Program-made: the position numbers and the translations under genes
The notes under the pieces: model-generated
Databases searched by the model: none
Seen by the model: the letters and a program-made list of their open reading frames with translations, nothing else
What the model was told of the DNA's origin: nothing
Shown here: positions 1-36,244 of the stretch, piece by piece
How positions within the stretch are numbered: position 1 is the stretch's first letter
How the letters are laid out: each line of letters starts with the position of its first letter
Assembly: GCA_029248915.1 (NCBI GenBank)
Contig: JAQWIK010000098.1
Location: 1 to 36,244, forward strand
Direction of reading: 5' to 3'
DNA from: Paracoccaceae bacterium
Lineage (GTDB): Bacteria; Pseudomonadota; Alphaproteobacteria; Rhodobacterales; Rhodobacteraceae
Length of the DNA: 36,244 bases

Positions 1-224
1 TTGAAATTATCAGCAAATAACTTCTTTAGTTGCTTTGCAGATTTGTCATACGCAGCTTTATCCGGCCAATTATTTCATAAAGACATAAACTTTGGTTTTG
101 ATGTTCCTACAAGCGCATTAGGGATTGATAGTAAAATTTTAAATCCAAGAAATAATTGGCCGGATAAAGCTGCGTATGACAAATCTGCAAAGCAACTAAA
201 GAAGTTATTTGCTGATAATTTCAA
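1..224. repeat. 76-bp perfect inverted repeat at the window edge (likely chimeric contig end)
   Basis: Bases 1-76 are the exact reverse complement of bases 149-224, with a 72-base spacer (77-148). The right arm is the part that reads naturally as PckA (NPRNNWPDKAAYD region), so the left arm is a flipped copy of downstream coding sequence. Such hairpin-like ends are typical of chimeras made during multiple displacement amplification or of palindromic assembly ends. A real chromosomal inverted repeat of this size inside pckA would destroy the gene. The short stretch around 71-76 could be the microhomology at the junction. The arms are seen directly; the artefact explanation is inference. Confidence 0.9.
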
Positions 225-276
225 ACAATATTTGCCCCATTTAGATGCGGAAACTAAAGCATGTGCAATCGTTTAG
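73..276 (+). CDS. pckA: Phosphoenolpyruvate carboxykinase (ATP), C-terminal fragment
   Basis: This is the last part of ATP-dependent PEP carboxykinase, the gluconeogenic enzyme that converts oxaloacetate and ATP to PEP, CO2 and ADP in the cytoplasm. The visible motifs are NFGFDVP, LNPRNNWPDKAAYD and LFADNF, in the order and spacing of PckA C-termini; the ending ETKACAI resembles alphaproteobacterial versions. The catalytic N-terminal parts are not in the window. The frame stays open back to base 1, but the first 25 or so codons come from the inverted repeat arm and are not PckA, so I start at the first codon that looks genuine. The stop codon at 274-276 overlaps the stop of the convergent molybdenum hydroxylase gene. 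No terminator is visible between them. Confidence 0.88.
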   Translation, partial: FHKDINFGFDVPTSALGIDSKILNPRNNWPDKAAYDKSAKQLKKLFADNFKQYLPHLDAETKACAIV

Positions 277-2387
277 GTCACGCTATGCAACTTTGCAATG
301 ATAGCGTCCCTAGTAATTGGTAATTCTGTAACCTGAATCCCAATAGCATTGTTTATAGCATTAACTATTGCTGCTCCCGTAGGCCCCTGAGATATTTCCC
401 CTGCCCCTAATGGTTTTTCAGCAGGTCTATTAATTAAAATTGTGCGTAAATTAGGAATTTCACTAAATTTTAGAATTGGGTAATCGGTCCATGTCTCAGC
501 AGTCGCTGAAAAACCGTCTACTGGCACACTTTCCTTCAATGTCCAGCTTATCGATTGGATAATGCCTCCCTCAATCTGATTTTTAATGCCATCTTTACTT
601 ATTGCTTCTCCGACATCACAGACAGATATGGCATCTGTTACCTGGACAGTTTCATCGATATTTACCTTTATCATAACCCCACAGTATCCCCCAGATCCCT
701 TATATCGGGCAAAGCCTAACCCCCAACCAGTTCCATCATCACTGGTATTGTATGTATCACTTAATCTCTCATCAGCTAGGCGCTCAAGTATTTCTTTGGA
801 GCGAGGATCAGAAACATGTTCAAGACGAAATTTGATTGGGTCAACATTTAATTCTTTTGCTATCTTATCAAAAAGCGTCTCATTAGCTATTACATTACAA
901 TATGCCCCTAACGATCGAAGAGCAGAGGTTCTGTATGGGGTATCATATTCGATTCTTTTCCTGACTCGTAGACTGTCAATATCATAAGATGGCGATGCAT
1001 TTCTATCAGCGCCACCGCCCCGTTCGAGCGGCACATCTGGCGTTCTTACTGAAACTATAGGTTTGGATAAATAGGATGCTGCTCGTAAATTTGGTATCTT
1101 AGAACTAGGACGATTGGTGTGAGGGGTTGAGTTTACTTCAACATCAAAAGCGATAACCCTTTTATCAGAAGATAGCAGAGCTCGTGATTTCGTTACCATG
1201 GCAGCACCCATTGGTGACGTATGAAACTCATCAAACCTTGACCAGATGACTTTTAAGAATTTACCCGGTACGGATTTTGCCATTAATACGGCATCAAATG
1301 CTGCATCATCAGCGCCGTTATGGCCATAACATCCTGAGTTGGGTCTATGTATAATGCAGATTTGATCTTCTTTTTTCTGCAAAACATTTGCTATAGCTTG
1401 CCTGAGTTGAAAAACACCCTGACTGTGGGAATATATAAGTATTTCTTCATCTTCAAACTTTGCGATAGCTGCCGCGGGGCCTATTGAACCATGATAAATA
1501 AACGGTCTAGAGACAGATGTTTCGAACCATTTGCCCGAATTTTTGCGTATGTCTTTTGATTCAATGATCGTATCTAACACATTATTTGAGCATTTTAGTT
1601 TTTGAAAATGATCTACAGGATCTGTTAAGGTACTTTTCCATATGCCATTAGATCTAGCCCAGATTGCGGCATTTCTGGCATGATAAAAGCTATTTGCAAT
1701 TATTCCCAGAAATGAGCCGTTTTTAACTATTTTAACAACACCAGGGCGATCTTTTAGGCTGGCTAGATCTATTTTAACTAATTGATGGTATGTACTAGGG
1801 GGATGAACTGGGGCTCCATAAAGCATACCGTCAAAAGCAATGTCTTGAATAAATGGAGCGTCGACAAGACGTGACTTCAGGTCAATTCTATTAATATTTG
1901 GAAAACTTTTCTGTCTTTCCTCAAAAGACTTCAGGTGTACGTCATCAATGATTTTTCTATTAAAATCAATTTTATAAAAAGTATCACTTAAATAAAGCTC
2001 AGTTTTCTTTCCCTTCTGATAAATACACCCACTCTGAACATACAAATTGGAAGGTTGGGTCTTTAATTGTTTTGAGGCAATTTCGAGGATCTGATATTTT
2101 AGAGCAGATGCGACCCAACGTAGAGCAACACCTCCAATAGTGATTGACATACTACCGGCCGTTATTCCTTCGTTTGGTGTTAAATCTGTTCGTGCGGTTT
2201 CCAAGTGTATGGATGATGGTAACACGTCTAGTTCATCAGCAATCATCATCACTAGTGCAGTTGTATTCCCCTGACCTAATTCAACACGTCCTGAAAAGAA
2301 AATTAAATTATTTTTTTCTGATAATTTAACCCAATGTCCAAGTAAAGGAAAATTAGTAAGAGGTGACGGAGGTATCATTTCACGCAT
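273..2387 (-). CDS. Molybdopterin-binding subunit of a xanthine-dehydrogenase-family oxidoreductase (IorB-like)
   Basis: This is the large catalytic subunit of a molybdenum hydroxylase, which inserts water-derived oxygen into an aldehyde or N-heterocycle. It matches the isoquinoline 1-oxidoreductase beta / aldehyde-dehydrogenase branch. It shows an early GRVELGQGNTTA motif, IGPAAAIAKF, GCYGHNGADDAAFDA, and a C-terminal PLGAGEISQGPTGAAI that carries the expected active-site Glu. At about 704 residues it is near the family's usual length. I chose ATG 2387 because it overlaps the upstream [2Fe-2S] subunit stop as ATGCGTGA; an ATG at 2423 would overlap by 44 bases, and ATG 2378 is also possible. 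It is the last gene of the long minus-strand unit. No CoxM-type FAD subunit, cytochrome subunit or XdhC-type maturation factor is nearby. The substrate is unknown. Confidence 0.88.
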   Translation of the reverse strand: MREMIPPSPLTNFPLLGHWVKLSEKNNLIFFSGRVELGQGNTTALVMMIADELDVLPSSIHLETARTDLTPNEGITAGSMSITIGGVALRWVASALKYQILEIASKQLKTQPSNLYVQSGCIYQKGKKTELYLSDTFYKIDFNRKIIDDVHLKSFEERQKSFPNINRIDLKSRLVDAPFIQDIAFDGMLYGAPVHPPSTYHQLVKIDLASLKDRPGVVKIVKNGSFLGIIANSFYHARNAAIWARSNGIWKSTLTDPVDHFQKLKCSNNVLDTIIESKDIRKNSGKWFETSVSRPFIYHGSIGPAAAIAKFEDEEILIYSHSQGVFQLRQAIANVLQKKEDQICIIHRPNSGCYGHNGADDAAFDAVLMAKSVPGKFLKVIWSRFDEFHTSPMGAAMVTKSRALLSSDKRVIAFDVEVNSTPHTNRPSSKIPNLRAASYLSKPIVSVRTPDVPLERGGGADRNASPSYDIDSLRVRKRIEYDTPYRTSALRSLGAYCNVIANETLFDKIAKELNVDPIKFRLEHVSDPRSKEILERLADERLSDTYNTSDDGTGWGLGFARYKGSGGYCGVMIKVNIDETVQVTDAISVCDVGEAISKDGIKNQIEGGIIQSISWTLKESVPVDGFSATAETWTDYPILKFSEIPNLRTILINRPAEKPLGAGEISQGPTGAAIVNAINNAIGIQVTELPITRDAIIAKLHSVT

Positions 2388-2862
2388 TATCCACAACTGA
2401 TTTAGCAGCTTCTTCAATCGCATCTAATATTCTTTTATGAGCTCCACATCGGCATAAATTTCCATCCAGAGCTTTCGCTATTTTTGCTCTACTAACAAAA
2501 GGATCTTTTCTTAAAAGTGCCTTAGAAGCCATTAAGATGCCTGATAAGCAGTATCCACATTGACCAGCTTGATTTTTAATAAAAGCCCGAAACAATGGAT
2601 CGTTTGGTTCTCTTTGCAATCCTTCTGCGGTTTCAACGGATTTGCCCTCAATTTCTCCAACTGGAACGTCACAAGACAGGATTGCCTCGTCATTTATAAT
2701 AACAGTACAGGCTCCACAAGTTCCTTCACCACAACCAAATCTAGTGGCAGATAAACCTAAATACTCTCTCAGCACGAACAAAAGAGGAGTATTTTTATCC
2801 TCATTTACATTGTATTGCTTTCCATTGACTTTGAAAGACACATGATCATTTTCGAAAGTCAT
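2380..2862 (-). CDS. [2Fe-2S] subunit of a molybdenum hydroxylase (IorA-like)
   Basis: This is the small electron-transfer subunit partnering the molybdopterin subunit encoded immediately downstream. The plant-type ferredoxin cluster ligands are Cys44, Cys49, Cys52 (GCGEGTCGAC) and Cys64. The C-terminal helical [2Fe-2S] domain has Cys102 and Cys105 (QCGYC) and Cys137 and Cys139 (CRCG). At 160 residues it has the normal length for IorA/CoxS/NdhS proteins. The start is supported by an AAGGAA ribosome binding site. Its stop overlaps the IorB start by 8 bases, so the two are translationally coupled. It would pass electrons from molybdenum to an acceptor not encoded here. Function as a small subunit is certain; the substrate is open. 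Confidence 0.93.
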   Translation of the reverse strand: MTFENDHVSFKVNGKQYNVNEDKNTPLLFVLREYLGLSATRFGCGEGTCGACTVIINDEAILSCDVPVGEIEGKSVETAEGLQREPNDPLFRAFIKNQAGQCGYCLSGILMASKALLRKDPFVSRAKIAKALDGNLCRCGAHKRILDAIEEAAKSVVDNA

Positions 2863-2874
2863 TGCTATTCCTTT

Positions 2875-3760
2875 TTATGTGACCCTATCAAGTACAAGTT
2901 CTTCCGGTCTATTCAGTAGTGTTGTGTAATATTTTAAAAACCGAGCGGCTTCTGCCCCATTTATAATCCTATGATCGTAAGTTAAATCCAAGGGGACTTC
3001 TGCACTTGGAATAAACTTCCCTCCGTCCCAAACAGGTCGAATATCCATTTTTGATATTCCAAGTATGGCGACCTCAGGGGGGTTTACTATTGGAGTAAAA
3101 CTTTCCCCCCCAATTCCTCCAAGAGAAGAAATTGTCATCGATGCACCGCCAAGTTCATTTGGACGAAGCCGTTTTCTTTGAGCGCGGTCTGCAAAGTCAA
3201 CTAACTTTTGTGATACCTCAGATAGGTTGAGAAGATTCACGTTCCTTATTACCGGAACAACTAAACCAAATGGAGTATCCACAGCTATCCCAATATTTAT
3301 ATAATTTTTTAAAATGAGATGCTTAAAATCAGTTGAGAGAGAAGAATTGAATCTTGGAAAACTTGATAAACACTTGGCTAATACAAGAACATGAAATGCT
3401 AATTGAGTGATTTTCTTATCTTCGTTTTTTAAGTTTTTTCTTAATTTTTCAATTCGGTCTATTTTACCCGAATCGTGGTGTGTCACAGACGGAATTATTT
3501 TATTGGCTGCCATCAAGTTTGTTAATGCCACTGAAGCAGTCTTGTTTAATGGTTCAGTTTTAGTTTTACCCCATCTAGAGTGATCAACGTCCCAATATTT
3601 CAAGGCATCGCTAGTAACTCCCTCGGTGATCAAAACTTTTTTTTTGCTTCAGATCGTCTCGGGAAATAGTGTTTCGCCCAAGCCTTATAGCTAACTCCTC
3701 GATATCTAAACCCAATTCTAGGGCTAGTTTTCTCGTTGATGGGCTTGCTATTACGTCCAC
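2875..3760 (-). CDS. 2-oxoacid dehydrogenase E2 acyltransferase without lipoyl domain, interrupted by a frameshift
   Basis: Two abutting frames make one protein. From GTG 3760 the first frame encodes a peripheral-subunit-binding domain (ASPSTRKLALELGLDIEELA, then GRNTISRDDL). It shifts frame in a 9-A tract (complement of 3637-3645) and would stop at 3611. The second frame, open from TTG 3633, encodes the acetyltransferase core: TRIEK-like SGKIDRIEKL, VDTPFGLVVPVIR, SSLGGIGGESFTPIVNPPEVAILG, and the catalytic YDHRIING with His221 of the 252-codon frame. Removing one A joins the frames into about 294 residues. No lipoyl domain precedes the binding domain, because the ALDH gene ends 7 bases upstream. 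The lipoyl domain is supplied by a separate gene (5210-6202). The shift may be a sequencing error, a slippage site or a true mutation. No good ribosome binding site is seen before GTG 3760. Confidence 0.82.
3637..3645 (-). other. A9 homopolymer at the E2 frame junction
   Basis: On the coding (minus) strand nine consecutive A residues lie exactly where the reading frame of the E2 gene passes from the subunit-binding domain to the catalytic domain. Eight A residues would give one continuous frame. Runs of nine A are prone to RNA polymerase slippage and to sequencing or assembly length errors, so either explanation could rescue a full-length product. Confidence 0.85.
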
Positions 3761-3767
3761 TTAATTA

Positions 3768-5201
3768 CTATTCGGTAGAAATATACTGGGTTTCTTGAAA
3801 CTCTAGCATTCCTTCTTTACCACCCTCTCTTCCAAGGCCAGACTGCTTTACACCTCCAAATGGCGACGCAGGATCGGATACAAGACCTCTATTTAGGCCT
3901 ATCATTCCAAATTCTAGGCTTTCTGATATTCTCAATCCTCTTTTCATATCGCTTGTGTAAACATAGGCAACAAGCCCATATTCTGTTGCATTAGAACGCT
4001 GTATTATTTCCATCTCATCGCTAAATGTTTGGATCGCCGCCACGGGTCCAAATATTTCATCAGACAAACATTCAGCGGTATCTGGAACATTAGTTATTAC
4101 AGTTGGTGGATAGAAAAATCCCTTACCAACGGGTTTTTGTCCACCTAGTTTAATAACTGCGCCTTTTGAAACAGCATCGCGAACAAAGTAATCGACTTTA
4201 TCCCGAGTTTCGAGGTTAACTAATGGACCAACATCAATACTGCGATCTCTTCCATCACCCATCTTAAGGTTAGCCATTTTTGCAACAAAAAGATCTACAA
4301 ACTCTGTTGCGACATTTTCATGAACATAAATTCTATTAGCAGCAGTACATGCTTCACCAAGATTACGCATTTTTGCAACCATTAGTCCGTCGGCCGCTGC
4401 ATTGAGGTCGGCATCTTGACAAACAATAAATGGAGCATTTCCACCTAATTCCATGGCTGGCTTTACAACATTATCAGCAGCAGCATGAAGTAGCTTTCTG
4501 CCAACATCGGTAGATCCTGTAAAGCTAATTACTCTTGTTCGCAGATCACTAAGCATTTCACCTACAACTCTCCCCGAGGATCGAGAAGTTAAAATATTTA
4601 CTATGCCTGGAGGAACACCGGCTTCCTCTAAAATTGGCATTAATGCTAGCATTGTTAGCGGAGTTTCTGATGCTGGTTTTACAATCACTGGACATCCAGC
4701 AGCTAGAGCTGGACCTATTTTTCTTGTTCCCATCGCAGCAGGATAATTCCATGGAGTCACAAGAACCGAAATTCCCGCTGGCTTTTGATGCACTAATATG
4801 CGTGCGCCTGTAGCAGGAGCTACTCCTAGATGCCCTTCCGAACGAACCGCTTCTTCAGCATACCAGCGAAAAAATTCAGCTGCGTATCGCGCTTCCCCAA
4901 TAGAATCTGTTCTACCTTTTCCGTTCTCTAACGTAATTAGGTCTGCAATGTCATCGATACGATTGGAAAAAAGTTCGAATGCTTTCCTTAATATTTCACC
5001 TCTTTCACGAGGGCTTTTGGATGCCCACAATGGAAAAGCAGCCTCGGCTGCGTCTAAACACAGCTTTGCATCCTCAACTGTTCCGTTTGCAACCTTTGTA
5101 ATAACCTCTTCTGTGGCTGGATTTAGTACATCAAAGGTACCTCCATCAGATGCAGGACGCCATTTACCATTAATATATAATTTATTTTTTAACTCGTTCA
5201 T
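3768..5201 (-). CDS. NAD(P)-dependent aldehyde dehydrogenase (succinate-semialdehyde-dehydrogenase-like)
   Basis: This cytoplasmic ALDH-superfamily enzyme oxidises an aldehyde to its acid. The 477-residue protein has the oxyanion Asn152 in TPWNYP, general base Glu251 in ELGGNAPF, nucleophile Cys285 in GEACTAANR, and EIFGPV and NRGLVSDPASPFGG near the C-terminus. The pattern is nearest the GabD/SSADH branch, but the substrate is not determined by these motifs. ATG 5201 has AGGA about 6 bases upstream. The gene sits between the lipoyl-protein gene (8-base gap) and the E2 gene (7-base gap), so it is embedded in the 2-oxoacid dehydrogenase cluster. It probably processes an aldehyde released by the same pathway. 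Confidence 0.92.
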   Translation of the reverse strand: MNELKNKLYINGKWRPASDGGTFDVLNPATEEVITKVANGTVEDAKLCLDAAEAAFPLWASKSPRERGEILRKAFELFSNRIDDIADLITLENGKGRTDSIGEARYAAEFFRWYAEEAVRSEGHLGVAPATGARILVHQKPAGISVLVTPWNYPAAMGTRKIGPALAAGCPVIVKPASETPLTMLALMPILEEAGVPPGIVNILTSRSSGRVVGEMLSDLRTRVISFTGSTDVGRKLLHAAADNVVKPAMELGGNAPFIVCQDADLNAAADGLMVAKMRNLGEACTAANRIYVHENVATEFVDLFVAKMANLKMGDGRDRSIDVGPLVNLETRDKVDYFVRDAVSKGAVIKLGGQKPVGKGFFYPPTVITNVPDTAECLSDEIFGPVAAIQTFSDEMEIIQRSNATEYGLVAYVYTSDMKRGLRISESLEFGMIGLNRGLVSDPASPFGGVKQSGLGREGGKEGMLEFQETQYISTE

Positions 5202-5209
5202 TACTAGTC

Positions 5210-6202
5210 CTATATAAGTTGACGGATAGGGTCTTCCACCCGCTCCGCTAGCTCGTTCAGTAAAAAAGCGGCTTCCTGTAGTTTAATATCTGCAACATTA
5301 AACGAGAAATTTAGGATAAAAGTGTCGTTGCTATGGCTTACGCTTAAAACATTTCCATTTTGCCCCGAGGAATAGCTAAACAGCCTAGTGTCACATAAAT
5401 TGATAATCGAAACAATTACTTCCTCTGCGCCCTCGTCTGGCAAGATATTTTCTTTAAACAAAGAAACTGACCCATCCAATTTATTTATTTGTACATGGAG
5501 AAATTTATCAGGAAACAAAAAATGCCAAGAACCCAGCAAAAAGGATGCGAAAATATTACCTTTATCTATATCTTCTGAAGTTTGAATTAACTCTAATAAT
5601 AATCGATCTTGCACGACGGCCATTAATTGCGCTTGTTCACCAGACTGCAAACCCATAATATCAGCTGAATGAATTGGTTCGTTCAGACCTCTGGCTATAA
5701 GTCTCCTCATGTCCAGCCCTCTTTCTACTGCAATAACTTTGGCTTTAGGTGAGGCTAAGACTTTTTCGTTTGGAGAGGATCCAGTTTTTTTGGATAAATC
5801 TTTTGAAATTGTATCTATTTTAAATGAACGGTCACCAATTTCATGGGTTACTTCGTTGGACTTTTCAGTAATGGTTTCATGATCTATTTTAGATCCTTCA
5901 TCTGCAACAGATTGATTTTTATTATCTGAATTAGGCTCCTCTATGCTTTTTAATATATCCTTTTTGTTCTCTACAATAGTTGCTATTAAGTTTCCCACTG
6001 GCACCTCAACGCCTAACTCAACTTGAATTGCTGACAAATATCCACTTGCTTGTGCTTCAACTTCCATGGTCGCTTTATCGGTCTCAACTTCAAAAACTGG
6101 ATCGCCTTTGTTAACCTTCTCCCCTACATTTTTAAGCCAAGTCACAATCGTTGCACTATCTTGGTTCATTCCTAGCTGCGGCATTTTAATTTCATAGGGC
6201 AT
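5210..6202 (-). CDS. Lipoyl-domain and E3-binding protein with a degenerate E2 tail (protein-X-like)
   Basis: Residues 1-78 are a lipoyl domain with Lys43 in ETDKATMEV. Residues 80-146 are a charged flexible linker. Residues 148-184 are a peripheral-subunit-binding domain (ASPKAKVIAVERGLDMRRLI). The remaining 145 residues look like a shortened E2 catalytic domain: the end reads LNFSFNVADIKLQEAAFLL then AERVEDPIRQLI, which parallels the FDHRVVDGA...FL...ENP ending of E2 proteins but lacks the catalytic DHRxxxG. The protein therefore should carry the swinging arm and bind E1/E3 but not transfer acyl groups, much like eukaryotic E3-binding protein (protein X). The start has GGGGAG upstream and overlaps the E1 beta gene by 11 bases. 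Lipoyl and binding domains are certain; the degenerate tail is my visual alignment. Confidence 0.85.
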   Translation of the reverse strand: MPYEIKMPQLGMNQDSATIVTWLKNVGEKVNKGDPVFEVETDKATMEVEAQASGYLSAIQVELGVEVPVGNLIATIVENKKDILKSIEEPNSDNKNQSVADEGSKIDHETITEKSNEVTHEIGDRSFKIDTISKDLSKKTGSSPNEKVLASPKAKVIAVERGLDMRRLIARGLNEPIHSADIMGLQSGEQAQLMAVVQDRLLLELIQTSEDIDKGNIFASFLLGSWHFLFPDKFLHVQINKLDGSVSLFKENILPDEGAEEVIVSIINLCDTRLFSYSSGQNGNVLSVSHSNDTFILNFSFNVADIKLQEAAFLLNELAERVEDPIRQLI

Positions 6203-7187
6203 GTACCAACTCCCCAGAAACTATTTTTCGAGCATTTTCTGCAACCCTTTCTGCAGTTGGTACAGTGAGATCCTCTAATACAGGGCTGAAGGGAATAGGA
6301 ACGTCCATTGCTCCCATCCTGATGACTGGGGCATCCAGATAGTAGAAAGCTTTTTCGCTAATTCTTGAGGCAATCTCTGCTGTAGTTCCAAAATTTTGAT
6401 GACCTTCATCTACTACAACTGCCCGAGAAGTCTTTTTTACCGAATTTAAAATCGTATTTTCATCCAAAGGTACAATAGTTCTCGGGTCTATAACTTCTGC
6501 ATTAATCCCGTCTTTATCTAAAAGAATTGCCGCCCTTTCACAAACTTGACGCATAGATGAAGTGCCTATTAATGTTACATCCCTTCCCTCTTTAAGAATA
6601 GCCGCCTCACCAAATGGAAGTAAATACTCTTCATCAGGAACAAATGCTTTATCCTGATACATGAGTTTATCTTCAAAAATTACCACTGGATTATTATCTC
6701 TGATGGCGGTTTTCAATAAACCTTTTGCCTCATATGCAGAGGACGGCATCGCAACTTTTAAGCCAGGAACATGTGCAACTAAAGCATGCAAAGACTGGCT
6801 GTGTTGAGCCGCTGACCTTCTGGTCGCACCGAGGTTAGTTCGGAGTACAAGTGGTACGTTTAACTTTCCACCTGACATGTAATGTATTTTAGCAGCTTGA
6901 TTACACAACTGATCCATCACAAGAAATAAAAAGTCGCCAAACATTAAATCGACAATTGGTCGAGATCCTGTCATAGCCGCACCAACCGCTAGCCCCATAA
7001 AACCCGGTTCAGAAATTGGTGTGTCTATGACCCTTTCTGTAGAAAACTCTTCAACTAAACCGGACGTAACTTTAAATGGGGTTCCAGCCTCAGCGACATC
7101 CTCTCCAATAAGGAAAACGTTTGAATCTCTCCGCATTTCTTCCGCTATTGCTTGGTTAACTGCCTGTGAAAGTGTGATTTCTGGCAT
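6192..7187 (-). CDS. 2-oxoacid dehydrogenase E1 component, beta subunit
   Basis: This is the beta half of the thiamine-diphosphate-dependent E1 heterotetramer (PdhB/AcoB/BkdA2 family), which decarboxylates a 2-oxo acid and transfers the acyl group to lipoamide. The 331-residue protein has the family's GEDVAEAGTPFKVTSGL, DTPISEPGFMGLAVGAAMTG, QAAKIHYMSGG, AAQHSQSLHAL, and C-terminal VVDEGHQNFGTTAEI motifs. ATG 7187 follows AGAGG by 8 bases and lies 3 bases after the E1 alpha stop, so the subunits are made together. Motifs do not settle pyruvate, acetoin or branched-chain substrates. The arrangement E1 alpha, E1 beta, lipoyl protein resembles acetoin-type clusters. Confidence 0.93.
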   Translation of the reverse strand: MPEITLSQAVNQAIAEEMRRDSNVFLIGEDVAEAGTPFKVTSGLVEEFSTERVIDTPISEPGFMGLAVGAAMTGSRPIVDLMFGDFLFLVMDQLCNQAAKIHYMSGGKLNVPLVLRTNLGATRRSAAQHSQSLHALVAHVPGLKVAMPSSAYEAKGLLKTAIRDNNPVVIFEDKLMYQDKAFVPDEEYLLPFGEAAILKEGRDVTLIGTSSMRQVCERAAILLDKDGINAEVIDPRTIVPLDENTILNSVKKTSRAVVVDEGHQNFGTTAEIASRISEKAFYYLDAPVIRMGAMDVPIPFSPVLEDLTVPTAERVAENARKIVSGELVHAL

Positions 7188-7190
7188 TAT

Positions 7191-8171
7191 TTAAACCTCT
7201 TGAAAAACATGCAGATCTACCTCAGAAGTATCTGGGTAAGCTGCGTTAAGGGCATAATCTACGGCATCCTTAGCTTCGCGACTAATGGTTGAGTGAATTT
7301 CCATCAGTTCTGCATCGCTAGCGATACCCTCTGACTCCAAAAAAGAACCCAATATTTGAATGGGATCTCGATTATTTTTCCAATCTAATTCTTCTTTTTT
7401 TGACCGGTAATAGGTACGATTTATATCTCCAACATGATGCCCGTGATATCTATAGGTCATTAATTCTATAAAAAATGGACCCTTACCTTTTCGGGCCTTT
7501 TCAACAAGATCAGACGCCAATTTATTGACTGCAATAACGTCCTGACCATCCACATTAAAAGCCTCAATGCCAAAAGCCCGGGCTCTCTCTAATATACTAC
7601 CCGCAGCAATTTCCTCAGTTGTCGTGTACTCAGAGTATCCGTTATTTTCGCAAGCGTAGATAATCGGTAATTGCCATAGCGCAGCCATATTCATAACTTC
7701 ATACATCAGGCCCTGAGCAGTCGCTCCATCTCCGAAAAAACAAACAGTAACATCATCCGATTTTTGTAATTTAGCTCTTAAAGCGGACCCAGTTGCAATA
7801 CCCATTGAACCTCCAACTATGGCATTTGCTCCAAGATTACCATTCGCTTGATCAGCGATATGCATCGAGCCTCCTTTACCCCTACAATAACCTTCCACCT
7901 TACCCAAAAGCTCACAAAACATCTGGTTAAAGTTAGCTCCTTTTGCCATGCAGTGCCCATGGCCTCTATGAGTAGAGGTAATTTTATCAGAAATCCGTAA
8001 TGCTTCGCAAATTCCAACCGCTACTGCTTCCTCGCCAGAGTACATATGAGTGAGGCCTGGCATTTTAGCATCGAGATACAGCTGATTTGCGTTATCTTCA
8101 AAAACACGGATCTTTGTCATTTGCTTGTATAATCTAAGATAAAATTCTGTATTATGTTTGTTTTTTTTCAC
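7191..8171 (-). CDS. 2-oxoacid dehydrogenase E1 component, alpha subunit
   Basis: This is the thiamine-diphosphate-binding alpha subunit of a PDH/acetoin-type E1. The ThDP motif starts at GDGATAQG (residues 147-154) and closes with ENNGYSEYT (Asn176, Asn177). HRGHGHCMAKG lies at 68-78, and the loop YRYHGHHVGD at 240-249 corresponds to the E1 phosphorylation-loop region. Length (326 residues) is normal. The start codon is GTG, supported by AGGTGA just upstream. ENNGY is common in AcoA-like enzymes, but I would not assign acetoin from it alone. It is the first dehydrogenase-complex gene, 48 bases after the M24 gene. No dihydrolipoyl dehydrogenase (E3) gene is in the window, so E3 must be shared with another complex. 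Confidence 0.93.
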   Translation of the reverse strand: MKKNKHNTEFYLRLYKQMTKIRVFEDNANQLYLDAKMPGLTHMYSGEEAVAVGICEALRISDKITSTHRGHGHCMAKGANFNQMFCELLGKVEGYCRGKGGSMHIADQANGNLGANAIVGGSMGIATGSALRAKLQKSDDVTVCFFGDGATAQGLMYEVMNMAALWQLPIIYACENNGYSEYTTTEEIAAGSILERARAFGIEAFNVDGQDVIAVNKLASDLVEKARKGKGPFFIELMTYRYHGHHVGDINRTYYRSKKEELDWKNNRDPIQILGSFLESEGIASDAELMEIHSTISREAKDAVDYALNAAYPDTSEVDLHVFQEV

Positions 8172-8219
8172 TATTCACCTGACTAAATTTTTAAAACTCA
8201 TATAATCTCTAATATTATT

Positions 8220-9527
8220 TCAGTACTTATTTGATATAGGCAATTCTTCAGCAGGAAAGAGTGATATCACCTCACAGCCTTTATCCGTAACCACTACTTC
8301 TTCTTCTATCCGCGCGGCTGAATATCCGTCTGCCGCAGGGCAATAAGTTTCCAAAGCAAATACCATCCCAGTCTTAATCTCCATTGGATGGTCTAAGGAA
8401 ACAGCACGACTAATTATTGGTCTTTCGTGTAAAGCTAAACCAAGACCATGACCAAACTGTAGGCCAAAAGCTGCGTCTTCGTTAGGGAAACCTAAACTCT
8501 CAGCGGTTGGCCAGACTTCGGCGACTTTGTCAGTAGTTACGCCCGGTTTAATCATAGCAATTGACGCATCTAACCACTCTCTACATTTTACATACGCATC
8601 ATTCTGTTCAGGTGTAGCCCGACCAATGTTGAAAGTTCTATAATAACAGGTTCTATAACCTTGATATGATTGCAAAATATCAAAAAAGGCCTGATCACCT
8701 GGTCTAAAATAGCGGTCGGTAAAATTGTGAGGATGTGGGTTGCACCGCTCTCCTGATATAGCATTTATTGCTTCAACATCATCCGATCCCATTTCGTATA
8801 ACATTTTATTTGACAGGGCAACAATATCGTTTTCTCTAATTCCTGGCTTCAGCTCTTCATAAATCATGTGATAAACACCATCAACCATACTGGCTGCTTG
8901 AGTGAGTAATTGAATTTCGTCCCAGTTCTTAATTTCTCTTGCTGCCAACATAATTTGTTGGCCATCAATTACTTTAATACCTTCCTCTTGTAATGCATGA
9001 AACATTGCCGTTTCAGCATAATCTACACCTACTGGCATATCCGCCATTCCAGCGTCACGAATAAGGCCTGCGATTTGTTTGGCGTACTTTTTCATTAGTC
9101 CAAATTCTGGTGGAATTGTACCTCGCATCCCCACCACGCCTGCCAAACAATGATCTGGTTCTAACCAATCAGAATATTTCTGATGATGTACAGCGGCTGA
9201 ACCAAAATCCCAAACATATGGGCTCTCGTCACCACTTAATAAACAGAAACGACACATCTTATCTCGCTCCCATTCTCCAATTTTTGTCGAAGAAACATAT
9301 CTAATATTATTGACGTCAAACAGAAGTAAAGTTCCTGCTGGAGAATTCTGCAGAGATTGTCTTGTTCTACTTAACCGATATCGGCGTAATCTATCATGAT
9401 CAACGCGACGTTCAAAATCAACGCTTGTGTGACCCCACGCTGGTAGTCGACCTTCCCACCTCCAATTTGTTTCTAAATCCTGAGGAGTTAGAACGTTCGG
9501 TGTAAGTGCTAGCGATTTGTTATTCAT
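8220..9527 (-). CDS. M24 (creatinase / aminopeptidase P-like) family protein with an altered metal site
   Basis: This is a pita-bread-fold protein of the M24 family, related to creatinase, Xaa-Pro peptidases and DddP-type lyases. An N-terminal creatinase domain (LLLFDVNNIRYVSS near residues 71-84) precedes the catalytic domain. Counted from ATG 9539, candidate metal ligands are Asp287 (FFDILQ), His364 (FGHGLG), Glu397 (ALETY) and Glu412 (ARIEEEV). The second Asp of the usual D-x(10)-D pair appears replaced, since the region reads GYRTCYYRTF with Cys298 where VDISRT-like Asp is expected. I prefer ATG 9527, six bases after GGAG; ATG 9530 and 9539 are alternatives, the last overlapping the preceding stop region. 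The reaction is unknown; lyase, amidinohydrolase or peptidase activity are all possible. Confidence 0.85.
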   Translation of the reverse strand: MNNKSLALTPNVLTPQDLETNWRWEGRLPAWGHTSVDFERRVDHDRLRRYRLSRTRQSLQNSPAGTLLLFDVNNIRYVSSTKIGEWERDKMCRFCLLSGDESPYVWDFGSAAVHHQKYSDWLEPDHCLAGVVGMRGTIPPEFGLMKKYAKQIAGLIRDAGMADMPVGVDYAETAMFHALQEEGIKVIDGQQIMLAAREIKNWDEIQLLTQAASMVDGVYHMIYEELKPGIRENDIVALSNKMLYEMGSDDVEAINAISGERCNPHPHNFTDRYFRPGDQAFFDILQSYQGYRTCYYRTFNIGRATPEQNDAYVKCREWLDASIAMIKPGVTTDKVAEVWPTAESLGFPNEDAAFGLQFGHGLGLALHERPIISRAVSLDHPMEIKTGMVFALETYCPAADGYSAARIEEEVVVTDKGCEVISLFPAEELPISNKY

Positions 9528-9539
9528 CATTTTCTCCAT

Positions 9540-10616
9540 TTAAGAATTAAGTTTACGAGACATCCAGTCAGCGCTTTGAGATCTATACTTATAAGGTCGA
9601 TTATTTACCACGTGGGATCCATCGCTAACCATGTTTAAAGTGACATCTCCCGATGCAGAGCTTGCTAATTTTTGGGCATGGTCCGGAGGAATTACCCTAT
9701 CTAGGGCTCCACCAACGATATATAAAGGACAACTAATTTCACTAGCCACCAATGATAAGTTCATTTTTACAGCTAATTTTTTTGCCATCGAAGCCGTTTT
9801 GGAATGGCTCCTTGCAATAAATGCTTGCCTGGTTAATTCGGGAGCTCGATCAAAAGCTTCAGCAAAGTCAAAAGGACCGGTTAGGCTGATGCAGGCTTTT
9901 ATTCGTTCTTCAAAAGCAGCTGCACGTGGAGCATAGTATCCCCCTAGGCTAACCCCCCAAATACCTATTCTATCACAATCAATATCTTCTCTGTTCTCCA
10001 GACAGTCTGCAACTGAACTTACTGGTGCCTCATAATCGAAACGAATAGGGAATTCATACTCAGCTTCACCCTGACCTGGTCCATCAAAAGCTAAAGTCGC
10101 GATCCCTCTTTCTAAAAATGGTTGCTCGTTGGTATACATTTCCTCTTTTGTGCTATCCAAACCCATACACATTATGACTATTGGAGATTTTTTTCTGCCA
10201 ATCGGTTTACGCAAATTTCCATACAGAAACTTACCAGCATATCGTATCTTAATTCTTTCACCTGTGGGTGCCATAATTGGCAAAGCTTTATTGTAATGTG
10301 ATATTGCTAATTGATGAGCCTCTTTCATTGCTTTTGTATTGTGCACGAACAAAAACTTTCCAAAATGACAACAAATCGAAGCAGTTCTAAAGTGCTCTGA
10401 GGCAGTCAAAGTGTTCCCAATTGAAAGTGCCTCCTCTCCCAGTGATGCATGAATCTCGCCCCTTTTTACCCATGCCGAACACCACTCTGCCCAATCGGAA
10501 ATATTATTTGTTACATCTTGGAAGTCAGCTAAAGGAACACCATTGGTCACCATACGATGTGCCCAATGCATGGCAGCAGCTGAAATTCGCGGATCTTTTT
10601 CTTTACTTGGCGCCAT
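9540..10616 (-). CDS. Alpha/beta hydrolase of the 2,6-dihydropseudooxynicotine hydrolase type
   Basis: This 358-residue protein has a helical N-terminal extension of about 130 residues followed by an alpha/beta-hydrolase core. That build is typical of the C-C-bond-cleaving 2,6-dihydropseudooxynicotine hydrolase family and of FrsA-like enzymes. The catalytic triad is visible as Ser223 (GVSLGG), Asp306 (GGALDRVIPP) and His335 (DGSHV), with FDGPGQGEAE at 178-187. ATG 10616 has AAGG 7 bases upstream. It directly precedes the M24 gene and follows the GST gene by 108 bases, in the same direction. A second member of the family lies at 25596-26732. Family membership is good; the nicotine-related substrate is only the name of the best-known relative and should not be transferred. 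Confidence 0.85.
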   Translation of the reverse strand: MAPSKEKDPRISAAAMHWAHRMVTNGVPLADFQDVTNNISDWAEWCSAWVKRGEIHASLGEEALSIGNTLTASEHFRTASICCHFGKFLFVHNTKAMKEAHQLAISHYNKALPIMAPTGERIKIRYAGKFLYGNLRKPIGRKKSPIVIMCMGLDSTKEEMYTNEQPFLERGIATLAFDGPGQGEAEYEFPIRFDYEAPVSSVADCLENREDIDCDRIGIWGVSLGGYYAPRAAAFEERIKACISLTGPFDFAEAFDRAPELTRQAFIARSHSKTASMAKKLAVKMNLSLVASEISCPLYIVGGALDRVIPPDHAQKLASSASGDVTLNMVSDGSHVVNNRPYKYRSQSADWMSRKLNS

Positions 10617-10724
10617 TTATAACCTTCATTTACAAATCAACCTCAATTTTTTTAATCGAAATAGTAATAATTTTCATTTTAAATAAGTCCAATATGGATA
10701 CATTTTACAAATATATTCCTAACT

Positions 10725-11486
10725 TTATTTAACGTTCGCTAGATGTGGGTACTTCTCTGTTAACAGTGAACCATGATAAAAAGTTGCTCGAAAATGTTCA
10801 GAACTTTGAATATTGGAATACCATTTCTCTATCATTGGTAATTTATTCCAAATGTATTTTAAATTTATGTCAGCCATTCGTACAATAATTGGCATAATTG
10901 CGATATCCGCGATCGTGAGCTCTTTACCGTTAAGCCAGGGACCATTGCTCTGAGCGAGCCAATCGCCAACGCGCTCAATCCCACGTTTTAATCGTTCGAG
11001 AGCTTCATTCATATCGGTCTCTGGGAAACCAGTACGTCCCATTTTCATTAAAAATTCGCGCCTAAGTGGCTTGCTGTCGCAGAGTGATTGAAATTCCTCT
11101 TCACTCATAGATCGGTAATGTGGAAGAAATGCCAAATTATATGATGGAATTCTAATAGCTGGGCCCGGAACTTCGTCGATAAACCGCATCATTGCTCTTA
11201 TTGTTGCAATAGAATCTGCCTTCTTTGGGCGCAAAGGTGTGATGTTAGGTAAAATATCCTCTAAGTACTCTAATATTAAAGAACTATCTGTAATTGACTT
11301 TTCCCCATGCACTAAAGCAGGCACAACTCCATTTGGATTTATTTTAAGATATTCAGGTGTAAGTTGATCGCCATTAAATAAATCAAGCTTTCTTTCTTCA
11401 AAGTCTATTTTTTTTGCGTGTAAACAGTATCTAACTCGCTGACTGCAAGTTGACTGTGGAGCGTTATAAAGAGTAAAATTATCCAT
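10725..11486 (-). CDS. Glutathione S-transferase family protein
   Basis: The N-terminal thioredoxin-fold domain begins FTLYNAPQSTCSQRVRYCL, with Ser12/Thr13/Cys14 at the catalytic position and the glutathione-binding NGVVPALV plus DSSLILEYLED motif near 54-76. A helical C-terminal domain includes NGKELTIADIAIMPI with the capping Asp. The 253 residues are slightly long for a GST. The STCS sequence recalls reductive or ether-cleaving GSTs such as PcpC and LigF, but this is suggestive only. It lies 19 bases after the HIBADH-like gene in the OsmC-led unit. It is paralogous in style to the GST at 28517-29326, which shares the STCS motif. Confidence 0.9.
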   Translation of the reverse strand: MDNFTLYNAPQSTCSQRVRYCLHAKKIDFEERKLDLFNGDQLTPEYLKINPNGVVPALVHGEKSITDSSLILEYLEDILPNITPLRPKKADSIATIRAMMRFIDEVPGPAIRIPSYNLAFLPHYRSMSEEEFQSLCDSKPLRREFLMKMGRTGFPETDMNEALERLKRGIERVGDWLAQSNGPWLNGKELTIADIAIMPIIVRMADINLKYIWNKLPMIEKWYSNIQSSEHFRATFYHGSLLTEKYPHLANVK

Positions 11487-11505
11487 TTTAGTAATGTACT
11501 TATTA

Positions 11506-12453
11506 TCACTCTAATCCCGTTGGATATGGATCATTTTCACTTTCTAACTTTTCTCCTGCCGCAAGCGCTACTGTTTCCAATAGGGCCGAGAAATCTTCCT
11601 GCAGATACCCTTCTGGATTATCTTTAAGAGACGCGGCTCCAAAATGCGCCTGAAGAGCCTCTCTAGTGGCTGCTGTGACGGGCATCGGAACGTTGAGTTC
11701 TCTTCCTGCAGCAAGACCTAAATCGAGGTCCTTTCGTAAAAGCGCTGGCGTGAAGGTCGTAGTCCAATCTAAATTTACAAATGCATTCGTCTTGTATCTA
11801 GTAAAAACCGAACCCATAACCGAATTATTCATAAAATCTAAAAATGCTCTCCTTGGAACCCCAGCTTTTTGAGCGAGCACGGTAATTTCAGCAAGGTTTT
11901 GTGTTACTGCGCCTAGCATCACATTGTGTGCAATCTTACAAAACCTTGCAAGCTCACCCTCACCCACATATGAAACACCCATGCCGGCTATAGTCGATAT
12001 AATATCCTCAACTGCCTCGAACGCATTTTTGGGCCCTGAGGCCACGGCTGATAATTTTCCAACTTTAACACATTTACCATTTCCAGAAACTGGTGAGCAC
12101 ACTAAATCAGCCCCTAGCTTTTTTAAGCGTTCCCTTATGTCAGAGGATTGATCTACACCGATCGACGAGCAGTCTAAGAATATTTTTGGAACACCCGACC
12201 CTGATAAAACACCGTTTTCTCCAAAATACACCTCCTCAACATCACTGCCTGTTGAGACCATAGTGGCAAGAACTTCCACATCTGATAATTCTGCAGGACT
12301 ATCTACTATGACTGCGCCATATTTCACAAGGGGTTCTGCTTTCGATTGAGTTCGGTTCCAAATCCTTAAGCTATAGCCTGCTTTGAGCAACCGCTCCGCC
12401 ATTGGATAACCCATGCGGCCCATTCCAATCCATCCAATACTCGGTTTGTTCAT
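11506..12453 (-). CDS. 3-hydroxyisobutyrate-dehydrogenase-family NAD(P)-dependent oxidoreductase
   Basis: This is a beta-hydroxyacid dehydrogenase of 315 residues that would interconvert a beta-hydroxy acid and a semialdehyde or ketone. The Rossmann motif GWIGMGRMGYPMAERLL is at the N-terminus, followed by the substrate loop DCSSIGVDQS, SPVSGNGKCVKVGKLSA, and the catalytic Lys173 in CKIAHN. The usual GG of the PVSGG motif is altered to GN here. I start at ATG 12453, which has a near-perfect AAGGAG 7 bases upstream. A longer reading frame from 12510 would overlap the OsmC gene and has no such site. It is the second gene of the unit, 13 bases after OsmC. Substrate unknown. Confidence 0.9.
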   Translation of the reverse strand: MNKPSIGWIGMGRMGYPMAERLLKAGYSLRIWNRTQSKAEPLVKYGAVIVDSPAELSDVEVLATMVSTGSDVEEVYFGENGVLSGSGVPKIFLDCSSIGVDQSSDIRERLKKLGADLVCSPVSGNGKCVKVGKLSAVASGPKNAFEAVEDIISTIAGMGVSYVGEGELARFCKIAHNVMLGAVTQNLAEITVLAQKAGVPRRAFLDFMNNSVMGSVFTRYKTNAFVNLDWTTTFTPALLRKDLDLGLAAGRELNVPMPVTAATREALQAHFGAASLKDNPEGYLQEDFSALLETVALAAGEKLESENDPYPTGLE

Positions 12454-12466
12454 TCTTCTCTCCTTA

Positions 12467-12970
12467 TTATGGCTGCTGCTCAGTTTCTTCTGATTGACGT
12501 ATCCAAACAATATTTATGCGTACACCCGCATCTTTTATTAAATTGAAAACGGGACAACGTGCCTCAGTTTCCTCTACAACTTTAGCTAAATCAGAAGCAG
12601 TTTCTTCAGTCGAAACACGGGCCTCTATTTTGACAGTTTGGAAATGAGGAACAACATCTCTTACTCCCAACCTACCACGAATATCAATTGTGAAAGCCGC
12701 TTGGTATTTTATCCCACTGTAATCAAATGCCATTTCTTTGGCAGTTCGACTGAATGTAACGCTTTCACATGCACAAAGCGCAGCTAAAACACCTGTAAGT
12801 GGTGTTGGGCCCTTTCCACCACCACCATGGATTTCAGGTTCATCGTAAATAAAAGATTCAAACTCTCCAAAGTCTATTATTGTGGCCAATGAAGAGTCAT
12901 TACTTGCAGATAGGGCTTTACGTCGGATTATAGGTTTCTGAAAATCTTTTTCGTCTATGACCGAACTCAT
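12467..12970 (-). CDS. OsmC/Ohr-family protein
   Basis: This OsmC-fold thiol protein would reduce organic hydroperoxides or act as an uncharacterised hydrolase-like member. The two conserved cysteines are visible in ALCACESV (active-site helix) and ARCPVFNL, about 70 residues apart. The 167-residue length from ATG 12970 is normal. An in-frame start at 13039 would run through the promoter and operator described below, so I reject it. It is the first gene of the long catabolic unit, transcribed divergently from lacI. Its position suggests either handling of a reactive intermediate or a specialised role in the pathway. Confidence 0.88.
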   Translation of the reverse strand: MSSVIDEKDFQKPIIRRKALSASNDSSLATIIDFGEFESFIYDEPEIHGGGGKGPTPLTGVLAALCACESVTFSRTAKEMAFDYSGIKYQAAFTIDIRGRLGVRDVVPHFQTVKIEARVSTEETASDLAKVVEETEARCPVFNLIKDAGVRINIVWIRQSEETEQQP

Positions 12971-12991
12971 TTTATACCCCAGGTAACTACT

Positions 12992-13009
12992 AATGCAAAC
13001 GATTGCATT
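12992..13009. promoter_or_regulatory. LacI-type operator O1 (OsmC/lacI intergenic)
   Basis: AATGCAAACGATTGCATT is an 18-bp palindrome with one mismatched pair and a central CG step, the form typical of LacI-family operators. It begins one base downstream of the -10 box of the OsmC promoter, so a bound repressor would block the transcription start. Its centre is 54 bases from that of O2. Confidence 0.8.
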
Positions 13010-13010
13010 T

Positions 13011-13039
13011 ATGTTAGCCAAAGTATTAACAGGGGTCAA
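13011..13039 (-). promoter_or_regulatory. Sigma-70-type promoter of the OsmC-led unit
   Basis: On the minus strand, TTGACC (13039-13034), a 17-base spacer and TAACAT (13016-13011) make a good sigma-70 promoter about 40 bases upstream of the OsmC ATG. Operator O1 follows the -10 at once and operator O2 lies just upstream of the -35. Confidence 0.65.
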
Positions 13040-13046
13040 TAGTATT

Positions 13047-13062
13047 GCGCAACCGTTTGCAC
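13047..13062. promoter_or_regulatory. LacI-type operator O2 (overlaps the lacI promoter)
   Basis: GCGCAACCGTTTGCAC matches the O1 pattern with two mismatched pairs and the central CG. It overlaps the likely -35 of lacI (TTGCAC at 13057-13062), which suggests autoregulation. O1 and O2 centres are 54 bases apart, close to five helical turns. Confidence 0.65.
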
Positions 13063-13084
13063 ATCAAGCAGAATCGATTATAAC
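13057..13084 (+). promoter_or_regulatory. Probable promoter of lacI
   Basis: TTGCAC (13057-13062), a 16-base spacer and TATAAC (13079-13084) lie 18 bases upstream of the lacI ATG. The -10 matches five of six consensus bases; the -35 is weaker and lies within operator O2. Confidence 0.5.
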
Positions 13085-13102
13085 CTTTTTTGAAAGGGTG
13101 CT

Positions 13103-14125
13103 ATGAAAAAAAATATAACAATAAAGGATGTAGCTAGAGAGACTGGAGTGCATGTTTCAACGGTTTCAAGAGCTTTGTCAACAGAGGCGAGCAGCTCACT
13201 ATCTAAGAAAGTTGTTGAGCAAATTAGATCTAAAGCAATGGAAATGGGTTACAGGCCAAACCGCGTTGCGTTAGGACTTAGAACAAAGAAAACAATGTCG
13301 GTGGGAGTTATTATTCCTGACATTGGAAACACTATATTCCCACCTATAGTTCGCGGAGTAGAGAGTGTATTGGAACCTGCGGGCTATGCTTCTATTCTTG
13401 TTAATACGGACAGTGACCCAGAAAGAGAAAAACAATTTTTTCAAGTATTACTGGAGCGCGGTGTGGATGGAATTATAGACGCAGCCGTTACTTCAAACGA
13501 TCCAACTGCCGTTAGTTTTTCTTCTGAGCTTCCTATTGTTACGGCCAATCGAATGGCTGTTGGGTCAGGGATTCCTGCTGTTGTTAATGATGACAAAGGA
13601 GGAATTTATTCTATGGTTGATTTACTAGTGAACGCAGGACACCAAAAAATTGGTCATTTGGCGGGCCCATCCCATCTTTACACAGGAATTGCTAGACAAG
13701 AAGCTTTTTCAAGTTCCATGCAAGATAGAGGTATGGAAATACAAAAGGGATCAATAGTTTCTGCCGATGCTTACTCTGAACCTGCGGGAAAAGAAGCAAC
13801 CAATAAAATCTTGGACATATGTCCAAATTTAACAGCTATTCTCTGTGCAAACGATAGATTGGCAATTGGCGCACTAGACGCTATTCATAGTAGAGGCCTG
13901 AAATGTCCAGAAGATGTATCAATTACAGGCTTTAATGATATTCCTTTGTTAGACCGGATTCCCCCCGGCCTTACTACTGTAAAAATCCTACAATTTGATG
14001 TTGGGCGTATAGCAGCGGAAATATTAATTAAAAAGATGAAAGAAAAAAGTGTGCCGGTTCCTGAAACGACTATCATGCCGGTGAGTATTATTGAGCGCGG
14101 CAGTGTTCAATCGCCTAAAGAATGA
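13103..14125 (+). CDS. LacI-family transcriptional regulator
   Basis: This 340-residue DNA-binding regulator begins ITIKDVARETGVHVSTVSRA, the canonical LacI helix-turn-helix, followed by the hinge (GYRPNRVALGLRTKKT). A periplasmic-binding-protein-like ligand domain comes next (SVGVIIPDIGNTIFPPIVRG, GHLAGPS, AILCANDRLAIGAL, SITGFNDIP). ATG 13103 has AAAGGG upstream. It is divergent from the OsmC-led unit and followed after 30 bases by an amidohydrolase gene on the same strand. Operators O1 and O2 lie in its promoter region, and copies of the same palindrome precede at least two other transcription units here, so it is probably the local pathway repressor. The ligand is unknown; despite the family name, sugars need not be the inducer. 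Confidence 0.95.
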   Translation: MKKNITIKDVARETGVHVSTVSRALSTEASSSLSKKVVEQIRSKAMEMGYRPNRVALGLRTKKTMSVGVIIPDIGNTIFPPIVRGVESVLEPAGYASILVNTDSDPEREKQFFQVLLERGVDGIIDAAVTSNDPTAVSFSSELPIVTANRMAVGSGIPAVVNDDKGGIYSMVDLLVNAGHQKIGHLAGPSHLYTGIARQEAFSSSMQDRGMEIQKGSIVSADAYSEPAGKEATNKILDICPNLTAILCANDRLAIGALDAIHSRGLKCPEDVSITGFNDIPLLDRIPPGLTTVKILQFDVGRIAAEILIKKMKEKSVPVPETTIMPVSIIERGSVQSPKE

Positions 14126-14155
14126 ATGGTTTTTACATAACAGGTATTTTAAGAA

Positions 14156-15112
14156 ATGAACAATAAACATAAAATAATCGCAGTAGAAGAGCACTTCATG
14201 CACCCTAGCCTGTCAAATCACCTAGGCCATGCCGCTCAACAGCCTGACCAAATAAAAAAAAGATTATTTGATTTCAGTGATATACGAATTCGTGAAATGG
14301 ATTCTGCTGGTATAGATGTTCAAATACTATCTCATCAATCGCCAGGAAGTCAGCGTCTAAAAAATGAAGTTGCGATCGATGCATGTAAAGATGTTAATAA
14401 TGCTTTAGCTCAGGTCATCAGCAATCATTCTGATAGATTTTTGGGGTTTGCAATGCTGCCCACAAACTTACCTATTGATGCGGCAAGTGAATTGCGAAGG
14501 TCAGTTGAAGAGTTAGGTTTTAAAGGCGCAATGATCCATGGATTGAGTTCGGGAAGAATGGTTGATGAAAAATTCTTTTGGCCAATATTTGCCGAAGCTG
14601 AAAGACTAGATGTCCCTATATACTTACATCCCGCGTTACCGGATAAAGAAGTTACTGAAAGATACTATGCCCCTTATGATGCAAGTCACCCGATGCTAAC
14701 ACGAGCCGCATGGGGTTTTGGAGTAGAGGCCGGAACTCAGGCGATAAGGATGATCCTCTCTGGCATTTTTGATAAACATCCCAATTTAAAAATAATATTA
14801 GGTCATCTTGGTGAAGCAATTCCGTTCTGGCTGCCCAGAATTCAAGAAAGTCTGTCCAGAACAGAAAGTCAGCCAATAAACTTTGAGGATATATTTAAGT
14901 CTAATTTTTGGATTACGACTAGTGGTTTTTTTTCAGACCATGCATTAGAGCTTTGTGTAAACACTCTCAAATTAGATCATATACTGTTCGCCATCGATTG
15001 GCCGTACGCTAATAATGAAACTGGTGTAAATTGGCTACAGAATTCAAAGATAAAACCATCCATAAAATCTGATATTTTTTCTGAAAATGCACAGAACCTG
15101 TTCCGTTTATGA
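14156..15112 (+). CDS. Amidohydrolase-family protein (ACMSD / LigW / gamma-resorcylate-decarboxylase type)
   Basis: This TIM-barrel metal enzyme belongs to the amidohydrolase-2 family, whose members include non-oxidative aromatic acid decarboxylases. Putative metal ligands are Glu11 and His13 (VEEHF), His158 (YLHP), His217 (GHLGE) and Asp281 (AIDWPY). ExH in strand 1, YLHP and DWPY are the combination seen in LigW and dihydroxybenzoate decarboxylases. The 318-residue length fits. It starts 30 bases after the lacI stop and is probably co-transcribed. A decarboxylase or a C-C hydrolase role in the same pathway is likely; hydrolysis of a lactone or amide cannot be excluded. Confidence 0.87.
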   Translation: MNNKHKIIAVEEHFMHPSLSNHLGHAAQQPDQIKKRLFDFSDIRIREMDSAGIDVQILSHQSPGSQRLKNEVAIDACKDVNNALAQVISNHSDRFLGFAMLPTNLPIDAASELRRSVEELGFKGAMIHGLSSGRMVDEKFFWPIFAEAERLDVPIYLHPALPDKEVTERYYAPYDASHPMLTRAAWGFGVEAGTQAIRMILSGIFDKHPNLKIILGHLGEAIPFWLPRIQESLSRTESQPINFEDIFKSNFWITTSGFFSDHALELCVNTLKLDHILFAIDWPYANNETGVNWLQNSKIKPSIKSDIFSENAQNLFRL

Positions 15113-15134
15113 AATTATGAACAAGTAAGAATTT

Positions 15135-16094
15135 TTATTCGTTATTATTTACAACAAATTCTGCCGCCGCATTATTTAAAACAACCTTTTCGATATTTGC
15201 CCAGGATTTCTCAAACAGAGTGCGCCATGCCTGTCGTGATATACCTGCCAGATGAGGTGTAAGTATAATCCGTTGTGCGGCTTTATCATTTAATTTTAAA
15301 AAACAGTTTTGGATTGGTACCGGTTCCTCATAGAATACATCTATGGCGGCTCCCCCTAAATGGTTTTGATTTAATAATTGCACTATGAGTTCTTCAGGTA
15401 CAATACCTCCTCTTGATGCATTTATAAGGATCGCACCGGATTTCAGTAATTTGAGTTCGTTATTTCCAAGTAAATTTTTTGTTTCATCTCTTAAAGGAAC
15501 ATGTACCGAAACAAGATCGGCATCCCTTAAGACATCATTTAATTCACATCCACCTTTCACGAAAGGATCATAAAATTTTACATTTGCACCAAAAAACTCA
15601 AAAGCATCATGTACGGACCTACCAATTTTGCCATACCCAATTATACCTACGGTTAAGCCTGACAGTTGGTTTATGCCTGCAGAAATTATCTCATTTCTCA
15701 AGCTAGAATACTCTCCCTTGATTATGCTCTTTGTACAATAGTTAAAGTTTCGTAATAGAGATAAAGCAACTGACACAACATATTCAGACACGGCACTTGC
15801 TGATCCGCCAGGTATATTTGCAACAGGTATTCCCAGCGCCGATAATTCAGCAACATTTAACCTATCAAATCCGGCTCCAGTTACCTGAATTAACTTTATT
15901 TTGCTACCTTCAAATAAGCTACTGTCTAATTTGCTACCTACCGCTGGAAGAATAATTCCATCTGATTTCAGTATCTCTTGTTTTAACAAAGTGCTAGAAG
16001 CGCCTAACTCCATTACAGTAATATCTTTAGAGGGATAAACATCTAAGTCATAAAAGTCCTTTAGTGGTCTTAGAGAAATTACCTTAGGCATCAT
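15135..16094 (-). CDS. D-2-hydroxyacid dehydrogenase (NAD-dependent)
   Basis: This member of the D-isomer-specific 2-hydroxyacid dehydrogenase family would reduce a 2-oxo acid or oxidise a D-2-hydroxy acid. It shows the substrate-domain VTGAGFDRLN, the Rossmann motif VGIIGYGKIG, and the catalytic Arg in NASRGGIV, Glu in FYEEPVP and His in TPHLAGIS. Length is 319 residues. The start (ATG 16094, or the next codon ATG 16091) overlaps the cupin gene by 11 bases, so it is the last gene of a tightly coupled four-gene unit. It is convergent with the amidohydrolase gene, 22 bases away, with no clear terminator between them. Confidence 0.92.
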   Translation of the reverse strand: MMPKVISLRPLKDFYDLDVYPSKDITVMELGASSTLLKQEILKSDGIILPAVGSKLDSSLFEGSKIKLIQVTGAGFDRLNVAELSALGIPVANIPGGSASAVSEYVVSVALSLLRNFNYCTKSIIKGEYSSLRNEIISAGINQLSGLTVGIIGYGKIGRSVHDAFEFFGANVKFYDPFVKGGCELNDVLRDADLVSVHVPLRDETKNLLGNNELKLLKSGAILINASRGGIVPEELIVQLLNQNHLGGAAIDVFYEEPVPIQNCFLKLNDKAAQRIILTPHLAGISRQAWRTLFEKSWANIEKVVLNNAAAEFVVNNNE

Positions 16095-16461
16095 TCCAAC
16101 TTTCTAGCTCTGTTGTTCCATTTTTGATTTGAGATATTGGAAAGATACAAAAAAGTCTGATTATTTCACCTACATTATTAAAAGTTTGATGAAGAACGCC
16201 GGCAGGGATGCAAACTGTATCCCCCGTAGTTAGTGAAAATTGACCCTGGCTTGTTTTAAGAAAGCCAGAACCTTCTAACACGTAGATTACCTCTTCAAAC
16301 TGGTCATGAAAATGTGGCCCTCGGTCAGAGCTCTCTGGTCCAATCTCCACTATGCGAACTGTAGTAGACTTTGATCCGAATACCTCAGACATCAGTTCGG
16401 TAGAATTACGACCAGGTAAATTAAGCTGAATATTTTTATCCGAATTGACCTTAACAACCAT
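16084..16461 (-). CDS. Small cupin-domain protein
   Basis: This 125-residue single-domain cupin has both cupin motifs. The first is GPHFHDQFEEVIYVLEG, with HxH and Glu. The second is GDTVCIPAGVLHQTFNN, with PxG and His. The four metal ligands of motif 1 and motif 2 are all present. Such proteins act as isomerases, epimerases, lyases or dioxygenases, and the fold does not tell which. Its ATG overlaps the creatininase stop as TAATG and its end overlaps the hydroxyacid dehydrogenase start, so it belongs to the same operon. Confidence 0.9.
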   Translation of the reverse strand: MVVKVNSDKNIQLNLPGRNSTELMSEVFGSKSTTVRIVEIGPESSDRGPHFHDQFEEVIYVLEGSGFLKTSQGQFSLTTGDTVCIPAGVLHQTFNNVGEIIRLFCIFPISQIKNGTTELESWNDA

Positions 16462-17231
16462 TATTTTAGAACTGCTGTTAATTGTTCAAATAATTGTGTT
16501 GTTTCCTTCGCAATATAATCAGCAATTTCGTCCATCATCGCTTTTCCTCTGGTCTCGTTTGCCGGTAGCGGATTTCCGTACCATCCCGAAGGAGCGATAT
16601 CTCGAATATCAGTAAGCACAGGTTGAAAAGCCCTAGTGCGCCGGAGTTTGTCCATATGTTGTCCCTTTGCTTTATCAGACCCCCCAGTTACCCTATCCAG
16701 GTGAACAAGATCTGGTCTAGAGGCCATTACTGCTAACGCCTCAATCTCACCAGCATGAGTTAGGCCGCCGCAGTTATGACCCCATAGTTCTTCCGCCACG
16801 TAGCAGGCCTGGACAACTACTACACGATATCCAACTCTTCGGTGAAGCTCTTCCGCGGCAATGCTGAGAGAGGCAATATTGCCTTCATGCCAATTAACGA
16901 TCATTAGATTTTTAGCACCATGTTTTGCAGCGCTTTCGCAAATCTCTATAATGACCTGTTGGAAGGTCTCTGGCTTTAGGGTTACAGTTGCCTCATAGGG
17001 CATGTGCATCGGTGTGACACCTACAGATGGAGCAGGAAGCACAAGACCATCCATTTTTTTTGCCACGAGCTCGCATACGGTAGTAGCCGCTATTGTGTCT
17101 GTGTTAGCTGGCAGGTGAGCCGAGTGCTGTTCAACTGATCCCGTGGGAAACAATACAAGCGGATTTACCTGCAACTGTTCCTTAATTTCAGGTTGAGTAA
17201 GCTCCGCAAAAAGCCTGGTTTCAAGATTCAT
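16461..17231 (-). CDS. Creatininase-family amidohydrolase
   Basis: This is a creatininase/ArfB/MftE-family metal-dependent hydrolase that opens cyclic amides or cleaves formamides. Metal ligands of the N-terminal motif are visible as Glu34, His36 and Asp45 in PTGSVEQHSAHLPANTDT. Further motifs are NWHEGN (His115, variant of NGHGGN) and THAGEIEAL (Glu162). The 256-residue length fits. ATG 17231 overlaps the oxidoreductase stop as ATGA. The substitution of NGHGGN by NWHEGN suggests a substrate pocket different from typical members. Function within a ring-opening or amide-cleaving step is plausible but unproven. Confidence 0.88.
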   Translation of the reverse strand: MNLETRLFAELTQPEIKEQLQVNPLVLFPTGSVEQHSAHLPANTDTIAATTVCELVAKKMDGLVLPAPSVGVTPMHMPYEATVTLKPETFQQVIIEICESAAKHGAKNLMIVNWHEGNIASLSIAAEELHRRVGYRVVVVQACYVAEELWGHNCGGLTHAGEIEALAVMASRPDLVHLDRVTGGSDKAKGQHMDKLRRTRAFQPVLTDIRDIAPSGWYGNPLPANETRGKAMMDEIADYIAKETTQLFEQLTAVLK

Positions 17232-18286
17232 TTGTTCCTCGCAGATTGCATTACTTCAGATAATTTAACAGAAACCCCATTTTTATCTATTGAGGAGAGA
17301 GCCGCGTAAACACAGGCTACTGCCTCATTCCCATTTGCTGCTGATAAAACTGATGTCTGTCCAGACTTACAGCTTTCTGCAAAAATATCGAGCTCAGCAG
17401 TAAACATATTTGTTTCCGGCTCCGACAGGACCTCCCGTTTTCCAAAGCCATCTTTTCCACGTTGAATGTAAAAAGTAGAGCTGTTTTTTATTTTCTCCGG
17501 TGTGTCCCAAGTGCCAAAGTCAATTTCGTAATGAATTAAAGCCTTTGACCCGAAAACACGGAGAGCAAAAATCCCTGGTGATGTCCAACATGTTCCAATG
17601 TAGGCGATAGCTCCGTCAGAAAACTTCAATAAAGTCATAGATTGATCGTCTACTTCAGCTCCAACAGGAGACAGTTTGGAGGCAATGGATGAGGCCTCCA
17701 CGATAGTTTCGCCAAGATAATTTACAACGTCAAACATATGAATTGCGAGCTGAGATAGTGGCCCGCCCGGTGCACGATCCTTATACCAGCGCCATGTATC
17801 TGGGGTAAGTTCCAATGCTCTTTCATTTGAAAAATTTGCTTCAAAAAATCCAACTTTTCCAAGTTCTCCATTTAAAATTCGCTTTTTAATCTCTTGTACG
17901 CCACCCAGGAGTCGAGCAGAATGGCCAACTGTAACGGTTACCCCGTATTCTTTTTGCAGCTTTTCAATGGCTAAACCGTCTTCTAAATTATGGGCAATAG
18001 GCTTTTCAGTATATACGTGTTTTCCTGCTTTCGCGACTTGGAGAGCAACGGGATAATGTTGTTCATTTGGAACCGTCAAAATAACTCCTTCGATATCATC
18101 TCGAGCAAGTAATTCCTTGAGGGTAGATACAACGGATATACCAGTTTCCGCGGAAAAGTTATCTCTTGTTTCAGGCGATCTACTGAAACCAACAACAATC
18201 TCTACTTTTTCTGACAACGTACAAGCACGGGTTAGGACTCTTGCCCAACGGCCCAGGCCAACTATTCCAACTCTTACTTTTTTCAT
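17228..18286 (-). CDS. Gfo/Idh/MocA-family NAD(P)-dependent oxidoreductase
   Basis: This Rossmann-fold dehydrogenase, commonly acting on sugars, inositols or other polyols, begins VRVGIVGLGRWARVLTRA and carries the family EKPIAHN motif (catalytic Lys). GPLSQLAIHMFDVVNYL supplies the conserved His/Asp region. I start at ATG 18286, which has GGAG 8 bases upstream; the open frame extends to 18352, but that would run through the promoter and palindrome. About 352 residues. It heads a four-gene unit with creatininase, cupin and hydroxyacid dehydrogenase, all coupled by short overlaps. The substrate is unknown. Confidence 0.92.
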   Translation of the reverse strand: MKKVRVGIVGLGRWARVLTRACTLSEKVEIVVGFSRSPETRDNFSAETGISVVSTLKELLARDDIEGVILTVPNEQHYPVALQVAKAGKHVYTEKPIAHNLEDGLAIEKLQKEYGVTVTVGHSARLLGGVQEIKKRILNGELGKVGFFEANFSNERALELTPDTWRWYKDRAPGGPLSQLAIHMFDVVNYLGETIVEASSIASKLSPVGAEVDDQSMTLLKFSDGAIAYIGTCWTSPGIFALRVFGSKALIHYEIDFGTWDTPEKIKNSSTFYIQRGKDGFGKREVLSEPETNMFTAELDIFAESCKSGQTSVLSAANGNEAVACVYAALSSIDKNGVSVKLSEVMQSARNK

Positions 18287-18333
18287 GTAGATATCTCCAA
18301 TACTAAAGTTTCTCAGACTAAAATTATTTATCT

Positions 18334-18349
18334 GTATACAATTGTATAC
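18334..18349. promoter_or_regulatory. Perfect 16-bp palindromic operator (GntR-like)
   Basis: GTATACAATTGTATAC is its own reverse complement. It covers the -10 box of the promoter for the oxidoreductase-led unit, so it is well placed as a repressor site. TTGTATAC-type palindromes are often bound by GntR-family regulators, but no GntR gene is in the window. It does not resemble the LacI-type operators. Confidence 0.75.
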
Positions 18350-18369
18350 CAACGTATATAAAAGGTCAA
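18341..18369 (-). promoter_or_regulatory. Sigma-70-type promoter of the oxidoreductase-led unit
   Basis: On the minus strand, TTGACC (18369-18364), a 17-base spacer and TACAAT (18346-18341) match consensus at five of six bases in each box. The -10 lies inside the 16-bp palindrome, about 55 bases upstream of the ATG. Confidence 0.7.
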
Positions 18370-18384
18370 AGTTTCGCTTTGTTT

Positions 18385-19293
18385 TTATTTGAGATTAAGT
18401 TTATCCTTTAACCATTGGATAACGAACTTAATAGCTTTCTGCTGTACATCGTTAATAATATAATTACCGTCTTCACCGCGAATTGGAAAAATATACCCAT
18501 GGTAATTATGGTCGTAAGAAATCCACTCAGCGTTATGGCCTCCTTCTACTAATAGATCGTATGATGTTCTAAAAATACCTTGTAAGTGATCTTCATCCCT
18601 ACCCATCACGAGAATAGGAGTTTTGATACTTTCAATCCTTTTCTCTGCCAAAGGTAAGTCTATTCGATTTCTAACCTTTATTACCTCTGCCATTTGCATT
18701 TCTTCAATGTTACGCAAACCAGTTTTCTCGTTAATAAATGCACTATCATCGGGCTTTAATGCAAGAAATTCATGGCTAGCAGGTTCACTTGCAATAGCTG
18801 CTGCTAGACCGTCATATTCTGAAGTTATTTTCAGAACCATTTCACCACCATGGCTCATACCTATCATTGATATGCGATCCTCATCTACCCATGGTACAGA
18901 TTTAAAGTAATCAGAGATGGCAATTTGGTCTTCATACTCTAAAGGGCTGCGATTGAACATTTCTCTGCCTTGCCTCACGTCGCGGATTAAGCTTCCACCA
19001 CTATTATAACCTAGCTCGACCTCAGTTCGATATCTGGTCCAAGCACACGCAAAACCCGCTTCAATTAATCTATCAATTGTATAGGCCTTATTTTTCATCG
19101 CATCTCGTATCCAAGACATACCCTCACCGCCATTCCCGGAAGCCAATAAAACCATTGGAAAAGGCCCACTGCCCTCCGGTTTACGAACTCCAACTGGGGT
19201 GTATAATCCATCCCACACTTCTATCATCATGAGACTGACAGGATGCCCGTTCACGTTTTCAGTCAGAATTATATTCTCCGGATCAATTTCCAT
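18385..19293 (-). CDS. Alpha/beta hydrolase (dienelactone-hydrolase / S9-like)
   Basis: This is a 302-residue serine hydrolase with nucleophile Ser147 in GMSHGG. The acid is probably Asp233 or Asp235 (MGRDEDHLQG) and the base His262 or His265 (YDHNYHGY). An oxyanion-type LLASGNGGEG segment lies near 49-58. It has no signal peptide, so it acts in the cytoplasm. ATG 19293 has AAGGAG upstream and overlaps the second ABC ATPase gene by 11 bases, which makes it the last gene of the importer operon. That placement suggests it hydrolyses the imported solute or its first product. It is not closely similar in build to the two long C-C-type hydrolases, as it lacks their helical N-terminal extension. 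Confidence 0.85.
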   Translation of the reverse strand: MEIDPENIILTENVNGHPVSLMMIEVWDGLYTPVGVRKPEGSGPFPMVLLASGNGGEGMSWIRDAMKNKAYTIDRLIEAGFACAWTRYRTEVELGYNSGGSLIRDVRQGREMFNRSPLEYEDQIAISDYFKSVPWVDEDRISMIGMSHGGEMVLKITSEYDGLAAAIASEPASHEFLALKPDDSAFINEKTGLRNIEEMQMAEVIKVRNRIDLPLAEKRIESIKTPILVMGRDEDHLQGIFRTSYDLLVEGGHNAEWISYDHNYHGYIFPIRGEDGNYIINDVQQKAIKFVIQWLKDKLNLK

Positions 19294-20548
19294 AATGAGC
19301 TCCTTTTGAAACTTCTTCAGGACTCAAGACACATGCAGATTGTCGGTGCCCGAGGCTCTTTAGTGCAACTTCCTTTACTTCTTTAAATGCTAATTCAACT
19401 TTTTCATTATTAAGATTTAATTTGATAAAACTTTGCCTCATAGCCAGTGGCAATTTTTCAGATCTAGCGGAGGCAATTAAGTTTGCTGCGGCACCTTCAC
19501 TTGAAAATGTTAATACGGCTGAGAACTCAGATTTCCGCTCAACCCCGACTAATTCCTCAAACATCCCAGGAGTATCTTCTAACCACCTAATAACATCATC
19601 AACTTCCCAACCACAATCTGGTGTCGCCATCACGCATCGTGTATGAAATCGACAACCTTGGGGAGGTCTTGCGGGATCTGGAATTAAACCCTCTAATCCT
19701 ATAGCATTCTCAGAATTTGCTTTGTCTAAATCAGGTTTTGCAGAAATTAAGGCCTTGGTATAAGGATGATGTGGAGCATCGAAGATATCCTTTGTTGAAC
19801 CAGCCTCAACGACCTTACCTAAGTACATTACAACAATATCATCTGCCATATGCCTGACAACATTTAAATCGTGAGTTATAAAAATATATGCAAGATTTCG
19901 TGCTTTCTGAATATCACTTAACAAGTTTAAAATTTGCGCTTGCACCGAAACATCCAAAGCTGATGTGGGCTCATCCAAAACGATAATTTCTGGATTTAAT
20001 GCAATAGCACGTGCAATCGAAATTCTCTGTCTTTGCCCTCCGGAAAATTGATGTGGATATCGGTAAAGGTGCTCACGCCCTAAACCAACTTGTTCCAATA
20101 AAGTTACAACTCGATCAAGTAGGTCTGCACCTGTAGCTTCTTTGTAAACCTTAAGGGGGCGCCCAACAATGTCTGCTACCAAATGACGAGGGTTTAAAGA
20201 AGCAAAACTGTCTTGAAATACCATTTGACAATTACGTCGAAAATTTCGCAGTGGAATATTCTTAAGTTCATCAATTCTGTTGAATTTTTCTTCACCACCG
20301 TATAGAACCCCGCCAGATGTAGGATCATTGAGCCCTGAAATAAGCCGCCCTAAAGTTGTCTTTCCACACCCACTTTCTCCCACAATTCCTAGAGTTTTAC
20401 CACGTTTTAACTGTAAGCTTACACCGTCTACTGCACGCACAGACCCGACAATCCTCTGCAAAGCCCCTTCTCTAATTGGATAATGCTTTTTAACTTCCTC
20501 AACAGAAAGGATGAGGTCGTCTGAATAATTTTTTTGTGAATCTTTCAT
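19283..20548 (-). CDS. Peptide-type ABC importer ATPase (DppF/OppF-like) with an extended C-terminal domain
   Basis: This is the second ATPase of the importer. Walker A is GESGCGKT (57-64), signature FSGGQRQR (168-175), Walker B IIVLDEPT (188-195), then THDL. The C-terminal oligo_HPY region starts normally (GCRFHTRC at 298-305, then PDCGW). It then carries about 90 extra residues (313-401) before the final SACVLSPEE, which resembles the usual closing cysteine segment. At 421 residues it is well above the usual 320-330. Its start overlaps the DppD-like gene as ATGA. The ATPase role is certain and the substrate is not. Confidence 0.93.
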   Translation of the reverse strand: MKDSQKNYSDDLILSVEEVKKHYPIREGALQRIVGSVRAVDGVSLQLKRGKTLGIVGESGCGKTTLGRLISGLNDPTSGGVLYGGEEKFNRIDELKNIPLRNFRRNCQMVFQDSFASLNPRHLVADIVGRPLKVYKEATGADLLDRVVTLLEQVGLGREHLYRYPHQFSGGQRQRISIARAIALNPEIIVLDEPTSALDVSVQAQILNLLSDIQKARNLAYIFITHDLNVVRHMADDIVVMYLGKVVEAGSTKDIFDAPHHPYTKALISAKPDLDKANSENAIGLEGLIPDPARPPQGCRFHTRCVMATPDCGWEVDDVIRWLEDTPGMFEELVGVERKSEFSAVLTFSSEGAAANLIASARSEKLPLAMRQSFIKLNLNNEKVELAFKEVKEVALKSLGHRQSACVLSPEEVSKGAHYGN

Positions 20549-21786
20549 ACTCTTTCCTCTTCAAAAGAGGGAGCACACCAGCTTAGAGATGCATCGTTTA
20601 TAAAGCAAGCCACTGAATGACTCTCGGTGATTTTTCTTAGTTTTGGATCATTCACTCTACACCCATTTACCTCGTAAGGGCACCTTCCGGAAAATCTACA
20701 AGAGTCCGGGGGATCAATCAATTCTGGCACTGTTCCTTTGATCGCAGAGAGCGAACCTCGTGGTATTCCGTTAGAAGGTACTGCAGCCATTAACCCTCTG
20801 GTATAAGGATGGCTTGGGTTTGCAAATATTTCCTCGGCCTTACCAATTTCTACAATTCTACCAGCATACATAACTGCAACCCGATCACAAATACGTCTCA
20901 CAAGTGAGAGATCATGGCTTATATACAGAACGCTAGTTTTTCGCTTCAATTGCAACTCACGAATGAGTTCTAAAATACGTGCCTCGACTGTGACATCTAA
21001 AGCGGTAGTTGGTTCATCCGCAATCAGAAGATCAGGATTACAAGCAAGGGCCTGGGCAATCATAACCCTTTGACGCATACCCCCAGAAAGCTCGTGAGGA
21101 AAGCGATCTAGTAACTTGAGTGGATTAGGCACTTGAGTTTCTGAGAGAGCCTTTGACACCATTATTTTAACAGCTTCTTGAACCTTCAATTTTTGCTTTC
21201 GTGCCTTTGGTAATAATAAAAGTATTTTATCAAATAATTTTACATCTTGTTTAGCAAACCGTAAAATTGCTTTGTTTTTTATTTGTCCAAGCCCTGCCAT
21301 ATCCAAGATTTCAAGTGAGCGATGCTGTAGAAAAACCTCTGCCATTTGAGCGCCAACTGTTAACGTTGGATTCAGAGCCTTACCTGGATCCTGAAAAATC
21401 ATAGCAATTCTGTCGCCACGAATTTCACGCATTCTCGTATCACTTATTTTTAGCAAGTCGACTTGTTCACCTTTTTCGGTTTTGTGACCACTTTTCCCAC
21501 ATTCACTACATCCTCTACCAGAACACCGCGTACAAACTAAATTTGCCTTAAAATTTACTGCTCCACCCTTTATTATTCCAGGTGGAATAGGTAGAAGACG
21601 AAGAAATGAGCGGCCTGTTACAGACTTCCCGCATCCCGTTTCTCCTACAAGACCAAGAGTTTCCCCATTCAGAATTTCAAAATCGACTCCATCTACGGCA
21701 TGAACGACCCCTCTCTTTGAATTAAAATGAACCTTTAGATCTTTTACTTTTGCAAGAACGTTATTTTCAAATTGATTATTGGGCAT
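20545..21786 (-). CDS. Peptide-type ABC importer ATPase (DppD/OppD-like) with a four-cysteine insertion
   Basis: Walker A is GETGCGKS (48-55), Q-loop IFQDPGKALNP (130-140), signature LSGGMRQR (233-240), Walker B LLIADEPT (253-260), and the C-terminal CRFSGRCPYEVNGC segment is present. Between Walker A and the Q-loop is an insertion with Cys85, Cys88, Cys93 and Cys96 (CTRCSGRGCSEC), which looks like a small zinc or metal knuckle. A second insertion of about 50 mostly basic, helical residues (roughly 155-215) lies before the signature. The total length of 413 exceeds the usual 330. The gene starts at the preceding permease stop (TAATG). Insertions are read directly; metal binding is inference. 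Confidence 0.92.
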   Translation of the reverse strand: MPNNQFENNVLAKVKDLKVHFNSKRGVVHAVDGVDFEILNGETLGLVGETGCGKSVTGRSFLRLLPIPPGIIKGGAVNFKANLVCTRCSGRGCSECGKSGHKTEKGEQVDLLKISDTRMREIRGDRIAMIFQDPGKALNPTLTVGAQMAEVFLQHRSLEILDMAGLGQIKNKAILRFAKQDVKLFDKILLLLPKARKQKLKVQEAVKIMVSKALSETQVPNPLKLLDRFPHELSGGMRQRVMIAQALACNPDLLIADEPTTALDVTVEARILELIRELQLKRKTSVLYISHDLSLVRRICDRVAVMYAGRIVEIGKAEEIFANPSHPYTRGLMAAVPSNGIPRGSLSAIKGTVPELIDPPDSCRFSGRCPYEVNGCRVNDPKLRKITESHSVACFINDASLSWCAPSFEEERV

Positions 21787-22709
21787 TAGCGATCCTCTAA
21801 TCTTGGATCTAGTGCGTCTCTCAACCCATCACCCAATAGATTAAACGCCAGTGCCCACAAAAAAATCATAAGGCCTGGGAAGGTTGATGCCCACCACCTA
21901 CCAGAAGCGATTCCAGCTTGACCCTCGCTAACCAAAACCCCCCATTCTGCAATTCCTGCTTCCGACAGACCAATGAAACTAAGAGTTGCACCAATCAACA
22001 CTACATTACCCATATCTAACGTAGCCTGTACTGTTACCGGAGTAACGGCATTAGGAAGTATATCCTTGATATAAATATTAAATTTTGAGTCTCCAACTAT
22101 GCGGGCTGCATCAACAAAATCATTTTGCTTAATTTGCAAAACTTGAGCACGCATTATGCGCGCATATTTCACCCAAATAACCAAAGAAAGAGCGATAATA
22201 ATATTTGTAAATGATGGACCTAAAACAGCTGCAATAGCCAATGCAAAAATTAACTCTGGGATAGACAAAAACACATCAACAATGCGCATCAAAACTTCAT
22301 CAACCCATCCGCCCAATAATCCAGCAATTGAGCCAATTATAGTCCCAATTATCATGGTCGATCCAACAACATATATGGATAATTGTAATGAGGTTCGGCT
22401 ACCCCAAACGATACCGTAAAAAACGTCACCACCCTCGTTAGTCGTTCCTAACAAATAACCCATCTCTCCTGGAGGCTTTCTTACAGCTCCCCAATCTCTA
22501 GGCATTTGATATGGGTCAGGAATGTTCGCGGTAGTAATCCACGGGGCAAATATAGCCATGCTAAGCATCAAGCCAATAATTATAAGCCCAATTACTGTTG
22601 TTGGGTTTGACAATAGTCTCTGAAGCAAAGCTAAAAATCGGTTTATTTTAACACTAAATGCAGAATCTTTAGTGATAGTAATATTGGAACTTTGGGGTGG
22701 ATTTGTCAT
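21786..22709 (-). CDS. Peptide-type ABC importer permease (DppC-like)
   Basis: This is an integral membrane permease with an N-terminal OppC-type segment, one leading helix (TTVIGLIIIGLMLSMAIFAP), a periplasmic loop containing LGTTNEGGDVFYGIVWGSRT, and four further helices. The cytoplasmic EAA loop reads FVDAARIVGDSKFNIYIKDI, and the protein ends LGDGLRDALDPRL, the usual DppC C-terminus. The 307 residues are normal. It starts directly after the DppB-like stop. It pairs with that protein to form the transmembrane pore of the importer in the inner membrane. Confidence 0.94.
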   Translation of the reverse strand: MTNPPQSSNITITKDSAFSVKINRFLALLQRLLSNPTTVIGLIIIGLMLSMAIFAPWITTANIPDPYQMPRDWGAVRKPPGEMGYLLGTTNEGGDVFYGIVWGSRTSLQLSIYVVGSTMIIGTIIGSIAGLLGGWVDEVLMRIVDVFLSIPELIFALAIAAVLGPSFTNIIIALSLVIWVKYARIMRAQVLQIKQNDFVDAARIVGDSKFNIYIKDILPNAVTPVTVQATLDMGNVVLIGATLSFIGLSEAGIAEWGVLVSEGQAGIASGRWWASTFPGLMIFLWALAFNLLGDGLRDALDPRLEDR

Positions 22710-23723
22710 TTACTTTCCTAATGTTACCCGTCTATCAAGATTGGCGTAAATTACGTCTACAATTAAATTAACCAATAAAAATAAAACTGAAGTAAATAAG
22801 ACATAAGTCATTAAAGTGGCCTGATCACCTCTCAGAACACTATCAGCCATCCATCTGCCTATCCCTGGCCACCGATATATTATTTCGATAGTTATTGTGC
22901 CTTGAAGCAGGAAACCAAAGGTGAGCCCAATCACAGTTATAGTAGGGACCAAAGCATTCCTTCTTGCATGACGCTTTATAACTAATTTCTCTGCTAGTCC
23001 CTTGGCTCTAGCTGCGTCTACATAGTCCTGCTGGAGCTCCTCCACTAGTGCGGACCGCATCATCCGCGCAATTATAGCTGTAGCGCCATAACCAAGAGTA
23101 AGCGCAGGAAGAATTAAGTGCCAAATTGCATCCCATAAAGCGCGTATTGAACCGGCTAGAATAGCATCTATTGTATAAAGTCCAGTAGGGTGACTAATAG
23201 ATGCAAATATCGTCGCGTCAGATCTACCAATTGGTGCAATACCAAGTTGAGCCCAAAATATTATTAAAAGAAGTATACCAAACCAAAACTGAGGAAGGCT
23301 TGCTCCACTTACTGCCACTATTCTTGTAAGATGATCCGGGAAGCGATTTCTCCGGGCACCGGCAAAAGTGCCCAATGTAATTCCAAGAAAAAGTGCAACC
23401 AAACCCGCAGCAGTTGCTAGCTCAAGAGTTGCAGCAAGTTTGATTGGAAAAACTTCAGCCACAGGTGCAGAAGCAACGCCAGACCACCCAAAGTCGCCGC
23501 TTACTATGCCTTTTAGCCATTGAATGTACTGAACCAAAACAGGTTTATCCAAACCAAAACGCTCTTCTATTTTTAACACCTCTTCGGGTGTCATTTCATG
23601 ACTCAAATAAATTCCAATTGGAGATCCACCCACTCGGGTAAGTGTGAAAACAACTATACTCACACCGAGTATTAAAATTGGCAGAACCATAAGTCTGCGT
23701 ATAATATAGTCTCTTAGCTGCAT
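22710..23723 (-). CDS. Peptide-type ABC importer permease (DppB-like)
   Basis: This inner-membrane permease of the DppB/OppB/NikB family starts with the hallmark YIIRRLMVLPILILGVSIVV helix. FGLDKPVLVQYIQWL and GDFGWS in the first loop follow, then the EAA loop (DYVDAARAKGLAEKLVIKRH). The C-terminus is YANLDRRV. The length of 337 residues fits. It has a GAGG ribosome binding site and is preceded by a stem-loop that separates it from the binding-protein gene. Confidence 0.94.
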   Translation of the reverse strand: MQLRDYIIRRLMVLPILILGVSIVVFTLTRVGGSPIGIYLSHEMTPEEVLKIEERFGLDKPVLVQYIQWLKGIVSGDFGWSGVASAPVAEVFPIKLAATLELATAAGLVALFLGITLGTFAGARRNRFPDHLTRIVAVSGASLPQFWFGILLLIIFWAQLGIAPIGRSDATIFASISHPTGLYTIDAILAGSIRALWDAIWHLILPALTLGYGATAIIARMMRSALVEELQQDYVDAARAKGLAEKLVIKRHARRNALVPTITVIGLTFGFLLQGTITIEIIYRWPGIGRWMADSVLRGDQATLMTYVLFTSVLFLLVNLIVDVIYANLDRRVTLGK

Positions 23724-23734
23724 ATCTACCTCAT

Positions 23735-23764
23735 AATAGCGAGCCGATATTTCAGCTCGCTATT
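23735..23764 (-). promoter_or_regulatory. Intercistronic stem-loop between binding-protein and permease genes
   Basis: AATAGCGAGC pairs perfectly with GCTCGCTATT across a 10-base loop, giving a 10-bp stem between the binding-protein stop and the DppB-like start. On the minus-strand transcript no U-tract follows; the permease ribosome binding site comes next. This suits an RNA-stabilising element or partial attenuator that keeps binding-protein mRNA more abundant than permease mRNA. Confidence 0.7.
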
Positions 23765-23780
23765 TTATTAGTTTAAAATT

Positions 23781-25436
23781 TTATTTGTCAAAGAAGGAAA
23801 ATTTCAAACTTGGACGTGGCCACAAGGGTTGCATTGCAAAACCCTTAAGCCAATCACGATGAGCCATTACAACGCCCTCTTGAGCACCAATTAACCACAT
23901 TGGATCGTCATAAAGAATTGTTTGTAGCTCTCGGTATATTGCTGATCGTTTAGCAGGGTCCAATTCGGTAGCAGCGCTGTCGATTAATTCGCCAACTTTT
24001 GCTGCATCACGATATCCATTCGCAAAGCCATGAACCTCTCCCCACTCTCCATCTGGGTGTTGATAAGCTTGCATGTAAAAGTTTGGATCAGCCGCTGGAT
24101 CCGCATTCTTTGCCCACATTGCATACTCTAACGGATTTTGGGCATGCGCATCATCAAAAACTGATTCTGCCACAGCCAGTACATTTATGCGAAAATTTGG
24201 ATTTAGCCTTTCAATTGAGTCCTTTAGAACTAAGCACATTAAAGCAAATAAATTTCCTTCCTCCGTTATTACCGAAACCGCAAAACCCTCATCCCAAACA
24301 CCTGCTTCTCGAAACAAGCGCTCTGCCTCAGCATAATTCTTTTCAGAATAAACTGGAGCATCAGCATCATGACCAAAAATCCCAATGGGAGTGTAGTGTG
24401 GGTTAAACGCTCCATAACCCGCTAGAGGACCATTTAAGAAGGCTTGGTAATCAAAAGCATGGTTGAAAGCTTGACGAATTCTTGGGTCATGGAAAAAATC
24501 TTCGGAAATAGTATCACCATCTGGCAAAGAGCCCTTTGGGATATTGAGGTTAAAACCAATATGCAGCGGCTCTAAAAGTAACCCGCCAGTGTAAATTGTT
24601 ACTCCATCTGCGCCTTCCAAATCAGCGATAAATGACGGGTCCGTCTCAATGGTGTCAAATTCACCTGCTCGTAAACCCAATACTCTAACGTCAGGATCAC
24701 CTCCAATTTCTATTCGCACATCAAGCTTGGCATTATCTCCCCAATAACTTTCATTAACCTCCAGTTGCAAATTTTCATTTCTGTTCCAAACTACAAACTT
24801 GTAAGGTCCGGTGCCAACCATGTTACCCGCCATAAATCGATTCGGGGTCTCTACCTTGACCCCGCCATTCGCTTCGACAGCATCTTGGCTTACTACAGAT
24901 GCAACCATTGAGACGACAGTTGAATTAAGGAAACTTGCAGAAGGCTCAGATAAATTAACTCTAAATGTTAGGTCATCAATAATCTCTGTTGACGCGATTA
25001 CATCACTCAAGGCGCCAGCATTACCTTCTGGGAGGTTCATCTCCATGGCTCGATCCCATGAATATTTAACATCATCAGCAGTCAGAGAAGTTCCGTCATG
25101 AAACGTAACCCCTGCTCTCAATTTAAATGTATAAGTCAGACCATCCTCAGAAATTCCACCATTTGATAAAGAAGGAATTTCCACGGCCAACGAAGGAATT
25201 AAAGCGGCGCTTGCGGGACCAATATCTAAAAGTCTATCATAAACCTGAAGAATAATGGTTTCGCCACCCTCACCAGGTTCGACCTGGGCAGGATCAAGTG
25301 TTGTTGGCTCATCATCCGCTGCATGAACTAAAAGCCCAGGGTTCTTGACCTGACCGAATACAGTAACGGGTGACAGGGCTATGGCTCCTGCAAAAAAACC
25401 ATAAGATAGGTATTTGATAAAATATTTGAAATTCAT
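23781..25436 (-). CDS. ABC importer substrate-binding protein, SBP_bac_5 (DppA/OppA-like)
   Basis: This is a periplasmic solute receptor. It has an N-terminal signal peptide (hydrophobic YLSYGFFAGAIALSPVTVFG, likely cut before Gln). The family-5 motifs follow: LDPAQVEPGEGGE, TFKLRAGVTFHDGTSLTADDVKYSWDR (in part), GTGPYKFV, and DPRIRQAFNHAFDY. The length of 551 residues is typical. I chose ATG 25436 because it follows AGGAGG by 7 bases; the frame is open to 25484 but with no comparable site. As the first gene of a six-gene operon it is expected to be the most highly expressed. A weak LacI-type operator lies about 75 bases upstream. Ligands of this family include peptides, sugars, nickel and aromatic conjugates; none is indicated here. 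Confidence 0.94.
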   Translation of the reverse strand: MNFKYFIKYLSYGFFAGAIALSPVTVFGQVKNPGLLVHAADDEPTTLDPAQVEPGEGGETIILQVYDRLLDIGPASAALIPSLAVEIPSLSNGGISEDGLTYTFKLRAGVTFHDGTSLTADDVKYSWDRAMEMNLPEGNAGALSDVIASTEIIDDLTFRVNLSEPSASFLNSTVVSMVASVVSQDAVEANGGVKVETPNRFMAGNMVGTGPYKFVVWNRNENLQLEVNESYWGDNAKLDVRIEIGGDPDVRVLGLRAGEFDTIETDPSFIADLEGADGVTIYTGGLLLEPLHIGFNLNIPKGSLPDGDTISEDFFHDPRIRQAFNHAFDYQAFLNGPLAGYGAFNPHYTPIGIFGHDADAPVYSEKNYAEAERLFREAGVWDEGFAVSVITEEGNLFALMCLVLKDSIERLNPNFRINVLAVAESVFDDAHAQNPLEYAMWAKNADPAADPNFYMQAYQHPDGEWGEVHGFANGYRDAAKVGELIDSAATELDPAKRSAIYRELQTILYDDPMWLIGAQEGVVMAHRDWLKGFAMQPLWPRPSLKFSFFDK

Positions 25437-25595
25437 AATAACCCTCCTGATGAAAGTTTTAATTTTTAAAATATACAGAATCAATTATTCAATACATAAA
25501 TTATGCAATCGTTTTCTTAAAAATACTAGAAAAAGAAAAATAAATGTTTAAACTGATAAAATATATTTTAATTATAAATTAACTGGTTGATTTAA
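25437..25595. other. Divergent intergenic region between the importer operon and a hydrolase gene
   Basis: This AT-rich 159-base region serves both directions. It holds the candidate LacI-type operator at 25503-25518 and the strong ribosome binding site of the binding-protein gene. I find no convincing -35/-10 pair for either gene. Confidence 0.5.
25503..25518. promoter_or_regulatory. Candidate weak LacI-type operator upstream of the peptide-type importer
   Basis: ATGCAATCGTTTTCTT has one perfect half (ATGCAATCG) and the central CG of the O1 pattern, but the other half is degenerate. It lies in the divergent region of two genes, about 75 bases upstream of the binding-protein start. It could be a weak site or chance. 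Confidence 0.35.
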
Positions 25596-26732
25596 ATGGT
25601 AAAATTAATTTCTGAATTACCACATAAGCCTGGCGAAAATCCATTTTTAGTTGCAAGAGGAGGTTTTTATAGACGGTGGTTGCAAATGATTAATGACTTA
25701 GACTTGTTGGAAAAAACTGTGGCAACTTTGACTTCAACACTAGACGCAAATTGGGTTCCAGCATGGAAAAAAATTGGGAAGCAGTTTGAAAGTCTTGGCG
25801 ATATTGAAGAAAAAAAAGGTAATAAAATTGAAGCTAGAGAATTGTTTTTGCAAGCAAAAACCTTTTATTCGATTGGGAGATTTCCTGCAGAGGTGTCGAC
25901 CTTAAAAGCGGAGGTAAGTCGAGACTGTGTACGAGCTTATAAAAAAGCCTCGAAACATCTTAATCCTCCAATACAAGACGTAGAAATCGATTGCGGAGGA
26001 ATCAAAATAAAAGCTCATTATAGAACACCTAAATCTGAGACTAAGGTGCCTGCAGTGCTAATTATGTGTGGCGCGGATGTTTTTAAAGAAGATCGGGGTT
26101 GGGCTGCTGATATGGCGTTGAATGAGGGAATGGCTTCTTTGGTAATGGATGCGCCTGGAACCGGTGAAAACCCATTTCCATGGGAACCAGAATCTGTAAA
26201 AGCATGGGAGGCCGCAATTGATACACTAATGGAACGTCCAGAAATTGATCCTGAACGAGTTGGGGCTTTTGGAGTTAGTAGAGGTGGCTATTCAGTTCTT
26301 CAATTAGCAGGGACTGCACCCGATAAAGTAAAAGCAGTTGTAGCAATTGCTGGTCACCCGTTTCACAATAATCCATCAAAAGAAGATTTAGACCTTATCG
26401 TTGAGACAAGAAACGAAAGAGCCCAGTTTAAATTTGGTGAAAAGGATGGGCCAACATGGGTTCCTGAGTGGTCTAAACAGAAGGAATATGAAACCTCAAA
26501 GGCCTGGTCTTTAGAATCTCTAAATCTGGTTGATAAAATGACGATGCCAATACTTTTGATAAATGGTGATACGGATGGGCTTGCCCCAATAAGTAATATA
26601 TATTTCATGCTTGAACATGGTCAGCCAGGTTTAAGAAGTGCAAAAATATACAAAAATTCCGGCCACTGTGCTTTCGAGCATAACTCAGAATGGGGCCCCG
26701 CCTCTTTTAAATGGCTGGCACATAATCTGTGA
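25596..26732 (+). CDS. Alpha/beta hydrolase of the 2,6-dihydropseudooxynicotine hydrolase type (second copy)
   Basis: At 378 residues it has a helical N-terminal region of about 125 residues, then the hydrolase core. The visible triad is Ser228 (GVSRGG), Asp327 (GDTDGLAP; Asp325 is an alternative) and His357 (NSGHCAF), with MDAPGTGENPF at 184-194. It has the same build as the protein at 9540-10616, but the sequence is quite different, so the two are diverged paralogues rather than a recent duplicate. It is divergent from the importer operon and convergent with the flavoprotein gene (6-base gap). The Shine-Dalgarno is weak. C-C or ester bond cleavage is likely; the substrate is unknown. Confidence 0.85.
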   Translation: MVKLISELPHKPGENPFLVARGGFYRRWLQMINDLDLLEKTVATLTSTLDANWVPAWKKIGKQFESLGDIEEKKGNKIEARELFLQAKTFYSIGRFPAEVSTLKAEVSRDCVRAYKKASKHLNPPIQDVEIDCGGIKIKAHYRTPKSETKVPAVLIMCGADVFKEDRGWAADMALNEGMASLVMDAPGTGENPFPWEPESVKAWEAAIDTLMERPEIDPERVGAFGVSRGGYSVLQLAGTAPDKVKAVVAIAGHPFHNNPSKEDLDLIVETRNERAQFKFGEKDGPTWVPEWSKQKEYETSKAWSLESLNLVDKMTMPILLINGDTDGLAPISNIYFMLEHGQPGLRSAKIYKNSGHCAFEHNSEWGPASFKWLAHNL

Positions 26733-26738
26733 GATAAA

Positions 26739-28316
26739 TTAAATTAGCATTGTGTTACAAGGGTCTAGACCTAAATCTTTTAGAACTACCATTGCTGCAT
26801 TGCGGCCGGGATAACCCGTAATTGAGCCACCTGGGTGAGTGGTGCCCCCAGTCTGCCATAGACCTTTTATTGGCATTTTATGTTGAGCCCAACCTGGAGC
26901 TGGTCTTTGAGCGCCAGAAAATGTAACGGACCTATCACCTCCATGGGGAGCGCCGTTTATCATGTGCATATTCCAAGACTCAATATCAACAGGCGATTTA
27001 ATTATACGATCTAGTATTACATCATTAGTAAATGATGGACAAAATTCTTGGATTTTCTCTATAAGTTTTTCAGTAAATTCAATTTTCATTTTCTCCCAGC
27101 CTTTAGGGCCAACCTTAGGCAAATCATATATAGTGTGGGTTAAAAATTTGACTGTGTGATGGCCTAAGGGCGCCCTTGATGGATCAACGAGTGTCGGGGT
27201 TGCTACAAGCAACCAAGAGATTTTTTCTGATAATTTCCCATCATAAATATCTCTTCCCGACTGCACCAGATCCTCGAACCACCCAGCATACCCCGCTGAA
27301 ACTGCTGACCTTGGCCCTCTTGGCGTTTTAAATATTGGGGGCTCTGTAGTTGCAAGATAAGTTGAGAAGAAAGGCACGCCGACGTTATAAGTATCTGCTC
27401 CAAATAGAAAGTCTTCACCCCATAGCTCTTTTGGCGCCATATTCACTAAATGCTTGATATGTATGGTCGAAATTACACCTAACTTTGCACGAAACTCTCT
27501 ACTATCAACAGCTTTAACACCGATACAGCGTCCATTATTAAGTATCAAACTATCTACCACAGTATCGTATGTAAAAATTGCGCCGTGGTCCTCAAGAAAC
27601 TTTACCAGTGAATCCGTTAATTCTCCTGAGCCGCCCTTTGGTATAGACCAGCTGTTAGACTGCCTTGGCGCAGTAATTTGGTAGGGCAATAACCCAGTAC
27701 CTGCTTGATCAATGGGTACCGCAGTTTGAAATGTCATCCAGCCCATGAAGGCCCTAATATGAGGATTTTTAAACTCACGTAGTATTATATCCTTTGCGCT
27801 CATCGCCATTCTTCTCAACCACACACCTCCACGAGGGTGATCTTTCAATAAGTCTTGCAGACTTGGTACAAATCCAATGGGACCTGACCGAGCCTTTCCT
27901 AAAAGTGGCCTTAATTCATCAAATTCTTGTATTAATCGCGTATAGCTTAGTGCATCCGCAACTGAGAACCTTTCGATTTCTTTGATTGTTTTCTCTACAT
28001 CAAGAAACATAGTTATTTGCTCACCATCCGGTAAAGCAACATGAGCGACTGGATCTGGATGAAGATAGGAAAGCCCATATTTTTCAACGATGCCTAATTC
28101 ATCCATCTTAATTAAAGGATTTTGAAGAATTAACGTATGACCAGTTGAGCAAGTATCGATTTTGTAACCCGCTCCTAAAATCTCTTCAGTTGCACAACCA
28201 CCACCTGCAATTGAACGCGCGTCCAATATCTCACAAGAATACCCAGCTTTGGAAAGGTAACATGCGGTTATCAAACTATTGTGACCCGCTCCTGCGATAA
28301 TAAAATCAGACTGCAT
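26739..28316 (-). CDS. Phytoene-dehydrogenase-like FAD-dependent oxidoreductase
   Basis: This flavoprotein of the CrtI/phytoene desaturase and RetSat superfamily has an N-terminal FAD-binding Rossmann motif (FIIAGAGHNSLITACYLSKAG) with an acidic second strand (CEILDARSIAGGGCATEE). The C-terminal FAD segment is LWQTGGTTHPGGSITGYPGRN. I start at ATG 28316 (525 residues). The frame is open to 28373, but the upstream codons would cover the operator and -10 of its own promoter. No carotenoid genes are nearby, so I infer a catabolic dehydrogenation or isomerisation. A perfect LacI-type operator sits 13 bases upstream of the start, which links it to the regulon. Confidence 0.88.
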   Translation of the reverse strand: MQSDFIIAGAGHNSLITACYLSKAGYSCEILDARSIAGGGCATEEILGAGYKIDTCSTGHTLILQNPLIKMDELGIVEKYGLSYLHPDPVAHVALPDGEQITMFLDVEKTIKEIERFSVADALSYTRLIQEFDELRPLLGKARSGPIGFVPSLQDLLKDHPRGGVWLRRMAMSAKDIILREFKNPHIRAFMGWMTFQTAVPIDQAGTGLLPYQITAPRQSNSWSIPKGGSGELTDSLVKFLEDHGAIFTYDTVVDSLILNNGRCIGVKAVDSREFRAKLGVISTIHIKHLVNMAPKELWGEDFLFGADTYNVGVPFFSTYLATTEPPIFKTPRGPRSAVSAGYAGWFEDLVQSGRDIYDGKLSEKISWLLVATPTLVDPSRAPLGHHTVKFLTHTIYDLPKVGPKGWEKMKIEFTEKLIEKIQEFCPSFTNDVILDRIIKSPVDIESWNMHMINGAPHGGDRSVTFSGAQRPAPGWAQHKMPIKGLWQTGGTTHPGGSITGYPGRNAAMVVLKDLGLDPCNTMLI

Positions 28317-28329
28317 CTTTAAATACTCT

Positions 28330-28341
28330 GCAAACGTTTGC
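28330..28341. promoter_or_regulatory. LacI-type operator at the flavoprotein gene (perfect palindrome)
   Basis: GCAAACGTTTGC is a perfect 12-bp palindrome with a central CG, the ideal form of O1 and O2. It lies between the promoter -10 and the ATG at 28316, in the same position relative to the -10 as O1 in the OsmC promoter. Confidence 0.8.
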
Positions 28342-28345
28342 TTCG

Positions 28346-28373
28346 ATATTATATCTCCACAACAATGAGTCAA
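28346..28373 (-). promoter_or_regulatory. Probable promoter of the flavoprotein gene
   Basis: On the minus strand TTGACT (28373-28368) is followed after 16 bases by TAATAT (28351-28346). TATAAT at 28353-28348 gives a better box but only a 14-base spacer. The operator begins five bases downstream. Confidence 0.55.
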
Positions 28374-28516
28374 TATAACTTCTAATATTGGAAAAGTAGG
28401 CTTCCAAAAGCAACAATAACTATTATCAGAGATTAAGGCATGGAAGACAAATATCTCTTATCAACTTCACAGCAATCCAACGAATGACAAATTCCATTAA
28501 ATTAAGAGCTTTTAAA

Positions 28517-29326
28517 TTAATTTTTAGAATTTTTAAACTCCATAACAATATGATCATTAGTGCCTTTCCCCTTTACGAGTTTGGGAAATTGATGGGACAG
28601 TCTACTGCCATGATAAAAACTTACTTTGCTGGATTTCCTATTTTGTGCGTTTTTTAACCAATCGACAATCAATGGATAGCCTGTCCTCCAAAGAGCATCA
28701 AAACCTAAATCTTCCAGACGATCTACTGTAGGAAGTATCGCCATATCTCCGATAGTATAATCTTTTCCGAACAACCACGGTCCTCCAAATCTCATGAGCA
28801 ATAACTCCATGCGTTTGAAAGACCGCTCTAATACGTTGAAGGAATTGTAAATTTCACTTTTGGGAAATCCAGTATCTTTATCAAAAGAATTATAGAACTC
28901 GATTTTTAGTGGACGCTTACTTTTTAGGTTCTCAAAGGCGTCATGGCTCATAATTTTGAATTTTTCCCGCAATCCTCCATATTGAAATGACGGTACTCGG
29001 ACCGCCGGTGCTGGCCAGACGTCTACAAAAATTAACCAAGCCCTCAATTGGCTGCATAAAAACGGGTCCTTTGGACGAAAGGTATGCTGCGTATACTTGT
29101 CTTCCAAATATTCCAGTATCGCTGTTGACTCGAAAATAGCTTTTTCATCATCTACTAAGGTCGGAACTACACCATTCGGATTAAGCTTAAGATACCATTC
29201 AGACAAATGATGATTTTCTGATGAAATTAAACATCTGTCTACCCATGGAAGTTCCTTTTCTGCGAGTAACAGTCTGACCTTAATACTGCACGTTGATTGA
29301 GAAAAGTTATATAACTCGATCGACAT
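28517..29326 (-). CDS. Glutathione S-transferase family protein
   Basis: The N-terminal thioredoxin-fold domain starts IELYNFSQSTCSIKVRLLL, with Ser11/Thr12/Cys13 at the catalytic site, and carries NPNGVVPTLV with ESTAILEYLEDKY for glutathione binding. The C-terminal helical domain has FGKDYTIGDMAILPT. Length is 269 residues. It resembles the GST at 10725-11486 in the STCS motif and the overall build, so the two are likely paralogues with related substrates. It is the last gene of the GSH unit, 27 bases after the second GST gene. Reductive dehalogenase or beta-etherase-like chemistry is conceivable but not shown. Confidence 0.9.
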   Translation of the reverse strand: MSIELYNFSQSTCSIKVRLLLAEKELPWVDRCLISSENHHLSEWYLKLNPNGVVPTLVDDEKAIFESTAILEYLEDKYTQHTFRPKDPFLCSQLRAWLIFVDVWPAPAVRVPSFQYGGLREKFKIMSHDAFENLKSKRPLKIEFYNSFDKDTGFPKSEIYNSFNVLERSFKRMELLLMRFGGPWLFGKDYTIGDMAILPTVDRLEDLGFDALWRTGYPLIVDWLKNAQNRKSSKVSFYHGSRLSHQFPKLVKGKGTNDHIVMEFKNSKN

Positions 29327-29353
29327 AATTGTTAACTTTCATAAAAAGCTGGC

Positions 29354-30157
29354 TTATTTTTCTACAGATTCCCATAAGGATTTTATTTGTTCAAAGGCCG
29401 CCTGTCCTTCCTTTTGTCTTTTCTTGGCTGTTACATCTCCCCAGTCATCTACTGCTGTTTTGTAAGCACTACGAGCTTTGATTTTATCAAACCATGCCCG
29501 TAAATGATTTAAGTTCTGCCAGAGAGGCGCCATTTGGAATGACGTCATTCTGGTTAAGTATACGACTAAGGAAATGTCAGCGATTGAGTAATCGTCACCA
29601 GATAACCAGGGAGTTAACGCAAGCTGCTTATCCATATCCTCAAATAACCTTCTAAAGGTAGTAAGAGATGGTTTTAAAAGAGGTGAATCAAGGCCTAATT
29701 CAATATTGATTTGATCATTATTTTTTCGCGTTTGATCACGCATTTTTTTGTAATAATCTTTAAGCTTCGATTTATCTGCTTCTTTGTAGATGAAACGGTT
29801 TACGATACAAACTCCTATTGTTCGGCTAGCCACATGCACCCCATCATCAATGCGACGCATCCATAGGCGCATTGTAGCCCGTTCCTGAGGAGCGGATGGA
29901 GTAAGGCATAAATGATCTGGAAATGCCTCCTCTAAATACTCGAGAATTAATGTCGATTCCGGTAGAGCAAATCCGTCATGAACTAACAACGGTATAAGAC
30001 CTTTAGGATTTAATTTATGAAATCCATCTGGTCTTTTGCTAGCATCGCCCATGGCAGTATCAACTATTACACTATTCCATTCGATTTTTTTCTCGTCCAA
30101 TCCAAGGCGTACTCTTTGTGCCGCAGTAGATCTGTCGTAATGATATAAGGTCAACAT
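29354..30157 (-). CDS. Glutathione S-transferase family protein
   Basis: This GST of 267 residues begins LTLYHYDRSTAAQRVRLGL, with Ser10/Thr11 at the catalytic position and no Cys, and has NPKGLIPLLV plus PESTLILEYLEEAF. The C-terminal domain includes LSGDDYSIADISLV. Its first domain resembles GST subfamilies with Ser or Thr catalysis, unlike its neighbour with Cys. The ATG overlaps the upstream hydroquinone-reductase stop by one base (TAATG), so the two are coupled. The substrate is unknown. Confidence 0.9.
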   Translation of the reverse strand: MLTLYHYDRSTAAQRVRLGLDEKKIEWNSVIVDTAMGDASKRPDGFHKLNPKGLIPLLVHDGFALPESTLILEYLEEAFPDHLCLTPSAPQERATMRLWMRRIDDGVHVASRTIGVCIVNRFIYKEADKSKLKDYYKKMRDQTRKNNDQINIELGLDSPLLKPSLTTFRRLFEDMDKQLALTPWLSGDDYSIADISLVVYLTRMTSFQMAPLWQNLNHLRAWFDKIKARSAYKTAVDDWGDVTAKKRQKEGQAAFEQIKSLWESVEK

Positions 30158-31116
30158 TATATTTTTTTTCCGTTGCTATTTACCAAAAGCTTTTTCAGGC
30201 CAACAGGAATTATACCATAAGGATTAATTCTTAAATGAGACAAGTAGTAATGGTCAATAATGTGATCCTCAAATACAGTAGTCTTTACCTTAGGAAAATC
30301 TAAAAGCCGATACAGGTATTTGGAAATATTTTTATAACTTTCCAATTTTCTCAAATTACATTTGAAATGGTAGTAGTAGACTGTATCAAATCGAACCAAA
30401 GTTGTGAACAAACGCCAGTCACACTCACAAACCCTATCACCTAGTAAATAATCAGATTGGGCTAATATATCTTCCAATTTATCTAACGTTTGAAATAGAA
30501 GTTTCACACTATTGTCATACGCAGTTTGACTAGTTGCAAAGCCAACACGGTAAACACCATTGTTAAGTCCTTTATACACAAAACCATTCATTTGATCAAT
30601 TTCTGTGAGAGGATAACCTCCGAACATTTGGCCAGATCTTTGTCCATTTAATTCGCAAAAAGGACCATCAAGCATTCTAATAATCTCAGATGACTCGTTA
30701 TTTACTATAGTTTGCGTTTTTTTATCCCATAAAGTAGGTACGGTCACTTTTCCAGTAAACTCATGGTCAATAGAAAGGTACAGGTCTCTTAGGAAATCTA
30801 TATCTAGACCAGTATCATTGGACACATCTTTGAAATTTTCAAAAGTCCAGCCATTCGGATAACTGATTGGGTTAACGACCGAAATATCTATGATTTTTTC
30901 TAGATTTAAAATTGCTCGATATAGTAAGGTTCTATGCGCCCAAGGGCATGCATGGGATACAATAAGGTTATATCTATCTTTTTCAGCAGGAAACTTTCCA
31001 GAGTTTGGGGCAGTAATGAAATCTCTGTAAGGTGACTCTGCCCTTATAAAGCTACCGTCTGGAGCAGTTGTCCCTTTTGCATCAGGATCCCAACTGCCAT
31101 TTATCAACATAGCCAT
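30157..31116 (-). CDS. Glutathionyl-hydroquinone reductase-like protein (YqjG/PcpF/ECM4 family)
   Basis: This omega/xi-class GST, at 319 residues, is near the normal length of the family that reduces glutathionyl-hydroquinones back to hydroquinone and GSSG. The signature is LIVSHACPWAHRTLLYRA with the catalytic Cys57. IVNNESSEIIRML near the middle and the C-terminal ISKYLYRLLDFPKVK and DHYYLSHLRINPYGIIPVG segments match the family. The start is ATG 31116, or ATG 31110 two codons in. It lies immediately downstream of a terminator, so it may have its own promoter, which I cannot identify. Its presence suggests quinone or hydroquinone intermediates conjugated with glutathione. Confidence 0.92.
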   Translation of the reverse strand: MAMLINGSWDPDAKGTTAPDGSFIRAESPYRDFITAPNSGKFPAEKDRYNLIVSHACPWAHRTLLYRAILNLEKIIDISVVNPISYPNGWTFENFKDVSNDTGLDIDFLRDLYLSIDHEFTGKVTVPTLWDKKTQTIVNNESSEIIRMLDGPFCELNGQRSGQMFGGYPLTEIDQMNGFVYKGLNNGVYRVGFATSQTAYDNSVKLLFQTLDKLEDILAQSDYLLGDRVCECDWRLFTTLVRFDTVYYYHFKCNLRKLESYKNISKYLYRLLDFPKVKTTVFEDHIIDHYYLSHLRINPYGIIPVGLKKLLVNSNGKKI

Positions 31117-31159
31117 AATTATACTTTCAATATTGAATTCGAAATGTACAAAGAAAGAA

Positions 31160-31189
31160 AATCGGGGTCAAACTACTTTGACCCCGATT
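31160..31189 (-). terminator. Rho-independent terminator of the NMT1-type ABC operon
   Basis: AATCGGGGTCAAA and TTTGACCCCGATT form a perfect 13-bp stem with a 4-base loop. On the minus-strand transcript it is followed by TTTTCTTTCTTT (with one further T from the stem). It starts 20 bases after the binding-protein stop. Confidence 0.9.
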
Positions 31190-31208
31190 ATTAGAAGTGA
31201 AGTTAATC

Positions 31209-32273
31209 TTAAGCAGGCCTACGTGGAATACCCAGTGCATCTTGAGCTGCATGTAAGAAGCGCAGGTCGACTGCATCGCGCCAATCAAAATCTGATGGAA
31301 CTTGACCCAAGTCCCTAACCCCTTGAGCAAAGCTGTCCATCGATGCTTCTGTAAAACCACCATCTTTACAAATCTGGTTCAATTCAGTTTCGTATTGGGC
31401 CTCAAACTCAGGTGGAATATCAAAACCTTTAGACCGCATTTCAGCATATGCTGACTCCTTGTTAGCTGGATCGTGCAACCACTGACGTGCTTTCAACTCA
31501 GCATATTGCCATGCATATAATGCATCTTCATTCTTTGCACCCCACTCCATGTTGGTGATGAAGCCTTCTTGTGGCACTTCTTTAATATTGGCAGATATAA
31601 ATTTTCCGCCATTGTCAGTTAAACCTTTTTCATGACGCGGAAACACTGATCCACCCTGTAAAACGCCAGCTATGATAGCTTTCATCCGTCCATCTGACCC
31701 ACCTTTCATAGGAACCATTTCTACATCACTATCTGGGTTTATACCGTTCTCTTTTAAAATTTCACGTTGGATCCATGTGTTTCTTCCACCCAGTCCTCCA
31801 CCTGATATTTTACCGCCTTTGAGGTCATCAAAGGTATCAATTCCTTCACCAACCCCCATTATCCACCATTCTTTATCACGATACACACTCAATAGTTTTA
31901 GTGGTGCACCACTAGCAGCTGCAGACCCAAATAATACATCGACATCAGAATGAGCAATGTCCAAACTTCCACCAATCAAGCCTGGAAAGTAAGTATCTGT
32001 AAGATAAAACTCTATTTCATCTATGCCCGCAGTTTCATAAAAGCCTTTAAACTGCGCCAGTCTCCACGACCATTGAGCTGCATAATTTGGGTTCCAGTCC
32101 GCCATACGAATTTTACTTACATTAGATTGAACCGCCGCTGAATCCATAGCAAATGCGCCCTTGAAAGGTAACGCGGACGCCCCAATCGCCATTCCTAGCG
32201 CACCCATAGAACCTGAAAGTAAGACCTCTCTTCTGGGTAATAGAATCTGTGTTTTTTGTCGTTTTAGTGCCAT
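31209..32273 (-). CDS. NMT1/THI5-like ABC substrate-binding protein (nitrate/sulfonate/taurine type)
   Basis: This periplasmic binding protein has a twin-arginine signal (RREVLLSG followed by a hydrophobic stretch and AFA cleavage site near residue 42), so it is probably Tat-exported. The 354-residue mature fold shows the SsuA/NMT1-like pattern: DWNPNYAAQWSW, AHSDVDVLFG, GGGLGGRNTWIQREILKENG and MKGGSDGRMKAIIAGVLQGG. Many NMT1-type binders accept sulfonates, pyrimidine precursors or aromatics. ATG 32273 has GGGAGG upstream. It is the last gene of its operon, followed by a strong terminator. The substrate cannot be assigned. Confidence 0.92.
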   Translation of the reverse strand: MALKRQKTQILLPRREVLLSGSMGALGMAIGASALPFKGAFAMDSAAVQSNVSKIRMADWNPNYAAQWSWRLAQFKGFYETAGIDEIEFYLTDTYFPGLIGGSLDIAHSDVDVLFGSAAASGAPLKLLSVYRDKEWWIMGVGEGIDTFDDLKGGKISGGGLGGRNTWIQREILKENGINPDSDVEMVPMKGGSDGRMKAIIAGVLQGGSVFPRHEKGLTDNGGKFISANIKEVPQEGFITNMEWGAKNEDALYAWQYAELKARQWLHDPANKESAYAEMRSKGFDIPPEFEAQYETELNQICKDGGFTEASMDSFAQGVRDLGQVPSDFDWRDAVDLRFLHAAQDALGIPRRPA

Positions 32274-32309
32274 TTTTTCCTCCCTTTGGAATTGTGAATT
32301 AAACTCACT

Positions 32310-33191
32310 CTAAAGATGGTTAACGTTTCGCCACGGAGCAACATAAGCCTCTAGCCATCTGGTGAAATTTATCAATGATAATGACATCACGATAAGTAAC
32401 AATAAAACAGCAAAGGTCATTGCGGTATTAAACGTATCCGCGGATCTTTGAATGAGGAATCCCAAACCGTTCGAACCACCAAACAATTCAGCAATAACCA
32501 CCCCAATCAATCCCCTTCCAATACCCTGTTGGATACCAGAAATAATAAATGGTAGAGTATATGGCAGCACTACTTTTACATATAGCTGCCTTCTATTTGC
32601 ACCAAAAACGCGCGCGGCTGCTAGTAACGACTTCTCAGTAGTTTTCACACCAGCCCAAGCATTAATCATAATTGGAAAAACTGCAGAAATAACAATAATC
32701 GTTACCTGCATCGTTGTTGTAAAACCGAGAAACAATATAAATAGTGGCACCAGAGCTATTCTTGGCAAAGAAGCTAATGCCCAGACATAAGGGCTCAAAA
32801 TCGCTTCAATATATTTATTTCCACCCATCAATAAGCCTCCTGGAATGCCAATCAGGCAAGCTATAGCAAGGCCGAACATCAGATTATTAAAGCTATGTAG
32901 GAAATGATCTAAAATACTTCCGGAAAAGACAGCGCCTTCAGGCGCACGAGTTGTCAATCCAACCCATAACTCGGCAAACATATCAGATGCTTTTGGCAAA
33001 AATAATGGGTTAATATCACCATAAATTGTAAAAACTTCCCATAGAATAAAAAATGTGATGAGATTGAGTGTAGTAACTACAAGGCCTCGAGTACGCCTCC
33101 AAACCTCCTTAAAAGTCCAACCTAGATCTTGAATTCTATCTGGATCATCAGTGTCAAATTGTTGAAGAGATTTATTTTTTGTAGCCACCAT
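32310..33191 (-). CDS. ABC importer permease (SsuC/TauC-like)
   Basis: This is an inner-membrane BPD_transp_1-type permease with about six helices. The EAA-type cytoplasmic loop is KSLLAAARVFGANRRQL with the conserved Gly, followed by LPYTLPFIISGIQQGIGRGL, the SsuC/TauC pattern. The start at ATG 33191 follows GAGGAG by a good distance; the GTG at 33197 overlaps the ATPase stop but is too close to the ribosome binding site. It should be about 293 residues. It forms the pore for the binding protein encoded next. Confidence 0.93.
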   Translation of the reverse strand: MVATKNKSLQQFDTDDPDRIQDLGWTFKEVWRRTRGLVVTTLNLITFFILWEVFTIYGDINPLFLPKASDMFAELWVGLTTRAPEGAVFSGSILDHFLHSFNNLMFGLAIACLIGIPGGLLMGGNKYIEAILSPYVWALASLPRIALVPLFILFLGFTTTMQVTIIVISAVFPIMINAWAGVKTTEKSLLAAARVFGANRRQLYVKVVLPYTLPFIISGIQQGIGRGLIGVVIAELFGGSNGLGFLIQRSADTFNTAMTFAVLLLLIVMSLSLINFTRWLEAYVAPWRNVNHL

Positions 33192-33193
33192 TC

Positions 33194-34003
33194 TCACTCT
33201 CCTCTATTAGTTTGTGAGGCCTCATCTTTAACTAAATTCCAAATATGATCACGAAGCTGCGCGTATTCTTTTGAAGTTTTAACCTCAGAATTACTCATCC
33301 GAGGTCTCGGAAAGTTTACGTTAACAATTTCTTTTACTTTTCCAGGCCGATATGAAATTACAACCACCCTATCTCCCAGCAAAATAGCTTCATCGATGGA
33401 ATGGGTTATGAATACACATGTTTGACCAGTCTCCATCACAATTCTTTCCATTTCAGCTTGCATTGCTTCTCTGGTCATAGCGTCAATTGCAGCAAATGGT
33501 TCATCAGCTAGAAGTATATCGGGATGTGTAATTAATGCCCTAGCTATTCCAACCCTTTGCTTCATCCCCCCAGATAATTCATAAGGAAAGGATTTCTCAA
33601 AACCCGTCAAATCAACTAAGCTCAAGCATTCCTTAACACGTCTAGCTTTTTCATCATCAGAAATTCCTAAATCTTGAAATTCGAACGGCATTCTCACATT
33701 CGACTCCACGGTTCGCCAAGGCAGAAGTGCATAATCTTGGAAGACCATCGCCCGATCCGGTCCAGGTCCAGTAACTTCCTGCCCTCTCACGGTCACACTG
33801 CCACTAGCTTTTGGAACTAGACCTGAGATAGCGTTAATAAAACTTGTCTTACCACAACCCGAAGGTCCTACCAAAACCACAAACTCTCCAGGAGCTACCT
33901 CTAAGCTAATATCCTGCAAAGCGACTAACTTTTTTCTTTCGCGATGCAGTTCATAAGCGATAGTCAAATCATTAGCCACAATGATTGGATTTTTGTTATT
34001 CAT
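33194..34003 (-). CDS. ABC importer ATPase (SsuB/TauB/NrtD-like)
   Basis: The ATPase has Walker A GPSGCGKTS, Q-loop VFQDYALLPWRTV, signature LSGGMKQR, Walker B ILLADEPF and the H-loop FITHSIDEA, all in the SsuB/TauB subtype pattern. At 269 residues the size is normal. It is the first gene of the three-gene NMT1-type importer. A LacI-type operator lies at 34051-34066, about 50 bases upstream of its start. It supplies energy for the uptake of a sulfonate-, nitrate- or aromatic-like solute. Confidence 0.95.
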   Translation of the reverse strand: MNNKNPIIVANDLTIAYELHRERKKLVALQDISLEVAPGEFVVLVGPSGCGKTSFINAISGLVPKASGSVTVRGQEVTGPGPDRAMVFQDYALLPWRTVESNVRMPFEFQDLGISDDEKARRVKECLSLVDLTGFEKSFPYELSGGMKQRVGIARALITHPDILLADEPFAAIDAMTREAMQAEMERIVMETGQTCVFITHSIDEAILLGDRVVVISYRPGKVKEIVNVNFPRPRMSNSEVKTSKEYAQLRDHIWNLVKDEASQTNRGE

Positions 34004-34330
34004 CCCAAACCACTTTCTACATTTCTTGTTTAATAAGCACCTAAGTTATTATGCGAACGTTTGCATTAGCTAAACTATTAACACTATAAAACATACGACG
34101 CAGTCAAGAAAAAAAAGAAAAAACACAATTTTAGATAATAGCACTACAAGTGCTAATTGAGTGTAAAACCTAACAAAGCTTGATTATACAGTGTTTTTCA
34201 AATCGAAAAATTGGAAACATTTAAAAAAATGCACTCTATAATGATCACCCTTTTAATAATAAAAGGTGGCAAATAAATCAACAGCTTCACAGATCCTAAT
34301 AATAATCATAGACGAAATAATAATAGCGGT
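34004..34330. other. 327-base intergenic region with operator and hairpins
   Basis: It lies between the TauE-type gene and the NMT1-type ABC operon, both on the minus strand. It holds the LacI-type operator (34051-34066), a 7-bp stem TAGCACT/AGTGCTA (34139-34155) and an AT-rich hairpin CCTTTTA/TAAAAGG near 34247-34265. Neither hairpin has a clean U-tract. TTGACT at 34107-34102 is a possible -35, but no -10 lies at the usual distance. No reading frame of interest is seen. Confidence 0.5.
34051..34066. promoter_or_regulatory. LacI-type operator upstream of the NMT1-type ABC operon
   Basis: ATGCGAACGTTTGCAT is a 16-bp palindrome with one mismatched pair and the central CG of O1. It lies 48 bases upstream of the ATPase ATG, a normal place for a repressor site. 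Confidence 0.7.
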
Positions 34331-35089
34331 TTAAAAACCTATCAATTCTGACAAAATTTTAACCGAAAGTATTATCAAAAATAAAAGAATTACTTTATCG
34401 AAGGTTTGAGCTGAAAATTTCTTAATTAAATAATTTCCAACAGGCATAAATGCTATTTGTGGAATTATTGATAGTATGCCTAAAAAAATAATCGTAATTG
34501 TTAATAAGCCCAACAAATGAACTGTTAATATTTGAACTAAAGCCATAGAAAAAAAGAAACATGATATCGAGAATATAAAACTCTCTCGTTTCAAATTAAG
34601 GGCATTTAGGAAACTTAATGCCACAGGGGCTGATATTCCGCAGGAACCTTGAACCAATCCTCCAAGTAATCCAATCAACGGCGTCAGAAACAGAGTTAGT
34701 GAGCTCGATATCTGTTTTTTTGGCTTCAGTAAGCGAACGAGAACATAACCCAGCGTTGATGTACCAACAAGAAACTGAATAAAACTGGTTTCCATTGAAG
34801 CAAGAACAATGGTACCAGCCAAGCATCCAATTCCTCCAGCCACAGCAAATTTTACGGAAAAAATAATACTATTTGCAGAATTTCTATACTGCACGATTTG
34901 TGCACTATTAGAAATCAGATTTGGAATACACATAAGAATTACAGCCAGTTTAGCATCGAAAAAGATAGCCAAAACTGGAATTGTGACTAATGGACTTCCA
35001 GCTCCAGTTGCACCCTTTAAAATACCGCCCATTGCAAAAGCACAAAATAAAATAAAGATAGAGCTTATTTCTAAAGAACTGTACAGCAA
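34331..35089 (-). CDS. TauE/SafE-family membrane transporter (sulfite/anion exporter-like)
   Basis: This is a small integral membrane protein of 252 residues with about eight hydrophobic helices and the family glycine-rich repeats GGILKGATGAGSPLVTIPVLA near the N-terminus (shown in part) and GLVQGSCGISAPVAL in the second half. The start is a TTG codon preceded by AGGA 7 bases upstream; no ATG fits. TauE members are proposed exporters of sulfite, sulfoacetate or other organic anions. It is followed by the ABC importer genes in the same direction and is preceded by a second TauE gene, 59 bases away. Export of a waste anion from the pathway is inference. Confidence 0.85.
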   Translation of the reverse strand: MLYSSLEISSIFILFCAFAMGGILKGATGAGSPLVTIPVLAIFFDAKLAVILMCIPNLISNSAQIVQYRNSANSIIFSVKFAVAGGIGCLAGTIVLASMETSFIQFLVGTSTLGYVLVRLLKPKKQISSSLTLFLTPLIGLLGGLVQGSCGISAPVALSFLNALNLKRESFIFSISCFFFSMALVQILTVHLLGLLTITIIFLGILSIIPQIAFMPVGNYLIKKFSAQTFDKVILLFLIILSVKILSELIGF

Positions 35090-35148
35090 GTAATAATCCT
35101 AAAATATTTCAAACAAAACTTTTTTAAAATGAATCATCAGCTTGAACC

Positions 35149-35904
35149 TCACCCAAATGGAACTTTAAAACCGTCCCACATTAATTTTATCGAAATACTC
35201 ATTAAAGCCCACGTTATAATTTTGAAAAAGACATTCTCTGGAATTAATTTTACTATTCGAATTCCGGCAAAAACCGCCAATGAAGCTGGAAACATCATAA
35301 ATAATGAAATTATAATACTTTCTATATTAATTTGCCCCAACCACATATAGGGAACCAGTTTTATTGCATTACAATAACTAAAGACTATTACAGAAGTACC
35401 CACAAAAACAGTTTTCTTCATTTGAAGTGGAATTGTAAATATTTGCCATGGTGGGCCTCCTATATGACTAATGAAACTGGTAAACCCAGCAATCGTGCAC
35501 CAAAAATAACCTTTATTGCTGCTTATCTTTTGAGGGGTTTCATTATCAGGTTTCTTAAAAAATAATTGATTTATTGCAAAAAGAAAGCCCATCATGCCGA
35601 TAAGGGCAGTTACCATCCACTCGACCACAATATGTGCGGTCATTCCTCCAATTATCACGCCAAAAGACATCCCAATTATGCCGATTTTCAATACATCTTT
35701 ATTAAAATCACGACGATATGCAGATAAAGCAAATATGTCTGAAACAATATATACAGGTAGAAGCAATCCTGCTGCTGCAACTGGTGACATTATCAAAGAG
35801 AGGCTGGGAACACCCAGGGTCGCAATGACTGGCAATCCACCCTTCCCCATTCCTACGAATATAGCAGACAGGGTGATCAAGGTCCAAAAAAATACCAACT
35901 CCAT
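35149..35904 (-). CDS. TauE/SafE-family membrane transporter (second copy)
   Basis: A second TauE-type protein of 251 residues has the N-terminal motif FVGMGKGGLPVIATLGVPSL and the mid-protein repeat TSFISHIGGPPWQIFTIPLQ, with several hydrophobic helices between. I start at ATG 35904, which has a TTGGG ribosome binding site; an in-frame TTG at 35916 is less likely. It is about 59 bases upstream of the first TauE-type gene, so the two form a tandem pair that may act as one unit. They are diverged, not a recent duplication. Confidence 0.85.
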   Translation of the reverse strand: MELVFFWTLITLSAIFVGMGKGGLPVIATLGVPSLSLIMSPVAAAGLLLPVYIVSDIFALSAYRRDFNKDVLKIGIIGMSFGVIIGGMTAHIVVEWMVTALIGMMGFLFAINQLFFKKPDNETPQKISSNKGYFWCTIAGFTSFISHIGGPPWQIFTIPLQMKKTVFVGTSVIVFSYCNAIKLVPYMWLGQINIESIIISLFMMFPASLAVFAGIRIVKLIPENVFFKIITWALMSISIKLMWDGFKVPFG

Positions 35905-36100
35905 ATTTTTACCCAATTTAAGAGATTAAGAATAACAATATTAAAAGTACTTAGAATATGTAAGCAGCTTATTGCAAAAAATACATATCAGTTAGCTTGG
36001 AAAAGAACTTAGCACATGGACTCTTTTTTCTAAAGTTTCTGCCGTTTTTATTTCTTGAAATTAATATGGTGCTACTAGAGGCTTTGTGTTTAAAGACTTT
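35905..36100. other. Divergent intergenic region
   Basis: This AT-rich stretch separates the TauE-type gene from the plus-strand hydrolase. I see no operator of the LacI or GntR type and no convincing promoter pair. Confidence 0.4.
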
Positions 36101-36244
36101 ATGGAACATTTTGTAGAAAACTCTTACTCAGGTGCCCAGTTAAAAATATATAAAAATCTACCTTCATCTATGCCAAAGGCGGTAGTGCATATAAGTCATG
36201 GGATGGCTGAACATGCCGGAAGATATGCATGGTTTATGCAAAGA
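36101..36244 (+). CDS. Alpha/beta hydrolase (monoglyceride-lipase / lysophospholipase-like), 5' fragment
   Basis: The first 48 codons of a protein cut off by the window end are visible. VVHISHGMAEHAGRYAWF matches the oxyanion-hole motif of the monoacylglycerol lipase/PldB-type hydrolases (HGxxEHxxRY). The nucleophile and the rest of the triad lie outside the window. I begin at ATG 36101. An in-frame GTG at 36086 with GAGG four bases before it is an alternative, and an upstream in-frame stop at 36062-36064 limits the gene on that side. It is divergent from the TauE genes. Confidence 0.75.
   Translation, partial: MEHFVENSYSGAQLKIYKNLPSSMPKAVVHISHGMAEHAGRYAWFMQR

Follow-up and report, generated by a model that had tools for sequence, protein, structure and literature searches.

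According to Ravcheev et al. (2014; PMC4052901), local regulons of LacI-family regulators combine an even 16-bp palindrome with a central CG, a site at the regulator's own promoter, clustering of the regulator with its targets and tandem operators at a divergent promoter. All of these are found, the operators as in silico sites, in the locus described here, which lies in a window of 36,244 nucleotides (the whole stretch of DNA that was analyzed) from an apparently marine Paracoccaceae bacterium. The even palindrome with a central CG is true of most, not all, LacI-family operators; clustering and autoregulation mark a regulon as local. The locus differs from the local regulons of that study in size, with about 32 genes in six transcription units (counted under operon assumptions) against at most 20 genes in 93% of the regulons described, in the spacing of operator pairs (53–57 bp against peaks at 13, 22, and 32 bp), and in the absence of a clear sugar pathway. 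We consider it very probable that the palindromes are operators of the LacI-type protein encoded at 13103-14125, defining an autoregulated local regulon that is repressed by promoter occlusion. No description of this regulon was found among the best matches listed in the open PMC literature.

The regulator (340 aa, plus strand) contains an HTH and a periplasmic-binding-protein-like effector domain (PF00356, 39.1 bits with a cut-off of 27; PF13377, 109.5; PF00532, 92.4). This domain make-up is shared with repressors of the PurR/CcpA/RbsR class, and the best PDB relatives of the regulator are CcpA chains. The ccpA, RbsR, CytR, and PurR models of NCBIfam match it, all with scores far below the curated cut-offs (e.g. 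198.7 of 442 for ccpA). Its recognition helix region reads VHVSTVSRAL, with recognition residues that we take to differ from those of PurR and CcpA. LacI-family matches in the window genome number just three; one paralogue, on contig C100, has a different helix (VSEMTVSRVL), and the other is on C37.

The β-aryl-ether (Lig) pathway of Sphingobium and Novosphingobium, in which LigG plays the deglutathionylating part, is under LysR/MarR-type control, in contrast to the LacI-type regulator of the window. LigF is the best PDB match of the three glutathione S-transferases (GSTs) in the window, a YqjG-type reductase homologue could take the part of LigG, and a relative of 5-carboxyvanillate decarboxylases is present as well. 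The similarity is, however, only moderate: the NCBIfam β-etherase model NF042997 gave 28.7 of 440 bits on GST2, which leaves it outside the curated family, and had no match on GST1 (E ≤ 0.001) or GST0. No SDR or extradiol-dioxygenase match was obtained among the 34 window proteins scanned, and no ring-cleaving dioxygenase was identified among these 34 of the 46 window ORFs.

The 12-mer core GCAAACGTTTGC occurs exactly at 28330-28341, with one mismatch at 12995-13006, 13049-13060, and 34053-34064, and with two mismatches at 25505-25516. Five sites result in the 16-bp frame ATGCAAACGTTTGCAT, and when the window was ranked with a matrix built from sites of relatives, these were exactly its top five: OD of the osmC operon (ATGCAAACGATTGCAT, 12993-13008, 24.5 bits), the site ahead of the NMT1 operon (ATGCGAACGTTTGCAT, 34051-34066, 22.2 bits), OU (GCGCAACCGTTTGCAC, 13047-13062, 21.5 bits), the site with the perfect 12-mer (28328-28343, 20.1 bits) and a weaker operator between the SBP5 (minus) and FrsA2 (plus) genes (ATGCAATCGTTTTCTT, 25503-25518, 15.8 bits). 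The next match scored 11.1 bits. All palindromes reported in an earlier note (12992-13009, 13047-13062, 28330-28341, 34051-34066, and a weaker one at 25503-25518) are thus present. Its statement that a perfect 12-bp palindrome stands just after a -10 box twice applies to 28330, whereas the site at 12993 has one asymmetric pair. Matrix positions 8 and 9 are C and G at 95% each.

The matrix used 33 of 50 site rows from relatives and is not fully independent of the window, since the rows were first found with a window-derived consensus. The 17 rows left out were G001 5465; G005 15369 and 19072; G223 3784; G136 7163 and 9726; G430 16526 and 16624; G196 6321; G378 12219; G395 8333; G014 223; G002 C28 9115 and 17180 and C64 1706; G164 14002; and G421 14592. 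Most of these lie inside genes or away from orthologues of the window, or are near-copies of G001 sites; G196 6321 (at lacI), G395 8333, and G430 16526 could have stayed.

An independent-base model expects 0.004 matrix matches per window at 20.1 bits or more and 0.049 at 15.8 bits or more; at 13 bits or more, a first-order Markov model expects somewhat more (0.29 versus 0.19). The scanned genome comprises 2.02 Mb (90% complete), of which the window makes up 1.8%. With up to one mismatch the 12-mer has 10 genomic sites, four of them in the window (binomial probability about 2e-5), while the other six are all inside ORFs of 186–563 aa; the reversed control gave four sites genome-wide. The 16-mer at up to three mismatches gave 20 sites against five for the control pattern, with six in the window, two of which (7111, 24073) are inside genes. 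In the related genome G029, the same search hardly exceeded its control (20 versus 15). At up to three mismatches the 12-mer occurs 18 times in the window against an expectation of 17.4, which is no enrichment, and we drew no evidence from this count; a degenerate 15-mer, allowing a single mismatch, was rejected as a discriminator because it matched in 76 of 121 relatives. Thus, only strict forms of the pattern discriminate. The strict sites bear out the view that the palindromes are unlikely to be due to chance.

OD lies directly 3' of the -10 of a promoter-like pair for the osmC operon (TTGACC-17-TAACAT, 13011-13039, minus strand), over the expected transcription start. OU is 54 bp from OD and just upstream of the osmC -35, so that the pair brackets this promoter, and OU would overlap the lacI -35. 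The flavoprotein gene has a similar pair (TTGACT-16-TAATAT, ending at 28346), with the operator directly 3' of the -10. Both pairs scored 9/12, and neither is rare by itself in shuffled sequence (means of 0.5 for 13011 and 0.7 for 28346). The same scan found no promoter-like pair at 34051; by eye, TTGAC is kept there in four genomes, with a poor -10 that lies at a greater distance from the operator. Mechanical TTG-start ORFs (12467-13039 and 26739-28373) cover two operator sites. It is likely that the genes start at about ATG 12970 and ATG 28316, downstream of the sites, since the lengths aligned with G001 (162/190 and 525/544 residues) fit these starts; in G121 and G122 the flavoprotein alignment (536/544) extends across the operator.

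The osmC operon (273-12970, minus strand, 12 genes as judged from strand and gaps) encodes OsmC, a β-hydroxyacid dehydrogenase, GST0, an FrsA-like hydrolase, an M24 enzyme, E1 alpha, E1 beta, a lipoyl protein, an aldehyde dehydrogenase, an E2 catalytic domain, and the small and large XDH subunits. Assignment of the M24 enzyme as the DMSP lyase DddP was rejected (111.9 bits with a cut-off of 600, NCBIfam NF043017). Downstream of lacI, an Amidohydrolase_2 protein (14156-15112, plus) is related to γ-resorcylate decarboxylase (3s4t, 7.9e-57) and 5-carboxyvanillate decarboxylase (4icm, 2.4e-51). A putative Opp-type ABC transporter operon of 10 genes (15135-25484, minus) encodes SBP5, OppB, C, D, and F, an S9-like hydrolase, a GFO/IDH/MocA protein, a creatininase-family protein, a cupin, and a D-2-hydroxyacid dehydrogenase. 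FrsA2, an FrsA/Ayg1-like α/β hydrolase gene (25596-26732, plus), is divergent from SBP5, and the flavoprotein is a CrtO/phytoene-desaturase-like FAD oxidoreductase (26739-28316, minus). The NMT1-type ABC transporter genes (28517-34003, minus) probably form one operon, judging from the gaps, in the order ATPase, permease, SBP, glutathionyl-hydroquinone-reductase homologue, and two LigF-like GSTs. The site at 34051 does not cover the TauE genes (34331-35916), which are upstream of it.

The same promoters carry sites in four related genomes (G121, G122, G001, G005). In OD, 13 consecutive columns are invariant in five genomes; the site at 25503 has 14 invariant consecutive columns in 5/5 genomes aligned, the site at 28328 is present in 5/5, and that at 34051 is identical at 16/16 bases in 4/4. 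In G001 and G005 the GFO operon and a LigF-like GST gene are relocated with the operator GCGCAATCGTTTGCAT between them, and the second lacI operator has decayed (8.8 and 1.2 bits). Of 16 genus genomes, five contain the strict pattern ATGCRAACGWTYGCR, in each case solely on contigs with cluster genes, and the other 11 do not, absences that are soft as the genus genomes are 53–96% complete. In these 11 the LacI matches are absent or just 30–33% identical, and the NMT1 binding protein is absent at the same completeness; in G005 and G014 sites are present and an NMT1 match is absent. Records of the same identity were counted once (G155 taken as G121/L036; L038 as G001; L039 as G005). According to the earlier note, a motif common in unrelated DNA, or a lack of sites upstream of orthologues, would speak against a regulon. 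Both were examined, and the regulon withstood them: elsewhere in the genome strict matches are rare and fall within ORFs, and sites stand upstream of orthologous operons, relocated transcription units included.

The regulator belongs to a clade of 22 of 47 tree rows, a label set chosen before tree building, which falls on one side of a branch with support 100/98. Its recognition helix is nearly constant, and members bear the operator at their own promoter as far as Rhizobiales. A second matrix (21 sites of five close genomes, window included) was applied solely to other genomes, at 19 distant loci (15 from family genomes and four selected among 220 matching plasmid records). In 14 of them, a site of at least 16.9 bits was located within about 350 bp of lacI on its upstream side, and the best match of the whole locus was upstream of lacI in 13 (12 of the 14, and G145 at 12.1 bits). 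With about 0.2 kb of upstream DNA each, G145 and G130 (11.5 bits) had weak sites and G229 none; G164 and G421, which are outside the clade (36–37% identity, altered helix), had no lacI sites. Sites at lacI also occur in loci with a GC content of 0.57–0.70. Operator pairs were compared at 18 of 24 LacI loci (all except G145, G130, G229, G395, G164, and G421); they mostly bracket a TTGAC promoter, and TTGAC is retained in 16 of the 18.

GST0 was the commonest partner of the regulator (15/22 loci). Two rhizobial loci join the regulator and GST0 with an intradiol (catechol-type) dioxygenase and a β-keto acid cleavage enzyme (BKACE). These loci, of Shinella sp. HZN7 and Rhizobium sp. T136, share with the window the LacI clade, the helix, paired operators, and a GST0 orthologue (64–66%), whereas a branched-chain-type ABC importer and dioxygenase/BKACE genes replace the marine set. 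S. chiapasense, whose record lists no genes, also has GST0, which was not found in the stretch of RAC02 examined. In Phaeobacter, Pacificitalea, and Tritonibacter, an M24-E1-lipoyl-ALDH-E2 module is located beside sugar ABC genes, in stretches showing no LacI annotation and no good site (best 12.0 bits); the module is therefore shared and does not identify the pathway.

In the mechanism we propose, a LacI dimer would recognize about ATGC(A/G)A(A/T)CG(A/T)T(T/C)GCAT, and in its ligand-free form would repress the six units by occupying the start region 3' of the -10. At the divergent lacI/osmC promoter, OU may additionally cover the lacI -35 and thereby cause autorepression, and an intermediate derived from the imported compound would serve as the inducer that releases LacI. 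The predicted regulon comprises two ABC importers, three GSTs, the glutathionyl-hydroquinone-reductase homologue, hydrolases, dehydrogenases, a 2-oxoacid dehydrogenase set, and a molybdenum hydroxylase. In silico, these data support the earlier proposal that one LacI-type protein controls uptake and catabolism together.

That the palindromes are chance features of AT-rich intergenic DNA is hardly credible. The loose count does equal expectation; against chance stand the genomic rarity of strict sites, the matrix ranking, the distant loci, including those of high GC, and the pair architecture, and footprinting across the aligned genomes already contradicts it. A second reading, which we rate as very unlikely, accepts the operators but assigns them to a different member of the LacI family (a paralogue, or a global regulator such as GapR) and leaves the local LacI as a mere neighbor. 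In its favor, even palindromes with a central CG are general among LacI-family regulators, all 13 Rhodobacteraceae of one study were reported to have GapR (PMC4052901), and two other LacI-family proteins are encoded in the genome. The sites, however, are found at this lacI's own promoter and track its clade into Rhizobiales despite differing gene content, the helix of the C100 paralogue differs, and the 11 genus genomes without an orthologue are also without strict sites. The published GapR is a global regulator that has a 20-bp motif and for the most part does not cluster with its targets (PMC4052901); here the targets are clustered and a LacI match at E ≤ 1e-60 was found in just 17 of 394 family genomes (two of them outside the clade; up to five candidates scored per genome), so that identity with GapR was rejected. 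Activation instead of repression at some operons is improbable: OU, just upstream of the -35, would suit an activator, whereas an operator immediately 3' of the -10, as at osmC and the flavoprotein gene, would normally prevent initiation.

The LigF-like GSTs, the glutathionyl-hydroquinone-reductase homologue, and the decarboxylase relative point, by sequence similarity, to aromatic (ether) catabolism, which is unusual for LacI regulators. Our leading candidate for the substrate class, with nearly an even chance of being right, is an aromatic compound handled through glutathione conjugates, e.g. an aryl ether. Tentatively, this LacI clade of Rhodobacterales and Rhizobiales may have left sugars to sense an aromatic or glutathione-conjugated intermediate, and may serve as master switch for the glutathione-dependent breakdown of aryl ethers, its two operators forming a fixed clamp round the target promoter. 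It is also quite conceivable, if short of probable, that a real regulon serves the ordinary use of a sugar, cyclitol, or glycoside and responds to a sugar effector, the GSTs and the decarboxylase relative handling a side group or by-product. The GFO/IDH/MocA, IolN/creatininase-type, and cupin genes look sugar- or cyclitol-related, a classical sugar effector fits them as well, and 2-hydroxyacid dehydrogenase and Opp genes accompany them; among LacI-TF groups that have been assigned a pathway, 96% control the metabolism of carbohydrates (PMC4052901). Yet the GFO, creatininase-family, cupin, and 2-hydroxyacid dehydrogenase genes occur in just 4–5 of 22 loci (several incomplete), far fewer than GST0, and the gene content of the two rhizobial loci also speaks against a sugar pathway. 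The idea that the sites define pathway membership holds for predicted co-regulation; that all 32 genes serve a single pathway is our presumption.

An uncharacterized stretch of a small Rhodobacteraceae genome is thus turned into a defined set of genes predicted to be co-regulated, with a predicted operator code that holds across two orders. The substrate may be approached through GST0, the most constant partner, and through those rhizobial loci that encode an intradiol dioxygenase. Should the effector prove aromatic, a family whose described members deal almost solely with carbohydrates and nucleosides would gain a non-sugar branch, and the regulator would mark a catabolic route of marine bacteria that depends on glutathione.

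The palindromes described in the earlier note, predicted operators of the LacI-family protein encoded at 13103-14125 (+), are all present in the window sequence: 12993-13008 and 13047-13062 between lacI and osmC, a weaker one at 25503-25518, 28328-28343 at the flavoprotein gene and 34051-34066 at the NMT1-type operon. The window spans contig C98 completely; the genome comprises 2.02 Mb in 113 contigs, and the GC content of the window is 0.40. Its nearest named relatives, Rhodobacteraceae/Paracoccaceae and 'Alphaproteobacteria' bins and single-cell-type assemblies, are presumably marine. A loose count of the core 12-mer in the window was at chance level (18 found vs 17.4 expected). When at most one mismatch was allowed, 10 sites were found genome-wide, four of them in the window, and a control pattern gave 4; each of the six sites outside the window lies inside an ORF of 186-563 aa. 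The extended 16-base palindrome with at most two mismatches occurs four times in the genome, three times in the window and once, at C96:5472, inside a 563-aa ORF. In this genome scan strict matches are rare outside the window, and there all of them are inside ORFs. Scoring with a matrix of 33 sites from relatives ranked the five sites as the top five in the window, the next match being 4.7 bits lower.

The lacI gene and a decarboxylase-like amidohydrolase gene are on the + strand, whereas the - strand carries the osmC operon (12 genes), the Opp operon (10 genes), the flavoprotein gene and the NMT1-type ABC operon, which continues into a YqjG-type glutathionyl-hydroquinone-reductase homologue and two glutathione transferases (GSTs). 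The gene for an FrsA-like hydrolase, FrsA2 (25596-26732), is divergent from the Opp operon. The cluster was found in genomes G121 and G122 (LacI 77% identical), G001 (63%) and G005 (61%), again with operators at lacI/osmC and between FrsA2 and the first Opp gene, and also ahead of the flavoprotein gene and the NMT1 operon; where Opp genes are missing, the FrsA2-type site adjoins an S9-like hydrolase instead. In alignments of the upstream regions the operators form conserved islands: across five genomes, runs of 13 columns at lacI/osmC and of 14 at the weak site 25503 are invariant, and at the NMT1 operon 16 of 16 bases are identical in four genomes, the G005 contig stopping before this operon. 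Sites upstream of orthologous operons were likewise found where genes had moved: the GFO operon and a LigF-like GST gene are both relocated in G001 and G005, with one common operator between them, an arrangement also seen in G002. The strict pattern was detected in 5 of 16 genus genomes, with all 14 strand-hits on contigs carrying cluster genes; with looser patterns the contrast between genomes disappears. Two TauE/SafE-type exporters (34331-35916) lie upstream of the NMT1 operon, where operator 34051 would not serve them, and G001, G002, G121 and G122 each have one or more of them in this position. Such exporters would be in keeping with a by-product that is sulfite or some other anion.

A LacI match at E<=1e-60 was present in 17 of 394 family genomes. 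In a 47-row tree, 22 orthologue rows (family-genome orthologues, four rhizobial plasmid homologues and close relatives) form one side of a branch with support 100/98, and 17 of them share the recognition residues VHVSTVSRAL; the exceptions are VHVAT (G265), VDVST (G378), FHVST (G130, G229) and VHPST (G395). With a matrix from the sites of five close genomes, 14 of 19 distant loci (7-31 kb each) showed a site of at least 16.9 bits upstream of lacI. The locus-wide best match was upstream of lacI in 13, namely 12 of these 14 and G145 at 12.1 bits; the sites at lacI are weak in G145 and G130. The scan gave no site upstream of lacI in G229, G164 and G421, of which the latter two fall outside the LacI clade. 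A perfect ATGCAAACGTTTGCAT palindrome was also seen at G085:C70:1617-1632, in an alphaproteobacterium of another family.

Eighteen operator pairs, from 24 loci, are spaced 53-57 bp; one (G430) sits at a dehydrogenase gene rather than adjoining lacI, and in G001 and G005 the upstream operator is decayed. TTGAC directly follows the upstream operator in 16 of the 18 pairs, and the downstream operator starts where the -10, judged by eye and not scored, would end. These positions indicate that the pair brackets a promoter reading away from lacI. In our reading, the upstream operator would also overlap a lacI -35 of sequence TTGCAC, which is followed by a TATAAC-like -10; the promoter scan did not report this pair. 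The regulator would thus repress by occluding the two divergent promoters, those of lacI and osmC. In G430 (locus L105), a strong operator (16526-16541, 23.8 bits) precedes genes for the small and large XDH subunits of a molybdenum hydroxylase about 6 kb from lacI, suggesting that this enzyme joined the regulon separately there.

Within the osmC operon, 2875-9539 forms a cassette of E2, aldehyde dehydrogenase, lipoyl, E1 beta, E1 alpha and M24 genes. The 2-oxoacid dehydrogenase appears to have its E2 component divided over two proteins, one with the lipoyl domain (5210-6202) and one with the catalytic domain (2875-3633); the gene for the aldehyde dehydrogenase separates the two, and the order is identical to that on a Phaeobacter plasmid. 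The cassette also occurs on plasmids of Pacificitalea and Tritonibacter (M24 protein 84-91% identical across the three genera), where its neighbours are sugar ABC and SDR genes, with ThuA genes in two of the three stretches viewed; no LacI is annotated beside it in these three. Among the proteins of the osmC operon, M24 shows the highest conservation (94-96% in four close relatives); it is similar to DddP but scores well under the DddP cut-off.

The most constant partner of lacI is the GST of the osmC operon, GST0 (10725-11486), present in 15 of 22 loci with 61-78% identity outside the window. Five of the seven loci that lack it (G223, G196, G145, G130, G229) end less than 4 kb from lacI on one side; G395 and the rhizobial plasmid locus RAC02 lack it although their stretches do not end close to lacI. 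A beta-hydroxyacid dehydrogenase is present in 11 and a decarboxylase relative in 10 of the 22. LigF is the best PDB match of GST0 and of both GSTs behind the NMT1 genes (GST1, GST2), yet none of the three passes the curated beta-etherase model. Two rhizobial loci, those of Shinella sp. HZN7 and Rhizobium sp. T136, have the same regulator near GST0, a beta-keto acid cleavage enzyme and an intradiol dioxygenase, the last with a Pfam score of 147.8 bits for the Shinella protein. The constancy of GST0, the LigF matches and these rhizobial neighbours together favour the breakdown of an aromatic compound, perhaps an aryl ether, by a route linked to glutathione. A sugar pathway behind the regulon is also plausible, as the Opp operon carries sugar-type genes and LacI regulators are biased to sugars in PMC4052901, in whose main text a search for 'aromatic' gave 0 matches.

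The earlier note's finding of one shared operator was right, and has more support than the sequence alone gave; judged from sequence comparison, it makes a good prediction of a local regulon. The predicted regulon is unusual for its size, for the GST gene that keeps recurring beside lacI, for a promoter bracketed by two operators and for an effector that may not be a sugar.
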